A DNA stretch of 64,000 nucleotides from Fulvitalea axinellae. GTDB taxonomy: Bacteria > Bacteroidota > Bacteroidia > Cytophagales > Cyclobacteriaceae. Shown piece after piece: positions 1 to 64,000 of the stretch. A program made the position numbers and the translations under genes. The stretch is taken from NCBI RefSeq assembly GCF_036492835.1, contig NZ_AP025316.1:248001-312000 (forward strand), in the 5' to 3' direction. The notes beneath the pieces were generated by a model. It was not told the origin of the DNA. It ran no database searches and was given only the letters and a program-made list of their open reading frames with translations. The stretch's first letter is position 1, and each line of letters starts with the position of its first letter.

Positions 1-367
1 AGCATAACGCTTTTCCTTTACCATGGAAATCCTTTAGCGCTTGGATATCAGAAGCGGTGTAAGGCAAATTCACCTTGGTATTAAGGAAAATGTTCCAAGC
101 GTTTTTGCCCAAGCCACCGGCTTTCCCCGGCACCGGAAACGAGACGGTTTCGTATTGCCCGTCAGCGTCATCCAAGAAAGACAGGAAGCCCTCTTTGCTA
201 CCGAAGAGATTCGGGTCCCAATACTGCGACACATCGTTGATAACGTGCAGTACGGGCAGGTCGAACTTGTCTTCGCCGGGGGCGGTTACGTCAAGCTCGT
301 CCTCTTGGCAGGAGAACATCGCCGCGCCCGCGCAAAGCGCCAGTACAGATCTATATATATGTCTCAT
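1..367 (-). CDS. Terminal lipoprotein of left cassette, N-terminal fragment (cut by window edge)
   Basis: The reading frame starts at ATG 365-367 and is still open at base 1, giving about 122 residues. It begins with a lipoprotein signal (basic start, hydrophobic stretch, MFSC lipobox, Cys20) followed by acidic residues, typical of Bacteroidota surface lipoproteins. After it come motifs shared with the start of the complete protein encoded at 61796-63799: V(I/M)ND(V/L)S..W, GQY, and a (Y)xxxDI..LK segment. It is thus the left-hand member of that paralogue pair, and the rest, including any F5/8C domain, lies outside the window. It is the last gene of the left operon, 231 nt after the beta-helix gene, a wider gap than elsewhere in the operon. 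Function is unknown; a surface-exposed binding role is inferred from the paralogue. Confidence 0.75.
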   Translation of the reverse strand, partial: MRHIYRSVLALCAGAAMFSCQEDELDVTAPGEDKFDLPVLHVINDVSQYWDPNLFGSKEGFLSFLDDADGQYETVSFPVPGKAGGLGKNAWNIFLNTKVNLPYTASDIQALKDFHGKGKALC

Positions 368-525
368 CTTTTTTCAATAAAAAGTTTTTCGATAGTAAAG
401 GACAAAGAATACGGAGTTATCGGTATTAGGCCCTTGGGCTCTGTTTTATCACTCCTGATTTCTCTTTGGCCTTTATATCTTGTTACAAATTTATTGGGCG
501 CATGCAAAAATGCGGTGCGGTGAGC

Positions 526-545
526 GGACAGGCTAAGCCCTGTCC
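526..545. other. Short hairpin between beta-helix and terminal lipoprotein genes
   Basis: GGACAGG (526-532) and CCTGTCC (539-545) form a 7-bp perfect inverted repeat with a 6-nt loop in the 231-nt gap between two co-directional operon genes. There is no clear U-run directly after it on the minus strand, so it is not a convincing terminator. It could be an mRNA processing or stability element lowering expression of the last gene. Confidence 0.35.
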
Positions 546-598
546 CCATATGTTTCGCCTACCGTTCCCCGCTATTTTTTTACACGCCTCATCTCCGA

Positions 599-2101
599 TC
601 AAAATATCGGCATATCGCACTTTTTGGCCGCCGGGCCACCAAGGGGCCCATCGTTTTTACCGGTATTGTTATCGAAAACAAAAGCGTCGCCGACGAATAC
701 CGGGCAAGCGCCGTTCATAACACGTATAGCGTTACCGTCTTCGGACGCTGAGTTATCGCGGAATATTCCGTTTCTGATCGTTACGCTCAGGTCCAAGTAA
801 AGCGCACCGCCGTATTTAGTATTGTTACCGACAAATTCGCACTCGTCGAAAGCCACACTGGCGTTTCTGTAAACCCTGAACGCTCCGCCGGCAGTGACAG
901 CGTTGTTTTCCACGAATACGCAACGGGTAAAGCGTGCTTCACTGGCCTGAATAAGCATCACACCACCATGGTGCGAACGGTTACCTTTGAATACACAATC
1001 CGTAAATCTTGGGCTTCCCTGCGTAAGGTCACATACGCCACCGTAAGTGCCGGCGCCATATTGGAAAGTAAAACCGTCAATTATGGAAGCGTCGAGCTTA
1101 TGGCCGTACTTACGGACGAAAATAGGAAGCTGATCTGCTGGATTACCTTCAAACATCGCCTCACGACCCACCAATGTCGGGTGGTCTTTAGGATCTCGCT
1201 GATCAAGCTCGGTCTCCGTCCCTGAAAAGCCTCCGTACATATCGAAGCCGCGCTTTAACGGAATTCCGAATTCCTTGTACAGGCCTTCGGCTACCCAGAT
1301 CTTGACTCCGAAAGGCACACTCTCAACAGCTGTTTTGAGGCTGGTATAGGCGTCAGTCCAAGACGTTCCGTCCCCTTCGCCTTTGGCGTCGATATCGACA
1401 TACACCACCGATTTGGCGGTAAAAGTCAAGGTATCGCTGGATACTGTTCCCAATTCGTTGGCGCCCACCAAGGTGTAGGCGTACTCAATACCGGGCTTCA
1501 GGTTGATAACGTCACCCTTAAGGGCTGTTCCCTCCCCTTTTTCGGCCTCGATTGTCCGCTCTTGGTCCAATGTTCCCTTTTCCCAAAGGTAAAAGCTGAC
1601 GGTAGACTGCTGGCTGTTGCCTTCGCTGACCAACTCGCCGGTGATAGTGGCTTTGTTAAAGGAAATGTAAGAAGGCTCGCCAATGCCGAGTTGCATCTTC
1701 TTTACGCTAGGGTCAACGGAGGTTTTTACCGTTAGCACGTCGCCTTCCTCTTTTGATACCTTATCTTCGGCGAAAGCCGTATAAGCGTAACCGGTGTACG
1801 ACTTCAGACCCGAAATCTTGGCCGTGAAGGTCTTGTCTGAGGCGTTGTATTCCGCCTTTACCGTCTTGAGCGTGCTTACGTCGCCCTGTACCCAGTAGTT
1901 GAAGCCGAAGCCTTCGGGCTTGGTAGCTCCCTCCGACCGCAAGATACCGCGAAGCTGGGCGCCTTCGGCCGTGATGTCGCGGGCTATTTCCGTCGTTACC
2001 TCCAGAAAAGCCTCGTCCACGACCTCCGGGTCGTTGTCTTTGTCGCAAGCCACAGCCAAAAACAGCAGGCCGAGGTATGCGAAGAATATATTTTTTCTCA
2101 T
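599..2101 (-). CDS. Right-handed beta-helix lipoprotein with N-terminal Ig/FN3-like domains
   Basis: 500 residues. Lipoprotein signal with an AVAC lipobox (Cys19) and an acidic DKDND tail, suggesting export to the outer membrane surface. About residues 30-120 and 135-228 are two similar beta-sandwich-like repeats (each with a TxEGAQL / KATITGEL type strand, then YAYT). From about 230 the segment VDIDAKGEGDGTSW marks the start of a domain common in Bacteroidota parallel beta-helix proteins, and the C-terminal half is rich in short helix-coil repeats (FTxCVF, GGAFRV, ITIRNGIFRDN). Such folds bind or process polysaccharides, but I see no catalytic signature of a pectate lyase or hydrolase. It is 171 nt downstream of susD-2 and is paralogous to the 519-residue protein at 60160-61719. 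Substrate unknown. Confidence 0.8.
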   Translation of the reverse strand: MRKNIFFAYLGLLFLAVACDKDNDPEVVDEAFLEVTTEIARDITAEGAQLRGILRSEGATKPEGFGFNYWVQGDVSTLKTVKAEYNASDKTFTAKISGLKSYTGYAYTAFAEDKVSKEEGDVLTVKTSVDPSVKKMQLGIGEPSYISFNKATITGELVSEGNSQQSTVSFYLWEKGTLDQERTIEAEKGEGTALKGDVINLKPGIEYAYTLVGANELGTVSSDTLTFTAKSVVYVDIDAKGEGDGTSWTDAYTSLKTAVESVPFGVKIWVAEGLYKEFGIPLKRGFDMYGGFSGTETELDQRDPKDHPTLVGREAMFEGNPADQLPIFVRKYGHKLDASIIDGFTFQYGAGTYGGVCDLTQGSPRFTDCVFKGNRSHHGGVMLIQASEARFTRCVFVENNAVTAGGAFRVYRNASVAFDECEFVGNNTKYGGALYLDLSVTIRNGIFRDNSASEDGNAIRVMNGACPVFVGDAFVFDNNTGKNDGPLGGPAAKKCDMPIF

Positions 2102-2272
2102 CGTTCCGATGTTTATTGTAGAAATTGGTATTTGGTATCAGGTATTAAGTAGTACAAAGTAAATAGTAAAGCGTAAAGAGACTGCTTAAAGACAAAACAG
2201 ACCCCTGAAAAACAAATGATTAACCCTTAAACCATTCTTCTTTTGACTTAGTACTTCATACCTTTTACCCTA

Positions 2273-3835
2273 TCAATCCTTTTTCAACTCTGGCATTACC
2301 AGCTTCCAGTTGTCTTGCGAAGACAGCTTTTCTTTCAGTCTGGCATAGAGCTGCGGATCGTTCTGCTTGTATTTCGAAGCTACCCTTTCGGCCAAAATCA
2401 ACGGGGCACCCGCCCTGTCGGCGAAACGGACCAGCGTGTTCCAACGACGGCCTTCGAAGGCGAATTCCATCGCCCGCTCTTCCAAAAGGGCCAGTTCCAC
2501 CAACGCTTTCTCGTCAGAGGCCAAAGCGGGGTTCTGGTCTTTCAAATCCACCATCCTGACCGGCTTTAGGCCTACCCGTCCGCGGATTCCCACCGACTCT
2601 TTTACGCCAACCGTCTTTTCGTTGATTACCTTAAGGGCATCCTCGCTTTGGCCGGATTGGTTAAGCGCCTCGGCAAGAAGCAAGTGCAAGTCGGCGGCGC
2701 GGTAGATCGTGTGCACGGCGTCGTTTTGGTTGACACTTTTTCCCACTTGGTATTTATAAACGATTGTATCCTTATCCATTACGGCATAGGAAGCCAATTG
2801 GCCCCTGTACAAGTCGCCTTCCAATATTCCCGAACCGTCTTTCAGCTCTTGGGCTTCCCATTTGGCCACGGCCACCCGCGAGGGCTTCAAAACATAACGG
2901 TGGATTTTGTCATTGGAGAAAAGATTCATCAAACGGTTGGTCTGGCGCTGATCCTTGGCAAAAGGGATTACAGACAGGTGCTCGAAACCACTCACCCCGT
3001 CCTTAATCTTAAACCAAGAGCGTTTCCATGCGGATGTTCCCGAGACAGGAGCGCACTTCAGAACGTCTTCGTCCGCATCATTGCCATCGTTTAAGATGCA
3101 GTCTTTCAACACATCAACCGAGGCGTTAAAATTACCCGTTAGAAGGTATAGCTCTCCCAGCAACGCTTTCCTGTTGATATAAACCTTTTTCCAAACGGGG
3201 TTTTCGTCCAGCGCTGTCCAGTCGAGCCTCGATTTCTCATTAGCCCATTCCAACTCCTTTACCAGCCAGTTGAGCATAGTGGAGAAATCGTAAACGCGGG
3301 GTTCGTAGCCGGGAAAATGGCCGTCGAGGCTCTCTTTTACCATCGGCACTTCCTTGAAAGTCTGCGCCAGCTGTAGGTAAACCCATGCCCGGATCGTGCG
3401 AATCTCGGCCTCGTAGGCTTCAATCTTCAGCTCGGTCATCTTCGGATCGACAGCGGATTTTTCCAGATTGGCCAAGATGTCGTTGCAATCCAGAATCACG
3501 TCGTAAAACGGGTCCGGACTGGCGTAAGGGTTGTTGGCCGATATTTCGTGCTTGTCAATTTCCAGAAGATCCGCGTCGTAGTTCTGGGTAGTTACCAGAA
3601 GGTCGGCGCGCAGATCGCCCATCACTATCAACGACTCGACCAAAGGCTGAAGGCCAGCGTATGCGCCGACAGTAGCGCGGCGCACTTTGTCGAGAGAATT
3701 ATAGTGTTCGTCCTTTTCCTGGATGAGATCCTGCTCGGGATTGAAGAAATCTGAGCAGGAAAACATCGATACGCAGAGCAGTGCCGTAAAAAGGCCCCGT
3801 AATCCGCTATTAAGGTTGTTACTGGTTTTCATCAT
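2273..3835 (-). CDS. SusD/RagB-family nutrient-binding lipoprotein (second pair, left cassette)
   Basis: 520 residues. The lipobox is MFSC (Cys27), directly followed by SDFFNPEQD, the usual start of mature SusD proteins. The N-terminal part has TPR-type helices (GDLRADLL, WVYLQLAQTFKEVPM); the C-terminal part has the SusD signature IRGRVGL, LLEERAMEFAFEGRRW. SusD proteins are lids on SusC channels and capture oligomeric ligand at the cell surface. It follows the SusC gene at 3843-6965 by 7 nt, so the two are translationally close and form a pair. Close paralogue of the protein at 58554-60122, sharing GDLRADLL and the positions of all helices. ATG codons at 3835 and 3832 are both possible starts. 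Ligand unknown. Confidence 0.93.
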   Translation of the reverse strand: MMKTSNNLNSGLRGLFTALLCVSMFSCSDFFNPEQDLIQEKDEHYNSLDKVRRATVGAYAGLQPLVESLIVMGDLRADLLVTTQNYDADLLEIDKHEISANNPYASPDPFYDVILDCNDILANLEKSAVDPKMTELKIEAYEAEIRTIRAWVYLQLAQTFKEVPMVKESLDGHFPGYEPRVYDFSTMLNWLVKELEWANEKSRLDWTALDENPVWKKVYINRKALLGELYLLTGNFNASVDVLKDCILNDGNDADEDVLKCAPVSGTSAWKRSWFKIKDGVSGFEHLSVIPFAKDQRQTNRLMNLFSNDKIHRYVLKPSRVAVAKWEAQELKDGSGILEGDLYRGQLASYAVMDKDTIVYKYQVGKSVNQNDAVHTIYRAADLHLLLAEALNQSGQSEDALKVINEKTVGVKESVGIRGRVGLKPVRMVDLKDQNPALASDEKALVELALLEERAMEFAFEGRRWNTLVRFADRAGAPLILAERVASKYKQNDPQLYARLKEKLSSQDNWKLVMPELKKD

Positions 3836-3842
3836 CCAAAAT

Positions 3843-6800
3843 TTAGATTCCCAACTTAACTCCCATCATCAGCGTAGCCACCTGCGGCACCTTCCCGTAG
3901 TCCACGCCTTGGAGCATCACGTTGCCGTTGTACGACACGTCGGGGTTGGTTCCCAGATACTTGGAAAGCGTAAGCAGGGTGTTGCCGGACACGTAAGCGC
4001 TGAGCGATCTGACGATTTTGCTGTCGATATCGAAATCGTAGGCCACCGTCACGTTTTTGAGGCGGATGAAGGATCCGTCCTCGATCCAGCGATCGGAGAA
4101 ACGGGCGTTGCCCATCGGGTCGCCAAAACGGGCTCGTGGCATATCTGTCCGCTGGCCGTCCACTCTCCAACGGCGCTCTACGGAGGCGCTTTGGTTTTTG
4201 TAGTCGGTCATAGATTCCATACCGCGGCGTGTGTAGTTGTAGATGTCGTTGCCCGAAACGAAGTCCCAAAGCATGCTGGCGCTGAACCTCTTGTAGCGGA
4301 GGCTGGCCGATATGGAGCCGAAGAAATCCGGCTGTGCACTTCCGATGGCGGTACGGTCGTCTTCGTTTATCACTTTGTCTCCGTTGGTATCCTGAAAACG
4401 GATATCGCCGGCACGGAATGGATTTCCGTAACGGTCGGTAAGTCCCAATGCTTCGGCCTCCTGTGCGGAAGCTATCACTCCCATAGACTTATAGCCGAAG
4501 AAAGTATTGATAGGTTGGCCTACTTGGGTTATCACTTGTCCGCCGTGAATATCCGTGATGATATGTTGGCCGTAACGGCTGTTGTTCAAGGCGTTGTCAC
4601 CAAGCGCCGTTACCTCGTTGGTATTCTTGGCGAATGTTCCGCCCAAAGTCAAGATCAGGTCCTTGGTCCGGATAACGTCTACATTAAGACCGAGTTCCAC
4701 TCCGGTGTTTTCCACCGAACCGGCGTTGCTGAACAGCGGATTGCTACCATAAATGGAAGAAAGTGGCATAACTGTAAGCAAGTCGTCGGTAACGGACTTG
4801 TATACATCGACGCTGGCACGTACCCTTGCGCCGAGCATATCCACATCGAGGCCAACGTTGGTCTGCGTAGTGGTTTCCCACTTAAGGTCGGTACTCGGAA
4901 TACCGTTACGCTTCGCGCCCGACACGCCCATAAACGGCACGGCCACGTAGTAGAAACGGGACGAGTAGTATCCGATATCGTCGTTGCCCGTAAGGCCGTA
5001 GCTGGCGCGGAGCTTCAGGTCATCCATAAAGCTGACATTGGCCATAAACGGCTCGGAAGTGATTCTCCAAGCTCCGGAAACGGACGGGAAAGTGGCGTAA
5101 CGCTCGTTAACGCCGAATTTGGAATTTCCGTCCACCGATACGTTTACGCTCAGGTAATAACGGTCGAGGTAAGCGTATTCGGAAGAACCGAAGAAGCTGA
5201 TCATATTCCAGCGGCCGTTGTTCGGCTCAAGATCTCGGAAGGTTTTGTCGCCGCGACCGATCACGGTAAAACGGTCCGAAGGAGAGTTGATATCGGTAGC
5301 GAGTTCCTCTTCAAGGTCGCTCATCTTCAGTCTGGACCCCACACGGACATTAATCTTATGCTTGAACCCGAAGGTTTTCTGATAATTCAAAGAAGCCTCC
5401 GAAAGCATAGACAGGAACTGGCGCTGACCGCTACCCATCAGGTTGCGGGCATAGCCGTCGAGTTGCGAAACCACGCCCGTTTCCGGTACGAAGGAGTTCT
5501 CCTTAAGGTTAAACAAGTCAACGGTGGCATTGAACCTGAAATCAAGACCTTTGGCGATATTCTGAACGGCGTCGGCGCCGGCGCGCATACGGAAATCGTT
5601 GTGACTCCCGATTCCGTTATCGATAATCGAACGCGGATTACTTACGCCAAAGGCGCCCACCTCATCATAAAACGGCAAAGCGTAGCCTTTTTCGCTTCGG
5701 CGATAAACACCCATCATCGGCGACTTGTGCAATGAGGCCAGTCCCGGGTTGATAGTCTCGTTATACCCCTCGCCCCTAAGATTGGAGCTAATACGCGAAA
5801 GCGACACTCTTGGCCTAACGGTTAGGCTTTTGAGTAATTTGATCCGGGCGCCGATAGAGAAGTCAAACACTTCGAAATCAGTCTCCTGAACCACGTCCTG
5901 ATTTTTGGTATATCCTACCGAAAGATTATAGGAAGCGATATCGTCACCGCCTTGGATGTCCAAACCGTATTGGCTGGTCAGCGATGTTTTCCATACTTCA
6001 TCTTGCCAGTCGGTATCACGGTCATAGCGATGGAATTCCTCGCCTTCGGCCTGATTTACCATAAAAGGATGCTCGTCGGCGATATCCTCATAACTCATAT
6101 CGGCTCCGTACATCTGTTCCAAAGCCAGATTACGGAACTCGGAAGCGTTAAGCAAACGGTGTTTTTCCGGAGCGAAGCGTGTGCCTATACTGGCCGAAAA
6201 GTCTACCCGTGTTCTCTTAACGTCACTGTCCTTGGTATAGATCAGGATAACTCCGTTGGCTGCCAAACTTCCGTAAAGGGCCGTGGCACCGTCTTTCATA
6301 ACAGTCACCTGAGCGATATCCCTGATATTGATATTGGCCAAAGGATTGAAAACGTACCCGTCCACGGCGCTAACCGAGCCTAGATTGGTTTCGTATATCA
6401 CGCCATCAACCACGATCAAAGGCTGAACATTACCGGACATGGAGCCGGCGCCGCGCAAAGTCATGGTTCCGCCAGAAGCGGAAGTTCCTGAGCGTGATTC
6501 CACCATAAGGCCAGGCACCATTCCCTGCAAGGCCTTGTCCAAAGTCAGATAGCCTTTGCGGTCAAGATCCGAAGCCGTAAGGGTGACTCCCGCGCCGCTA
6601 AAATCGCGAAGCGGAGCATAGCCGGAAGGCGTCCGGACAATATCGTCGGCGGAAAGGCCGGCGACGGGCTCCAGGCGTATAGACACAACCGAACGGCCGT
6701 TGAGATAAACCCTTTTGGTCTTGAAACCGGCGTAGGCGAATTCCAAGGCCACTTCCTGAGTCGATGACAGGGGCAACTCGTAGCGACCTTCGGCGTCGGT

Positions 6801-6965
6801 AAACGTAGACACGCCGTCACTGCCTATCAAGTTGACCACTACACCTTCCAAAGGCGCTACGCCCCGGAAGTTCGCCACCGTGCCGGACACTTTGTCCTGG
6901 GCTATCACATGCCCGGAACACAGCAAAGCCACGATGACCCATATATTTGTCAAAATTTGTTTCAT
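3843..6965 (-). CDS. SusC/RagA-family TonB-dependent outer-membrane transporter (second pair, left cassette)
   Basis: 1040 residues, normal SusC size. Signal peptide ending near VIAQ; carboxypeptidase-regulatory-like domain (about 25-105, EGVVVNLIGSDG, FTDAEGRYELPL); plug domain (about 110-250) with the SusC signature TLRGAGSMSG, PLIVVDGVIYE and VMKDGATALYGSLAANGVI; then a 22-strand-type barrel ending in GVKLGI. It imports ligand energised by TonB-ExbBD, with SusD (2273-3835) as lid. The plug and barrel match the protein at 55382-58534 throughout, with shared DTDWQDEV and FSDRWIEDGSF, but differ clearly from the first SusC of the same operon. This suggests a different ligand form or size from the first pair. 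It starts 25 nt after the FAS1 gene at 6991. Confidence 0.95.
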   Translation of the reverse strand: MKQILTNIWVIVALLCSGHVIAQDKVSGTVANFRGVAPLEGVVVNLIGSDGVSTFTDAEGRYELPLSSTQEVALEFAYAGFKTKRVYLNGRSVVSIRLEPVAGLSADDIVRTPSGYAPLRDFSGAGVTLTASDLDRKGYLTLDKALQGMVPGLMVESRSGTSASGGTMTLRGAGSMSGNVQPLIVVDGVIYETNLGSVSAVDGYVFNPLANINIRDIAQVTVMKDGATALYGSLAANGVILIYTKDSDVKRTRVDFSASIGTRFAPEKHRLLNASEFRNLALEQMYGADMSYEDIADEHPFMVNQAEGEEFHRYDRDTDWQDEVWKTSLTSQYGLDIQGGDDIASYNLSVGYTKNQDVVQETDFEVFDFSIGARIKLLKSLTVRPRVSLSRISSNLRGEGYNETINPGLASLHKSPMMGVYRRSEKGYALPFYDEVGAFGVSNPRSIIDNGIGSHNDFRMRAGADAVQNIAKGLDFRFNATVDLFNLKENSFVPETGVVSQLDGYARNLMGSGQRQFLSMLSEASLNYQKTFGFKHKINVRVGSRLKMSDLEEELATDINSPSDRFTVIGRGDKTFRDLEPNNGRWNMISFFGSSEYAYLDRYYLSVNVSVDGNSKFGVNERYATFPSVSGAWRITSEPFMANVSFMDDLKLRASYGLTGNDDIGYYSSRFYYVAVPFMGVSGAKRNGIPSTDLKWETTTQTNVGLDVDMLGARVRASVDVYKSVTDDLLTVMPLSSIYGSNPLFSNAGSVENTGVELGLNVDVIRTKDLILTLGGTFAKNTNEVTALGDNALNNSRYGQHIITDIHGGQVITQVGQPINTFFGYKSMGVIASAQEAEALGLTDRYGNPFRAGDIRFQDTNGDKVINEDDRTAIGSAQPDFFGSISASLRYKRFSASMLWDFVSGNDIYNYTRRGMESMTDYKNQSASVERRWRVDGQRTDMPRARFGDPMGNARFSDRWIEDGSFIRLKNVTVAYDFDIDSKIVRSLSAYVSGNTLLTLSKYLGTNPDVSYNGNVMLQGVDYGKVPQVATLMMGVKLGI

Positions 6966-6990
6966 ACTGTAAAAATTTTCCGGCCTCCGG

Positions 6991-8433
6991 TTATTCCCTT
7001 ATCGGTACCATAAACAGGTTCCCGATTCCCAATTTGTATTTTCCAGCGGTATTGGCGTCCGTTACCTCAAACTTCAGGATCCGCCCACCGAATTGGTCGA
7101 AGCTTCTGCCTTTAAACCAGTTTCCGAATTCGCTGGTCGGCTTGAAACTGCTAGTCAAGATCTTGCCGTCCAGAGTAAGTTTGCTAACAGACGGATCGTC
7201 GGTAAAGCCTTGGATCCGCAACGCGTACTTGCCAGCCATCAGGCCACCTATTCCGTAATCGCAACTGAAGGGTTTGTCCGAAGTAAGCACTCCGTAGTTT
7301 ACTCCGTTGCCGCTTACCACAAGCTCGAAATCCACTTCGGCGCCGTTGTCATATACCCTGAAATTGGAACGGATAGAGCCGTCGGCGACAATTATTTTTC
7401 CCATCTTATCGGACATCAGCACGTCAACGTGATCCATTTCGTAGAGAAATCCGTTACTGCGCTTTTTCGGATTATTGTCCAGCCAGTTTTGGGTTACCAC
7501 TATCTTGCGTCCGTTGGTGGTGCGCAGGGTATCTCCTACGGCCAAGTCCGCTTCCGGGGCCTCGACCAAAGTCGCTTCCAGAAGCGCTTCGCGGAAACGC
7601 TTGTTCCATTCTTTGTCCTTCAGCATTCCGTCCGGCGCGTTGGACGCGTCGCCATAATAGCGCTCCACCAACTTGTCGAGTGTGGCTAAAAAGGCATCTT
7701 CGTCATAGGCTACGCAGGAGAATTTACGGTCCTCGTCCTTGATGTCGCCCACTTCCGTACGATACAAGAAGTCAGTGACCCAAGCGGAATCGTAAACCGT
7801 TTCACCATATTTATTAGTCCCTACCGGAAAGCTGTTTTCCTTATCGAAAACCAAGGTGTCCTTGAGCAAATACTCCCTGAATTCCTCAAAATCACCCGGC
7901 AATTCGGACACCGCCTGAAAAATACTTTTCGGCGGTTCCAACACATGGTCGATCTTGTAAACCACGCCGTTTGAGCAAAGGATGGGATCACCTTGGGTAT
8001 TGGTCGACAGATCGATACGGATAGCGCCACCGCTTTTTTCGGCCCAGATGTTTTTTCCTTTATAAAGGGACTTCACATACAGGTCTTTTCCGTCCTCGAT
8101 TTGGAAATCGTAGAGCAAAGTGTTCCCGATATGGTAGGAAAGCACGCTCTTCATGGAATCTTCGGAAATGGAAAGCCCTTCCAAAGCGCCCTTGGGCGGA
8201 ACGAAAAACGTAACCGGACGTTTGCCCGAAACGCTGTCCATATATCCGTGGCGCTTCAATAAGTCGGCGATGCCGGCGGTCTCGGCGTCGGAAGCCAAAA
8301 ACTCGCCCACGGTCATTTTCCGCACAAGACCGTCGCCGTTGTCGTCTATATAATCATCCCGCTCGTCGCAAGCCCAAAACGCCAGAGCCAGCGCGGCAAA
8401 GAGAATCGTATTTCTTATGAAAGAATTTCTCAT
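6991..8433 (-). CDS. FAS1 (fasciclin) domain lipoprotein, third FAS1 of left cassette
   Basis: 480 residues, exactly the length of its paralogue at 53914-55356. Lipobox FWAC (Cys22) and acidic ERDD tail. The first FAS1 domain (about 35-170) shows the usual elements: VTFFVPPKGALEGL, LSYHIGNTLLY and SNGVVYKIDHVLEPP. A second FAS1-like region (about 170-340) has TVYDSAWV, RYYGD and a final GFLYEMDHVDVLM. The C-terminal 130 residues contain LMAGKYALRIQGF and LTLDGKIL, resembling a galactose-binding or CBM-like beta-sandwich (inference). FAS1 domains mediate protein or glycan adhesion; next to SusCD such a lipoprotein is probably an accessory surface-binding subunit. It starts 6 nt after the preceding FAS1 gene. 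Confidence 0.85.
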   Translation of the reverse strand: MRNSFIRNTILFAALALAFWACDERDDYIDDNGDGLVRKMTVGEFLASDAETAGIADLLKRHGYMDSVSGKRPVTFFVPPKGALEGLSISEDSMKSVLSYHIGNTLLYDFQIEDGKDLYVKSLYKGKNIWAEKSGGAIRIDLSTNTQGDPILCSNGVVYKIDHVLEPPKSIFQAVSELPGDFEEFREYLLKDTLVFDKENSFPVGTNKYGETVYDSAWVTDFLYRTEVGDIKDEDRKFSCVAYDEDAFLATLDKLVERYYGDASNAPDGMLKDKEWNKRFREALLEATLVEAPEADLAVGDTLRTTNGRKIVVTQNWLDNNPKKRSNGFLYEMDHVDVLMSDKMGKIIVADGSIRSNFRVYDNGAEVDFELVVSGNGVNYGVLTSDKPFSCDYGIGGLMAGKYALRIQGFTDDPSVSKLTLDGKILTSSFKPTSEFGNWFKGRSFDQFGGRILKFEVTDANTAGKYKLGIGNLFMVPIRE

Positions 8434-8439
8434 GGGAAT

Positions 8440-9945
8440 TTATTTTACTGGAGTAAAACTAATGCGGTCGAAGGCGAACTGCCCACCGCCCACAAGGCTC
8501 TCGAAGCGGATCACGTGCGTCTTGTTTTCCGTGAATTCGAACACGCCGATATCCACGTTGTCTTCGCCCTGCTTGACAATCCTGTCCGAAAGTTTTCCGT
8601 CAACATAAACCCTTACGGTAGACTTGGCGCCCGGGCCTCCGTTCCACTCTTGCCAGAAGCTGCAGTTCAGCCTGTATTTGCCCTTGATAATGGCGGGAGT
8701 GTCGAATTCGAACCATCCGTTTTCCACGTAAGACACGATATTGTCTCTCTCGTACAGCGCGGACGATGTCATGTAGCGGTACTCGAACGACACATGGCCT
8801 TGGCCTCTCCATGATTTGATCTGATCGACATGAACAAAATCGCGACGTTTGTGGCGCAGGTAGTCCAGCTCCGGCACGTCGCAAGGGTCGTAGATAAAAG
8901 CCGACGGCTCAGGCGATTCCTCGTACATCACTTTGTCGAGGATATGGAATACGCCGTTCGATCCCTGAAAGTCCATATTGAAAAGGTCAACCTTGTTCGA
9001 TTTTTCCGTTAGAAGCCCTCCGAAATCGTCAAATACGGGGTTGATCAAATAGCTTCCGTCACGCACCATCATGCGTACCATCTCTTTGCCCAACGTAGGG
9101 AAAACGTAGTCGCGGAAACGAGTGGAGTAGAGCTTTACGCCCAATACGTGATAGCGCACAAAGCGGTTTAGCGCATTGGTTGGCGAAGTGAAATCAGAAC
9201 CCGCGCCCAGCTTTTCCACCAAAGCGTCGAGGTTATTGATTCCCTCTTTCTTGTAAATATCGTCCGTTTCTATCAGCACCGTATAGCGCAACAGGTCACC
9301 GTTTTCGGCCGTAAGTTTGTCCAGTTCTTCAGCCAAACCGGTCTTTTCCACAGCGCCGGCGAAGATTCCGAAACGGGCGTCTTTACTGATAACGGAAGAC
9401 AGTCCTTCCTTCAGAGGCTCAAGGACTTTGTCTACGGTATGGAACATCCCGTTGGAGCATTCCACATCCCTTTCGGTGATTTTCGCCTGATGGTTGATCA
9501 GCATATTGTTCAGGCCGCCTTCGCGAAAGTTTACCGTAAGGTAATCGCCGTTCATGGTGGTGTCGGGCATCGGGCCTTGGCGCATACCGAAGCTCGTAAG
9601 GCGAGACATTACCACATGGTTGCGTACCAAGCGGTTGACGTAGTCTTTCTCAAGGGCGCCCATACCCCCTTTTTCCGCCAGAAACGCTTCAACAGACTCA
9701 TTGTCGCAGGCGAAGAAAGTGTAGTCTCCCCTGGCGTTGAGCAATCCGTAATAGTCAGAGGCCTTAACGATTTCGAGCCAACGGTCATAACTTCCGTCCG
9801 GATCCTCTTCCATGTATTGGATGCCGGTCTGGTATTTCGGTTCCTTAAACGTATCGTTCCCGATATCGTCGCAAGAGGCGAGCAGGGCCACGGCCACCAC
9901 CAACGCTCCGGCGTATTTCGATATAATGTGTTTAAAATCCTTCAT
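8440..9945 (-). CDS. FAS1 (fasciclin) domain lipoprotein, second FAS1 of left cassette
   Basis: 501 residues. Lipobox LASC (Cys25). FAS1 domain 1 (about 40-190) has YTFFACDNESVEAFL, RLVRNHVVMS and DVECSNGMFHTVDKVLEP; domain 2 (about 190-345) has VLIETDDIYKKEGI, RYHVLGVKLYS and GSNGVFHILDKVMYE. The last 140 residues (WFEFDTPAIIKGKYRL, RVYVDGKL, FAFDRISFTPV) form a probable carbohydrate-binding-like beta-sandwich. It starts 3 nt after the SusD stop, indicating translational coupling. Paralogue at 52366-53880 has 504 residues and shares DVECSNG and the C-terminal module. Probable role: surface-exposed binding partner of the SusCD complexes; no enzymatic signature is seen. Confidence 0.85.
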   Translation of the reverse strand: MKDFKHIISKYAGALVVAVALLASCDDIGNDTFKEPKYQTGIQYMEEDPDGSYDRWLEIVKASDYYGLLNARGDYTFFACDNESVEAFLAEKGGMGALEKDYVNRLVRNHVVMSRLTSFGMRQGPMPDTTMNGDYLTVNFREGGLNNMLINHQAKITERDVECSNGMFHTVDKVLEPLKEGLSSVISKDARFGIFAGAVEKTGLAEELDKLTAENGDLLRYTVLIETDDIYKKEGINNLDALVEKLGAGSDFTSPTNALNRFVRYHVLGVKLYSTRFRDYVFPTLGKEMVRMMVRDGSYLINPVFDDFGGLLTEKSNKVDLFNMDFQGSNGVFHILDKVMYEESPEPSAFIYDPCDVPELDYLRHKRRDFVHVDQIKSWRGQGHVSFEYRYMTSSALYERDNIVSYVENGWFEFDTPAIIKGKYRLNCSFWQEWNGGPGAKSTVRVYVDGKLSDRIVKQGEDNVDIGVFEFTENKTHVIRFESLVGGGQFAFDRISFTPVK

Positions 9946-9948
9946 GCC

Positions 9949-11394
9949 TTAGTCGTAGTAAGGGTTTTGAACCAATTCCGGGTTACTGCGCAATTCGTCG
10001 ATGTGAATAGGCAGATAGTAGCTGTCGGGGTCGGACAACAGGCTGGTCCATTTTGGAATATCGCCCGGCTCCACCCCGGCCAAAAGGGCCCGCAGGATGA
10101 TGTTTTTGCGCTCGAAATTATTGCGCTTGGAGTAGCGCAGAAGATCGAACCAGCGTTTGCCCTCAAAAGCGAACTCGCGGGCGCGTTCCTCAAGGATCAT
10201 GTCCTCGGCGTTGGCCCTGTTGTCAGGCAATACCTGATCGGCGAGGCCTGCGCGCTCACGTACGAGGTTAAGCTCTTTCTGGGCACCGAAGTAGTCGCCT
10301 TTCTGAACTAGCGCTTCGGCTTTCATCAGCAAAACATCGGCGTAACGGTAGAGTATCCAGTTGGCGTCGAGCTGAATCCGTTTTGCGCTAAGGTAAAACT
10401 TCGACACGCGTCCGGCGATATACGAAGCGTCTTCGCCACGCACGTCCTCTTCCTCAAACTTGCCGATCATTGTCGGACTAGCCAGAAACTCGGGCTGGTC
10501 TTTGGTCAACGGGCCTAGGAACGTCCACATCGGGGTCTTACCTTTACCAGCTTCCGGTAAATGTTGGTTCAGGCTGGCATCGAACTGTATTTCATAAATA
10601 CCTTCGTTAGTGTTTCCTCTAGAGAAGATATTGTCCCAAGCGTCTTTCTCCATCAGGCGGTAAGCGGCGCGGTTGATGATCTTGTCGCACATCAGCACGC
10701 ACTCGTCGTATTGGCTGTTCCAGAGATAAACATCGGCCAACAGCGCCTGTATCGCCGCCTTGGTGGCCAGGCCTTTGCCGTCTTCCAACTCTTCGAAGCC
10801 TTTTACGGCGTAGCGTTCAGCCCATTCGAGGTCTTCGATAATCCGGGCCAATACGTCGGCTTCGGGACTGCCGGGCAGGTGAATGTCCACGTCGTCCGAA
10901 TCGGTGGGTTCCAGGTGCAGGGGAATTTCCTTGAATGTCCGGAGCAGATAGAAATAGCAGGCCGAACGAAGGAAATAAGCCTCTGACATATAGCCGTTAA
11001 GTTCTTTGCGCGAAAGCGAAAGATCCGACTTACGCACTTCCGGAGCGTATTTGATAACGGTGTTGGCAAGGTTGATCACCTGATAGATGCCTCCCCATTT
11101 GGCCACCGAATTACCGCGAAGAATCTCCAAGCGAAGCACGCGCTCGAAGTCCTGGTTTTCGGCGGGGCCGTCTATCAACGATCCGCTACGCAATTCTCCC
11201 CAAAGAAAGAGGGTCTTTGTCTGTTCCCTCAGCTTTGAGTACACGGCGGTAAGTCCCGAGCGCACGTCTTCCTTGGATTTCCAATAGTCTTCCAAGATGA
11301 TGTCGTTCTGGGGCTCCACCTTCAGCCAAGACTCGCAGGCGGTAGACAAACCGAGCGTAGCCAAGGCGTATAAAAATATGATTCCTTTTCTCAT
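9949..11394 (-). CDS. SusD/RagB-family nutrient-binding lipoprotein (first pair, left cassette)
   Basis: 481 residues. Lipobox STAC (Cys20), then SWLKVEPQNDIILEDYWKSK, a classic SusD mature start. Central helices include YFLRSACYFYLLRTFKEIPL, and the C-terminal SusD signature is ILEERAREFAFEGKRWFDLL, ending in LVQNPYYD. It is 3 nt downstream of its SusC gene (11398-14598), so it is the lid of that channel. Paralogue at 50881-52362 shares the ILEDYWKSKED and REFAFEGKRWFD blocks. It belongs to a different SusD subclass from the second SusD of this operon: shorter, with other N-terminal motifs. Confidence 0.94.
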   Translation of the reverse strand: MRKGIIFLYALATLGLSTACESWLKVEPQNDIILEDYWKSKEDVRSGLTAVYSKLREQTKTLFLWGELRSGSLIDGPAENQDFERVLRLEILRGNSVAKWGGIYQVINLANTVIKYAPEVRKSDLSLSRKELNGYMSEAYFLRSACYFYLLRTFKEIPLHLEPTDSDDVDIHLPGSPEADVLARIIEDLEWAERYAVKGFEELEDGKGLATKAAIQALLADVYLWNSQYDECVLMCDKIINRAAYRLMEKDAWDNIFSRGNTNEGIYEIQFDASLNQHLPEAGKGKTPMWTFLGPLTKDQPEFLASPTMIGKFEEEDVRGEDASYIAGRVSKFYLSAKRIQLDANWILYRYADVLLMKAEALVQKGDYFGAQKELNLVRERAGLADQVLPDNRANAEDMILEERAREFAFEGKRWFDLLRYSKRNNFERKNIILRALLAGVEPGDIPKWTSLLSDPDSYYLPIHIDELRSNPELVQNPYYD

Positions 11395-11397
11395 CGT

Positions 11398-14300
11398 TTA
11401 GAAGATTACGGTTAGACCCAGCGTGTATGTCCGGCTTGGCGGTGTGGTGGAATTATCGACACCGAAGAAGAAAGGATCCGCACCCAATGGCACTTCGGGG
11501 TCCTGTCCCGTATAGTCCGTAAAAGTGTACAGGTTGTAGGCCGTGAAGAAAACGGACAAATCCTTGAAATTGAGTCGCTTGATCAGTTCCCTGTCGAAAC
11601 GATAATTGATCGAGAGGTTTTTCCAACGCAAGTAAGAACCCTCTTCCACAAAGCGGTCCGAGCCCAACCAGTTAAAGCCTTTGTCGTAAATGGCGCGCGG
11701 CATATCTGTCTCATCGCCACTGAACCTCCAACGACGCATGGTAGCCGCTCCTTGGTTGTTGCGGTTAAACATATTCTCAGCGTTCATCCGGGCCCGGTTT
11801 ACGATATCCTGCCCCACTCTGTAGTGGAATCTGGAACTGACGCTAAGGCCTTTGTAAGAAACCCTGAAGCCGAAACCGCCCGTGTAATCCGGATTGCTGG
11901 AACCGAGATATACCACGTCGCTCTCGTCGATTACGCCGTCGTGATTTATGTCGTCATAAATGGCGTCGCCGGCGGTGAAGGCATAATTACTTCCGCCCAT
12001 CAACATCCGGAGCGGTTTGTCTGTGTTCGGGTCGATAATTACGTTTCCGTCTTTGTCATAGGCTTTTACGGCATCGAGGTCTTTGAAAACACCTTTGAAC
12101 CGGTAACCGTAGAAACCTCCCAACGGATCACCTTTGGTAACGCGTACGGCGTAGTTGCCGTTTTTGAGCATATCGCCACTTTCGGGAGTAAACGTTTCCG
12201 GAACCTCTACCACCGAGTTGACATTGTGAGCGATATTGAAATCAAGGTCGATACGCCACTTATCGTCGCGGTATGGAGTTCCCCTAAGAGCGAGCTCTAT
12301 TCCTTGGTTACGCATTCCGCCCTGATTCTGGACGATCTTGTCGACACCCGAAGATGACGGCGTTCCCAAATCCCAAAGCAGTCCGGTTGTCTCTTTCCGG
12401 TAAACATCCATCTCCACATGCAGACGATTGTCCAAAGCGTGGAAATCGACACCAGCATTGTACTGATAGGTACGCTCCCAGCTCAGGTTCTTGAGTTTCG
12501 CGTTTGCAGGAGCGATACCTCCGTAGCCCAAATATGGCGTAGTGGTTTTGTAAATGCTGTAATGTCCGAAACCTCTGGGAGGATTGCCGTTCACACCGAA
12601 ACCGCCACGGAATTTAAGCTCGTTGAGCCATGAGACTTCCGAAAGGAAATCCTCTTCAGAGATCCTCCAACCGGCACTGGCGAAAGGAAACATGCCCCAA
12701 CGGGTACCGTCGCCGAACTGCGAGCTGGCATCGGTACGCACACCACCGCCGAAGATGTAGCGGTCTTTGTATTTGTAATGCGTCCGCACAAGTCCGCCCA
12801 TGGCCCTGCCTATGCTGGTAGACGAACCCATACCGCTGATTACGCCGGCAACACCGGGATCGTTAAACTCGCCCGATGGCAAAGCGCCTCCTTGGGCAGA
12901 ATACGTTGAGCCGTCGCTATTGGTGGTTTCCCACTGTCCCATTACCATAAGGTCATGATCCACTCCCAAATTCGGAGTGTAGATCAGTTTGGTCATGGTA
13001 CGTACGCTAAAGTTTTCCGAAGATCCTTCAGCCGAGAAGTTGGTGCCACTCTCACTCCACGATGAGGTCGACGCTTCGGCCGGAAGAAATTTATCAGTTC
13101 GGCCGTTAACCAAATCATAAGAGATCGAACTTTGGAGCAAGAGGTAATCCGTCATTTGGTAATTAAGCTTGAAAACGGAACGCAGTCTGTTTTCCAAATA
13201 CTTATGACGACCCTTGTCGATTACCGCAACAGGATTATAGATACCGTTTTCGTTTGTCTTCCGTGTCTCCTGATAAACATTTGGACGATCATCGAGGAAA
13301 TAACGGCCGGTAAGATTACCCAAAGTGTCGCGCTCATAGATACTCATATTCGGCATCACGCGGTAGGCGATCGCACGTTCGTCGCCGTAAAATGTCCGGT
13401 CGTTATCCGAACGGGTATAGGCGAAGTCGGTGGAAATGCGCAGGCGGTTCGACACGTCGTAGTCAAGGTTGGCCCGGAACGAGATCCGGTCGAGGCCAGT
13501 GCCTACGGTGGTTCCCTGTTGGTTGAAATAATCGGCAGCTACGCGATATTTGGCTTTTTCGCCACCACCGGCCAATGAGAGATTGTGGGTTTGGTTAGCT
13601 CCCAACTGCGTTATAGCGTCCAGCCAATCAGTGTCTTGGCTATAGTTATGATAAAGCTCCCAATCTTTGTCAAAGTTCAGCTCACGGAATTCTCCCTTTT
13701 GGCCCGCCACAAAACGGGCGTCTTTCTGCAAGATAGCGTAGTCGGCTCCACTCAGCATAGGAATGGCGTCGGGTTGCTGTTCCACACTACCTTTGAAATT
13801 ATAGCGAAGTTGGGGTTTCATCTTGCGTCCACGGCGGGTTTTGATCTGGATTACGCCGTTTGCCGCCCTTGATCCCCAAATGGCCGCGGAAGCCGCGTCT
13901 TTCAAGATTTCGATCGACTCGATATCTTCCGGAGAAATGGAAAGCAAGGCTCCGAAATCGCGTTGGTCCGCTGCGTTGAAATCGAACGAGTTGTCGATAT
14001 CCACGTCGTAAGGCATTCCGTCGAGCACGATAAGCGGTTCGCGGTCGCCGGTAATGGTAGCGGTACCGCGAATACGGATCTGCATACCCGCACCCGGATC
14101 GCCGCCGAGCGCCGTGATGTCCACTCCACTGATATTACCCTGGAGCATTTGGTCTACGGAAGCCACGCCCATAGCGTCGAGGTCGTCGAGCTTTACTTGG
14201 GAGATGGCCGACACCTTATCGCGGATAGCGATAATTCCGTCGGAGGTATATCGTTCTTCCTGAACCACAACGGTTTGAAGTTGCGAGTCATCTTCCAAAG

Positions 14301-14598
14301 TAATGTTGATTTTCGACCTGCCATTCACATCTATAAGTTGGGTTTTGAACCCCACATAGGTGATCCTGATTTTAGCGTTGTCGGAGCTAAGCTTGAGCAT
14401 GTAGAAGCCGTTAAGGTCGGTGGGAACGCCCTGAAGAAAGCGATTTTCGCTATCCACCTCAATGACGTTCGCACCTGGCAAAGCCTCGCCCGAAAGCTTG
14501 TCCTTCACATATCCCTGAACCAGCGTTCCCTTTTGCCCCAAAGCGGGTAGGGATAGCAAGGCCCAGAGTATCGTATATATTCCTAAATGTTTTTTCAT
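11398..14598 (-). CDS. SusC/RagA-family TonB-dependent outer-membrane transporter (first pair, left cassette)
   Basis: 1066 residues. Signal peptide (ending near ALGQ), carboxypeptidase-regulatory-like domain (about 25-110, LVQGYVKDKLSGEALPGANV, TDLNGFYML), plug domain (about 120-260) with IRIRGTATITG, EPLIVLDGMPYD and EILKDAASAAIWGSRAANGV, then a large barrel with DTDWLDAI, FRGGFGVNGNPP and the terminal TLGLTVIF. The last aromatic residue is typical of BAM-assembled barrels. It forms the first SusCD pair with 9949-11394. It starts 9 nt after the first FAS1 gene, so the FAS1 protein is probably produced with it. Homologous along its whole length to the protein at 47636-50860, sharing LKDAASAAIWGS and TDLNGF; by eye about half or more of the plug residues are identical, so the duplication is not recent. 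Confidence 0.95.
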   Translation of the reverse strand: MKKHLGIYTILWALLSLPALGQKGTLVQGYVKDKLSGEALPGANVIEVDSENRFLQGVPTDLNGFYMLKLSSDNAKIRITYVGFKTQLIDVNGRSKINITLEDDSQLQTVVVQEERYTSDGIIAIRDKVSAISQVKLDDLDAMGVASVDQMLQGNISGVDITALGGDPGAGMQIRIRGTATITGDREPLIVLDGMPYDVDIDNSFDFNAADQRDFGALLSISPEDIESIEILKDAASAAIWGSRAANGVIQIKTRRGRKMKPQLRYNFKGSVEQQPDAIPMLSGADYAILQKDARFVAGQKGEFRELNFDKDWELYHNYSQDTDWLDAITQLGANQTHNLSLAGGGEKAKYRVAADYFNQQGTTVGTGLDRISFRANLDYDVSNRLRISTDFAYTRSDNDRTFYGDERAIAYRVMPNMSIYERDTLGNLTGRYFLDDRPNVYQETRKTNENGIYNPVAVIDKGRHKYLENRLRSVFKLNYQMTDYLLLQSSISYDLVNGRTDKFLPAEASTSSWSESGTNFSAEGSSENFSVRTMTKLIYTPNLGVDHDLMVMGQWETTNSDGSTYSAQGGALPSGEFNDPGVAGVISGMGSSTSIGRAMGGLVRTHYKYKDRYIFGGGVRTDASSQFGDGTRWGMFPFASAGWRISEEDFLSEVSWLNELKFRGGFGVNGNPPRGFGHYSIYKTTTPYLGYGGIAPANAKLKNLSWERTYQYNAGVDFHALDNRLHVEMDVYRKETTGLLWDLGTPSSSGVDKIVQNQGGMRNQGIELALRGTPYRDDKWRIDLDFNIAHNVNSVVEVPETFTPESGDMLKNGNYAVRVTKGDPLGGFYGYRFKGVFKDLDAVKAYDKDGNVIIDPNTDKPLRMLMGGSNYAFTAGDAIYDDINHDGVIDESDVVYLGSSNPDYTGGFGFRVSYKGLSVSSRFHYRVGQDIVNRARMNAENMFNRNNQGAATMRRWRFSGDETDMPRAIYDKGFNWLGSDRFVEEGSYLRWKNLSINYRFDRELIKRLNFKDLSVFFTAYNLYTFTDYTGQDPEVPLGADPFFFGVDNSTTPPSRTYTLGLTVIF

Positions 14599-14607
14599 GC
14601 CAAAAAA

Positions 14608-16761
14608 TTATTCCCTCAGCAAAATGTTGTCTATGAGTTGGACCGTGCCGTTGAGCGCCGGGAAGTTGCCGTAGCGTTCGTCGTCGATCGCCTTGACCGT
14701 ACGTCCTTTTCCATCGACAAAACTCAGCTCTGCCGGAGTGTTGCGGACGGTAAGCGGCGTATATTTCCCCGTACCGATCTTGTGCGTGGTTAACAGGTCG
14801 CCCTGTACGGTTCCGTCGGCGAAGACGGCGTCTTGGCGCAGGAAGTGGTAATCCAAAAACTCACGCAAGGCCTTTCTGTCCCCTGTCGGGATTATGTCCT
14901 TGTTGTCGACAATCGCCTGATTTGAAGGAGCGAGAATCGTGAACGGGCCTTCGCCCCTAAGATTGGTGAGTTCCATGCGTTCATCGACATAACCGGCCGA
15001 TTTGAGCAACTTCAGGAATTCCGAAAACTCGGTTCTGAAATTGTCACTCAGATACTCTCCCGGCGTCTTGTCCGCAGGCTCAAGCACCCTGTCGATACCG
15101 TAGAAAGTGCCGTTTACGCCTTTGTCTTCCTTAAAGAGGATTTTGACTGGCTTCGAGGCATTTTTCTGATAGTTACCGCCACCCAATACGCCGGCTTTGC
15201 TGATGGATAGGTATTGCCCGCCACTCATATTCTCGGCGAAACGCTTATCGGGCAAATCGGTGATATCCTCTTCCAACACAACATGTTGCATTACCAATGA
15301 AGACAAAAACCTTGGCTCCACACCGTCGGTGTTGGTAGGCGTCGTAAACTTGTTGGTGGTCTCGTCGTATTCATAACCCGAAGCTACCATCGCTTGGTTG
15401 CTAGGCATAAATACAGTCACCTTCATATCCGGACTGGCGATGATTCTTCCGTCAAGGCCCATATCGTTGACAATCTTGAGCATATAGGAATAATCCGGGT
15501 CGGTAGCCAGCCTGCCCAAGGCGGATTTGTAGAGCGCGGGAGCCAAAACCTTGTTAAGTCCGTAGATCACGGCCGAGTTAGTAAAGTCAGTCTTTACGAC
15601 GTTGGAAGGCTCGATGCTCGCTTTCTGGCCGAGGCCCGAAGAAAAGTAAGACCACTCCGTAGGGCGCAACCAACGGGTACCTTCCCCGTTCATGGTCAGC
15701 TTGTAGTGGTTTTTGAGCAACGGAACCAGCGCGTCGTCGGGAATCTCCTCAATGGAGCCGTAATAGCCCGGCGTTACGAACGTCTCGGTCAAGTAATTGA
15801 GAAGCGCTTCGTTGTTCGGCGGAAAGAAATCGTTCACATGGCCCAATACGTGATACACATTGCCTTCGCCCGTAACGTCTTCGCAGAAATAGCGGAAATG
15901 ATTGCCGTAATACGACTTGATGAAAAGGCTGTCCTTTACTTCGCCTTTCTGCTCGTTGGTACCTTTAGCGGTGTAATTGTACTTCACGAAACGAGTCATC
16001 AACTCGCGAAACAGTCCGAATTCGTCGGCATTTTCCTTTAAGAACAGATCGGGATTGCCCAATGTGGGAATCACCCTGTCGATTACGTGAAAAAAGCCGT
16101 TGATCGTCGCCTGGTTCGGACGGATGGCTACGGCGCCCTGCACGTTAAACCCCGTGTACTCGCTAGTCGGGTAAAGCAACTTGTAGTCCTCATCCGGATT
16201 CAGCAAGCCCAGCTTTTGGTGCGAATAGTGGATCGGCAGATAATTGGCCTTACGCCACAGCTTCCGGGTTTTTCCCGTTGTGGGGTCCGTGTCAACTATC
16301 GGCGGGGCATTGTAGATCGTAGGAATCTTGAAGTCCCACAGCCTGATGTCCCAGTTAGGCTGGTCCGGTCCCGGACGGAACCCGCCATTCGGACCGAGAA
16401 TCAACAGATAGTCCCAAGACATGGAATTACGGACGATATGCCCGCGGACCAACATCTTGACGGCCTCTTCCGGAATCTCGCTGATGTCCGAAGCGTTGTA
16501 CTTGTCTTTGATAAACTTCAGCACGGCCTCGTCGGTAGGCGGAAACACCGTGTAGGCGCTACTCTCCAAATCCTCCCGTATATCCAGGATATCGATCCCT
16601 TTGACGAATTGCTGAAGATCCGGTTGCTGTTCCATTCCCGCCACTAGGCGAGCGGACAGGTTGTCGGGAATTTCATGATGGTCGATATCATCGTTACAGC
16701 CATAAAGCAAGAGTAACAACAATACCAGCCCATACCGAATAGAGTAAAAATTTACCTTCAT
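14608..16761 (-). CDS. Large multi-FAS1 (fasciclin) lipoprotein, first gene of left cassette
   Basis: 717 residues from ATG at 16759-16761. An in-frame upstream extension to 16869 is possible but would bury the signal peptide 36 residues in, so it is rejected. Lipobox LYGC (Cys22). I count about four FAS1 units, recognised by the repeated YTVFPPTDEAVLKFI, KVTVFMPSNQAMV and FTILAPSNQAIVD starts and the NGFFHVIDRVIP, NGTFYGIDRVLEP and NGTVQLIDNIL ends. The first unit carries a long insertion (about 130-200) rich in Pro and Trp. FAS1 repeats are known adhesion modules; here the protein heads an operon with two SusCD pairs, so surface capture or docking is a reasonable inference. Paralogue at 45493-47625 (710 residues) has the same domain order, including the insertion. 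Confidence 0.87.
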   Translation of the reverse strand: MKVNFYSIRYGLVLLLLLLYGCNDDIDHHEIPDNLSARLVAGMEQQPDLQQFVKGIDILDIREDLESSAYTVFPPTDEAVLKFIKDKYNASDISEIPEEAVKMLVRGHIVRNSMSWDYLLILGPNGGFRPGPDQPNWDIRLWDFKIPTIYNAPPIVDTDPTTGKTRKLWRKANYLPIHYSHQKLGLLNPDEDYKLLYPTSEYTGFNVQGAVAIRPNQATINGFFHVIDRVIPTLGNPDLFLKENADEFGLFRELMTRFVKYNYTAKGTNEQKGEVKDSLFIKSYYGNHFRYFCEDVTGEGNVYHVLGHVNDFFPPNNEALLNYLTETFVTPGYYGSIEEIPDDALVPLLKNHYKLTMNGEGTRWLRPTEWSYFSSGLGQKASIEPSNVVKTDFTNSAVIYGLNKVLAPALYKSALGRLATDPDYSYMLKIVNDMGLDGRIIASPDMKVTVFMPSNQAMVASGYEYDETTNKFTTPTNTDGVEPRFLSSLVMQHVVLEEDITDLPDKRFAENMSGGQYLSISKAGVLGGGNYQKNASKPVKILFKEDKGVNGTFYGIDRVLEPADKTPGEYLSDNFRTEFSEFLKLLKSAGYVDERMELTNLRGEGPFTILAPSNQAIVDNKDIIPTGDRKALREFLDYHFLRQDAVFADGTVQGDLLTTHKIGTGKYTPLTVRNTPAELSFVDGKGRTVKAIDDERYGNFPALNGTVQLIDNILLRE

Positions 16762-17486
16762 ACTAAAACGGTTTGGTAAAATAAAAATCAAAACGGGCGG
16801 AACAGAATTTAGATTCCGGCCCGCTTGAAAAACTGTGCGGAAGATTGGGCTCAATGGTGTAACGGACATGCGCGGTACACGCCTAAAAAAGGATTACAAA
16901 AATTATAATCTGCCATGCGGAAATTAATAAACGCATATTGATCGAATCACAAACTATCACAACAACCTGTAAAACAGATTTTTATGCCCATTAATTTTAA
17001 TACTGAACATTATCATAAATTAATAGACTAAAAAAGAACATTTATTTCCGGTTAAACCGAGGCACTTTCTTTTAGGATAGGAATAGCGTTTAGTGTTTTT
17101 AAAAATAACGGTGAAGATTTAGAGCTGGGCCAATTTACTCGTGGATATGCGAGGTAAGCGCTTGTTCTGCTTGCAAAGCTTTATACATAACGCAGAGCCC
17201 ACATGTTAGTAGGGATAGAATGAGGGTGAATAGGCGGTATTCGAGGGAGGGGTGAAAAAGAGTATACGGTTCTGCAAGCGCTCTGATTTCGTTATGCGCT
17301 CATTGGAAATTTATAGGAAAGCCTTTCAAGCTAACGGCTACTATTCGAATAGCCAAGACAGAATAGGATGGCTGGTTTATTTAGAAAAATTAGGGTGTGA
17401 CCATCCGCATGGGAGACAAGGCATGCTATGTCTCTACGTTGGACATGCGTATGCCTTGTCTTATTATGTTTGTTTTAAATATGATC
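16762..17486. other. Intergenic region upstream of left cassette
   Basis: 725 bp between the regulator stop and the first FAS1 start; it must hold the promoter of the left operon. It is AT-rich at about 16900-17060. No exact TAnnTTTG element is evident on the minus strand; the nearest is a TATAATTTTTG-like stretch (minus strand, about 16895-16905), one base longer than consensus. A plus-strand open frame at 17252-17494 has no recognisable domain and overlaps the regulator end, so it is not called. The hairpin at 17414-17462 is listed separately. Confidence 0.5.
17414..17462 (-). terminator. Hairpin just downstream of the LamG regulator
   Basis: AGACAAGGCAT near 17414-17424 is the reverse complement of ATGCCTTGTCT near 17451-17461, giving a stem of at least 11 bp with a loop of about 26 nt. 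It lies 25 nt after the regulator stop on the minus strand. No T-run follows on that strand, so it may be a rho-assisted or processing structure rather than a classic intrinsic terminator. Confidence 0.4.
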
Positions 17487-19436
17487 TTATCTGATTTCCG
17501 GCTCTTGCCCTACTTTGGCCAAAGCGGTTTCACATTCCTTGAAATCAGAATCATGCATTAGCAAGAGTCCCAATATCTTACGGTATTCTTCCAGCTTCAT
17601 TGACGATTTTTGGCGTTTTGCTTTATCCAAGCACATGCGTAGCCACTCTTCCAACATAATGCGGAATGGTTGTAAAGAACGGTTACGTTCATCGAGACAG
17701 AAGCCCCCGCGAGCCAATATTTCGGATATGTCGGACAAGGCGGGCAAGCCATTACGACGAATAAGTACGCGTACCCGCTCGTAGTCGCAAATAGAAGGTT
17801 TCTTGAGGTTGATTTGCCAAAGGTTCTGCTTATCGTAGTGCAATTCTATATCCGGGCAGGCCTTCAGGGCTTCCCGGATGCGCCTTACGGATACGTTACG
17901 GTTGTTTTTGCTCTTTTCCTTGTCGTATTCAGGCCAGAAGGTTCTATGGAATTCCTCAGTGGTTACGGGACGGTCCTGAAGGCTACGCAACAGCAAAAAG
18001 CAGAATATTTCACGAAGTTTTGGCGTCAGTTTATCGGCTACGTTACCATTGTCCCGATCCAATATCTCTAAAGGTCCAAACAGCCTGATTTTCATCGCAC
18101 CGATAATCTCTTCCTGCTTTGGAGCCTCTGTTCCGCTTCCAACACGGAATTTTTTCGCATAACGACCAATACCGAAGCCCAGCGCACAGATAAGAACAAC
18201 CGCAAAGCCCACCCAATAGACCGGAAAATCCTGAGGTTCGGGATTGGATATCAAAAGTTCTCGCGAAGCGTCCGGAAAGCTATACAATTCCTGTATCTCA
18301 GCATCGTCCAATACCCTTGTCCAATACCCGATATCGTATAGCTGGCCAGTGAATATATGTCCCCAATAATTATTGCCAATTACGGCCGTGGTCGCAGGTT
18401 TACTTAATATCCGGCCGGTTTTCAAAGCCTTTAACCGTTCTCCGTTTAGGAAACAGGTTATCTCGCCGTGTTCGGTGTATGTGATTACAATATGAGTAGG
18501 CAAATTTCGGGAGAAAGAGACATGCGTCCAGTTAAAGTTCTCTACATCTGGTATGGATGCGGTGAGTATTGAGCGATATTCGAAGCGTATGGTAATTACA
18601 TTGTTCAGGTTTACCGCCGTCATCAATGAGCCGTCATGGACGGGAATGGCCCAAAACGAGATAGTCCCGGTATTTCCGGCCTTTATCGACTTCGTAGAAG
18701 GGTAGTAATGGTTTGTTCCGTCATAAATAAACTTACCAGGTTTATCGCCTACAGGGGGAATCACAAGCTCTCTGGCCGCCTTTTCGCCAATAAAACTGGC
18801 CCAGCTGTCAATATCGCCTCCAAGAAAGAATGACAGACCGTCACTGAGAGCGTACGACACCAAAACACTGTCGTATTCCGCTATAATTTTCCTGTCGGAT
18901 ATACGTCCTTCACGAATTTTATGCCTCGCCATTTTCCCTTTGAAATAACCGCGGGCGAAAAAAGCGCCCAAAAGAGCACGGGACTTTTCCGGCATAGCCA
19001 AAGATATGTCAAGCTCTGATTTTAATTCGCCGTCCAAGAACAAACTGAAGGTATCGTCAACATACCTCAGGGTAAGATATTGCCAAACGTTCTCTTTAAA
19101 AGCCACGTTAGGAAATGACAATGTATGTTCCTTTCCACCGTCCTTACAGAAAAGGTCTATACCTCGGTTAGGGTGCTTTAGAGAAAGAACAAAAATATCA
19201 TTCAAAAATAGAATATCGGATTTGTAAGCGTCAAAGGGGATTTCCGGCTTCATCCAAAAGGAAACCGAAAAGCCGTCGGCGATGTCGATATCTCCGATGT
19301 CCACAAAATCATCAATGCCGTCAAGAAGGTAGCACTCGCCGATGTTCTTGTCGTTGCAGTTCGGTTTCTCCAACTTTTCGGCCCGGACCGACACAGCCCA
19401 AACCAGAATCAATATCAAAAGTAAGCCGTTCCTCAT
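17487..19436 (-). CDS. Membrane one-component regulator: periplasmic LamG-type domains, TM helix, cytoplasmic winged helix
   Basis: 649 residues from ATG at 19434-19436; an upstream extension to 19544 would precede a clean signal sequence and is rejected. N-terminal signal (1-18), then two concanavalin/LamG-like domains: about 25-195 (LLDGIDDFVDIG, FSVSFWMKPE, FSLFLDGELKS) and 225-395 (GTISFWAIPV, ITCFLNGERLK, IGYWTRVLDDAEIQELY). A single TM helix (about 410-432, WVGFAVVLICALGFGIG) is followed by a winged-helix domain (448-545, IRLFGPLEIL, LTPKLREIFCFLLL, VSVRRIREAL) like OmpR/SARP C-terminal effector domains, plus a helical tail. The layout parallels CadC/ToxR-type regulators. The LamG domains suggest sensing of a glycan or surface ligand. 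It is upstream of, and co-directional with, the left cassette, its likely target. No counterpart is present next to the right cassette within the window. Confidence 0.82.
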   Translation of the reverse strand: MRNGLLLILILVWAVSVRAEKLEKPNCNDKNIGECYLLDGIDDFVDIGDIDIADGFSVSFWMKPEIPFDAYKSDILFLNDIFVLSLKHPNRGIDLFCKDGGKEHTLSFPNVAFKENVWQYLTLRYVDDTFSLFLDGELKSELDISLAMPEKSRALLGAFFARGYFKGKMARHKIREGRISDRKIIAEYDSVLVSYALSDGLSFFLGGDIDSWASFIGEKAARELVIPPVGDKPGKFIYDGTNHYYPSTKSIKAGNTGTISFWAIPVHDGSLMTAVNLNNVITIRFEYRSILTASIPDVENFNWTHVSFSRNLPTHIVITYTEHGEITCFLNGERLKALKTGRILSKPATTAVIGNNYWGHIFTGQLYDIGYWTRVLDDAEIQELYSFPDASRELLISNPEPQDFPVYWVGFAVVLICALGFGIGRYAKKFRVGSGTEAPKQEEIIGAMKIRLFGPLEILDRDNGNVADKLTPKLREIFCFLLLRSLQDRPVTTEEFHRTFWPEYDKEKSKNNRNVSVRRIREALKACPDIELHYDKQNLWQINLKKPSICDYERVRVLIRRNGLPALSDISEILARGGFCLDERNRSLQPFRIMLEEWLRMCLDKAKRQKSSMKLEEYRKILGLLLMHDSDFKECETALAKVGQEPEIR

Positions 19437-20355
19437 TGCGAAAAATATTAACCTTCGCCATAACCCATACCGATAGCAGGACCAAAAGCCGCAAACGGCC
19501 CGCCTGAAACCATATAGGAAATGCCTGACCAAAATGGCCAACAAAAGTAAATTAGTAATGATGCGTATCTAGACTAAGGCCACGCCTTCAGCTGCGTTTA
19601 TCGTTAAAATGATTGGCCTTTCCTTCAAAAAGGAGATATGTAAATATACGATTCTAATAAACAAATATTAAATACGAACCAACAACTTCACAATTAAAAC
19701 ACGTCCGATAACGGAAACGACATAATCCGTTTCTGTACAGACTGAATTTTCACATCAAAAACACCAAAGCAGGCCAAAGATCCACAACGCTTTCGGGACA
19801 AACGCTTCATCCTTTTTCCAAAGGTTGGTCAAAAACTTAAAAAAACCTGCCTAAGGGTAATCTCCGGACAGTACGCCTTCGGGAGTCTTTCTTCCCTAAG
19901 CGCATACAAACTATGTCGTACAAGCCCCGGGAAGGCCGAAAAATACAGTATAAAGATGTGGCCGAAAAAGATACCTCATGTCGCATATGCTTTTGTATCA
20001 CTCTGATTATCAACACCAAAACACATAATATATAGTCTTGGAAATGATCTTATCCGCATGCGGATTTTTTGCCGGATTTGATAGATATTGGCTTTCGAAT
20101 CGGGACCAAACACCGCGACGCGCACCGCTAGCCGCACGTTTTTACCACGCCTTCAGCCAATGCGAAAAAACGCCACGGTAAGCGTCGCCACTGTTCCGCG
20201 ACCATATTCCCGACATTGGATAATTGTTTATGCCTGTTTCCGGATAAACGATTTTTTTGGATTAGGGAACCTCCCCGACTCCAAAACCATGGAGACGAAG
20301 TTTTTTTGCGGAAATACGGCCGAGAGAAGTAAGACGACAAAACAAAATATGCCTT
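19437..20355. other. Divergent intergenic region between LamG regulator and oxidoreductase
   Basis: 919 bp, without a credible gene; short frames here have no family motifs. It contains the minus-strand -7 box at 19542-19549 and a 14-bp perfect palindrome, ATCCGCATGCGGAT (20052-20065), followed by six T, which could be a small terminator or an operator. The promoter of the oxidoreductase must also be here; the TAGTCTTG near 20033-20040 is one base off consensus. Confidence 0.45.
19542..19549 (-). promoter_or_regulatory. Bacteroidota -7 element (TACTTTTG) for the LamG regulator
   Basis: On the minus strand this reads TACTTTTG, an exact match to the Bacteroidota TAnnTTTG -7 box. It lies about 105 nt before the chosen start at 19436. 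No clear TTTG -33 box is seen at the usual distance, so this is suggestive only. Confidence 0.4.
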
Positions 20356-21693
20356 ATGAAAAGCAGAAGAGATTTTGTGAAGAAAGTGGGCTTGGGCACT
20401 ATGGCGATGTCCGTAGGCGCTTCAAGCATTTTCACCACTAAAAGCTACGCCAAAGTCATCGGCGCCAACGACCGTGTCCGTGTGGCATTGGTTGGTGTCC
20501 GAAGCAGGATGAAAGCCTTGGCCGACGCTTGTGGGAAACTGAAGAACGTAGAGGTAGCGTACAGCTGTGACGTGGATGACAATATCCTTGCGGCTCACGC
20601 CAAGTGGTGCGAGACGACCCTCGGATATATCCCGAAAGTAGAGAAAGATTTCCGCAAGCTTGTTGAGATAAAAGACATCGACGCGGTGATTATCGCCACG
20701 CCAGAGCACTGGCACGCACCTATGGCCATCTGGTCTATGGAAGCCGGAAAGCACGTTTACGTGGAGAAACCGTGTAGCCACAATGCTCGCGAAGGCGAAT
20801 TGCTGGTAAAAGCTCAGCGCAAATACAAGAAGGTTTGCCAGATGGGTAACCAGCAACGTTCGGCCGCCACTTCTATCTTGGCCATCAAGGAAATCGGCGA
20901 AGGTATTATCGGTGAGCCTTTCAAAGCGAAAGCCTATTACTCTAGCTCAAGAAAGAGCATCGGAAAAGGTAACCGTGTGGCCGTACCTAGCCACTTGGAC
21001 TGGGAACTTTTCCAAGGACCCGCTCCGCGCGAAGCTTACCGTGACAATATCCACCCTTACAACTGGCACTGGTTCAGAACTTGGGGTACAGGCGAAATCC
21101 ATAACAACGGTACGCACGAAATCGACGTTTGTCGCTGGGCGCTGGGCGTAGACTACCCGACACAGGTTGTTTCTTTCGGTTCCAAGTCTATGTACAAGGA
21201 TGACGACTGGCAGTTTGTGGACACCCAGGACGTGACTTACAAATTCGACGGCGGAAAGTACATCAGTTGGGAAGGCCATAGCCGTAACAAGCACGGATAC
21301 AACCCTGGCAGGGGAGCGACGATCTGGGGATCGAAGGGCTCTATCCGCCTCGACCGTAACTTCTACGAGCTTTACGACCTGAGCGGCAAGCGCATCAAGA
21401 GAATCAACGAGAAGGAACAGTCGGGCACTACCGATACCGTAGGTGGCGGCGGACTTACCGTGCAGCATATGCGCAACTTCATCCAAACTATCCGCGGACT
21501 CGATACCCTTAATTCCGAAATCGGTAACGCGGCCATCTCAACGCACTTGTGCCACTTGGGTACAATTGCGCAACGTTTGGAGCGTCCGATTACTGTTAAC
21601 CCTAAAACGGGTAAAGTGCCACGCAAAGACAAAGAGGCCAACAAACTCTGGGGACGCGAGTACGAGCCGGGTTGGGAGCCTAAAGTATCTTAA
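20356..21693 (+). CDS. Tat-exported Gfo/Idh/MocA-family oxidoreductase
   Basis: 445 residues. Starts with a twin-arginine signal (SRRDFVKK, then GLGTMAMSVGASSIF), so the folded protein is exported with its bound cofactor. The NAD(P)-binding Rossmann part follows (RVRVALVGVRSRM, VAYSCDVDD, IDAVIIATPEHWH), with the family EKP motif in VYVEKPCSHN (about 131-140), and then the C-terminal domain with WHWFRTWGTGEIHNNGTHE. The last motif is common in Tat-type Gfo/Idh/MocA proteins of Bacteroidota. The likely role is oxidation, or redox-assisted cleavage or epimerisation, of a sugar or inositol in the periplasm; substrate unknown. The GH109 pattern is not matched well enough to assign N-acetylgalactosaminidase activity. 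It stands alone with its own terminator. Its position near SusCD genes hints at a link to glycan use, but this is not shown. Confidence 0.88.
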   Translation: MKSRRDFVKKVGLGTMAMSVGASSIFTTKSYAKVIGANDRVRVALVGVRSRMKALADACGKLKNVEVAYSCDVDDNILAAHAKWCETTLGYIPKVEKDFRKLVEIKDIDAVIIATPEHWHAPMAIWSMEAGKHVYVEKPCSHNAREGELLVKAQRKYKKVCQMGNQQRSAATSILAIKEIGEGIIGEPFKAKAYYSSSRKSIGKGNRVAVPSHLDWELFQGPAPREAYRDNIHPYNWHWFRTWGTGEIHNNGTHEIDVCRWALGVDYPTQVVSFGSKSMYKDDDWQFVDTQDVTYKFDGGKYISWEGHSRNKHGYNPGRGATIWGSKGSIRLDRNFYELYDLSGKRIKRINEKEQSGTTDTVGGGGLTVQHMRNFIQTIRGLDTLNSEIGNAAISTHLCHLGTIAQRLERPITVNPKTGKVPRKDKEANKLWGREYEPGWEPKVS

Positions 21694-21903
21694 AGAAAAC
21701 AGCGTTAGGAGTTACGCAAGTTTCGGCTAAAAGCCACATAACAAACGTAACGGAACCTCTAAGCCCACAATACCTTACTCACAATCCTTACAGGCTTAGC
21801 TGTTTCGGAAACAAAAGTTATTGAACTGTAGGCCAGAGATATCGCCCGCAAGGAAAGAAGACTCCGAAATTTAATAACATATTGTTGTTCGGCAACTTAA
21901 TAC

Positions 21904-21957
21904 AAAGGCCATCTCAGAAAATCCGATTCGGTTTTATTTGAGGTGGCCTTGTTTTTT
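21904..21957 (+). terminator. Rho-independent terminator after the oxidoreductase
   Basis: AAAGGCCATCTCA (from 21904) pairs with TGAGGTGGCCTT (to 21950) through a 12-bp stem with one G-T pair, followed by GTTTTTTC. It lies about 210 nt after the stop of the Gfo/Idh/MocA gene. Confidence 0.75.
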
Positions 21958-22397
21958 CAAAAGCCTTTAAGCTAATGCACTACGACATAATTATTGGCAT
22001 TTAAAAGACGATATCCCGAAACCATAAACAGCTTGCTTATAACAAGCTCCGGTGTCACTTTATTCACGTTTTGAGTTTGCTTTCAGCGGTGTTCATGAAC
22101 GCTATCGCTTGAGTTTTCAGATGAAAAAGTAACCAAAAAATCTTCTAAATACGGCTACAAATTTTTCTTCCACCCAAAAGCATTGCGGTTATGGAAGAAA
22201 AATAAAGGCCTGAAATTAGTTTTTTGGAACGCATTAGAATCAATAATAGACTAACCAATTAGACGAAAAAACAAGGATAATTTTGTTCAGGTGCATAAGG
22301 TTTAAAAATTATAAACAATTAACTTTCAATCCATTACTTCACAAGTATCAAGCTACCGAATGACTTTGCACTCTACTACGAAAAGCAAAAAATAAAA

Positions 22398-22440
22398 AAG
22401 CCCATCCTTCCTATAAAAGGGAAAGACGGGCTATTCTTTT
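22398..22440 (-). terminator. Bidirectional terminator downstream of TPR gene
   Basis: AAGCCCATCCTTCC and GGGAAAGACGGGCT form a stem of about 13 bp with one or two mismatches. On the minus strand the stem is followed by a T-rich run (the complement of AAAAAATAAAAAA), and on the plus strand by TATTCTTTT. It lies 40 nt after the stop of the gene at 22480-23784. Confidence 0.65.
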
Positions 22441-22479
22441 CAAAAAGTAAGCGCCGTCAAAATTCCGACGCTATTTGAC

Positions 22480-23784
22480 TTAATACTGACGTCCGACCAG
22501 CTTTACGGTGGTTCCTACCCAACCGCCAATTTTATACGGCGTTCCTTCCTTGATGGAGTAAGAAAACAAATGCTCTTTCTTCGGCCAGTTGGCTTTGGCT
22601 TTTTTCATACCAGCGCTGTTGCCCGCTTTTTTGTACATGTTGTAAGCGGCGATATAGATAGCGTGGTCATGCACCCTGTTTTTGCCTTGCTTCAACTGCA
22701 AGAACGATCCCATGTACAAATCACCGACAAAGGTATAGGCTTTCTTGGCGCTTCCGAGTTTGGCAGCTTCCAGAGCCTCTTTTCTCGCTTGGGCTTTTTG
22801 CTTCTTTTTTGCGTACGCAGAAGCCATAGCCAAATGAAGGTCAGCCTTCTCGGCATCCGTTTTTGCGAACTCAAAGCCTTTCTTATAGTTTTCCAGCGCC
22901 TTGTCGTAATTTTTCGAATCCATCATCTGCGCCGCAATCTTGTTCAGCAACCCAAGGCTAGGCTTGCCTTTCAGCATGGCCTCACTGGCTTTCAAGAAAA
23001 GGCTTTTGTCAGAGCATTCCACTACAGAGAGCAAAGTCAAAACTTCCTCGCCCTCTTCCGGAGTCAGGGCGTCGGCTTTCGCCTGGTACTTGCTCTGTAC
23101 GTATTCGCAAGTCAATGGCAATGCCTTGTTGAAGTACGATTTGTTCAGGTGCTTGTACTTGGCCAAAACTTTCTTGTTGGCCGCGCCGGTGATCTTACGC
23201 TCCAAACCTTCGTTTACGGCCTTGAAGCAACGTACCACCTCAATGTCAGACACAGGAGCGCCTTTGCTTTTGAAATAGTTGGTGGTTTTCATATATCCGA
23301 GCAAAACGTCGGGCTTGAGGTCGGCCCCTTTTTCGACGGCTTCCTTCAGGATAGTGTGCAGATAGTTCAGCGAAGAGAGCGAACGGTATTTTTTCAACAC
23401 GGCATAAGCGTCGGAAGCGTGGTCGGCGAGCATCTCGTCGGAAGCGCCAAATTTTTGCTTGCGCACGTCATAAAGAAAAACACAGGAGTCGGCGTATGTT
23501 TTCTTTAGCATACTCCCCTCCTCTTTCAACGCCAGTTCGCGATACACTTTCGCCCCTTGCTCATACAGTTCCGGGCTCAGATCCGGCGCCTCGTTCAGCA
23601 ACCAAACAAGTTGCGCCCTTGCCGAATTGGCATCGCCTCCCTTTAGAGCCGTACCCATCTTTTCATAAATTCCTTTCGCCTCGCTCTCTTTTCCGGCAGG
23701 CCACTTCCACCCGTCCTGGGCATTGGCACTATTCGCCGCCAGCATAAAAAAGGCTAGGTAAAAAAGTAAAAGTGATCTCATCAT
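22480..23784 (-). CDS. Exported TPR-repeat protein
   Basis: 434 residues. Signal peptide ending near ANAQ, then almost entirely helical. The segment about 270-390 shows TPR-like pairs (YDKALENYKKGFEFAKTD, ADLHLAMASAYAKKKQKAQA, YIAAYNMYKKAGNSAGMKKA); the N-terminal part is Lys/Ala-rich and similar in style. The C-terminus PYKIGGWVGTTVKLVGRQY may be a short beta tail. TPR proteins act as scaffolds in protein complexes; no catalytic motif is present, so the process is unknown. It lies 159 nt downstream of, and in the same direction as, the larger TPR/barrel protein at 23944-25872, so the two may act together at the cell envelope. ATG codons at 23784 and 23781 are both possible. Confidence 0.75.
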   Translation of the reverse strand: MMRSLLLFYLAFFMLAANSANAQDGWKWPAGKESEAKGIYEKMGTALKGGDANSARAQLVWLLNEAPDLSPELYEQGAKVYRELALKEEGSMLKKTYADSCVFLYDVRKQKFGASDEMLADHASDAYAVLKKYRSLSSLNYLHTILKEAVEKGADLKPDVLLGYMKTTNYFKSKGAPVSDIEVVRCFKAVNEGLERKITGAANKKVLAKYKHLNKSYFNKALPLTCEYVQSKYQAKADALTPEEGEEVLTLLSVVECSDKSLFLKASEAMLKGKPSLGLLNKIAAQMMDSKNYDKALENYKKGFEFAKTDAEKADLHLAMASAYAKKKQKAQARKEALEAAKLGSAKKAYTFVGDLYMGSFLQLKQGKNRVHDHAIYIAAYNMYKKAGNSAGMKKAKANWPKKEHLFSYSIKEGTPYKIGGWVGTTVKLVGRQY

Positions 23785-23943
23785 GATAAATTGAAAATAA
23801 ATGGCTAAACAGTTTATTATCCGTGAATATCAACATCCTAAGCCTTACTGTCAACTATATGTACCGATGAAATCATATTCCACCTTCAATCAACGGAAAT
23901 CCCAACACAAATCCGGAGCTACGGGGCGAATTTTCCCCACACG

Positions 23944-25872
23944 TTACAATTCGGAAGAGAGTCTTATTCTTTCTTTTTCCGTTTTCGAAAGCCTGCGGTA
24001 AAAGTTCAGCTGATATTGCAAGCCTATACGTAACATCGACTGGAAGTTTTCCTCGTTATCACCAAGCCATTCTTTTTCTTCCAAACGATAAAGTTGCGTG
24101 TAGTCCACCTGTACGCTGAAATGCCGGATCTTAAGCGCCAATCCGAAAGTGCCCGATAGGTAATTATAATTCTCCTCGTCGGAAATTCCCTTCAAAATAC
24201 CGCCCGAAACGCGGACAGCCTCCCAAAAATGCGCACCAGCTTCGATATGATAATAGTAATTTTTCTTCAGCACCGTCTCGTTCAGGGTCTGGTCTTTCAG
24301 GTTCACCTTAAACGATCCCGCATCCACGAAAACGCCCAAAAGCGTCGCTTTCGAAAAGTCGCGTCCGCCGATAAACTTAGGTTGGGTATTTACCCTTCTG
24401 AAAAATCCGCCCGAAACCATAGGGCTCCAGGAGTTTCTGGAAATCGTGTCAATGGTAAGGGAAGCGGTCTTAAACAAGTGCGTAAACGCTCCGGCACCAA
24501 GGGTGAAAACATATTTGTGGGGCGTCCGCTTGAGTTCTTTCTTTTTGTTATGCCTGTAATAGCTCCGCTGTATTCTGTTCCGAAGATTTTCGGCCCTGTC
24601 CTTTCCGGCGATAAGGCTTTCGGCTCCTTCCACATACTCATAAGCCTTCACGAATTCCTTTTGCGAAAGCGCCACTTCCGCGGAACTGATATGCCTATCG
24701 TAGTCCGTCTGCTTTCTGTTGGTGTCCGTAGTGTTCCGAAGCCTCGCTATTCTATTGGAAAGCACCCTGAAACGGTCGCTGTCGGCTTGCCAATATTTTT
24801 CTAGCTCCGCAAAATAGCGTTCGGCGTTAACCAGATCATCAACTTCAAGCGACTTTTCCAAGCTCTTGGCCAGACGATCGAAATACGCCCGTTCGATCCG
24901 CTTGCGCAATGACGAGGCCCTGTTGCCCGGCTGATGCTCCAACGATTCGTTCACATACTCCGACGCTTCGGCGTATTTGCCACTTCTGAGCGCTCCCTCG
25001 GCTTTTACCAACAATTCTTCGGCGTAAGCTCTCTTGGCCTTTTCCAAACCTTCGGTCGCCTGTTCCGAATGCGGGCGTTCGTAAAGGATCGTTTGGTAAA
25101 GCGACACGGCTTTGCCGTATTCCCGCTTCGCCATAGCCTCGTTCGCCTCGGCGAAACTCGATGTAAGATCTTTCGGGAAAAAATCGGTTTGGAATTGTTG
25201 CTTCTCCGCTTTTATCCGAAGAACGTTAGCCGGTACATCGGCGGGAAATTTTTCGCCAGCCACGGCCACCACTTCCTCGTATGTGTTCAACTTTACGAAG
25301 CCTTCGTCCATTGCCGCCAAAATGTCGGCCACTTTCGCACGAATGCCACGGCGTTCGTCCTTGCCTTGTTGCTCTTCGTAAGAATCCCACAACACCTTCA
25401 ACCGGGCCAATTGCCCGTCAAAATCCTTGAGCGACATTCTGGCTTTATGGATATACACCGTAGCCAAATCTCTTTTTGAAATATATACAAAAGCGTGGTT
25501 GAGCTTCTTGCGTTTTTCGGTATAAAAGAAGGTCCGCATTCCCGTCACTTGCAAGTTGGAGCTAACGGAGGTCTTGCCGGTGAAAACGGACGAAATCAGC
25601 TCTTCCCGTTCCATCACCGTATTCTCCTGCACCACGCTTATGTCCGACATTATTTTGAGCGCCAAATCCTCTACACAATCCCGAAGCATGCGTTTCTTAT
25701 CCTCTTCCAGCTTTCGCTTGGTGTACTTTGCGGTCTTGTACGATTTGAAATAATATTTGTCCAGGTACTCCCCATCACGCCAAGTAGCATCCGTCCATTT
25801 ATTGTCTTGCGCCATTAACATCGCGCCCGGACAAAAAAATGCAAGTATCAATACTGTAAAGAATATTCTCAT
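23944..25872 (-). CDS. Exported protein with LPP20-like domain, TPR helices and C-terminal barrel-like domain
   Basis: 642 residues. Signal peptide ending near LMAQ. Residues about 25-150 (KYYFKSYKTAKYTKRK, LEDKK-type helix, VTGMRTFFYTEKRKKLNHAFVYISK) resemble LPP20-type domains, in which ageing or stress lipoproteins carry an alpha-beta fold; this is a tentative match. Residues 210-450 contain TPR-like repeats (YGKAVSLYQTILYERPHSEQA, YAEASEYVNESLEHQPGN). The last 180 residues (YVFTLGAGAFTHL, FSVQVDYTQLYRL, LRIGLQYQLNFYRRL) have the alternating pattern of an outer-membrane beta-barrel or porin-like domain. An envelope-anchored scaffold is likely; function unknown. It is transcribed toward the other TPR gene with a 159-nt gap. 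Confidence 0.7.
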   Translation of the reverse strand: MRIFFTVLILAFFCPGAMLMAQDNKWTDATWRDGEYLDKYYFKSYKTAKYTKRKLEEDKKRMLRDCVEDLALKIMSDISVVQENTVMEREELISSVFTGKTSVSSNLQVTGMRTFFYTEKRKKLNHAFVYISKRDLATVYIHKARMSLKDFDGQLARLKVLWDSYEEQQGKDERRGIRAKVADILAAMDEGFVKLNTYEEVVAVAGEKFPADVPANVLRIKAEKQQFQTDFFPKDLTSSFAEANEAMAKREYGKAVSLYQTILYERPHSEQATEGLEKAKRAYAEELLVKAEGALRSGKYAEASEYVNESLEHQPGNRASSLRKRIERAYFDRLAKSLEKSLEVDDLVNAERYFAELEKYWQADSDRFRVLSNRIARLRNTTDTNRKQTDYDRHISSAEVALSQKEFVKAYEYVEGAESLIAGKDRAENLRNRIQRSYYRHNKKKELKRTPHKYVFTLGAGAFTHLFKTASLTIDTISRNSWSPMVSGGFFRRVNTQPKFIGGRDFSKATLLGVFVDAGSFKVNLKDQTLNETVLKKNYYYHIEAGAHFWEAVRVSGGILKGISDEENYNYLSGTFGLALKIRHFSVQVDYTQLYRLEEKEWLGDNEENFQSMLRIGLQYQLNFYRRLSKTEKERIRLSSEL

Positions 25873-26330
25873 ATACGCTCGTCTTTACTATGCCGAAAAT
25901 CGACTCGTCTAGTATTCCGCATTCAAACTATTCATAAAAATAGCAAAAATACAGCATTACATTATTACATGTAATATTGAAGTTGCCCACGAAGCGTAAC
26001 CGCTTTTGTCATTTAGCCTTTCCAATGTTGACAAACCGGTACCCTCACTCCCGCCACTCTGACAATGGATCCGACACATTGGTTGCCTTCCTCCCAAAAA
26101 AACGTCCATCAAGCGAAATTAAAACGTCCGGATGAAGAAGCGACCCTAATCCGCCCATCCGGCACTACAAAAAAACACAATTTTCTTAAAACCACCCAAA
26201 CCACTAATAATCAATTAATTGAACGTTTATCTAGCGCCGTTTGGACGTCAAGAATACGCATAAACTTTAAGTAGACGATTCGAAAAACCATATCCTATAC
26301 TTTTGGACCATAACATTTTCAGCAACACCT
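25873..26330. other. Divergent intergenic region before the efflux operon
   Basis: 458 bp between divergently transcribed genes. It holds the -7 box at 26298-26305; an open frame at 26065-26274 is Lys/Thr-rich without recognisable motifs and is not called. Otherwise I see no repeats. Confidence 0.5.
26298..26305 (+). promoter_or_regulatory. Bacteroidota -7 element (TACTTTTG) for the efflux operon
   Basis: Exact TAnnTTTG match 25 nt before the tolC-like ATG, giving a short leader of about 20 nt. No obvious TTTG box at -33. Confidence 0.45.
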
Positions 26331-27680
26331 ATGAAAAGAGGAAACATCATTTTTCTGCTTATCATGACCCTGGCGACACTTCCGCGCCAAAAGGCCCAAG
26401 CCCAAAAAATGGACCTAAAAGGATGTCTTGAATATGCGCTAAAAAATAGTCGCTCATTAAAAAAGGCCAAGCTTGATTTTGACAAAAACGAAGGCAAGCT
26501 TAAAGAGGTATTGGCCAGCGGCCTTCCCCAAATAAATATCGAAGGCGACTATAAGCAACACCTCAAGTTGCCCACTACCATCTTGCCCGGGGCTCTTACC
26601 GGAAATCCGGACGCCGATGACATTTCGGTTCAGATGGGTAAAGAATATAATGCCACGGCCACGGCCAAAGCCACACAACTTTTGTACAGCCAGTCGTTCC
26701 TTTATGCCGTAAAAGCCGCCAAAGAAAGTCGTGAGCTCTACGCCCTGATGCTCGACCGGGCTGAGGAAGACATCATTTTCGACATCTCCACACAGTTCCT
26801 GAAAATCGGACAGCTTACGGAGCAAAAAGAGTTTGTTGACCAAAGCCTCAAGACGCTAAACGAATCGCGCAGATCGACGGCGCTCCGCTACGAGCAAGGC
26901 TTCGCCAAATCCACTGACGTAAAGCGTATAGACGTAAACTTGGGACGGACCGTAGCCAAAGGCAAAGACCTTGAACGAGAGATCAGCCGGATGCACAACT
27001 TGGTGAAGTTTATGATCGGTATGCCTATCGACGCCGATCTCACGCTTGATTTTTCGGCTACCAAAGACGCCCCTTTGCTCGTCTCCGACGCCCAGTTACC
27101 GGCCTTTTCGGGATTCACCAATATCAAAACACTGCGCACGCAGGAGAATCTGTACGGCATCAAGATAAAGGAAATCAACAGCGGCTATATGCCTACACTT
27201 TCGGCCTACGCTAGCGCCGGATGGCAAGCCCAACGCGACGAATTCAACTTCACTTCCGGTTCGGAACCTTGGTTCGGTATGGCCACGGTAGGCCTAAGCC
27301 TTAAGATTCCGGTTTTTGACGGATTCGAGAAGAAAGCCAGAGTAACGCAGGCCAAACTTGAAAGAGACGAAGTCAGCCTCGATATACTCGACGCCCAAGA
27401 GAATATTCGCTTAGAGCATAAAAACGCCCTGGATGGCCTGTCTATAGCCAAGGACCAAAAAGCCAATGCGTACGCAAATATGAATTTGGCGGAGGAGGTC
27501 TACGGCCAAACCCGCATCGAATACAGACAAGGCCTGACTCCCCTCACGGAACTTTTGCAAACCGAAACCGACTGGCGCGAGGCGTCCATGGAATTCGCCA
27601 AACAGAATTTCCAAACCCGCATAGCCGAACTCCAACTCATCAAGGCCCAAGGCCGACTCAAAGAACTCTCCGGAAAATAA
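26331..27680 (+). CDS. TolC-family outer-membrane efflux protein
   Basis: 449 residues. Signal peptide (ending near KAQAQ), then DLKGCLEYALKNSRSLKKAKLDF, the start typical of OEP/TolC repeats. The second repeat starts around SDAQLPAFSGFTNIKTLRTQENLYGIKIKEI. Long amphipathic helices and short strand segments (LPQINIEGDY; MPTLSAYASAGWQ, GLSLKIPVFDGF) follow the trimeric barrel-tunnel pattern, ending in IELQLIKAQGRLKELSG-like helices. It provides the outer-membrane exit duct for the pump encoded by the next two genes, 42 nt and then 69 nt apart, so all three form one operon. Exported substrate cannot be told from sequence. Confidence 0.93.
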   Translation: MKRGNIIFLLIMTLATLPRQKAQAQKMDLKGCLEYALKNSRSLKKAKLDFDKNEGKLKEVLASGLPQINIEGDYKQHLKLPTTILPGALTGNPDADDISVQMGKEYNATATAKATQLLYSQSFLYAVKAAKESRELYALMLDRAEEDIIFDISTQFLKIGQLTEQKEFVDQSLKTLNESRRSTALRYEQGFAKSTDVKRIDVNLGRTVAKGKDLEREISRMHNLVKFMIGMPIDADLTLDFSATKDAPLLVSDAQLPAFSGFTNIKTLRTQENLYGIKIKEINSGYMPTLSAYASAGWQAQRDEFNFTSGSEPWFGMATVGLSLKIPVFDGFEKKARVTQAKLERDEVSLDILDAQENIRLEHKNALDGLSIAKDQKANAYANMNLAEEVYGQTRIEYRQGLTPLTELLQTETDWREASMEFAKQNFQTRIAELQLIKAQGRLKELSGK

Positions 27681-27722
27681 GAAGCTACACTGGCCCCTCA
27701 GCCAGCAAAAATATACTTGGAT

Positions 27723-28778
27723 ATGAAAAAGAAAATCACCTACACCATCGTCACTTTGGCCGTTTTGGCTGGCTTGGTACTCAAACTCTACTCCAATAAA
27801 CAGGAGCTTAAGGCCGAAGCCAGGCTCGCCGAACAAATCACCGCCGAGATCCCCGTAAAGGCGGAAGAGGTGAGAATTATGAACCTCTCCGAAAACTGGG
27901 AGGCCACCGGATACGCCAGCGCAAACCAAAGCGTGGACATTGTCGCCCAAATCAGCGGACGTGTTACGGCCGTACACCGCAAAAAAGGTCAGCATGCGTC
28001 AGCGGGCGCTTCATTACTGCAAATCGACGCTTCAACGCTCAAAAGCAGACTCGCTACGGCTCGGACCAATTTCGAGAAGACGAAGAAGGATTTGGAAAGG
28101 CTAACCATTCTTAAAGAAAATGACGCCACCACGGATTCCGAATTGGAAAAGGCCCGAATAGCCAACAAACAGGCCCAAGCCGAACTCACCTCTTTGAACG
28201 AGCAACTTCGCTTCTCTCAAGTGCGGGCGCCGTTTTCAGGCACTTTGGCCAACGACTTTGTGGAAAAAGGGCAAGTGGTTAATTCAGGCACCAAGCTCGC
28301 CGAATTGCACGATTTGAGTCTGGTCAAAATCACCGTTCAAGTCCCGGAAACACGCGTTTCCCGCCTCCATTCAGGCGACAAGGCGACTGTAGTCTTCAAA
28401 GCTATCCAAGAAAAAAACTTTGAGGGAACCGTAAGCTATATCGCCGACAAAGCCGGTAAGGGCGGCAACTTCGAGGCGGAAATCCTGATCGAGAACAAGG
28501 ACACTTCCATTAAGTCGGGCATGTTCGCCACCGCTACTTTCAAAGCGACTACCGAAGGGGTACGCCTTGCTATTCCCCGTAAGGCAATTGCCGGATCGGT
28601 GTTGAACCCGGAGGTTTTCGTTCTCAAAAACGAAACCGTATCGGCCAGGAAAATCACGCTTGGCAAATCTTGGGGTGATCTGTACTCGGTAACCGAAGGC
28701 CTAGCCGCCGGTGAAAAAATCGTGACGCAAGGTCAAATCAACTTGGTGGACGGCGTAAAGGTGAAAGTCCTCAACTAA
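27723..28778 (+). CDS. RND efflux periplasmic adaptor (membrane-fusion protein)
   Basis: 351 residues from ATG 27723; a TTG two codons earlier is a less likely start. N-terminal membrane anchor (ITYTIVTLAVLAGLVLKLY), then the lipoyl/barrel-sandwich halves: SVDIVAQISGRVTAVHRKKGQ (about 65-85) and FSQVRAPFSGTLANDFVEKG (about 160-180), separated by a helical hairpin of about 60 residues. A beta-barrel domain (VKITVQVPETRVSRLHSGDKA) and a membrane-proximal domain follow. It bridges the RND pump and the TolC-like channel. In the middle of the operon with both partners. Confidence 0.93.
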   Translation: MKKKITYTIVTLAVLAGLVLKLYSNKQELKAEARLAEQITAEIPVKAEEVRIMNLSENWEATGYASANQSVDIVAQISGRVTAVHRKKGQHASAGASLLQIDASTLKSRLATARTNFEKTKKDLERLTILKENDATTDSELEKARIANKQAQAELTSLNEQLRFSQVRAPFSGTLANDFVEKGQVVNSGTKLAELHDLSLVKITVQVPETRVSRLHSGDKATVVFKAIQEKNFEGTVSYIADKAGKGGNFEAEILIENKDTSIKSGMFATATFKATTEGVRLAIPRKAIAGSVLNPEVFVLKNETVSARKITLGKSWGDLYSVTEGLAAGEKIVTQGQINLVDGVKVKVLN

Positions 28779-28847
28779 CGCCTACGGCATAATCCAAATA
28801 CCAAAGATCTATTTTTCCTCAACAGCTTTCGAATAAGCAGACGAGTT

Positions 28848-31800
28848 ATGGACATAGTCAAATTATCGATAAAACGCCCGACGCTTGTTTTCGTCGTGTT
28901 CACCGTGCTGACACTCGGCGGATACTTGGGCTTCAAACTTCTCTCCTATGAGCTTCTTCCGAAGTTCTCGCCGCCGGTAGTCACCATCACTACGGTATAT
29001 CCCGGGGCGGACCCCGCAGAGGTGGAATCGTCTCTGACCAAAGAGATTGAGGACATTGTGGCGTCCACAGAGAGTATCGACAAAATCAATTCGCAGTCCA
29101 TGGAATCATTTTCCTTGGTCCAAATCGAATTCGAAGACGGGGTAGACATTGACGATCTCGAACAAAAAGTACAGCGGAAAATCACCGGCGGGCTCTCCAA
29201 ACTTCCGGATGACGCCGAAATTCCCACAGTACAGAAATTCGACATCGACGACCTTCCGATCATCAAGCTCGGAGCGCTCACTAACCTTAGGCCAACAGAC
29301 GCCTTTGACTGGGTCGAGAACAAACTAAAGCCGGAGCTTTCACGGGTTGAAGGCGTAGCCAAAGTATCGTTGATCGGTGGTACGGAAAGGGAAATCCAAG
29401 TAAATGTAGACCGCAAAAAGATCGACTCCTATGGACTTTCGCTTCCTTCGGTAGTAAAAGCCATCGAAACCGCCAACACAGATATCCCCGCAGGTAAAAT
29501 CAAATCAGCGGGAAACCAAACATTACTTCGCGTGCCCGGCAAAATCAGGGAGCTGGTAACGCTCAGGGAGTTGGTGGTAGCCTATAAGAATGACGGCACC
29601 AGCATTCGCCTCAAAGATATAGCCGAGGTAGTCGATACCGAAAAGGACGCCGAAACTTTGGCCCGAGCCAACGGCTCCAACACCATGATGCTTCAGATAA
29701 GCAAGCAATCCGACGCCAACGCCGTGGCCGTAAGCGCTGAGGTCATGAAAACCCTCACGCAACTCAAAGCCGAGAAGCATGACATCGGATTCGATTACCT
29801 GATTCTGCAAGATTCGTCAGAATTTACCCTGGACGCCGCAAACGGCGTATTCGAAGATTTGATCGCAGCCATTGTTCTGGTGGGTATTATCATGTTCGTG
29901 TTCCTACAAAGCGTACGGAACTCCTTTATCATCATGTTCGTGGTTCCCGTCTCGTTGGTTATTACGCTGGGCGCCATGTATATGCTGGACTATACGTTCA
30001 ACCTTATGTCCCTGCTCGGCCTGACCTTGGCCGTAGGTACGCTGGTCGATGACGCCATTGTGGTGATCGAGAACATTTACCGCCATATGGATATGGGCAA
30101 AAGCTCTTGGAAAGCGGCGTACGAAGGCACCAAGGAAGTGGCCCTGACTATTTTCGCCACCACACTTTCGCTTATCGTCGTATTTCTACCCATCACCTTC
30201 ACCGACGGGCTGGTTGCGAACCTGCTGACGCAATTCTGTATGGTGATGGCCGTATCGGTGATGGTCAGTACTTTCGTAGCCTTGACTATTGTGCCTTGTA
30301 TGGCCGCCCGATTTGCCAGAATCGAGCAGTTTAAGGAAGGTTCTTTGGCTAAAAAACTCGCCGACCGTTTCGAAAAAATGGTCGATATATCAGCCGAGTG
30401 GATTACCAACATCTTGGCTTGGTCACTCAACCACAAATTCGTGACACTGGCGTTTACAGGCCTGTTGTTTTTCGGTTCGTTTACCTTGATCGGAATGGGC
30501 CTTATCGGTTCGAACTTCTTCGTTTCGGGCGACAGGGGCGAATTCCTAATCGAACTGGAATTGCCGAAGGAATCAACCGTAGAGCAAGCCAACCAGGTCA
30601 TTATCCGTGCCGAAAGGCTTATGAAGGAAGAGCCTGTCGTAGAGTCCATCTTCTCCACCGTAGGTACCACTACCTCAAGCCAAGAAGGACAGAATACGGC
30701 CTACAAAGCCGAGCTGAATATCAAACTCATCGATAAGCTCAACCGGGATATTACCACCAAGGTATTCGCCAGAAAAGCGAAAGCCAAACTACAGGAAAAC
30801 CTTGTCGGGACGAAAATCAAACCTGTAAACATCTCGATCTTGGGAATGGCCGAGCGCGCTCCTCTGGAAGTGATCCTTATGGGCGATAATTATGATGAGC
30901 TGATGACCACCGCCCTCAAAGTGCAGGATAGCGTACGTTCAGTACAGGGAACTGTGGAAGTGGAACTTTCCGTAGAGGACGGCAATCCCGAAACCCTGAT
31001 CAAAATAGACCGGGCGCATATGGCGGAGTACAACCTCAGCCTTGCCGAAGTGGGCCAAGCGGTACGTTGGGCATTCGAAGGAAACGACGACCAAGAATTC
31101 TACGACAACGGCTATGAATACGATATCAACATCCGCCTCGACGCTTTCGACCGGAAAAATATCGAAGACGTGTCAAACCTCAAGATCGTCAACCGTGAGG
31201 GCACTGCGATTTACCTTTCACAAATTGCGGAGATCACCAGAGGTTCCGGCCCAACCAAACTCGAAAGAACCGACCGGGCATCATCTATTTCCATAAAAGC
31301 GCAGGGTATCGGCCGTCCAACCGGCGATATGGGTAAAGAGATCATCTCCAAAGTGGAGTCCATAGACATCCCGTCCAGCGTTTCAGTGGACTACGGCGGC
31401 GATATCGCCCAACAGGAAGAAGGTTTCGGCGATTTGGGTATTGCCCTGCTGGCTTCCATTATTCTGGTCTACCTGATTATGGTCGCCCTTTACGATTCGT
31501 TCGCCTATCCTTTGGTTGTGCTCTTTACCATTCCTTTGGCTGTTATCGGAGCTTTGTTGGCCTTGGCTTTGGCAAAAGACACTTTGAGCCTCTTCTCCGG
31601 CTTGGGTATGATTATGCTTATCGGTATGGTGGCCAAAAACGCCATTCTGGTCGTGGACTTCGCCCTTCAACTCCGACAAGAAGGGCATCCGCTACGTGAA
31701 GCGCTGCTTACCGCTACCAAACTCCGTTTCCGCCCGATTCTGATGACCAACATCTCGATGATCATCGGCCTGATGCCAATCGCTTTGGCTACGGGAGCGG

Positions 31801-31988
31801 CATCGGAATGGAAAACCGGCTTGGCTTGGTCGCTGATCGGAGGGCTTTCAAGCTCGATGTTCCTCTCTATGATCATTGTGCCAATCGCCTATGAACTGAT
31901 GGAAAGACTGATGGGGCTTTTCGGCAAAAAAGACGAAAACCCCGCTGAAGAAAATAATCTAATAGACACCGAACTCGAAAGTGTGTAA
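28848..31988 (+). CDS. RND-family efflux transporter permease (HAE1/AcrB type)
   Basis: 1046 residues, the usual length. Starts IVKLSIKRPTLVFVVFTVLTLGGYLGF (TM1); two large periplasmic loops (about 40-335 and 560-870); twelve TM helices in two halves. The TM4 motif GTLVDDAIVVIENIYRHM (about 393-410) contains the Asp-Asp pair of the proton relay, and the TM10 motif (MIGMVAKNAILVVDFALQLR region) supplies the second-half Lys/Asn pattern. It uses the proton gradient to export drugs, bile-like or lipid compounds, or polysaccharide-related products. Ends three codons after an acidic tail and is followed by a terminator at 31994. Confidence 0.95.
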   Translation: MDIVKLSIKRPTLVFVVFTVLTLGGYLGFKLLSYELLPKFSPPVVTITTVYPGADPAEVESSLTKEIEDIVASTESIDKINSQSMESFSLVQIEFEDGVDIDDLEQKVQRKITGGLSKLPDDAEIPTVQKFDIDDLPIIKLGALTNLRPTDAFDWVENKLKPELSRVEGVAKVSLIGGTEREIQVNVDRKKIDSYGLSLPSVVKAIETANTDIPAGKIKSAGNQTLLRVPGKIRELVTLRELVVAYKNDGTSIRLKDIAEVVDTEKDAETLARANGSNTMMLQISKQSDANAVAVSAEVMKTLTQLKAEKHDIGFDYLILQDSSEFTLDAANGVFEDLIAAIVLVGIIMFVFLQSVRNSFIIMFVVPVSLVITLGAMYMLDYTFNLMSLLGLTLAVGTLVDDAIVVIENIYRHMDMGKSSWKAAYEGTKEVALTIFATTLSLIVVFLPITFTDGLVANLLTQFCMVMAVSVMVSTFVALTIVPCMAARFARIEQFKEGSLAKKLADRFEKMVDISAEWITNILAWSLNHKFVTLAFTGLLFFGSFTLIGMGLIGSNFFVSGDRGEFLIELELPKESTVEQANQVIIRAERLMKEEPVVESIFSTVGTTTSSQEGQNTAYKAELNIKLIDKLNRDITTKVFARKAKAKLQENLVGTKIKPVNISILGMAERAPLEVILMGDNYDELMTTALKVQDSVRSVQGTVEVELSVEDGNPETLIKIDRAHMAEYNLSLAEVGQAVRWAFEGNDDQEFYDNGYEYDINIRLDAFDRKNIEDVSNLKIVNREGTAIYLSQIAEITRGSGPTKLERTDRASSISIKAQGIGRPTGDMGKEIISKVESIDIPSSVSVDYGGDIAQQEEGFGDLGIALLASIILVYLIMVALYDSFAYPLVVLFTIPLAVIGALLALALAKDTLSLFSGLGMIMLIGMVAKNAILVVDFALQLRQEGHPLREALLTATKLRFRPILMTNISMIIGLMPIALATGAASEWKTGLAWSLIGGLSSSMFLSMIIVPIAYELMERLMGLFGKKDENPAEENNLIDTELESV

Positions 31989-31993
31989 CCCTG

Positions 31994-32026
31994 AAGCGTC
32001 CCCGGAGCCCTCTGGGGGCGCTTTTA
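31994..32026 (+). terminator. Rho-independent terminator of the efflux operon
   Basis: AAGCGTCCCCGGAG and CTCTGGGGGCGCTT form a GC-rich stem of about 12-14 bp with one G-T pair and one mismatch, followed by TTTA. It begins 6 nt after the RND permease stop. Confidence 0.75.
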
Positions 32027-32148
32027 TTCCAAAAACGCGACTTCGGGACTTATCCAAACTGCAAGTATACGAACAACCTCTTACTGTAATTCTTCCCAAA
32101 ATCGGAGAATTCTATTCCCGTTTCAAAGACTTCTAGTATCCCGAAATT

Positions 32149-32304
32149 ATGCGAAAAAGATTTCCAAAAGCCATAATAGCCTGTTTTACCGCCTGTGCGG
32201 TTACCGTTGCCCTATGTTATGGATTACTGGGCCCCGTAGCGATGGTTTATACAAGCACCTTGGCCGGGTTGGCCGCATTTTTCTGGGTTAGCTACAGAAA
32301 CTAA
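32149..32304 (+). CDS. Small two-helix membrane peptide
   Basis: 51 residues from ATG 32149 to TAA 32302-32304. Basic start (MRKRFPK), then two hydrophobic stretches (IIACFTACAVTVALCYGLLG and VAMVYTSTLAGLAAFFWV), ending in SYRN. The composition and topology look like a real small membrane protein, but no family is recognised. It is 33 nt before the ATG of the outer-membrane protein at 32338, so the two may be co-transcribed. Confidence 0.5.
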   Translation: MRKRFPKAIIACFTACAVTVALCYGLLGPVAMVYTSTLAGLAAFFWVSYRN

Positions 32305-32337
32305 CCATTTTAATATTTTTCCCGAAACGACAATACC

Positions 32338-33303
32338 ATGAAAATATACCGATTCAAATCCATAGCTTTGACCGGCTTCCTCGCTTTATTTTACGCAAAA
32401 GGATTCGCACAAAAAAACAGAGTGCCAATCCAAAGAAAACTCACCGAGATAGAGTTAGCCAAACTAGATTATAGGCTTAACGCGCCACATACTAAAGACC
32501 TTGAAGGCCAAGACAATATCGACGATCAGGAAAGCGATATCAAATCCAGTCACCAACTGCGTTTTGACTTCAAATACCCATTCTTTCGCAGTCAAGACAA
32601 CCGTTGGATAGTTAGTCCATATCTCGGTTATATGTCTGGGTGGTATGATACTGAAGAAAGCGGAACATTCAGGCTAAACAGCCTCACCCTCGGAGCTGAA
32701 ATGTTCCATAGGTTCGGAACAAAAAAGTACTCTCCGATAATCATTGCGAATGGTTGGACAAGGAATTCGGACTCTATTGAGGATTTCCAAGTGGGTGGAA
32801 ACCTGATCTTTATGAAGCCGTTGATTTTGAAGAAAAATACAAGCTTATTTATCGGAGGCTTATCGATTTATAACGGGTTTAATTGGCTTCCTTTTCTTCC
32901 CTTGGTGTCCTACGCCACATATATAGGCCAAAACACTACGCTACAGGTAGTTTTGCCGCACAAAGTGGAAGTCAGAAAATATTTTCGTAAAAAAGGATAC
33001 TTAGCGACAGGTTTAAAAATTGATTCGGACTTCGGAATATTTACAAAGGACTACCTGCCTGAAAATTTCAATCCCGGAAATACGCTTGAGTACAGACAAG
33101 TGTTCGCCTCACTTTACGCATCGCTTAACTACCCGCTAAACGATTTCTTTTGGATCAATACTGACTTAGGATTGACCACACAGTTCAGAAGTTATATAAG
33201 CGATGACTCACATGGTAGCAACGAAGGTTACTTCAAGGAAAATTCGGCGAATTTATACTTCAAAGTCGGACTTGCCTTCAAACCAAAGATTGGAAAAAAA
33301 TAG
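32338..33303 (+). CDS. Outer-membrane beta-barrel protein of unknown function (DUF6268-like)
   Basis: 321 residues. Signal peptide ending near GFAQ; a short periplasmic segment; then alternating hydrophobic/polar strands typical of a barrel of about 12 strands (HQLRFDFKYPFF, WIVSPYLGYMSGWYDT, SLTLGAEMFHRFG, ANLYFKVGLAFKPK). The general pattern fits the DUF6268 type of Bacteroidota outer-membrane proteins, a tentative assignment. No enzymatic site is seen. It is upstream of a DUF2147-like exported protein and a membrane AraC regulator in the same direction, and may be a target of that regulator. Confidence 0.65.
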   Translation: MKIYRFKSIALTGFLALFYAKGFAQKNRVPIQRKLTEIELAKLDYRLNAPHTKDLEGQDNIDDQESDIKSSHQLRFDFKYPFFRSQDNRWIVSPYLGYMSGWYDTEESGTFRLNSLTLGAEMFHRFGTKKYSPIIIANGWTRNSDSIEDFQVGGNLIFMKPLILKKNTSLFIGGLSIYNGFNWLPFLPLVSYATYIGQNTTLQVVLPHKVEVRKYFRKKGYLATGLKIDSDFGIFTKDYLPENFNPGNTLEYRQVFASLYASLNYPLNDFFWINTDLGLTTQFRSYISDDSHGSNEGYFKENSANLYFKVGLAFKPKIGKK

Positions 33304-33439
33304 ATTGGCTATAGCCAACATTCAAGCGTAAGTGTCGGGCACTTGCGCTTTTGGTGTTAGCCTCAATTTGCCAACAAACATTCTCATACAAATCCATCAG
33401 CCATTTTTCGATCCCGAGAAATGGATTAACTCTTTAGCT

Positions 33440-33892
33440 ATGGTGAAATTTTACCTAATACCGATCCTAATCACAACTATATTTTTTATTAATAATATTG
33501 AAAAACAGCTTCCGCAAGAAACCATTCCCCAAAACCAACTAATCGGAAAATGGCAAGGTCCGAATGGAGTTGTCTGGTCCGTGCGTAAAGAAAAAGAAGG
33601 CTATATTGCGCTTTTGGCTGATTTTGGCGTACATTCGGGCATTCCGGAACGGGACATTCACAATAGCGATCCCGAGCTAAGGAGCCGTCAATGCCTAAAT
33701 ATTTTCCTGGCCACCGATATCCGGAAAATTGGCAAACTCCGCTGGAAAAGCGATTCCTTGTACGATCCCGCCACTGGCCTTGACATCCATGCCCGGTTGG
33801 AGCTCATCGGTGATGATCAATTGAAAGTCACAAGGTACGTGTTCATCCCATTCTTCGGAGAATCCACATATTGGACAAGACTTAGAGAGTAA
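33440..33892 (+). CDS. DUF2147-like exported small protein
   Basis: 150 residues from ATG 33440. A longer frame from 33332 would put 36 extra residues before a good N-terminal hydrophobic segment (FYLIPILITTIFFI), so 33440 is chosen. The mature part shows the DUF2147 pattern: LIGKWQGPNGVVW, GYIALLADFG, LRWKSDSLYDPATGLDIHARLEL and LKVTRYVFIPFFGESTYWTRL. Members are small secreted beta proteins of unclear role, often near outer-membrane or regulator genes. Ends 6 nt before the next gene, so the two are probably translated from one mRNA. Confidence 0.75.
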   Translation: MVKFYLIPILITTIFFINNIEKQLPQETIPQNQLIGKWQGPNGVVWSVRKEKEGYIALLADFGVHSGIPERDIHNSDPELRSRQCLNIFLATDIRKIGKLRWKSDSLYDPATGLDIHARLELIGDDQLKVTRYVFIPFFGESTYWTRLRE

Positions 33893-33898
33893 CGATAC

Positions 33899-35080
33899 AT
33901 GATATCGAGCCTGACAGAACCGCTGCTTTATATTTCCATTGCCCAAACATTTTTCGTGACGCTTTTGATCGTCACCAAAAACCAAAGTAACTACACGGAC
34001 AGGTTCCTTATAGGGTGGCTCGGTTGCTTGGGAATAGGAAGCGTGCTGAACCTGCTTAGGCTCCATTACAATACTTTTTTCCAGCCACCACCCGTTGTTG
34101 ACACCTTATTGGCCGTCAGTAACCCTTTAATGCTCTACTACGCGCGTAGTCTCGTTATTCCGGACTACAAGTTCAATAGGAAAGAAGCTTACCTTCTGGC
34201 GCCGTTTATAGCGTTGGTAGTGGGCGTTGCGTCCATTTCATTTCGCAGGTTTGTAGGTTTGGAGCCTCCGGGCGTAGCCTATGGGCCAAACAAAGTGGAA
34301 TTTGATACGGGAAAAGCGATACTTATTCTGACCCTTGTGTTCGCTTATGTCGTGTTCTATTCTTTCCAGACTTTCAAAGCCATTAACAGCAACCAAAAGC
34401 ATCTTGAAGACAATTATTCGATAAAGAGTGAGGAAGTGCAGCTCAGGTGGCTCAAGTACGTGGCTATCGTTATGTTCGCATCCCAGATTTGGATCTTTTT
34501 CTCCTTGGCCTTCTCTTGGTATTTCAATGAGAATATGGGCTTATACGCTGGCCTCCGGATTGCGATTACCACAGCTGGAAACGTTTTGCTGATTTACCTT
34601 CTGACATATTTCGGGATCAAACAGCCTTCACTTTTTTCCAAGTACCACCATTCACTGCCTGAAGAAGCCCAGAAAGAAGAGGAAAACGCTCACGCAAAGC
34701 TTCTGAACAAAACCGAAGCCGAACGGTACCTCGCGCAGTTGAAAGTGTATATGGAGCGTGACAAACCCCATATCCGCCCGAATTTATCGGCTGTAGAGTT
34801 GGCGGAGTACCTAGGCATATCCAGACACCACCTCACAGAGCTTTTAAACGAGCACCACGGCCTTAACTTCTATACATTCGTAAACCAGTACCGAATCGAG
34901 GAAGTGAAGCGTAAATTCGACGACAGAGCGTATGATCACCTTACTTTGTTGGCCATCGCTTACGATAGTGGCTTCAACTCCAAGTCAGCGTTCAATCTGA
35001 CATTCAAACAAAGCACGGGACAAACGCCTTCCGCCTACCGGAAACAAATTTTGGCGCAAAGACCTGAAAACCCTTCGTAG
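33899..35080 (+). CDS. Membrane-bound AraC-family transcriptional regulator (7-TM plus HTH)
   Basis: 393 residues. Seven hydrophobic helices fill residues about 8-245 (such as LLYISIAQTFFVTLLIV, AYLLAPFIALVVGVASISF, WIFFSLAFSWYF, LLIYLLTYFGI). After a linker (about 255-285) comes a C-terminal AraC-type HTH (about 295-390): LSAVELAEYLGISRHHLTEL and LTLLAIAYDSGFNSKSAFN followed by FKQSTGQTPSAYRK, the usual second HTH signature. This 7-TM plus AraC layout is known in Bacteroidota and suggests sensing in or through the membrane. It is 6 nt after the DUF2147-like gene; autoregulation of the local cluster is a reasonable inference. Confidence 0.9.
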   Translation: MISSLTEPLLYISIAQTFFVTLLIVTKNQSNYTDRFLIGWLGCLGIGSVLNLLRLHYNTFFQPPPVVDTLLAVSNPLMLYYARSLVIPDYKFNRKEAYLLAPFIALVVGVASISFRRFVGLEPPGVAYGPNKVEFDTGKAILILTLVFAYVVFYSFQTFKAINSNQKHLEDNYSIKSEEVQLRWLKYVAIVMFASQIWIFFSLAFSWYFNENMGLYAGLRIAITTAGNVLLIYLLTYFGIKQPSLFSKYHHSLPEEAQKEEENAHAKLLNKTEAERYLAQLKVYMERDKPHIRPNLSAVELAEYLGISRHHLTELLNEHHGLNFYTFVNQYRIEEVKRKFDDRAYDHLTLLAIAYDSGFNSKSAFNLTFKQSTGQTPSAYRKQILAQRPENPS

Positions 35081-35156
35081 CCCCGGCCCGAAATATTAAG
35101 CCCGCGACGGAAGTTCTTTTTATCATATGACACAATTTATCATTTTTTAATATTAT

Positions 35157-35187
35157 TTTGTATTAATAGAATCTGTTTTTACTTTTG
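35157..35187 (+). promoter_or_regulatory. Consensus Bacteroidota promoter before the thioredoxin-like gene
   Basis: TTTG (35157-35160), a 19-nt spacer, and TACTTTTG (35180-35187): both boxes match the Bacteroidota sigma-factor consensus. Transcription should begin near 35193, after the ATG at 35189, which supports the internal ATG at 35234 as start of the next gene. Confidence 0.65.
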
Positions 35188-35233
35188 TATGAGCCATCCG
35201 TCGGCTAGGGATGACGGCAAACTGAAAGCTCGT

Positions 35234-35566
35234 ATGGGAATTAAAACAGTAACTGGATACAATTTCGAACACGAAATCGGAAAAAGCGGGCCAAGTATGG
35301 TCTTCGCTTGGGGCTCTTGGTCTTCCTCTTCCAAAACCGTAGCGGAACTGATAGATTCCGTCGAGGAAAATTTCGGCGAGCAGATCAATATCCTTACTCT
35401 GGACGCCAACCAAGAATCTGATCTTGTTACTCATTTGGGTATCAAAAAAGTTCCCGAATTAATTTTTATGATCGAAGGCGAAGTGGTTGACAAAATTGTT
35501 GGTGTACCTGAGAAAATCGATCTTTTTGAGAAAGTACACGAAATTATTGTCGCGGAATCTTTATAA
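35234..35566 (+). CDS. Thioredoxin-fold protein lacking both catalytic cysteines
   Basis: 110 residues from ATG 35234, chosen because the promoter boxes at 35157-35187 would start transcription after the upstream ATG at 35189. The fold is clear: MVFAWGSWSSSSK corresponds to the WCxPCK active site; the central IDSVEENFGEQINILTLDANQ, cis-proline motif KKVPELIFMIEGEVVDKIVG and C-terminal helix all match thioredoxin. Both catalytic Cys are Ser, so it cannot do thiol-disulfide exchange. Possible roles are chaperone, protein-binding or processivity-type subunit. It sits between a regulator gene and the replication origin. Such degenerate thioredoxins are not unusual, but the location is interesting. 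Confidence 0.8.
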   Translation: MGIKTVTGYNFEHEIGKSGPSMVFAWGSWSSSSKTVAELIDSVEENFGEQINILTLDANQESDLVTHLGIKKVPELIFMIEGEVVDKIVGVPEKIDLFEKVHEIIVAESL

Positions 35567-35825
35567 TTTCCCACGATCCAGATTCAATAAGATTTTTCGC
35601 TCTAATCTTTACCCAAAGCTTTTTTAAACATGCAGAAATAGCTTTGGATTGGTTAGGGCCTTTTATTTTTTAATAAAACAACAACGACTACCTATCCGTA
35701 ACGGCTATTCTTATGGTTTAAAGTAGTTTGTCTTATTTTATATAGTTTTATATAGTTTTCAGTTGATTTTTATTACCCCTAACCAATTGATATTCAGAAG
35801 GAAAGAGCTGGTTTTTTTTGCCTGA

Positions 35826-36049
35826 TGTATACTAATTAGTAACAAATCGTATACTGATTAGTAACGGTTTGCATACTAAACAGTAACATAAAGCCTACCG
35901 ATTAGTAACGGGTGGTATACTTTTGAGTAACTTTTTGTAACCGATGAGTAACATGATTTTTGAATGCATACCTTTTAGTAACGTATTACACACCAATGAG
36001 TAACAAATGTCTCCAGTAAGCCCTTATTAAGTACACTTACTAGTAACAT
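35826..36049 (+). repeat. Iteron array (nine AGTAAC-cored direct repeats)
   Basis: Core AGTAAC occurs at 35838, 35860, 35882, 35904, 35926, 35947, 35977, 35999 and 36042. The first five are exactly 22 bp apart (two helical turns), then 21, 30, 22 and 43. The 5' flank is TATACT or ATACC and four to five more bases, so the unit resembles TATACTnATTAGTAAC. Direct repeats in phase beside a Rep_3-type gene are initiator binding sites and control copy number. They are not a CRISPR array: units are contiguous and degenerate. Confidence 0.85.
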
Positions 36050-36102
36050 AAATCCCTTTTTACTACCTTTAAACAATAAGAACCACCCTAGGAACAGCTA
36101 TT

Positions 36103-36157
36103 CGTTACTTTTAGGTGGCTCTTTTTGCTCTCACGAATAATCCCGTTACTAAAAGGT
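36103..36157 (-). promoter_or_regulatory. Inverted iteron copies before rep (probable autoregulation operator)
   Basis: The GTTACT at 36104-36109 and 36145-36150 are iteron cores in reverse orientation. The second, with its flank (CGTTACTAAAAGGT, 36144-36157), is an exact reverse complement of the 14-nt ACCTTTTAGTAACG in the seventh iteron (35970-35983). Inverted iteron-like operators just before the initiator gene are known for Rep_3-type plasmids, where they repress rep. A partial hairpin (AACCACCCTA / TTAGGTGG) overlaps the first site. Confidence 0.7.
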
Positions 36158-36166
36158 GTACCGTTT

Positions 36167-37621
36167 ATGAGCTCGGATGAAATCACAGAGTCATTCAATT
36201 ATAAAATCGTCAAAGACAATAAGATAATTAATGCCAGAGAGAGCTTTACCTTGCTCCAACAGCGCATTATACTGCTTATGTGCGCCAGAATAGGCTATGA
36301 CGATACCGAAATGAACGAATACCATGTACCGATTAGGGAAGTTTTAGGAATCCCCGAAGGCAAACCGATCGGTGGTGGGTATGACAGAGTTAGGAAAGCA
36401 GCGCAAGGCCTGGCGCACAGCGCGATTGATATTGAGGAAGGTGACAGGTGGGCAAGTTACTCATTTGTTACAGTTGCGAAAGGCGAGAAAGGAAAGGACT
36501 TCGTTACTATTAAGTTCTCTCAAGAAATGAAACCTTTCTTTCTGAAACTTAAGAGTAACTATACGTATTATCTTCTCAAACACGTATACAACTTCAGCAG
36601 GTCAAGATTCTCTTTGAGGATTTATGAGCTTCTGATTCAGTATTTTCCCCGAATTCCGAAGAGGACTTTCAAATTGGAAAAATTGAAGGACTTGCTTTAT
36701 GTGAAAGGAAGCTATTCCAGATTTTCGGCTTTCAGAACGAAAGTGCTGGAACCGGCGATTTCTGAAATCAACGAGAAGTCCGATATTTTTGTCACTTACG
36801 AATTCAAAAGGGAAAAAAGGAAATATACCGACATTACATTTTTTGTGGTGAAAGGCGAGCATTACAAAGCTCAGGAAGACGGTAATAAAGTTGAGATTCC
36901 TGAAAAGCTCTCCTCTGAATCTCAAACTGAAAAAACGGCGACAAAAAAAGCTTCGGCAGAAAAGACTCAAAAGAACAAGGTTTCGGAATCGCAAACCAGT
37001 ATTGATTTCAATCAGAAACAACCAGAAGTAAGCCAAGCGAAAAAGCCTCATGAAAACCAGAAACGCCAACATGAATCCCAAGCTCCGCAAGCTGAGAAAG
37101 TAGGGAACGATTGGTTGGCCCCTACCCTATTTTCCGGGATGGTTCAGAAATACGGAGAGGGCTTGGTAAGATATACCATCGACCGTATAAACGAGAAGCC
37201 GAATGTCAAAAGCAAATTGGGATATCTGAATAAGGCTTTGTTGGAAGGGTATTACCGTAACGAGTATGAGGATTTCGCCAGAAAAGATCAGCTGAAAAGG
37301 GCGATGGATCGTAAGAAGACTTTGGAGGAACAGAGGAAAAGCATCGAGTCGGAATTTCATGAACATTATGAAAACGCCAAAATATCTATACTCAAAGAAC
37401 ATGATACGGAAGATGAAAGATTCGAGTATATGAGTTTGGTGGAATTTACTGATGAATACACTTTCGAAAGACGCTATTTGGAGGAATGGCGAAAAAGTTC
37501 CCCTTCTGAAGAAGCGAGAAAGTTTTACGGAAAATGGCTTTTGAAAAAATATGGAACGAAAGAGGACCACGATCTAAAAGCCTTCGCTTTGACAGTTCAT
37601 GATTTTAAGAACTGGAAATAG
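36167..37621 (+). CDS. Rep_3-type (RepB) plasmid replication initiator
   Basis: 484 residues from ATG 36167; an earlier in-frame start at 36125 would cover the operator copy at 36145 and is unlikely. Two winged-helix domains fill residues about 1-235: WH1 with NYKIVKDNKIINARESFTLLQQRIILLM and VRKAAQGLAHSAIDIE; WH2 with FSRSRFSLRIYELLIQYFP, the family-typical LKDLLYVKGSYSRFSAFRTKVLEPAISEIN and YEFKREKRKYTDITFFV. Rep_3 initiators bind iterons as monomers to open the origin. The C-terminal half is unusual: a Gln/Lys/Ser-rich linker (about 240-315) and then a helical region of about 165 residues (AMDRKKTLEEQRKSIESEFHEHYE), longer than in the classic 230-320-residue proteins. The gene runs toward parB with a palindromic terminator between. 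Confidence 0.9.
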   Translation: MSSDEITESFNYKIVKDNKIINARESFTLLQQRIILLMCARIGYDDTEMNEYHVPIREVLGIPEGKPIGGGYDRVRKAAQGLAHSAIDIEEGDRWASYSFVTVAKGEKGKDFVTIKFSQEMKPFFLKLKSNYTYYLLKHVYNFSRSRFSLRIYELLIQYFPRIPKRTFKLEKLKDLLYVKGSYSRFSAFRTKVLEPAISEINEKSDIFVTYEFKREKRKYTDITFFVVKGEHYKAQEDGNKVEIPEKLSSESQTEKTATKKASAEKTQKNKVSESQTSIDFNQKQPEVSQAKKPHENQKRQHESQAPQAEKVGNDWLAPTLFSGMVQKYGEGLVRYTIDRINEKPNVKSKLGYLNKALLEGYYRNEYEDFARKDQLKRAMDRKKTLEEQRKSIESEFHEHYENAKISILKEHDTEDERFEYMSLVEFTDEYTFERRYLEEWRKSSPSEEARKFYGKWLLKKYGTKEDHDLKAFALTVHDFKNWK

Positions 37622-37663
37622 ATAAGGAGGTATCCGATAAAGAACAGTCTAGCCGTGTAGACG

Positions 37664-37701
37664 AAAAAGGCCAAATGATATTAATATCATTTGGCCTTTT
37701 T
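37664..37701. terminator. Perfect palindromic bidirectional terminator between rep and parB
   Basis: AAAAAGGCCAAATGATATT (37664-37682) is followed directly by its reverse complement. The 38-bp palindrome gives a stem flanked by A-run and T-run, so it works in both directions for the convergent rep and parB genes. A centre of alternating AT would give a small effective loop. Confidence 0.8.
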
Positions 37702-37736
37702 AATATAAAGATATTCAGAAACGGAAAATGCTTGTT

Positions 37737-38756
37737 TTATTCGTCCTGAATATGATCTTCGATCATTTTTGCCATCAAAAGGTAAACGTCCTTAATCTTA
37801 TTCAGATTTTTCCCGCTTTCGAATTCCAACATTTTTTCAACCTTGCGTTGCTCGGACTTTAGGAAACTTGAAGGGCGTATTTGTTTATACGGTTTTGCTT
37901 TTTTCTCTGAAGTCACGCCATCTTGAAATTCAGCTAACCATTCACGATCAGATTCTTCGGCGTTATCTTCTTCGATAGTGATTTTTCCGGAGAGAAAACT
38001 TTTCACATCAGTTATCGACGGTTCTTTCTTTTGGCTATCCTGCCCGATAGCTTCTACAAATTGCTTAGCGAGCTTTACCTTTCTGGCTTTGAACATTTCT
38101 TTGAGTCCTTCGGGAAGGGTCTCGACACCCAAGTAGAAATGGTAATCGCGATTCAGTGTGGCTCGGCTTACGCCAAATTCTGAAGCGGTTCTGGTGAGTA
38201 AATCTCCGTCGTTATTCAAAGTCTCAAAATGAGACTTTGATTCTGTTGTCGTCTCATTATTCAAAGTCTCATTTTGAGACTTTGATTTTCTTCCGGCACC
38301 GGCGCGCTCCCCTCCCGCTCCGTTTTTCAGGCCAGCATATTTTAATCCTCTAAAGAAACTTACTTGCCACTTCACAAGATTTCGCTTGCCCATTTGCAAG
38401 TCGATCATATAGCGCTTTACAGAATCGACGCCGTCGAACTCCAGCTCTTTTACGGGGAAATCCAGCCCGTGTCGTTGAGCAATCTCGAAACGGTTGTGAC
38501 CGTCGAGAAGTACCGGGGCCTCTTTTGGCCGTTTCCAAACACTCAACGGATCGATGATGCCTTCTCTTACTACGTTATCTTCGAGTTTCCGCTTCTCTTG
38601 TTTTGAAAGTCTAGGCAGAAGGTCCTGAAGTTCGGGAAGAATAACGAAGTGGGTGTTTTCAGCCGTGAAACGTCTTCCTCCGGACATGCCCACGGCGTTG
38701 ACGAAGTTGTTTTGTTGTTTCGTCTTTACTTTGCTTTTGTTGAATTTCATCGCCAT
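37737..38756 (-). CDS. parB: ParB-family partition protein (CTPase/nuclease-like N-domain)
   Basis: 339 residues. N-terminal ParB/Sulfiredoxin-type domain (about 30-115): LSKQEKRKLEDNVVREGIIDPLSVW, then the phosphate-contact motif VLLDGHNRFEIAQRHG. The central HTH region (about 180-215) is LLTRTASEFGVSRATLNRDYHFY. A C-terminal helical region (KKAKPYKQIRPSSFLKSEQRKVEKMLEF) likely dimerises. ParB loads on parS and, with ParA, segregates the replicon. Between the domains (about 155-185) the peptide ETLNN occurs twice; the DNA there is the candidate parS pair at 38216-38285. It starts 13 nt after the ParA stop, forming a parAB operon. Confidence 0.87.
   Translation of the reverse strand: MAMKFNKSKVKTKQQNNFVNAVGMSGGRRFTAENTHFVILPELQDLLPRLSKQEKRKLEDNVVREGIIDPLSVWKRPKEAPVLLDGHNRFEIAQRHGLDFPVKELEFDGVDSVKRYMIDLQMGKRNLVKWQVSFFRGLKYAGLKNGAGGERAGAGRKSKSQNETLNNETTTESKSHFETLNNDGDLLTRTASEFGVSRATLNRDYHFYLGVETLPEGLKEMFKARKVKLAKQFVEAIGQDSQKKEPSITDVKSFLSGKITIEEDNAEESDREWLAEFQDGVTSEKKAKPYKQIRPSSFLKSEQRKVEKMLEFESGKNLNKIKDVYLLMAKMIEDHIQDE
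38216..38240. repeat. Candidate parS palindrome, copy 1 (inside parB)
   Basis: TCAAAGTCTCA (38216-38226), spacer AAA, TGAGACTTTGA (38230-38240): perfect 11-bp arms. It matches the arms of the two other copies at 38261-38285 and 40127-40159. Lies within the parB coding sequence, in frame. Confidence 0.65.
38261..38285. repeat. Candidate parS palindrome, copy 2 (inside parB)
   Basis: TCAAAGTCTCA (38261-38271), spacer TTT, TGAGACTTTGA (38275-38285). Same arms as copy 1, centre on the other strand. Distance to copy 1 is 45 bp (start to start). A half-site GTCTCATTA lies in between at about 38251. Confidence 0.65.
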
Positions 38757-38769
38757 AGTACTCTACCGT

Positions 38770-39690
38770 TTAGTCTTCCAATAATTCGTCAGTAAGTTCT
38801 AGATACGCCTTTACGGCCGCGTTTTTCCGATCCATTTCGAAAATGCTTACGTTCATGGCCACCGCTTGTTGTACTGCGGTGAGTAACGGAATCGAAGCAT
38901 CGAACAGTAATTCTCCGTAGCGTTCACGAAGGATTTCGGCGTACATTTTTTGTACGCTTGTGTTTTGGTACTGAGTGATCAGGATGCCGCCGACTCTCGG
39001 CTTGTGATCGAATTTTTCGCCTACACTTTCCACCAGACGGAAAACCTTGTTGAGGCCTTCTACTGAGTTTTTCTGGGCTTGGGTAGGAATCAAGACCTCA
39101 TCCGAAGCGATGACTGCATTACCGGTAAAGATACCGAGACTAGGGGCGGTGTCCAGCAATATGAAATCATAGGTTTCTTTGTACGGGCGAAGGATGTCAC
39201 GGACGCGTGTCCACTGGTCATATTCACCGACTAATTCCTCTTGGGCTTCGTCAAGTTCCATGTTACATGGAATCAACTGTAAGTTGTCCTGAATGTCTAT
39301 CGGGTGCATGCCAGGGCTCAGGATATGGAAGGCCGAGTCCTCAACGCCACAGTTAGCTGTCAGGTTGGACTGATTATCCAAATCAATCATCAGTGTCTTA
39401 AAACCCAATTCGGCGAGGCGAATCCCAAGAGAATGTACAGTAGTCGTTTTTGAAACCCCTCCTTTGTTGTTGACTATAGCCAAAGTTCTGCAGAGGTAAG
39501 CCTCCTTGTCAAAGCCAAGTTGCTTGAGAACCGGCAAGAGTTTGCGGATATGGTCCTTGTTCAGCTTGCGAGTGCCGTTAAGGGCTTTGGAAATGGTAGA
39601 GTGAGAAAGCCCTGCTTTTTTCTCAATCACTGAAGCTGAGATTGCGTCGTTTTCCTTGAAAAACTCAATGATGTCGTTGTTGCTGATCAT
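38770..39690 (-). CDS. parA: ParA-family partition ATPase with N-terminal HTH
   Basis: 306 residues. Residues about 8-60 form an HTH of the XRE/LacI-like kind (SASVIEKKAGLSHSTISKAL), as in plasmid type Ia ParA proteins that repress their own operon. Then the deviant Walker A motif NNKGGVSKTTT (about 71-81), switch region TLMIDLDNQSNLT and Walker B-like FILLDTAPSLGIFTGNA. ParA forms ATP-dependent filaments or gradients on the nucleoid and moves ParB-parS complexes. The HTH and the parAB order point to plasmid-borne partition. Upstream is an 857-bp gap with the third parS-like palindrome. Confidence 0.93.
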   Translation of the reverse strand: MISNNDIIEFFKENDAISASVIEKKAGLSHSTISKALNGTRKLNKDHIRKLLPVLKQLGFDKEAYLCRTLAIVNNKGGVSKTTTVHSLGIRLAELGFKTLMIDLDNQSNLTANCGVEDSAFHILSPGMHPIDIQDNLQLIPCNMELDEAQEELVGEYDQWTRVRDILRPYKETYDFILLDTAPSLGIFTGNAVIASDEVLIPTQAQKNSVEGLNKVFRLVESVGEKFDHKPRVGGILITQYQNTSVQKMYAEILRERYGELLFDASIPLLTAVQQAVAMNVSIFEMDRKNAAVKAYLELTDELLED

Positions 39691-40126
39691 GTCACGAAAC
39701 GGTTAAGATAAGGCTTGTGCCCTGAATACCGCGGTGCTCAAAAAATATTGGCTACGCTGAATTTGGGCGAATTTTCAGGTTGCGGATAAATTGACCGTAG
39801 GGGAAAAGTCGTGCAAAAGAGCGATTGTCCGCAAATATCCTGTTCTATTGTTATGATGTCTTAAAGTTATGGCTTGTTTATTCAATTGACAAGTGTATTA
39901 GGGGTTATTTTAGAATGAAAGTCTAATAGGTTAGACTTTGTGTGATTTGGGTTGTGAAAATTGATTTGTTAGGCTAAAAGTGATATTCTGTTGCTATGAT
40001 TGACGATTTAGATACCAGTTAAGGAACGCTCATTTGACTCTAGATTACCTTGATTGTGTTTAGGATTGAAATATTTCTGGTCGAATTACGGGTTTTTCAA
40101 TAATTGAGGATAAACGAAAAGGCCGG

Positions 40127-40159
40127 ATAATCAAAGTCTCATTTTGAGACTTTGATTAT
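40127..40159. repeat. Candidate parS palindrome, copy 3 (extended)
   Basis: ATAATCAAAGTCTCA (40127-40141), spacer TTT, TGAGACTTTGATTAT (40145-40159): perfect 15-bp arms, longer than copies 1 and 2, which share the inner 11 bp. It lies about 440 bp upstream of parA in non-coding DNA. No T-run follows, so it is not a terminator. Confidence 0.7.
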
Positions 40160-40366
40160 ATAGGGTTTTCTGAAGAGGGAATTGCCGAGTATGAGCATTG
40201 TCAAATATAGTTTGTAGTTCAGTCTTCCTCATTTGATTGTGATAATCAGGCCTTAAAATTCAATCGTTTATTTGCTGATTTTCCGTCTTCTATTTGGGTA
40301 AATAGTGATTGATTTATAGAAGATTAATAAGTTGGGTTCTGACTTTTTTTAAGGATCTACAGAAGT

Positions 40367-40374
40367 TACCTTTG
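40367..40374 (+). promoter_or_regulatory. Possible -7 element (TACCTTTG) for the phosphonate operon
   Basis: Exact TAnnTTTG match, 174 nt before the aepX ATG. No good TTTG box at -33. If used, it gives a long leader of about 165 nt that contains the hairpin GTTTAAATTA (40440-40449) / TAATTTAAAC (40460-40469). Confidence 0.4.
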
Positions 40375-40439
40375 TGTTTCGTATTTTAAAAAAAGCTCCA
40401 TATGATGAGGTTTGTATAACCCCGAGGCGCATGGTACTA

Positions 40440-40469
40440 GTTTAAATTATGAGAACCCGTAATTTAAAC
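40440..40469 (+). other. Leader hairpin of the phosphonate operon
   Basis: Perfect 10-bp arms GTTTAAATTA and TAATTTAAAC with a 10-nt loop, 79 nt upstream of aepX. No T-run, so it is likely an mRNA structure or operator rather than a terminator. Confidence 0.35.
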
Positions 40470-40547
40470 CAATAAGTCCTTTCTATTCAATAGACAATAA
40501 ATACTTGAGCCAGTTGGTCTTCCAACATATCGAGAAATCAATAAAAG

Positions 40548-41849
40548 ATGAAAAAAACAGTTTACGTGGGAATGTCTGCCGACATTATCCATCCCGGTCA
40601 CCTGAATATAATTAAAGAAGCCTCAAGGTTAGGTGTTGTTACCGTAGGAGTCTTAACCGACGAAGCTATCGCAAGTTATAAGCGTCTCCCGTACCTTGAT
40701 TTTGAGCAACGAAGGATGATTGTTGAAAATCTGAAGGGTGTTGAGAAAGTAATACCTCAAACCACTTTGGACTATGTGCCGAATTTAGAGCTGGAAAAGC
40801 CTGATTTTGTTGTTCATGGCGATGACTGGAAGGAAGGCGTCCAGAAGGAAACAAGACAAAGAGTTGTTGATACCATCTCAAAGTGGGGAGGGAAAGTTGT
40901 AGATATTCCTTATACTAAAGGAATCTCGTCTACTAGATTGAACGAAAAAGTGAAATCAATCGGAACAACCCCTGAGATAAGAATGAAAAGGTTACGCAGG
41001 CTCATTCAGGCGAAACCTATCGTGAGGATTCTCGAGTCCCATAGTGGGCTTACGGGACTTATAGCTGAAAATGCCAAGATTAACGTAAATGGTAAGGATA
41101 TCGAGTTTGACGGTATGTGGTCCAGTAGCCTTACGGATTCGACATCCAAGGGAAAGCCAGATATAGAGGCCGTTGACACCACAACCAGAATGCATGGCCT
41201 TAATGATACGTTTGAGTGCACGACCAAGCCGGTGATTTACGACGGCGATACAGGTGGGAAAGTAGAACATTTTGTGTTTACCGTAAGAACCCTTGAAAGA
41301 CATGGTGTGTCTGCCATTGTAATTGAGGATAAGACAGGCTTGAAGAAGAACTCTCTGTTTGGGACCGAAGTACCGCAAGTACAGGATTCGATTGACAGTT
41401 TCTGCGCCAAGATCAGGGCCGGCAAGATGGCTCAGGTTACAGCAGATTTTATGGTTATTGCCCGCATCGAGAGTTTGATCTTGGGTAAGACTGTGGATGA
41501 CGCCTTGGAGCGGGCCGACGCGTATGTCAAAGCCGGAGCGGACGGAGTGATGATTCACAGTAAAGAAAAGTCGGGGATGGACATAAAAGAATTTTGTAAA
41601 CGATTCAGGAAGGTTGATCCAAATACCCCGATAGTGGTTGTGCCGTCCACATTTAACCATATCCCAGAGTCGGAGTTCGAGGAATGGGGCGTAAATGTTG
41701 TGATATACGCAAACCATATGTTACGGGCGGCTTATCCCGCAATGTTAAATGTGGCGAAATCGATACTGCTAAATGGCCGTTCTTACGAAGCCAATGATCA
41801 ATGTATGCCCATTAAGGAAATATTGGAACTAATACCTGGCACAAAATGA
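40548..41849 (+). CDS. aepX: Fused cytidylyltransferase / phosphoenolpyruvate mutase
   Basis: 433 residues. The N-terminal part (about 1-135) is a TagD-like nucleotidyltransferase: [16 protein letters not shown] with HxGH (about 15-18), ending in ISSTRLNEK, the family's ISxT motif. The C-terminal part (about 145-433) is PEP mutase: [33 protein letters not shown] and the conserved [15 protein letters not shown] mutase makes phosphonopyruvate, the entry step of nearly all C-P compounds; the fused cytidylyltransferase probably activates the final phosphonate with CTP for transfer to a glycan. Overlaps the next gene by 4 nt. The same type of fusion occurs in Bacteroidota capsule loci, where it is called aepX. 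Confidence 0.9.
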
Positions 41850-42973
41850 TAAATGTAGCGTCTTTTTATAACTGCCTCCTAAATCAGGGGGTAGAGTTTT
41901 TTACCGGGGTCCCAGATTCGTTACTTAAGAATATTTGCGCTTACATAAAGGACCATACCGTACCGGAGCGGAACATTATTGCGGCAAATGAGGGGGCTTC
42001 GGTGGCGCTTGCGGCGGGCTACCATATGGCTACCGGTAATATCCCGATGGTTTATCTGCAAAATTCGGGGTTGGGAAACACCGTGAACCCTTTACTTTCT
42101 TTAGCTGACGAGGATGTCTACAAGATTCCGATGCTATTGATGGTAGGTTGGAGAGGGGAGCCAGGGGGTAAGGATGAGCCCCAACACGTAAAACAAGGTA
42201 AAGTCACGCTTGACCTCCTTGATGCGATGGGGGTGCCTTATAAGGTTTTGGAACAAGACTCTTCAAAGGCGGAGATTCAAATCTCGGAATTGGTTGATTC
42301 CATTAAAGCGACAGGAATCCCTCATGCGCTCGTAATCAAAAAATCTACTTTTTCCGATTACAAGCTGAAAAGCTTGGAGGAGGCGTGTGCGTTATCCATG
42401 AGCCGGGAGTCCGCGATGAAGCTAGTCGTAGACAGGTTGTCACCTGACGATGTTGTTGTTTCCACAACGGGTAAATTGTCTCGTGAATTATTCGAATACA
42501 GGGAGGCTTTAGGACAAGGCCACGAGAAGGATTTCCTGACGGTCGGGTCAATGGGGCATTGCTCGGCCATCGCGTTGGGTATTGCCTTGGAAAAACCGGA
42601 ACGCGCGGTGTACTGTTTTGACGGTGACGGAGCGGTGATTATGCACGCCGGAAACATGGCGACTGTTGGCTCCCTTTCCCCTAGCAATTACAGGCATATT
42701 GTTTTTAATAACGGAGCCCATGAGTCGGTAGGTGGACAACCCACCGTTGGGTTTGAGATTAGTATTCCGGAAATGGCTTTAGCGTCCTGCTACAAGAGGG
42801 CTTTCTCGGTAGAGACAGAGACGGAATTGGTAGAGGCTTTGGAAGAGAGTGGGGATATTGCGGGTCCGGTACTGATTGAGATAAAAGTGAAAATCGATTC
42901 GCGTAAGGACTTGGGAAGACCTACGAGCTCCCCAAAGGAGAATAAGGATCTTTTCATGAAGTTTATTCGGTAG
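41846..42973 (+). CDS. aepY: Phosphonopyruvate decarboxylase
   Basis: 375 residues. A TPP-dependent enzyme: the N-terminal pyrimidine-binding part has [17 protein letters not shown] (Glu at about 48) and [16 protein letters not shown]; the C-terminal part has the TPP motif [20 protein letters not shown] ending in [13 protein letters not shown] (about 256-300). This double pattern is that of phosphonopyruvate decarboxylases, which convert phosphonopyruvate to phosphonoacetaldehyde and pull the unfavourable mutase reaction forward. ATG overlaps the stop of aepX (ATGA), and the next gene starts at the base following this stop, so the three genes are translationally coupled. Confidence 0.92.
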
Positions 42974-44083
42974 ATGGAGCAAATAAGTGTAGTTGAACGA
43001 GGAGCCATCAGGTTTTTGGGCGAGTACCTTGACAGGTATTCGCCTAAGAACATTTTTTTGGTGACTGGGCAAAAATCATTTGAGGTCTCAGGCGCAAAGG
43101 CCAAGCTAGACGCAATACTATCAAAGTATAACGTACGCCGTTTTTCTGATTTTGAGACCAATCCTAAAATCGAGGATATTGAAAAAGGGTTGGCTATACT
43201 GGGCCTGGGTGAATATGATTTGGTGGTGGCAATAGGAGGCGGAAGCGTGATTGACGTTGCTAAGATGATCAGTTTTTTTGCGGGAAGCGAAGGGGATATT
43301 GTTGGTGGCGAATATAAGGAAGGCACTAGACTCCCTTTAGTCGCCATCCCCACTACCGCAGGCACTGGTAGCGAAGCGACACACTTTGCGGTCGTCTACA
43401 AAAACGGCGTTAAGTACTCTGTGGCAAATGAGAAAATGTTGCCGGAGGTGGCTATCGTGGATTCGGAGCTTTCTTATAATGCCCCGGAATATTTGGGGGC
43501 TTGTGCCGGTTTCGACGCGCTTTCCCAGGCAATGGAAGCGTTTTGGAATGTCAATTCCACCGAGGAGTCGGACCAATATTCCGAGGAGTCGATGAGGCTT
43601 TTGCGTGATAATCTGGTTTTGGCTGTTCGGAATAATTCGAACGATTCCAAAGACTTGGTTTCGAAAGCGTCTTTTTTGGCGGGGAAAGCGATCAACATAA
43701 CCAAGACAACGGCGGCCCATGCGATGTCCTATCCTTTCTCGATCCATTATGGGTACCCTCACGGGCATGCCGTGGCTTTGATATTACCCGAATTGGTCCC
43801 GTATAATTACGAGGTGGCTGAAACTTCGCTGAACGACCCTCGAGGAGTCGGCTATGTTAAGGCTAAGATTGACCGGATGGTCAATATCCTTGGGTGCGAG
43901 TCTGTGGCGGGGTTAAAGGATTGGTTGGAAAACGTTAAGAGATATCTTGGCCTAACCTTGAAAGAAGGGGAAGTAGACCAAAACCTCCTGTTGCGGGGGG
44001 TGAATGCGCAACGGGCTAAGAATAATCCGAGAAAGGTTGACTTTCGAGAATTGTTGCGGGTATGTCTAGAAAGAGGGGGATGA
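42974..44083 (+). CDS. Iron-containing alcohol dehydrogenase, probable phosphonoacetaldehyde reductase
   Basis: 369 residues, Fe-ADH group III fold. NAD(P)-binding GGGSVIDVAKMISFFAG (about 90) and PTTAGTGSEATHFAVV (about 120-140); metal-binding residues in CAGFDALSQAMEA (Asp near 180) and TTAAHAMSYPFSIHYGYPHGHAV (His near 249 and 262-264). In this operon the substrate is most likely phosphonoacetaldehyde, which would be reduced to 2-hydroxyethylphosphonate. The other common route, an aminotransferase to 2-aminoethylphosphonate, is absent. The frame starts immediately after the decarboxylase stop. Other aldehyde substrates are possible. Confidence 0.8.
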   Translation: MEQISVVERGAIRFLGEYLDRYSPKNIFLVTGQKSFEVSGAKAKLDAILSKYNVRRFSDFETNPKIEDIEKGLAILGLGEYDLVVAIGGGSVIDVAKMISFFAGSEGDIVGGEYKEGTRLPLVAIPTTAGTGSEATHFAVVYKNGVKYSVANEKMLPEVAIVDSELSYNAPEYLGACAGFDALSQAMEAFWNVNSTEESDQYSEESMRLLRDNLVLAVRNNSNDSKDLVSKASFLAGKAINITKTTAAHAMSYPFSIHYGYPHGHAVALILPELVPYNYEVAETSLNDPRGVGYVKAKIDRMVNILGCESVAGLKDWLENVKRYLGLTLKEGEVDQNLLLRGVNAQRAKNNPRKVDFRELLRVCLERGG

Positions 44084-44135
44084 AAAAAAGTCCTCTCTAT
44101 AAGAGCGTATACACTTTTATAGAGAGGACTTTTTT
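44084..44135. terminator. Bidirectional terminator between phosphonate operon and licD-like gene
   Basis: AAAAAAGTCCTCTCTATAA (44084-44102) and its reverse complement (44117-44135) form a 19-bp perfect stem with a 14-nt loop, flanked by A-run and T-run, so it terminates both convergent units. Confidence 0.9.
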
Positions 44136-44151
44136 AGATGAGCTGATGCGA

Positions 44152-45006
44152 TTATTTTCCTTCCTTTCGAAGCTTCTCTTCGAAGAGACAAGGTTTATTT
44201 ACATCGAATTTCAGGAAGTGCGCACTTGACTTTTGCTCTTCGATTGACGGTGGCGTCATATAATCTCCATACAGTGAAGTGAGGTATTTATTAGTGTTGT
44301 TCGGAACACAAAATTCATATTTCCCGAATGGAATTTTCTTAACAGGTAAAATATCCTGGACTTCATAAACAGATCGGAAGGGGCTGTCATAGCCTTTTCC
44401 AAAGTATTTGGTATCCTTATTCCTGCCGTAAAACCAATTGGCAAACTTGATTACATTTTTTTTCCTAAAGCTAAAGACAAGAATTCCACGGATGATTCTC
44501 ATCAGGAAATTGAAAGTCTTATTCTTAAATTGGCACACAAACCAATTCTTAAAGAAGAAGTAACTTTTAGGATGCTTGATATAATCATAGGGGAAAATAT
44601 CAATCATGATTCCCATATGGTATTTCCCTTCGTTATTGCGCTCCCAGCGTTCCATCGCAATGCTTTTCCGATCACGGAGCTTGGCCCAATAATAGCGATA
44701 AGCGGTATCACGCTTATTAGTTTGGAAATATATTTCTTTAGGCAAAACATCATCGGCGATCTCTTTAAGTCGCTCGTAGTCTTTGCGAGGCATTGCTAGG
44801 TCAACGTCATCATCCCAAGGTATAAAGCCTTTGTGGCGAACTGCCCCCAGAAGAGTACCACAGTCGAGCCAATAGGTAAGGTTATGCTCTTTGCATACAT
44901 CATCAAAGATGCACAGCATTCGAGTTAATGTGGATTGGAGTTTCTCCAATTCTGTATTCCCTTCGTTTCTTGTATCTGGGAATATCTTTTTATAGTCTTT
45001 GGCCAT
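44152..45006 (-). CDS. LicD-family phospho(no)transferase
   Basis: 284 residues from ATG 45004-45006; a longer frame starts at 45066 but the extra 20 residues look non-coding. LicD signature: LTYWLDCGTLLGAVRHKGFI (about 50-69) then PWDDDVDLAMPRKDYERL, the metal/nucleotide-binding acidic cluster. LicD proteins transfer phosphocholine or related groups from CDP- or CMP-activated donors to glycans. Next to a fused cytidylyltransferase/PEP mutase operon the donor is probably a CMP-phosphonate, such as CMP-hydroxyethylphosphonate (inference). The final part (SSAHFLKFDVNKPCLFEEKL) lies close to the shared terminator. Acceptor unknown. Confidence 0.87.
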   Translation of the reverse strand: MAKDYKKIFPDTRNEGNTELEKLQSTLTRMLCIFDDVCKEHNLTYWLDCGTLLGAVRHKGFIPWDDDVDLAMPRKDYERLKEIADDVLPKEIYFQTNKRDTAYRYYWAKLRDRKSIAMERWERNNEGKYHMGIMIDIFPYDYIKHPKSYFFFKNWFVCQFKNKTFNFLMRIIRGILVFSFRKKNVIKFANWFYGRNKDTKYFGKGYDSPFRSVYEVQDILPVKKIPFGKYEFCVPNNTNKYLTSLYGDYMTPPSIEEQKSSAHFLKFDVNKPCLFEEKLRKEGK

Positions 45007-45492
45007 TCGTAGAATTGTTTGCCGGTGAGACGTAAATAAAATATGGCGTACAGGATAAGGGTGCAATATAGCAATAAGGTGTGGGAGAGGGAAAATTCCG
45101 AAAGCTTTGCGTGATAAAATACATAGTTAAAAATCTCTTCTGATGGTCAGGAGACCATTTTTCGAAAGAATGAAAAATTTTTCTCGTCCATTGGCGGCAT
45201 TTGCTCCTTTAGCTCCACTAGTTGTTAGAATGCTTAACAGACAAGGAAATTGTCTTGTTTGCAGTTAGTGTTTTATGGCTATACCGTTTTTAAGTTTTTC
45301 AGAAAATAGCATCTGGCGTTGATCTTTCCGCTTGCGGGAGATGACGTTTTTCCAAGCGTTTCGATTGTTTTTGTGACAAGTATCGTCGCCTTTATAAAAA
45401 GGCTGAGCGGTATTCCTATGTCTTTTTTGAAGTAGGACGAAGCGACTTTGGGCTTTTATCGACACCGTTTTTTTAATGATAAACCTATTTCT
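45007..45492. other. Divergent intergenic region upstream of right cassette
   Basis: 486 bp between licD-like gene and the first FAS1 gene of the right cassette. No exact TAnnTTTG box seen on the plus strand; an open frame on the minus strand at 45265-45465 is Lys/Arg-rich without motifs and is not called. By eye it shares no long motif with 16762-17486, the corresponding region of the left cassette. Confidence 0.45.
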
Positions 45493-47625
45493 ATGATTAA
45501 AAACAACTACTTTTTATTGCTCATAATCGGACTCCTTGTCGTGTCGAGTTGCGATGAGGACGACTATTATGACGTCCCCGATGACCTGAAGGGAAACATC
45601 GTTCAGGTACTTGAGACCAAAGGGAATTTCTCCCATATGCTCAAGGCGCTGAAGAGATCGGGTTATGAAAAACCGCTTTCGGCGAGTTCCTATACGTTAT
45701 TCGCTCCTACGGACGAAGCCTTTGACGCTTTCCTGAAGGAGAAAGGCTACGGTTCCGTAGACGATATTCCGGAAGCCGAGCTCAAGAGCCTGGTTCAGCA
45801 CCATATCCTCTCGAACGCTTATAGCTGGAGGGTGATTTTGGAACAGGGACTTTCTGGCCTTGTGTCGCCGGACGATCCGAAGGAACATATAATTACGCCG
45901 AAAAAACCTACGCTTTGCTATAAGCCTCCGGTGGTGGAGACTTTCGAAGAGAAAGAATACACCGTTTGGAAAGGGCGTAAGTTCTTGCCGTTCTTCAATC
46001 CGGAATTCTTCCTTGAGCCCGGCGATTATAACTTCTTCTATCCCGATACCGAATACACCACATTCAACGTGGCCAACGCCGCTATAACGGGTTTGGACCA
46101 AGGCGCCCTGAACGGTATTATCCATGAGGTGGACCACGTTTTAGACCCGTTGCCGACTATCGGAGATGTGATTTATAATGATGATCAGTTTAGCCTGTTC
46201 AAGGAACTCACGGACCGATTTCTGGAATACCAGTACAACTACCAAGCGACGCAGGAAGCCAACAAGGACAACACCGGCGATATAGATTCGCTTTTCAACA
46301 AAAAGCATGAGGGCATCATCTCGTTTGCGCATGACGAATTGGACGGCGTTTTCCAGTTCGGTATTGACGTGCCGGGCGGTGTGAAGTTTAACCATACGGC
46401 CTTTGTTCCCAAGAATGACGTGTTGCAGGCGTACCTGAATGAGACATTCCTGAAGTTCTACGGCTCCGTTGAGGATATTCCCGACGAAGCCATTCGTACG
46501 TTGCTCAACGCCCATCTGGTAGGCGCTCGTCGAAGTATCGGTATTCTTCCATCGGATATGGAAGGGGGATTTTCCACTAATAACGGCGACAACGTCAAGG
46601 TGCCCAAGACCGACGTGTTTATGGCTCGATGGACCAACAACGGCCCATTCTACGGAATGAAAAAGGTAATCCAGCCCAACGCTTTTTCATCGGTGATCGG
46701 CGACTTGTTCTTTAATCCCGATTATTCCGTCTTGCTCAAGATGATGGCTTCTACCGACCTGCAGATTCTTGTCAGTGACCCTACCCACGAGTATACGTTC
46801 CTGGCTCCTGACAATGACGCTTTCGAGAAAGCCGGAATCCGTTATGACGAGGCCAGAAAGGTATTTTTCATCAAACATCCGGTAAGTGGGGAAGACGTAA
46901 GGCTCAACTCTACTCAGCTCAAGGATATCTTGGAACTTCATTTTATCTCCAAAGAAATCGAGAAGGTGGATAGGGTTATTTACGAAAGCTCTATCGACGG
47001 GCAAAACTACTTGGGATTGGTGCCTACCGGATCGCACACCTTCAATGTGATTTCGGGAGGAAGCCAGGAGCAGGGCGTTACGATCTCGAACCGGATTTCG
47101 GGAACCAGAAAGGCTGAGAACGGAACCGTTTACGCCGTGGACCAAGTGCTCTTGCCCGCCCAGAAATCAATAACGCAACTGTTGCTTGAACCCGGCGGAC
47201 CCTATGAGCATTTCGGCAACGTACTCCGCAAGGCGGGCATGGTGGTCGGCACTTCCATACCGTTGTTGGCTTCGGGCAATTTCACTGTTCTGGTACCTAC
47301 GCAGGAAGCTCTTGACGCATATGATTTGCCCGACAATCGAGTGGATCTCGAAGAGTTTCTCCGCTACTTTTTCGTACAGGGCAAGCAGGTTTACGCCGAC
47401 AGATCCATCGACGGCGAGTTTCAGACCATGCGTGTCGATAAAGAGAAGACTACGGCCAACAACAGGTTTTTTCACAAGCTTAGGATTGTCAGCGACGCCC
47501 ACGGAGCGCTTAGCGTCACCGACGGAGCGGGCAACGTGTCCACCATCGCCGACTCCGACAACAGTAACGTCATCTCGCAAGGCATCGCCGTGCATTTGAT
47601 CGACAAAATCTTGTTGAGCAAATAA
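45493..47625 (+). CDS. Large multi-FAS1 (fasciclin) lipoprotein, first gene of right cassette
   Basis: 710 residues from ATG 45493; the upstream 15 codons precede a good lipoprotein signal and are not used. Lipobox VSSC (Cys20), tail DEDDYYD. About four FAS1 units (starts YTLFAPTDEAFDAFL, HTAFVPKNDVLQAYL, YTFLAPDNDAFEKAG, FTVLVPTQEALDAYD; ends NGIIHEVDHVLDPL, NGTVYAVDQVLLPA). The first unit has a Pro-rich insertion (about 130-190), as in the left paralogue. It is 10 nt before the SusC gene. Likely surface adhesion or ligand docking; no enzyme motif. Confidence 0.87.
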   Translation: MIKNNYFLLLIIGLLVVSSCDEDDYYDVPDDLKGNIVQVLETKGNFSHMLKALKRSGYEKPLSASSYTLFAPTDEAFDAFLKEKGYGSVDDIPEAELKSLVQHHILSNAYSWRVILEQGLSGLVSPDDPKEHIITPKKPTLCYKPPVVETFEEKEYTVWKGRKFLPFFNPEFFLEPGDYNFFYPDTEYTTFNVANAAITGLDQGALNGIIHEVDHVLDPLPTIGDVIYNDDQFSLFKELTDRFLEYQYNYQATQEANKDNTGDIDSLFNKKHEGIISFAHDELDGVFQFGIDVPGGVKFNHTAFVPKNDVLQAYLNETFLKFYGSVEDIPDEAIRTLLNAHLVGARRSIGILPSDMEGGFSTNNGDNVKVPKTDVFMARWTNNGPFYGMKKVIQPNAFSSVIGDLFFNPDYSVLLKMMASTDLQILVSDPTHEYTFLAPDNDAFEKAGIRYDEARKVFFIKHPVSGEDVRLNSTQLKDILELHFISKEIEKVDRVIYESSIDGQNYLGLVPTGSHTFNVISGGSQEQGVTISNRISGTRKAENGTVYAVDQVLLPAQKSITQLLLEPGGPYEHFGNVLRKAGMVVGTSIPLLASGNFTVLVPTQEALDAYDLPDNRVDLEEFLRYFFVQGKQVYADRSIDGEFQTMRVDKEKTTANNRFFHKLRIVSDAHGALSVTDGAGNVSTIADSDNSNVISQGIAVHLIDKILLSK

Positions 47626-47635
47626 TTTTTCCTTT

Positions 47636-50600
47636 ATGAAAAGATATTTATTCCTATTGACCCTGTTCCTGACGGGGCATATATTCTGGAACCAAGCTTG
47701 GGCGCAAGACGGTGGCCGGCTGGTCCAGGGCACACTCCGGGACGCCGAAACGGGCGAGACCCTGATCGGGGTGACGGTAATTGAAGTGGGGGAGAACGAC
47801 CGTTCCGTACAGGGACAGGTAACCGACCTCAACGGCTTTTTCATGATGAAAGTGAAAAGCTCCGCCTCAAAGCTCAAGTTCTCGTATATCGGTTACAAAA
47901 CCGTGACTTTGCCTATTGACAAAGACAAGTTTGAGGTAAGGCTTGAGGAAGACATCTCAAAGCTGGAAACGGTAGAGGTGACGGGGGAACGCTATTCCTC
48001 CGACGGATTTATCGCTGTACGCGACCGGGTTTCCGTTTCCAAAAAAGTCGATATCAAAGATCTGGACGCCATCATGGCGCCTTCGGTTGACGAGATGCTC
48101 CAGGGCCGAATCAGTAACGTGGATATTTCGGCAGTGAGTGGCGACCCGGGCTCGGGTATGCGTATCCGTATTCGCGGTACGTCCACCATTACCGGCAACG
48201 CCGAACCGATGATCGTAGTCGATGGCGTACCGTTCCGCGCCGAGATTCCTTCGGACTTTGACTTTACCGTCGCTGACGACCAAGGCTACGGCGCCTTGTT
48301 GGCAATCGCTCCGAGTGATATCGCCTCGATCGAAATCCTGAAAGACGCCGCCTCCGCCGCTATTTGGGGCTCCAATGCGGCCAATGGCGTGATTATGATT
48401 ACCACCAAGCGTGGTCGTAAAGCCAGGCCCACTTTGTCGTATAATTTCAATTACGGTATCACGGATCAGCCTGATCCTATCCCTACGCTTAGTGGCGTAA
48501 ACTATACGACTCTGCAAAAGGAAGCCGCCTTCAACGTTAACGGAAACATGAAGTTCGGCAATAATTTCAAAGAGCTGAACTATGATCCTACTTGGAGCGA
48601 ATACCATAACTACGCCCAAGAAACCGATTGGCTGGGTGCGATTACAAGGACAGGACTAAAGTCTGAGCACAACCTATCCCTTTCGGGCGGTGGCGACAAA
48701 GCCCGTTATCGTTTGGGCGTCGGTTATCTTGACGATGGCGGTACGACAAAAAACACCGGGTTCAAACGTGTTTCGGCCAGAGCCAACTTGGACTATGAGG
48801 TAACCACAAAACTGAAAATCTCGACGGACTTTTCATATGTGCGCTCCGACCGTGACATGACTTACGATTCGGAAAAAAATAATACTCCGAACGAAAGGGA
48901 TATCGCTTATCGGAAAATGCCGAACGAGAGTATTTGGGAATATGACGAAGAGGGTAACCGCACAGGCAAATACTTTACGCCAGATCCGTTTACTACATAT
49001 CAAGGCCTGTATAACCCGGTGGCCCAGATCAACGACGCTTGGAAGAATAAGACCGAAAACCGTCTTGGCACCAACTTCCGTTTGCGTTATAATATCCTGA
49101 CAAGTCTTTACTTCGAAGGAACGCTTTCTTTCTCTGCCTACTCGCAAAAGTTGACGGATTTTCTTCCGAAATCAGCGACAGGAAGGGACTGGACTTTTAG
49201 TGGCGTAAACAAAGGGTCTGAGCTTGACAAGGAGATTTATGATGTGCAGACATTCTCCAAACTCATCTATACGCCCCAAATCGGAGACAAGCATGAGTTG
49301 TTGGTGATGGGTCAGTGGCAAACCAGCGAGTTCCGCGATGCGGGTTACGCCTCTAGCGTTTCCAATACGCCGTCCGGACTTCTGACCGACCCTTCCGGAG
49401 CGGGACGTTTATCCGGCGTTTCCAACTACACCGGCCGTGGCCGTGGATTAGGCGGACTCACGCAGTTTTCTTACAAATACGACGACCGCTATATCACCCA
49501 AGCCGGTTTCAGGCTCGACGCCAGTTCCAAATTCGGCAGCGACAACCGCTGGGGAGCCTTTCCTTTCGCCTCTTTGGGCTGGAGGGTTACTTCCGAACCG
49601 TTTTTGCGTGATAAGGCCCAATGGATAAACGAATTCAAAATCAGGGGTAGTTTCGGGGTGAACGGTGGCGAGCCTCGCGACGCTTTCCTTCACTACAGCC
49701 GTTACAAGGCCGGTGACAACTATCTGGGCAGAGGCGGTATTTTTCCTGCCAACACCAAAATCACCAACCTTCAGTGGTCACGCACTACCCAGTACAATAT
49801 CGGTTACGATTTCCACGCTTTCGAAAATCGCTTGAACATCACGATGGACTTTTATAAGAAAAGAACCACCGACATGATCTTCAACGGTCTGGCGATTCCG
49901 ACAGCCTCGGGATTTACCTCAACGACCCAAAACTGGGGAGCCTTGACGAACAAAGGAGTGGAGCTTGCCATCGACGGAACGGTTTACAAACGCAAGGACC
50001 TCAAAGTGGATTTGATGTTTAATATTGCCAAAAACATCAATGTAATCGAATCCCTGCCGGAAAACGCCACGCTCAAAAAAGGCGATGTGTATAAGAACGG
50101 GGAGTATGCTACCAGCTTGGTGTTGGGAGATCCGCTCGGTTCATTCTACGGCTACCGATATAAAGGCGTGTACAAGACGGACGAAGACGCCGTTGCCCGA
50201 GACAAGAACGGCGAAGTGATTCCCGATTTGTCTACAGGCAAGCCCAAGAAAATGATTATGGGCAAGTCGAATTACATCTTCCGCGGTGGCGACGCCATGT
50301 ACGAAGACGTCAACAAGGACGGCGTGATCGACGAGCTCGACGTCGTTTATCTCGGCAATTCCGAGCCGGACGTGACTGGCGGTTTCAGCGTCAGGGTATT
50401 TTACAAAGGGCTTTCGCTTAGCTCGTTTTTCAACTACCGTATAGGACAGGACGTGATCAACTCGGCCCGGATGGGATTGGAGAACATGTACACCCGCGAC
50501 AACCAGGCGGCTTCGGTAATGAGACGCTGGCGTGGCCCGGGCGATGATACCGACATCCCGCGCGCCATGTACAACGCCGGTTACAACTGGTTAGGCTCCG

Positions 50601-50860
50601 ATCGTTTTGTGGAAAAAGCCAGCTTCTTGCGTTGGCAGAACGTGACACTGACCTATACCTTGGACAGAAAGCTCCTGAAGCGTATCGGCGTAACGTCTAT
50701 GCGATTCAACGTTACGGCCTATAACCTGATGGTGTTTACCGATTATACCGGACAGGATCCGGAAGTGGGCAGGGGAGGCGATCCGGCCGCGCCGATTTAC
50801 GACAACGCCCGGACACCTCGCGGACGTTCGGTACGGATGGGCGTAAACGTGACTTTTTAA
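47636..50860 (+). CDS. SusC/RagA-family TonB-dependent outer-membrane transporter (first pair, right cassette)
   Basis: 1074 residues. Signal peptide (to about AWAQ), regulatory-like domain (LVQGTLRDAETGETLIGVTV, DLNGFFMMKV), plug with RIRIRGTSTITG, EPMIVVDGVPFR and EILKDAASAAIWGSNAANGV, then a barrel ending GVNVTF with terminal Phe. DTDWLGAI and LTYTLDRKLLKRI are shared with the left paralogue. Part of the first SusCD complex with the lipoprotein at 50881-52362. It starts 10 nt after the FAS1 gene. Confidence 0.95.
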   Translation: MKRYLFLLTLFLTGHIFWNQAWAQDGGRLVQGTLRDAETGETLIGVTVIEVGENDRSVQGQVTDLNGFFMMKVKSSASKLKFSYIGYKTVTLPIDKDKFEVRLEEDISKLETVEVTGERYSSDGFIAVRDRVSVSKKVDIKDLDAIMAPSVDEMLQGRISNVDISAVSGDPGSGMRIRIRGTSTITGNAEPMIVVDGVPFRAEIPSDFDFTVADDQGYGALLAIAPSDIASIEILKDAASAAIWGSNAANGVIMITTKRGRKARPTLSYNFNYGITDQPDPIPTLSGVNYTTLQKEAAFNVNGNMKFGNNFKELNYDPTWSEYHNYAQETDWLGAITRTGLKSEHNLSLSGGGDKARYRLGVGYLDDGGTTKNTGFKRVSARANLDYEVTTKLKISTDFSYVRSDRDMTYDSEKNNTPNERDIAYRKMPNESIWEYDEEGNRTGKYFTPDPFTTYQGLYNPVAQINDAWKNKTENRLGTNFRLRYNILTSLYFEGTLSFSAYSQKLTDFLPKSATGRDWTFSGVNKGSELDKEIYDVQTFSKLIYTPQIGDKHELLVMGQWQTSEFRDAGYASSVSNTPSGLLTDPSGAGRLSGVSNYTGRGRGLGGLTQFSYKYDDRYITQAGFRLDASSKFGSDNRWGAFPFASLGWRVTSEPFLRDKAQWINEFKIRGSFGVNGGEPRDAFLHYSRYKAGDNYLGRGGIFPANTKITNLQWSRTTQYNIGYDFHAFENRLNITMDFYKKRTTDMIFNGLAIPTASGFTSTTQNWGALTNKGVELAIDGTVYKRKDLKVDLMFNIAKNINVIESLPENATLKKGDVYKNGEYATSLVLGDPLGSFYGYRYKGVYKTDEDAVARDKNGEVIPDLSTGKPKKMIMGKSNYIFRGGDAMYEDVNKDGVIDELDVVYLGNSEPDVTGGFSVRVFYKGLSLSSFFNYRIGQDVINSARMGLENMYTRDNQAASVMRRWRGPGDDTDIPRAMYNAGYNWLGSDRFVEKASFLRWQNVTLTYTLDRKLLKRIGVTSMRFNVTAYNLMVFTDYTGQDPEVGRGGDPAAPIYDNARTPRGRSVRMGVNVTF

Positions 50861-50880
50861 CAGGCTAAAATCAGGTAACG

Positions 50881-52362
50881 ATGAGAAAAACCAAATATAT
50901 GTTTCTGGCCTTGGCCATGCTTTTGGGAGCTTCGTGCACCAGTTGGCTGGAAATCGGGCCGGAGAACGACATTGTCCTCGAAGACTACTGGAAGTCTAAA
51001 GAGGATATAGAGTCGGCGGTTTTTGCCGCATACGGCGGATTGGCCCGCCAACAAACGAAAATGTTCGAGTGGGGAGAGCTCCGGGGCGACGCGCTTGAGG
51101 CTACTACCGAGACGGACGAAGACGCTCAGAAAGCGATGCGGTTGGAGATTTTCCCCGAAAGCGAATTTGCCAAATGGGATGGTTTCTACAAGACCATTAA
51201 CCGGGCAAATACAGTCCTTAAATACGGACCAACGGTACAGGACTACGACGAATCCCTTACCGACGAGGATCTTGGAGCCTTGATGGGCGAGGCGTATTTT
51301 CTGCGCGCACTGAGCTATTTCTACTTGGTCAGGTCTTTCGGCGAAGTGCCGATGCCTCTTTTGCCTTCCGATACCGACAAGCAGGATATTTATCTTGAGA
51401 AAAGTAGCGAGCAGGCTGTGGTCAATCAGATTATTGACGATTTGACCAAAGCCGAAAAAATCATTTCCGACGACTACGGCAAACTGGAAGAGAACAAGGG
51501 ACGAGGAACAAAATCCGCCGTTCGCGCATTGCTGGCCGATGTATATATGTGGGCCGAGAATTACCCTAAGGCTATTCTTTATTGCGATAAGATTTTCAAT
51601 CGCGCCGCCCACGGCCTGTTGCCGGGCGAGCGTTGGTTTGACATTTTCGCCAAAGGAAATACCAACGAGGGAATCTATGAACTCCAAACCGATAGAGAGG
51701 TCGCTCAGCAGACGCTCAGATACCAAAAGACACTAGTGCCTGTCGGGAATACGCGTTTCAAAGCGTCATCTGCTTTGAAGAAATTGTTTAACCAAGCCGA
51801 TATCCGCGGTGAGGAAGTCTCTTATCGCGGAGATGGAGCGGGTGGGATCGCTGGAAACATATGGAAATATATGGGCCTGACCACCGCAAAGGAAAGTGTG
51901 GTTCGGGTGCGTAATGTTGGGGATGAGGAACTTGCCAACTGGATCGTTTACCGTCTGGCCGACATTATCCTTCTCAAAGCCGAGGCCCTGATCCAGACAG
52001 GTGATTTCTTAGGAGCGCAAAGGCTGATCAACAATGTCCGCCAGCGCGCTGGTCTTGGCGCCTTGATTCTCCCTACGGATAAGGCCGAAGCGGAGGACAA
52101 ACTGCTCGAAGAGCGCGCCCGCGAGTTCGCTTTCGAGGGAAAACGTTGGTTCGATATGCTTCGCGTAGCCAAGCGAAACGAGTACGCCCGCAAGGATCTC
52201 CTTATCGAAATCCTTACCGAAAACGTATCGCCGTCGCAACTGCCGATCTGGAAAAGTAAGCTTTCGGACCCTTTGAGCTACTATTGGCCATTGCCGAGAG
52301 TAGAGGTGGAGAACAACCAGAACCTCAAGCAGAATCCTTATTACGAACAAACGGCCCGCTAG
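50881..52362 (+). CDS. SusD/RagB-family nutrient-binding lipoprotein (first pair, right cassette)
   Basis: 493 residues. Lipobox GASC (Cys19), then TSWLEIGPENDIVLEDYWKS. TPR-like helices (LRALSYFYLVRSFGEVPM) and the C-terminal signature LLEERAREFAFEGKRWFDML and KQNPYYEQ. It is 20 nt downstream of its SusC gene. Paralogous to 9949-11394 (481 residues). Ends 3 nt before the next FAS1 gene, so they are probably coupled. Confidence 0.94.
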   Translation: MRKTKYMFLALAMLLGASCTSWLEIGPENDIVLEDYWKSKEDIESAVFAAYGGLARQQTKMFEWGELRGDALEATTETDEDAQKAMRLEIFPESEFAKWDGFYKTINRANTVLKYGPTVQDYDESLTDEDLGALMGEAYFLRALSYFYLVRSFGEVPMPLLPSDTDKQDIYLEKSSEQAVVNQIIDDLTKAEKIISDDYGKLEENKGRGTKSAVRALLADVYMWAENYPKAILYCDKIFNRAAHGLLPGERWFDIFAKGNTNEGIYELQTDREVAQQTLRYQKTLVPVGNTRFKASSALKKLFNQADIRGEEVSYRGDGAGGIAGNIWKYMGLTTAKESVVRVRNVGDEELANWIVYRLADIILLKAEALIQTGDFLGAQRLINNVRQRAGLGALILPTDKAEAEDKLLEERAREFAFEGKRWFDMLRVAKRNEYARKDLLIEILTENVSPSQLPIWKSKLSDPLSYYWPLPRVEVENNQNLKQNPYYEQTAR

Positions 52363-52365
52363 AAC

Positions 52366-53880
52366 ATGGAAATGATTGAAAGAAACATACTGTTCCGGAA
52401 GCTGGGTGCGTTCGCCGTCGTTTTCGCTTCGATGTGGGCTTTCGCCTCTTGTAGCGACGACGTGGACGAACAGTTCACCACTTCCGAGGAGCTGACTATC
52501 GTACAGTTCCTGAACCAAAACGATTCCATCTATTCGGATTGGGTAAAGGTGATTGAGAAATCCGATATCGAGGGATCGCTGAACGCATACGGAACCTATA
52601 CCCACTTCGCCCCGACGAACAAGGCGATGGGCAAATTCCTTCAGGAATTGGGGATTTCGTCGGTGGATGATATGGAAAAAGACTTGGCCAAACTCGTGGC
52701 CCGCTACCATACTTTGGCGACCAGTTATCCGACCACGGCCTTCGAACACGGCGTTTTGGCCGATACCACCGCTTCGGGCGACCGTCTCAGCACTTCGTTC
52801 GGCGAAGGCGGATTACGTTCGATTATGGTAAACGACCAGTCCAAAATTGTTGGGCGCGACGTGGAATGCTCGAATGGTTTCGTCCACACGCTGGACGAGG
52901 TTTTGAGACCCGTTACCAAATCGCTTTATGATGTTATCAAAGCGAATCCCGATTTGGGGATTTTCGCCCAGGCATTGGCCGAAACAGGCCTTAGCGATAC
53001 GCTGACAAAGATTACGGCCGGAAGCCGGAAGATGTACGCGACCGTTTTGGTGGAATCTGACGAGACTTTTAAGAAAGCCGGAATCAATTCATTTGACGAA
53101 TTGAAAGCCCGCTACAGCGATACGCCGAATATGAAAGACAAAGCTAACGGCTTGTATAAGTTTATGCATTACCACTGCGTATCCGGCTCCGTTTATTCTT
53201 CCGATTTTATCAGTAACCTGTACCCGACTTTCAACGACGCGTTGATCAACGTCAGGATCACCAACGAGATTAGAATCAATCCGCTGGTGGGCGAGGACGA
53301 TGTGGAGACGTCGAACGGACTGAATATGGACAAAGTCAATATTCCCGCTAAAAACGGCGTTTATCACTATCTCAACGACGTGATGCCGTTTTATCAGCCG
53401 GATCCGGTGGAATACGTGTTCGACCTTCAGGGAATCCGCGACATGCAGCCTTTCCGCAAGCCGTCGAACCACCGTAACGTTTATTTCCCAAAAGACCTGC
53501 CTTCTCTCGACATTCAGGGCAGTTTCGATTGGTTCGTTTACGAAGCCAACAGGGGCGGTTATCGCGGTCGCGACTTTTTCTGGATCGTTTCCTCTGGCTG
53601 TTCTATCGAAGTGGAAACCGATCCGGTTATCGCCGGCAAGTACGAGGTGTTTATCTCTTATGGCAAAGCCGGCGACGGCACCATTATGAAAATGTACGTG
53701 GACGGCGTGCCGCAGTCAACCTACATCGATTGCCACGGTGGCGGATATGAGGAAAAATCTTTGGGCGTATTCACCTTCGACGAGACGAAGAAGCACAAGT
53801 TCAAAGCCGAAGTAATCATCACTCCGGGCCGTACGGTAACGCAATGGGACGCCGTGATTTTCAAACCGGTGAAAGACTGA
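52366..53880 (+). CDS. FAS1 (fasciclin) domain lipoprotein, second FAS1 of right cassette
   Basis: 504 residues; the in-frame ATG at 52372 is also possible as start. Lipobox FASC. Two FAS1 domains: about 45-195 (YTHFAPTNKAMGKFL, DVECSNGFVHTLDEVLRP) and 195-350 (VLVESDETFKKAGI, KNGVYHYLNDVMP). The C-terminal part (FFWIVSSGCSIEVETDPVI, KYEVFISYGKAG, KMYVDGVPQSTYIDC) is a probable beta-sandwich binding module. Same architecture as 8440-9945, but the C-terminal strands differ more than the FAS1 parts. Confidence 0.85.
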   Translation: MEMIERNILFRKLGAFAVVFASMWAFASCSDDVDEQFTTSEELTIVQFLNQNDSIYSDWVKVIEKSDIEGSLNAYGTYTHFAPTNKAMGKFLQELGISSVDDMEKDLAKLVARYHTLATSYPTTAFEHGVLADTTASGDRLSTSFGEGGLRSIMVNDQSKIVGRDVECSNGFVHTLDEVLRPVTKSLYDVIKANPDLGIFAQALAETGLSDTLTKITAGSRKMYATVLVESDETFKKAGINSFDELKARYSDTPNMKDKANGLYKFMHYHCVSGSVYSSDFISNLYPTFNDALINVRITNEIRINPLVGEDDVETSNGLNMDKVNIPAKNGVYHYLNDVMPFYQPDPVEYVFDLQGIRDMQPFRKPSNHRNVYFPKDLPSLDIQGSFDWFVYEANRGGYRGRDFFWIVSSGCSIEVETDPVIAGKYEVFISYGKAGDGTIMKMYVDGVPQSTYIDCHGGGYEEKSLGVFTFDETKKHKFKAEVIITPGRTVTQWDAVIFKPVKD

Positions 53881-53913
53881 CCGCGAGTATTCCATTTTTA
53901 AACAGGAATTAAC

Positions 53914-55356
53914 ATGAACAGAAATAAATTATCGAGACTGGTTTGGGCTTTGGCGGTCCCGTTGCTCCTGTCGGCTTGCGCCAAGGAGTGGGAAGACCAC
54001 TACGAAGCCACGCCAGAGGGCGGAGAGCTGACGGTCTTGGCCCAGCTGAAGGCGTCGGGATACGGGGAATTTGCCGGGCTGTTGGAAAAAGCCGACCTGG
54101 CCGATAGCTTGGATATGGCCTCCAGCCCGTTTACGGTTTTCGCTCCGGCGAAAGGAAGCTTGGAAGCGCTCAAATCTTTGCCGGAAGCCGAACAGCGCAA
54201 AGCGTTGCGTTATCACATCAGCCCGAACTTGCTGTACGCTTATACAGTGGCCGGTGAGGAAGACCTTTTTCTGAAATCAAGATATATCAAAAACGTTAGG
54301 CTTAATAAAAAATCCGGCGTACTGACAGTCAATAATAACCTCAAGGTCACCAAGCCGGATATTATCTGCAAAAACGGGGTTATACACGAACTGGAAGCGC
54401 CATTGTTGCCAAACGACAACATTTACGAGGCTCTTGCGAAACTTGGCGACGAGTATTCGGTCCTTCGTAAATACGCCATAGAGCGCGACACTCTGGTTTT
54501 TGACAAAGAGCGGAGCGTGGCCATCGGCTCCGACAAATTCGGCCGTACGGTATACGACTCGGCTTGGAACGAGCGGAAATATTACTTTGAGCAGGTGGGC
54601 TCGATCGCCGACGAAGACGAGCGTTTTACCTTCCTCTGCCTTTCCAACGAAGCTTTGGAAGCCACTTACCAAGGTTTGGTCAAGCGCTACTACGGCGACA
54701 AGATCAACCTGCCCGCCGGTTTTGAGGAAGACAAAAAGCCATACGTTATCGAGACCATTTTGGAGTCGACCCTTGGCGTAATGGAATACGGAACGATCAA
54801 GGACGGCGACACGATCCGCCTGAGCAACGGGCGAAAACTGGTGCAAAGCGTTCAGGATTTCGGCGAAAGATCGGAACAAAACAGTAACGGGATTACGTAT
54901 TTCCCTTCTTCTGTTCAGGTTTTGATGACCGACAGTATCACGACCGTCCAAAAGGCCGAGGTGGAATACTTTTCGGATTACAGGGCCGAGTTCTCATCCG
55001 TGGATTTGGGAATCGAAACGCCTAGCAGTGGCGGTAAACAGACTTTGCAGATCGTTTCGGAAGAAAAAGGTGCTTGGTTCGAATTCACGATCGAAGGCTT
55101 GGTGGCCGGAAAATACGCCGTAGTGGCCCGTCCGTGGGCTACAAAGTGCGGGACTTGCGAAATCCGTGTCGATGGCGAAATCCTCAACAAGGAATATAAG
55201 CCGCGTGTAAACTGGAGAAACGATGTGTTGGGCTTTGTGACTTTTGACGAATTCGGATCGAAGAAAATCCGCTTTACCATTACGGATGTCGATCGCTTCG
55301 AGGATAAGTACATGATGACGCTCGACAACGTGAGCTTTGTGCCCGTAGCGGAGTAA
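53914..55356 (+). CDS. FAS1 (fasciclin) domain lipoprotein, third FAS1 of right cassette
   Basis: 480 residues, the same length as 6991-8433. Lipobox LSAC (Cys22). FAS1 domain about 30-170 (FTVFAPAKGSLEALK, LRYHISPNLLY, KNGVIHELEAPLLP), second region about 170-340 with TVYDSAW and RYYGD, and a last part with LVAGKYAVVARPW and IRVDGEILNKEY that looks like a galactose-binding-type beta-sandwich. It is 33 nt after the preceding gene and 25 nt before SusC-2, the same as in the left cassette. Binding role inferred. Confidence 0.85.
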   Translation: MNRNKLSRLVWALAVPLLLSACAKEWEDHYEATPEGGELTVLAQLKASGYGEFAGLLEKADLADSLDMASSPFTVFAPAKGSLEALKSLPEAEQRKALRYHISPNLLYAYTVAGEEDLFLKSRYIKNVRLNKKSGVLTVNNNLKVTKPDIICKNGVIHELEAPLLPNDNIYEALAKLGDEYSVLRKYAIERDTLVFDKERSVAIGSDKFGRTVYDSAWNERKYYFEQVGSIADEDERFTFLCLSNEALEATYQGLVKRYYGDKINLPAGFEEDKKPYVIETILESTLGVMEYGTIKDGDTIRLSNGRKLVQSVQDFGERSEQNSNGITYFPSSVQVLMTDSITTVQKAEVEYFSDYRAEFSSVDLGIETPSSGGKQTLQIVSEEKGAWFEFTIEGLVAGKYAVVARPWATKCGTCEIRVDGEILNKEYKPRVNWRNDVLGFVTFDEFGSKKIRFTITDVDRFEDKYMMTLDNVSFVPVAE

Positions 55357-55381
55357 TCTTTTTAATGATAATGAGATAGTT

Positions 55382-58300
55382 ATGAACAAGTATATACACT
55401 TTTTCTTATCCGTTACTTTGGCCTTGTTGGTCGGCTTGCCGGGGGCTTGGGCCCAGGACGCCGGCCAAACGGTCAGGGGACGGGTGCTCGATGCCAGATC
55501 GAAGGTGCCTTTGGAGGGCATTAAGGTGACGGTGCCCGGCACGCAGGCCGAAGGCACAACCAACGCCGAAGGTGTTTACGAGATAAAAGTGCCGGCCAAA
55601 TCGCCCGCGCTGGAATTCGTTTTCGCGGATTATCAGACCAAAAGGGTACACGTTTACGGACGTGAGACCGTTGACGTTTCGCTTTTCCGTATCGGCGAGT
55701 CGGTTTTGGGCGAGCAGGTCCATACGCTCGACGGCGACAAGCCTCTCAGGGGATTCGCCAACGCAGTGGCCGTTATCTCCGGCAAGGATATCGTAAAGCA
55801 GGGATACATTACCTTGGACCAAGCCATTCAGGGCATGGTGCCGGGCGTAATGGTGCGTAGCCGTTCCGGGCATCCCGGAGCGGGCGGTGATATGAGTATC
55901 CGCGGATTCGCTTCCATTAGCGGAAATTCTTCGCCGCTGATTATCGTGGACGGTTATATCTACGAAACCCGCTTCGGCGACGATTCCCCGATCGACGGAT
56001 ACCGTTCCAATCCTCTGGGCGGTATAAACCCCCGCGATGTGGAATCTGTGACCGTAATCAAGGACGGAACGGCCGGCTACGGAGCCATGGGCGCCAATGG
56101 AGTGATCATGATCGAGACGCTTCGTCCGGATTTGTCGAAAACTTCCGTAAACGTGGGCTTGTCTACCGGCACGGTGTTTAAGCCTGAATCTATGCCTGTG
56201 TTGGACGCTTCGCAATACAAAAACTACGGCTTGGAACAGCTTCAGAGCCAAGGCCTGACTTATGCCGAGATAATGGAGAAATATCCGTTTATGGTGGATC
56301 AGGCTGTTTTGGCGGAAAAACACCGCTACAGCCACGATACCGACTGGCAAGACGAAGTGTTGCAGGGCGGAATGTTCAACAACTTCAACATTAGCGTAGA
56401 AGGCGGTGACAACGTAGCCACTTACGCCCTCGCCGCCGGATACACTAGCAAAGACGGCGTAATCAAAAACACCGATTACGACCGTTACGATCTGCGCTTT
56501 AACGCCGACCTTAAGCTCTTGCAAAAACTTACGGTAAGGCCTCGGATCAATTTTGCGTATACAAATAACACTATGCGTGACCAGGGCGTGAATTCGACGG
56601 TGAACCCGTTTACCGCAGCCATGGCCAAGTCGCCGATTACCGGGCCGTTCAAGATGAGCGATTTCGGCGTGGCGCTTCCGCATTACGATCCTGTGGACGC
56701 CTTCGGGTTCAGCAACCCGCGCTCATTGGTCGATAACGTAAAAATCAGCGACGATAACTACCGCATGTTTATCGGTATGGACGCCACTTACGCCATCACC
56801 GACGCATTTAGGGTGGTGGTTTCCGGAAATATCGACTTTATGAAAGGGCGGATCAACCGCTTTATCCCGAAAACTGGCGTAGTGCCGCAGGTTTCGGGCG
56901 AGGCGCTTAACTCTATGGACGCCTTGGTTCGCCGTTATCTTTCTTACTATGGAGAAGGCCGTCTGGATTATTCGAAACTCTTGGCCAAAAGGCACTCGGT
57001 ACGCTTGGTAACGGGCGTTCGCGTAAAAACCAGCGAATTCGAAAATGACTTGGGACGGGATATGAACTCCGCTTCCGACGAATTCACTACCGTCGGCCGT
57101 AGCGAGAAATTCGAAACCCGAAGCGTGTCGGGCGGAGAGTTGCTGAACAACTGGGCGTCATATTTTGCCAGAGGCAATTACGCCTACCTTGATAAATATT
57201 ACCTCTCGGCTTCGGTATCTGTGGACGGATCTTCCCGATTTGGCCAAAACAATAGGGTAGGCGTCTTCCACGCCGTTTCCGGTGCTTGGAGAGTGTCGTC
57301 GGAGTCGTTTTTGAATAAAATCAGAAACCTCGACGACGCAAAACTCAGGGTAAGCTACAGCCTTACCGGCAATGACGATATCGATCCGAACGCATCTAGA
57401 TATCTGTATGTAGCCAGTCCGTATAGCGATATTTCGGGCTTGGTTCGGGGAAATGTTTTTAACCCGAATCTTCAGTGGGAAAGCCATAAGCAAATCAACT
57501 TTGGCGGTGATATTTCCCTGTTTGGCGAAAGGGTCCGCGTTTCTGCCGATTATTTCGAATCGGAAATCACCGATATGGTGAATTATGCGCTGTTGCCGGT
57601 GGTTTACGGCCAGACTTTCTACGCCTCGAACGGCGGAGCGATGGAAAACAAAGGCTGGGAAATAGGCCTGAACGTCCGCGCTTATGACCGTGGCGAAACC
57701 AGTGTGGATTTCGGTTTTAACATTGCCAAATACGAAAATAAAGTAACCTCTCTGGCCGATAACAAAGCCACTCAAATCAGCGAGACGGGCGTTTTGGGCA
57801 AAGAACCGTATCAGTTGTTGGATATCAACGGCGGGCAAGTACTTACGCAAGTCGGCCGTCCGGTTAACTCGTTTTACGGATTCCAGACCGCCGGCGTATA
57901 CACTACCAGCGAGCAAGCCGCCGCCGACGGTTTCAAGAATTTCAAAAAGGAATCTTTCCGCGGAGGCGATATCCGCTTTGTGGACCAAAATGGCGACAAG
58001 ATTATCGATGACCGCGACAAAACCGCAATCGGATCTCCGCTTCCGGATATGTTCGGTTCTTTCCTGACCAATTTCAGGCACAAAAGGATCAGCGTACGGA
58101 TGCTTTGGGATTTCGCCTACGGCCACGACGTGTTTAACTACACGCGTATGAAGATGGAATCGATGTCCGGCATGGGCAACCAAAGCGAGGCTGTGGCCAA
58201 CCGCTGGCGCCGTGAAGGGCAGCAGACGGACATCCCGAGACTGGCCTACGGCGACCCGATGGGCAACGCTGCGTTTTCCGACCGTTGGATTGAGGACGGA

Positions 58301-58534
58301 TCTTTTGCCCGCTTGCGCGATTTGACCGTAAGCTACGATTTCCGTTTGCCGAACAAGAAAATATTCCAAAGCGTAAACGTCTTTGCCTCAGGTCAAAACC
58401 TGCTGACCCTTACCGACTATTTGGGCGCTACGCCGGACGTAAGCCCAAGCGGAAACGTAATGCGCCTCGGCGCCGACTACGGAGGCGTTCCCTTCAGCGC
58501 TTCGCTCATTTTCGGGGTAAATATTGGTTTGTAA
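55382..58534 (+). CDS. SusC/RagA-family TonB-dependent outer-membrane transporter (second pair, right cassette)
   Basis: 1050 residues. Signal peptide (to AWAQ), regulatory-like domain (EGIKVTVPGTQAEG, TNAEGVYEIKV), plug with SIRGFASISG, PLIIVDGYIYE and VIKDGTAGYGAMGANGVI, barrel ending FGVNIGL. Shared DTDWQDEV and FSDRWIEDGSF with 3843-6965. Forms the second SusCD pair with 58554-60122, 19 nt downstream. It differs from the first SusC of its operon, as in the left cassette, so the two pairs were both present before the cassette duplicated. Confidence 0.95.
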   Translation: MNKYIHFFLSVTLALLVGLPGAWAQDAGQTVRGRVLDARSKVPLEGIKVTVPGTQAEGTTNAEGVYEIKVPAKSPALEFVFADYQTKRVHVYGRETVDVSLFRIGESVLGEQVHTLDGDKPLRGFANAVAVISGKDIVKQGYITLDQAIQGMVPGVMVRSRSGHPGAGGDMSIRGFASISGNSSPLIIVDGYIYETRFGDDSPIDGYRSNPLGGINPRDVESVTVIKDGTAGYGAMGANGVIMIETLRPDLSKTSVNVGLSTGTVFKPESMPVLDASQYKNYGLEQLQSQGLTYAEIMEKYPFMVDQAVLAEKHRYSHDTDWQDEVLQGGMFNNFNISVEGGDNVATYALAAGYTSKDGVIKNTDYDRYDLRFNADLKLLQKLTVRPRINFAYTNNTMRDQGVNSTVNPFTAAMAKSPITGPFKMSDFGVALPHYDPVDAFGFSNPRSLVDNVKISDDNYRMFIGMDATYAITDAFRVVVSGNIDFMKGRINRFIPKTGVVPQVSGEALNSMDALVRRYLSYYGEGRLDYSKLLAKRHSVRLVTGVRVKTSEFENDLGRDMNSASDEFTTVGRSEKFETRSVSGGELLNNWASYFARGNYAYLDKYYLSASVSVDGSSRFGQNNRVGVFHAVSGAWRVSSESFLNKIRNLDDAKLRVSYSLTGNDDIDPNASRYLYVASPYSDISGLVRGNVFNPNLQWESHKQINFGGDISLFGERVRVSADYFESEITDMVNYALLPVVYGQTFYASNGGAMENKGWEIGLNVRAYDRGETSVDFGFNIAKYENKVTSLADNKATQISETGVLGKEPYQLLDINGGQVLTQVGRPVNSFYGFQTAGVYTTSEQAAADGFKNFKKESFRGGDIRFVDQNGDKIIDDRDKTAIGSPLPDMFGSFLTNFRHKRISVRMLWDFAYGHDVFNYTRMKMESMSGMGNQSEAVANRWRREGQQTDIPRLAYGDPMGNAAFSDRWIEDGSFARLRDLTVSYDFRLPNKKIFQSVNVFASGQNLLTLTDYLGATPDVSPSGNVMRLGADYGGVPFSASLIFGVNIGL

Positions 58535-58553
58535 TCGAAAAAGAGATACGGAC

Positions 58554-60122
58554 ATGAGAAAGAATTTTAAAATAACGATCATAACGTGCCTGCTATCCCT
58601 GATCGCGGCGCCGTTCCTTACTTCCTGCTCGGACTTCTTCGAGCCGGAACAGGAGCACGCCGTAAACAAGGACGATCGGTACAAATCGCTTTTCGATATT
58701 CAGACAGGCGTTCTGGGCGCTTATTCCAAGCTTAGGAATGTTGCGGAGCAGACGATCATTTTGGGCGATCTGCGCGCCGACCTTCTGCAAGTTTCGGAAA
58801 ACTACGACGCCGATCTTTCGGAACTGGACAAAGTGACCGTGACCAAAGGGAACCGTTTTGTGGATTCCAGAGGGTTTTACGATATCATCCGCAACTGCAA
58901 TGACATGATCGCCAATATGGACGGCGTGATGAAAAAAGACGCCGCCTTTACCGAAGTAGTCCGCGACGCCCACAAGGCCGAGATGATCACGCTTCGTTCT
59001 TGGGCGTATTTGCAGTTGATCCGCATGTACAAGGAAGTGCCCGTGACCAATCACGAGCTTGACCAAGTGTACGAAGGCGAGGAAATCTACGAAATGTACG
59101 ACCGCTCCCGGATGCTCAACTGGCTGGCCGAACGCATGAACTGGGCCATACAGCAGGAGAGCCTGAATTACAGCAACTTCGAGGGCACGCTCTGGCGTAA
59201 GCAGTTCGTAAACAGAAAAAACCTCTTGGGCGAAATCGCCCTGGAATTGGGCGCTTACGGAGATGCCGTAAACCTGTTTATCGATACGATTGTCAATTTT
59301 GGCGGAGGCCAAAACAATAGCGACCTGAAGTGCGAAGGCTTTACGGGTGACGATTGGGAGGAAACCTGGTCTACATCCACAAGCAACTATTCGGAAAAGC
59401 TCTCCTATATTCCTTTCAGAAAATCGAACAAGCAGCAGAACGATTTGGAGATGTATTTCTCATCGAAAGGAAAAGGCAAATACCTGCTTCGGCCTACTGA
59501 CAGGGTAATCGAGCTCTGGAAAGCGCAGGTACGCAAAGACGGAAGCTTGGGCGATCTGAAAAGAGGTCTTGGAGGTTCGTTTACCTCTTCGGAGTTTGAC
59601 GCTGACAAAAAAGTCTATATCGATCCGGAAGTGAGCAAATACCAATTCGACAAAAAGCCGTTTGAGTCTGACGCTCAGGTGACTATTTACACCGCTTCAG
59701 ACGTGCATCTGATGTTGGCCGAAGCCTTGAACCGTAACGGGGAGCACCGTCGCGCGTTGGGCGTGGTGAACAACAACGCCGACAACGTGACGGGAATAGA
59801 TAAATCGGCCGGTATACGCGGCCGGGTGGGCTTGGAGAATATCGACTTGCTCAAATTCACGGGCTTGGACAAAGCCACGCAACTCGATTCCATGCTTGTG
59901 ATCGAAGACGTGATCGTAAGGGAACGCGCTTTGGAGCTGGCTTTTCAGGGGCGCCGTTGGTACGATCTGATGCGGGTGGCGCGCCGCCGTAACGATCCGG
60001 ACTTTTTGGCCAAGCGAGTGGCCGAACAGTTGGGCGACGAGGGCGAAGCTCTCAGGCAAAGGCTCCGCAACTCGGACAACTGGTACTTGCCGTTCGATAT
60101 GTATGCCAACCAAGGCAATTGA
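58554..60122 (+). CDS. SusD/RagB-family nutrient-binding lipoprotein (second pair, right cassette)
   Basis: 522 residues from ATG 58554; a frame opening at 58524 overlaps the SusC stop and precedes the signal. Lipobox LTSC (Cys25) followed by SDFFEPEQE, as in the left paralogue. Motifs GDLRADLL, IRGRVGL and LAFQGRRWYDLMRVARRR fit the SusD C-terminal signature. The paralogue at 2273-3835 has 520 residues. It is the lid of the second SusC channel. Confidence 0.93.
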   Translation: MRKNFKITIITCLLSLIAAPFLTSCSDFFEPEQEHAVNKDDRYKSLFDIQTGVLGAYSKLRNVAEQTIILGDLRADLLQVSENYDADLSELDKVTVTKGNRFVDSRGFYDIIRNCNDMIANMDGVMKKDAAFTEVVRDAHKAEMITLRSWAYLQLIRMYKEVPVTNHELDQVYEGEEIYEMYDRSRMLNWLAERMNWAIQQESLNYSNFEGTLWRKQFVNRKNLLGEIALELGAYGDAVNLFIDTIVNFGGGQNNSDLKCEGFTGDDWEETWSTSTSNYSEKLSYIPFRKSNKQQNDLEMYFSSKGKGKYLLRPTDRVIELWKAQVRKDGSLGDLKRGLGGSFTSSEFDADKKVYIDPEVSKYQFDKKPFESDAQVTIYTASDVHLMLAEALNRNGEHRRALGVVNNNADNVTGIDKSAGIRGRVGLENIDLLKFTGLDKATQLDSMLVIEDVIVRERALELAFQGRRWYDLMRVARRRNDPDFLAKRVAEQLGDEGEALRQRLRNSDNWYLPFDMYANQGN

Positions 60123-60159
60123 GGGCGACCGTATTTTATAAATTGAGAAACAGAGTGTT

Positions 60160-61719
60160 ATGAAAAAGAACGCTTATATCATATTGTTGCTTCTGGGGTT
60201 TTCGGCTTGGCTGGGCGCCTGCTCAAAAGACGACGGCCCGGACGAAGAGGTGAAGAAACCCAAATGGGAAATCACGACCAAAGAAGCCTCGGCGGTTGAC
60301 ATCTCAAAGGCCACTATTTCCGGCGAGGTGACTTCCAAAGGCATTGGGAATATCGAGAAAGTGTATTTCTCATATTGGGAACAGGGCAACTTGGCTTCTT
60401 TGAAAAAAATAGACAGCGAATTGGCCGAAGACGGCAAGACATTCTCGCTGGCGCTGGAAGAACTCAAGACCCTGACTACCTACGCCTACAAGCCGGTGGT
60501 GAAGCTGGAAAGCACATTGGAGCTTGAGGGCGAGATCCTGTCTTTTTCCACGCTTGTGGATGAGAATATTACCGAACCGGTGGTGAAAACCATGGGAGTG
60601 GATAAAATCTCATATCAAGGTGGCTTGATGAAAGGCGAGTTGGTATCCACTGGCGAGTCCAATTCCGTGGAATACCTGTTTGTGGTTTGGGAAGAGGACA
60701 AAGAGGAGCAAAACTTCGCCGCTACTTTGGCCGATGACGGAAAAACCATCGAAGCCATGCCTACGCTCAACCCGAATACCACTTACAACTACAAAGTGGT
60801 GGCCATAAACGAAAGGTTTATCGGTCAGGGGGAAGTAAAGCAATTCACCACCGGAAACCGCATTTACATTGACGTAAACGCCGACGGAAAAGGTGACGGC
60901 ACCACTTGGGAAGACGCTTTTACGGAATTCACTTCCACGATTTCCAAAATCAAGGCTCCCGATCTTGAGATCTGGATGGCCGAAGGAACCTATTACGTAA
61001 CGGGTCACGCCAATCTTTGGCAGGAGAATATCCGCTTTTACGGTGGTTTTGAGTCCGGAGCCGCAACGCTTAGCGACCGTGACCCGAAAGCCAACGAAAC
61101 CGTAATCGACGGACGTGATATTCGCGGAAGCGGAAATGACATGATCAAGACCAATCGGGGTTCGTTGGAAAATCCGACATTGTTCGACGGCTTGATATTC
61201 CAAAACGGAAAAGGCGGTGACGGTGTGGCTCTTAGCGCAGATCGCCCTGTAGTGGTCAAAAACTGTGTTTTCCGTGAAAATGAGTCACGTTATGGAGGTG
61301 CGGTGATTATTTTCAGCACCAGCGCCACTTTTGAAGATTGTTTGTTTACGAACAATCACGCACGTGGCCATTCCGGCGCAGTGCTTAACGTACAGGGCGG
61401 AGGCAAGCGTGGCGACGAGATGAAAATCCTTTTCGAGCGTTGCAAATTTGCGGGCAATACGGCAAACGGTCGCGCTGGCGCCGTAGGAAACGAAAAACAC
61501 GGCGGAGCGAGAGCCCCGTATTACAGCCCGATTTTCAGGGATTGCCAGTTTGTCAACAACAAGTCGAACAACGGTCAGGGCGGAGCGCTGTCAAATTGGT
61601 CGGAGATTTTCCCGCTTTACGAAGGCGTAAAAGTTTGGGAAAACGAGGGTGGCCATTGCCACGCCAATACCGACGGCGCCTGTGGCGGATTGATAGAGGA
61701 AGAGATACCTGTAAATTAG
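60160..61719 (+). CDS. Right-handed beta-helix lipoprotein with N-terminal Ig/FN3-like domains
   Basis: 519 residues. Lipobox LGAC (Cys21), tail SKDDGPDEE. Two N-terminal beta-sandwich repeats (about 35-130 and 145-232), then VDVNADGKGDGTTWEDAF-type entry (written IYIDVNADGKGDGTTW in the sequence) and a parallel beta-helix with GLIFQNGKGGDG, FEDCLFTNNHARGH and FERCKFAGNTANGRAGA. The C-terminus is rich in Gly/Cys. No catalytic signature recognised. It is 37 nt after SusD-2 and 76 nt before the last gene; the left paralogue at 599-2101 has wider gaps on both sides. Confidence 0.8.
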   Translation: MKKNAYIILLLLGFSAWLGACSKDDGPDEEVKKPKWEITTKEASAVDISKATISGEVTSKGIGNIEKVYFSYWEQGNLASLKKIDSELAEDGKTFSLALEELKTLTTYAYKPVVKLESTLELEGEILSFSTLVDENITEPVVKTMGVDKISYQGGLMKGELVSTGESNSVEYLFVVWEEDKEEQNFAATLADDGKTIEAMPTLNPNTTYNYKVVAINERFIGQGEVKQFTTGNRIYIDVNADGKGDGTTWEDAFTEFTSTISKIKAPDLEIWMAEGTYYVTGHANLWQENIRFYGGFESGAATLSDRDPKANETVIDGRDIRGSGNDMIKTNRGSLENPTLFDGLIFQNGKGGDGVALSADRPVVVKNCVFRENESRYGGAVIIFSTSATFEDCLFTNNHARGHSGAVLNVQGGGKRGDEMKILFERCKFAGNTANGRAGAVGNEKHGGARAPYYSPIFRDCQFVNNKSNNGQGGALSNWSEIFPLYEGVKVWENEGGHCHANTDGACGGLIEEEIPVN

Positions 61720-61795
61720 GTTTGGTGTATCGGAGAGGCCGGTAAATTGGGCTGGCCTTTCCCTTTTTTCACACTGATTCAAAAAAGAAAATGAG

Positions 61796-63799
61796 ATGAA
61801 AAGATATACGGGAATATTTTTCTTGTTCTTCGCCGCGGTTCTTTTCGCTTGCGACGAAGACGAGATTGTCAAAGATTACAGACCGATAGAGGACTCTTAC
61901 AAAGGCCAGCCGGTTTATGTGATGAACGATCTTTCGCACCATTGGAATCTGTTTCTCCAAAGCTCTTCCCAAGACGATGGGGTAAAGGGATTCGCTCGCT
62001 ATCTGGATACTTCCAAAGGGCAATATATGCAGACCTCGTTGGGTAATTTGCGGGATTTGAGTCCGCTTGACGTTTCTATCCTGAACGTAATGCTCAACTC
62101 CGATTTCGTGGGCGGATATTCGCCGGAAGATATCGCTAACTTGAAATCCGTACCCGAAAATGGCGGAAGCCTTTGTTTTTTCTATTCTGGCGAAGCCAAA
62201 AAACTGGACGGCGTAAACACGTTGGGAGCGGAGTTCGGCTTTACGATGACGGCTGGAGACGTGGCCGTTCCGGTCAAAACCACGGGCGAGCTCGGCGCTT
62301 CGGGCACAGATGTGGCCATAGCGGGCAAAGGGGCAAAACTTACGCTTGCGACTCCCGCCGACTGGAAAATCGTGATGAAGGACGCCGCCGGCGAGGCTGT
62401 GATGGCTTACCAGGAGTCCGGTTCGGGAAAGGTTCTCGTTTCTGCGGTCAATATCTTCGGACAGGACGCCGACGGAAACCTCCTGAATGACGCTTTGGTG
62501 AAAGCGATGGTTCCGGAGCTGTCTAACGGAAAAATTGGGCCGGCTTCTAACAGTGTTTTATTGAAAAAAGTACTGGGCAAGCGCAATTTCGTTCAGGACA
62601 AAGTGACGCTTTTGACCAACGATTATCAGCAAAATTATGGTGAAGATTTGAGCGCTTTGCTCGATGACGCATTCAAGGGTGTGGATGACTATCTGGAACT
62701 TGAGGCTAAGAGCAATAAATTCAGTGTAGATCTGCTTTCTACAGACCAAAAGATAATCAAAAGCGCTGATCGTCTGAGTGTTGGTTTGTTTTATAGCGGT
62801 TATCCGGATTCTAAGGAAGGAATGGTTGAGCAGTTCATCACAGCCATAGCTGACAATTGGATGCTTTACAAAGACCCGATCGAGGACGAAGCTTTGAGAG
62901 TTTATCTTTCCGCTGTTGTCGCCAAATCGAAAGGACTTGACAGTGACAAGATTTTAATGCCGTATCTGGCATTGGCCAATGATCCTGCAAACGCTCAGAA
63001 GCTCAAGGAGTATGATCCTATAACCATGACGGACGAGCAAAAAGCAACTTTCCCCAAAGATCTCCGCCTGGCTAAATATATCAAGGCGTTGGTTGGCATA
63101 ACTGAGGATTTCGGCCCGGAATCTTTATCAAAATACCTTACGATGCAGGACGAAGTGGTGCCGAAGTCGGAATCGTATGACTTTACCGGCCATGATGCCG
63201 TCTGGATTTGGGATAAATTGGCCAAAGACAAAAATGAAGACGCCGACCTGTTTCCGCTTTTCAACCAGATGGGCTATATGGCTAACCGCGATAAAGTAAC
63301 CCTGCCAGCCTCACTCGGTGCCGATTATCTCGACCGCTCCGAGTGGGAAGTTATCTTCGCTTCCGATGAAGAAACAATCGGGGAGGGTAGTGCCAAAGGA
63401 TGGGCCCGCAACGCGTTTGATGGTAATAAGGGAACCAATTGGCATTCGCAGTATAGGCCTAGTTCTCCGGGTTTCCCTCATGAAGTGCAATTTGATATGG
63501 GCAAAGAGGCCACGGTTATCGGTTTCTCAAAAGAAGGCCGAAAGCAATTCTTTAACGGCCTGATTGGCAAGTTTGCCCTTTACGTTTCCAACGATCTCGA
63601 CGATTGGGGAACGCCCGTAGCGACAGGCGAGTGGAAGAAGGTGACTTACGACGAACTGGTAGTTTATACTACGGCCCAGAAAAAAGGCCGATACGTTCGC
63701 TTTGTGGCTCTCACGCCACTTATTGACCCGAACGGTGGTAATCAGGACCCGAAGGCTATGGTAATCTCAGAATTTAAGGTTATCGGTGTTGAAGAATAA
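61796..63799 (+). CDS. Lipoprotein with C-terminal F5/8-type-C (discoidin-like) domain, last gene of right cassette
   Basis: 667 residues. Lipobox LFAC (Cys19), then DEDEIVKDY. Residues about 35-230 (YSPEDIANLKSVPENGGSL, KVLVSAVNIFGQDADGNLL) look like a class I glutamine-amidotransferase-type fold as seen in some surface glycan-binding or M60-like proteins (tentative). A helical middle region (about 240-500) has no recognised family and no HExxH site. The C-terminal 145 residues are an F5/8C domain: ARNAFDGNKGTNWHS, HEVQFDMG, and GRYVRFVAL, a carbohydrate- or lipid-binding jelly roll. A role in binding glycoconjugates is inferred. Followed by the terminator at 63850. Confidence 0.75.
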   Translation: MKRYTGIFFLFFAAVLFACDEDEIVKDYRPIEDSYKGQPVYVMNDLSHHWNLFLQSSSQDDGVKGFARYLDTSKGQYMQTSLGNLRDLSPLDVSILNVMLNSDFVGGYSPEDIANLKSVPENGGSLCFFYSGEAKKLDGVNTLGAEFGFTMTAGDVAVPVKTTGELGASGTDVAIAGKGAKLTLATPADWKIVMKDAAGEAVMAYQESGSGKVLVSAVNIFGQDADGNLLNDALVKAMVPELSNGKIGPASNSVLLKKVLGKRNFVQDKVTLLTNDYQQNYGEDLSALLDDAFKGVDDYLELEAKSNKFSVDLLSTDQKIIKSADRLSVGLFYSGYPDSKEGMVEQFITAIADNWMLYKDPIEDEALRVYLSAVVAKSKGLDSDKILMPYLALANDPANAQKLKEYDPITMTDEQKATFPKDLRLAKYIKALVGITEDFGPESLSKYLTMQDEVVPKSESYDFTGHDAVWIWDKLAKDKNEDADLFPLFNQMGYMANRDKVTLPASLGADYLDRSEWEVIFASDEETIGEGSAKGWARNAFDGNKGTNWHSQYRPSSPGFPHEVQFDMGKEATVIGFSKEGRKQFFNGLIGKFALYVSNDLDDWGTPVATGEWKKVTYDELVVYTTAQKKGRYVRFVALTPLIDPNGGNQDPKAMVISEFKVIGVEE

Positions 63800-64000
63800 T
63801 AATGGAATAGGCAAATATAGTTCATTACCAACCCTTGGCTAGAAAGGGGAAAGGCCTCCGCAAAATGCGGAGGCCTTTAATTTTTTTAAAATAAGAATGT
63901 GTCGGCGTGTTATTTATGAAGCGCATTACTTGGCACTTAAAGTGTGGCCAAAATGCAAAAAGGAAGGATGTTTTTCAGTTTCTTAAGTGCTTTATGCATT
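63800..64000. other. Downstream region of right cassette, to window end
   Basis: 201 bp. Besides the terminator at 63850-63887 I see no gene that starts here. Confidence 0.6.
63850..63887 (+). terminator. Rho-independent terminator of right cassette
   Basis: AAAGGCCTCCGCA (63850-63862), loop AAA, TGCGGAGGCCTTT (63866-63878), followed by AATTTTTTT. A 13-bp perfect stem 50 nt after the last stop; it marks the end of the nine-gene operon. Confidence 0.92.

Follow-up and report, generated by a model that had tools for sequence, protein, structure and literature searches.

A double-SusCD, triple-FAS1 gene cassette occurs in fifteen diverged copies in the genome of Fulvitalea axinellae

The Sus-like systems, or polysaccharide utilization loci (PULs), of Bacteroidota comprise SusC-SusD pairs together with surface lipoproteins, and FAS1 proteins are familiar chiefly from the matrices of animals and plants. 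Here we describe a gene cassette in which two SusCD pairs and three FAS1 genes form a core. In the literature on FAS1/fasciclin with SusCD, PUL, pectin or rhamnogalacturonan, with most subscription journals and the PUL databases outside our scope, we found no description of such a core. The only case found of a FAS1 gene drawn in a PUL is that of PMC4891872, in which, as far as the available part of that source goes, FAS1 appears as a legend abbreviation in a PUL with SusD; it has FAS1 and SusD in common with our cassette, and the double-SusCD/triple-FAS1 core is not described in that part. In the available part of PMC10199937, 'fasciclin' occurs in the reference list only.

The stretch of DNA analysed (henceforth referred to as the window) comprises 64,000 nucleotides (C3:248001-312000) of contig C3, which has 437,430 bases and carries, mid-window, genes for a Rep3 initiator and ParA; the nearest relatives of this initiator in a plasmid collection are from Aureibacter and Persicobacter. 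As a first-pass annotation of the sequence had claimed, the window contains two nine-gene cassettes on opposite strands with the same gene order, which we refer to as Left and Right, and Pfam identified FAS1, SusC, SusD, FAS1, FAS1, SusC, SusD and beta-helix proteins in both (Table 1). The terminal gene 9 is also present in both: in Right it encodes an F5/8-type-C protein, and in Left it is complete only beyond the window edge (642 aa, C3:246439-248367; L019:440-2368). SusC, with Plug and CarboxypepD_reg domains, is adjacent to SusD in both cassettes, and no enzyme families were found by Pfam in the scanned cassette genes of the window. The lengths given in that annotation agree with the open reading frames (ORFs), save for upstream-extended starts in left gene 1, right gene 1 and right SusD2 (longest ORFs of 753, 725 and 532 aa, respectively); for right gene 1, the ATG that lies within the longest ORF, with the signal-peptide region next to it, looks better than the start of that ORF. 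The proteins of Left and Right are indeed diverged, with identities for genes 1 to 9 of 29.9, 52.4, 47.9, 31.4, 32.6, 45.2, 38.5, 28.5 and 27.8%. The 25-nt spacer before SusC2, which that annotation had pointed out, is present in both cassettes but carries little meaning because this spacer ranges from -32 to 83 nt across the 15 copies described below (longest-ORF starts).

Table 1. Genes of the two window cassettes and one optional neighbour (positions in the window)
Feature	Position	Strand	Evidence and remarks
LEFT gene 1, triple-FAS1 lipoprotein	14608..16869	-	longest ORF; PF02469 1.7e-30; 15 paralogues; first-pass start 16761
LEFT gene 2, SusC1 TonB-dependent transporter	11398..14598	-	Plug, CarbopepD_reg_2
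LEFT gene 3, SusD1	9949..11394	-	PF07980 9.1e-34
LEFT gene 4, FAS1a lipoprotein	8440..9945	-	PF02469 3.3e-27
LEFT gene 5, FAS1b lipoprotein	6991..8433	-	PF02469 5.8e-11
LEFT gene 6, SusC2	3843..6965	-	Plug
LEFT gene 7, SusD2	2273..3835	-	PF07980 1.7e-17
LEFT gene 8, beta-helix lipoprotein	599..2101	-	PF13229 3.9e-7; alignment A4
LEFT gene 9, first part only	1..367	-	cut by window edge; complete in genome
LamG protein, optional neighbour upstream of LEFT gene 1	17487..19544	-	PF13385 5.3e-17
RIGHT gene 1, triple-FAS1 lipoprotein	45448..47625	+	PF02469 8.2e-41; likely start 45493
RIGHT gene 2, SusC1	47636..50860	+	Plug, beta-barrel
RIGHT gene 3, SusD1	50881..52362	+	PF07980 1.3e-34
RIGHT gene 4, FAS1a	52366..53880	+	PF02469 2.5e-27
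RIGHT gene 5, FAS1b, FAS1-FAS1-CBM35/CBM6-like	53914..55356	+	PF02469 1.8e-16; model pLDDT 88.6; fold matches
RIGHT gene 6, SusC2	55382..58534	+	Plug
RIGHT gene 7, SusD2	58524..60122	+	longest ORF; PF07980 8.5e-13
RIGHT gene 8, beta-helix lipoprotein	60160..61719	+	PF13229 3.1e-9
RIGHT gene 9, IFT52-like domain, gluzincin-like fold without HExxH, CBM32	61796..63799	+	PF00754 1.7e-15; model and fold matches

The appearance of exactly two copies proved to be an effect of the window. A fasciclin (FAS1) search of the whole genome (7,394,227 bases in 15 contigs, 99.66% complete) gave 80 matches at E <= 0.001, every one of which lies within one of 15 clusters, and the 20 kb fetched around each cluster revealed a cassette. 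Genes 1 to 7 stand in order on one strand in all 15 cassettes, followed in order by genes 8 and 9 in 14 of them; the fifteenth (C3:46000-65999) continues with other genes after gene 7. Contig C1 (4.87 Mb) has eight cassettes, C3 three, C5 two, and C2 and C6 one each. Together they account for 271,808 bases (3.68% of the genome) and 133 genes, all of which are open frames of similar length among copies. Of the 67 SusD matches in the genome, 30, close to half, are in the cassettes. Homologues of both adjacent SusC-SusD pairs are found in all 15 copies. A regular expression for the lipobox matched 30/30 SusD proteins, although it is crude: it also matched 2/15 SusC2 proteins and only 8/15 gene 1 products, three of the latter inside the signal peptide. 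Chance assembly or an assembly artefact was rejected, judging by the mean identity among copies (32-54%, depending on the gene), by flanks that are mostly unrelated from copy to copy and by the completeness of the genome. A plasmid-borne cassette in other bacteria was also considered and rejected, as no match in the plasmid collection, from which the window's own records may be absent, covered 80% of Right gene 1 or gene 9.

Left and Right had been read as an old duplication kept as a whole unit. The second half of this reading stands, in that the nine genes were inherited together, and the first is not supported: trees and identity ranks led us to reject a pairwise duplication. By pairwise identity, Right comes only 9th to 13th when the relatives of a given Left gene are ranked, and it is the nearest in none of the nine, the nearest being C1_3114, C6_208, C1_3914 or C1_1888, depending on the gene; conversely, Left is the nearest relative of Right for gene 6 alone. 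The left genes are therefore closer to other loci than to their right-hand counterparts, those loci being further copies of the same cassette. In a quick-method tree of SusC1 and SusD1 (45 of 49 rows, with four near-copies of one genus dropped), the 14 nine-gene copies form one clade (SH-aLRT 100), with an unresolved fork at its base between Right, a clade of four copies and a 9-copy clade; Left lies within an 8-copy clade that is itself inside the 9-copy clade, which places the split between Left and Right at or near the base of the 14-copy clade. The seven-gene copy pairs with both copies of another genome, G029 (SH-aLRT 100). The same groups, with Right as the first branch, came out of a FastTree built from all seven core genes. 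Importantly, each of the nine single-gene trees contained the identical 8-copy and 4-copy clades (FastTree support >= 0.98), so the nine genes of the cassette have been inherited together; the pairwise-identity matrices of any two genes are correlated as well (Spearman 0.66-0.90). Together with the single 14-copy clade, these shared clades are most simply explained if genes 8 and 9 joined the core once, after which the whole unit would have been copied and dispersed. Receptor genes are more diverged than transporter genes, and SusC1 identity among the 14 copies spans 45-72%. As had also been suggested, each copy may be tuned to one form of a single ligand.

No upstream motif common to all copies was found; candidate shared elements amounted to local similarity, for the most part near the signal-peptide region and among near copies. 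A dedicated regulator was likewise rejected, as a candidate pair of ORFs (cl6 and cl11) adjoins the upstream side of a single cassette, C1_3914; cl6 is an ECF sigma factor by Pfam (scanned on another cl6 member) and our guess for cl11 is FecR. In 6/15 cassettes, including Left, LamG-domain proteins are encoded, in either orientation, no more than 3 kb upstream of gene 1, and a shorter relative is found at C1_908. By hand count the genome has some 25 LamG ORFs, and six this near gene 1 are far above chance (P about 8e-9).

The core extends beyond Fulvitalea. We detected gene 1, complete or nearly so, in 6/148 other genomes of the family (11 copies; with seven candidates scored per genome, the maximum of two copies per genome is firm here) and in 7/394 other genomes of a phylum sample (at least 8 copies; two candidates scored per genome). 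The gene-neighbourhood check gave the order FAS1x3-SusC-SusD-FAS1-FAS1-SusC-SusD at 19/19 full-length gene 1 matches outside this genome (in L094, gene 1 is cut by the fetched end). Of 80 named loci, kept from 206 relatives, 14 have genes 1 to 5 in order and several others are cut by contig ends; among the 14, SusC1 of L163 and gene 1 of L156 are each split over two frames, and the named carriers include Mucilaginibacter arboris, Pinibacter soli, Niastella and Pedobacter cryophilus. Two further loci (L160 and L161) have gene 1 relatives outside the core order, with about 70% of gene 1 covered. Carriers of the seven-gene core are a minority of the genomes and belong to several families of the phylum. 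The first-pass annotation had not recognised the gene order as a described system; this agrees with the literature covered here, but genes 1 to 7 are a core that recurs at low frequency across the phylum.

Genes 8 and 9 have a different distribution. Gene 9 is full length in this genome only, compared with 98 other family genomes (best 12 candidates each) and 394 other phylum genomes (best three each); its matches elsewhere (alignment A3) are via the F5/8C domain, the one exception being in G283 (positions 98-205, E 9e-6). Full-length gene 8 is likewise confined to this genome among the 10 best candidates in each of 148 other family genomes, in some of which there are partial matches. It is not wholly unique because G029, in which the contigs with the cassettes stop soon after SusD2, has a free-standing 548-aa relative that spans positions 3-412 of 504, and the 20 kb fetched there contain no core gene. 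The seven-gene core is recurrent in the phylum, and the nine-gene set and its 14-copy amplification are seen here.

We considered what the neighbours of the core indicate about its substrate. Scans of 92 of 96 selected ORFs flanking 11 outside cassettes (the four longest were left out) identified GH28, GH88, GH115, PcRGLX and DUF4861 beside the core in relatives. A separate scan, which took in PL11 of L093 and PL4 of L095, added rhamnogalacturonan lyases of both these families as well as GH31, GH2 and an esterase. PL11 or GH28 is within 20 kb of 10/17 outside cassettes and neither is within that distance of the other seven. For PL11, 6/15 matches are near outside cassettes compared with 0.26 expected (nominal P 1e-7), and for GH28 12/64 compared with 1.04 expected (nominal P 5e-10; 64 of 66 outside rows, two fragments of the same frames being left out), P values that are too small because three of the genomes belong to one genus. 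Neither PL11 nor GH28 occurs anywhere in G029, the nearest genome by this core. In Fulvitalea, a search for PL11 (PL4, PL9 and PL26 were outside it) found none, and the three GH28 genes are each 77 kb or more from any cassette, so the substrate of the relatives need not apply here. No glycan enzymes were found among the 25 commonest of 126 families downstream of the cassettes (102 of 103 ORFs, one SusC being left out); on the upstream side a few of 48 selected ORFs were scanned singly. C1_2684, which may be an ordinary enzyme-bearing locus, is surrounded by GH42-like, GH116-like and GH88-like ORFs, two GH88-like ORFs following the cassette (one scanned, the second assigned by cluster). Some kb beyond other cassettes are a GH3 (C1_908), a sulfatase (C1_2341) and an MGH1/GH63-like ORF (Right), and an FGGY sugar kinase adjoins C1_1888.

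Structure prediction for FAS1b of Right (pLDDT 88.6) gave two FAS1 domains and a C-terminal CBM35/CBM6-like beta-sandwich, whose structure matches include a CBM35 solved with anhydrogalacturonate; the C-terminus thus models as a carbohydrate-binding-module fold. Periostin and TGFBIp are also FAS1 tandem proteins, from which FAS1b, in a purely structural comparison, differs as a bacterial lipoprotein with a C-terminal CBM fold. The model of gene 9 combines an IFT52-like domain, an M1-like gluzincin catalytic-domain fold and a CBM32. An active M1/M60 metallopeptidase was rejected, as the HExxH zinc motif is present in 0/14 copies, and an M60 assignment was rejected because PF13402 has no match in the genome or on the 14 copies; M60 structures are absent among the matches listed for the gene 9 fold, though some may match it outside that list. 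A search on the IFT52/GIFT domain was uninformative.

Overall, we favour, with a probability of about 0.6, a glycan capture-and-import machine that has been amplified into diverged receptors. Each cassette would encode one outer-membrane machine in which the two SusCD pairs, going by their family, work as TonB-dependent importers of the lid-and-barrel type and the three FAS1 lipoproteins serve as surface scaffold and receptor, the third ending in the predicted CBM fold. The core of other Bacteroidota often adjoins rhamnogalacturonan-I/pectin enzymes, and most copies in Fulvitalea lack such neighbours. The beta-helix and IFT52/pseudo-gluzincin/CBM32 lipoproteins would have joined once, before the unit spread to 14 dispersed loci. 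The likeliest use would be a receptor repertoire for structurally varied glycans or glycoconjugate fragments that are acidic or bear galactose, to be trimmed by enzymes mostly encoded elsewhere. Glycan import is suggested by established knowledge of SusCD together with the predicted folds, and differing specificities by divergence only.

Plain import of rhamnogalacturonan-I/pectin by all copies, with the degrading enzymes elsewhere in the genome, would account for the genes that adjoin the homologous core in relatives (PL11, PL4, GH28, GH88, GH2, GH115, PcRGLX and esterases), for a FAS1b domain that resembles, among others, the CBM35 solved with anhydrogalacturonate, and for the three GH28 genes and the two GH88-like ORFs after C1_2684. 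We consider it quite unlikely, however, as PL11 is absent from the genome, GH28 is near no cassette, the spread of SusC1 identity over 14 copies seems much for a single substrate and genes 8 and 9 are additions. Also unlikely is a RagAB-like import of glycoproteins, proteoglycans or peptides, in which the pseudo-gluzincin, LamG and FAS1 proteins would hold a protein-bearing matrix (e.g. from a marine animal) and glycopeptides would enter via SusCD: the gluzincin fold lacks HExxH in every copy, PF13402 reveals no M60 peptidase in the genome and the cores of relatives adjoin polysaccharide enzymes. Finally, the cassettes might chiefly display diverse FAS1, beta-helix and CBM lipoproteins for attachment or antigenic variety, given that each has seven lipoprotein-type non-SusC proteins, that the receptors are the most diverged genes and that FAS1, beta-helix and LamG are adhesin-like folds. 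This we regard as very improbable, as both SusC frames are open in 15/15 copies and co-inherited with the receptors, and the main clades show no reassortment between genes.

If the capture-and-import reading is true, FAS1 proteins gain a testable role in bacterial glycan uptake. The 14-copy expansion is a natural experiment in which one machine has diverged as a whole unit within one cell, so that the specificities of its receptors can be set side by side while the transporters remain homologous. Why a bacterium would need so many importers with so few enzymes adjoining is a further question. More tentatively, FAS1 proteins could be the scaffold of a distinct double-SusCD machine (a 'FAS1-SusCD' class) found over the phylum, which in Fulvitalea would have been freed from enzymes, given a pseudopeptidase-CBM receptor and amplified to a 14-member repertoire reading host or algal glycoconjugate variants.

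Compared with rhamnogalacturonan-I/pectin PULs, as generally known, the core of the relatives shares PL11, PL4, GH28, GH88, GH2, GH115 and PcRGLX, whereas the Fulvitalea cassettes have no PL11 and no near GH28, and have genes 8 and 9 in addition. With Sus-like systems at large the cassettes have SusCD pairs and surface lipoproteins in common, and in relatives also carbohydrate-enzyme and esterase neighbours of the core. In contrast to these systems, the cassette interleaves two SusCD pairs with three FAS1 lipoproteins in a fixed order and, in this genome, has no internal enzyme among the genes scanned and is present in 14 whole-unit copies.

The fifteenth cassette of the genome (locus L018), on the same contig as the window, lacks genes 8 and 9. 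Downstream of it come a single ORF each from the ECF-sigma cluster (cl6) and flank cluster cl11, and a further SusC. In the tree this copy clusters with the two core copies of G029, the nearest genome as judged by the core (genes 1–7), and stands apart from the other 14. G029 also carries a free-standing relative of gene 8, with no core gene within the fetched 20 kb, which could represent a source state of gene 8. At an outside core locus (L163, Bacteroidales UBA1794), SusC1 is divided between two consecutive ORFs (model positions 1–593 and 607–1071).

Six of the 15 cassettes have a LamG-domain protein within 3 kb on the upstream side of gene 1, in varying orientation, and a shorter relative occurs at the C1 copy C1_908. 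Several LamG-domain proteins are also clustered on contig G000:C8, with matches at 1.2–15.5 kb.

Only one cassette, C1_2684 on contig C1, has several glycoside-hydrolase-like ORFs nearby, and this copy is the best entry point for a substrate search. Upstream of it (L118), a cl9 protein, a hybrid two-component regulator according to Pfam on another cluster member, is divided between two neighbouring ORFs (384 and 752 aa) and is possibly a broken gene.

Features in the window, around other cassette copies and in G029
Feature	Location	Setting
LamG-domain protein	window 17487–19544	upstream of gene 1, left-hand cassette
LamG-domain proteins	L119, L120, L125, L126, L127	upstream of gene 1, other cassettes
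Rep3 initiator, ParA	window 36125–39690	
PEP mutase with cytidylyltransferase domain, TPP enzyme, Fe-ADH gene	window 40548–45066	near LicD gene
Fifteenth cassette (L018)	C3:46000–65999	
GH42-like ORF		upstream of C1_2684
GH116-like, GH88-like ORFs		downstream of C1_2684
Gene 8 relative (L233)	G029:C411, 4865–6511	free-standing

The PEP mutase group, whose TPP enzyme is phosphonopyruvate-decarboxylase-like as judged by its position, is likely to serve phosphonate biosynthesis. The LicD gene adjoins this group just upstream of the right-hand cassette, and together they might decorate a surface glycan with phosphonate.

The window's contig is a secondary replicon, marked by its Rep3 initiator and ParA; the longest Rep3 matches are to plasmids of Persicobacter and Aureibacter, at only 31–37% identity.
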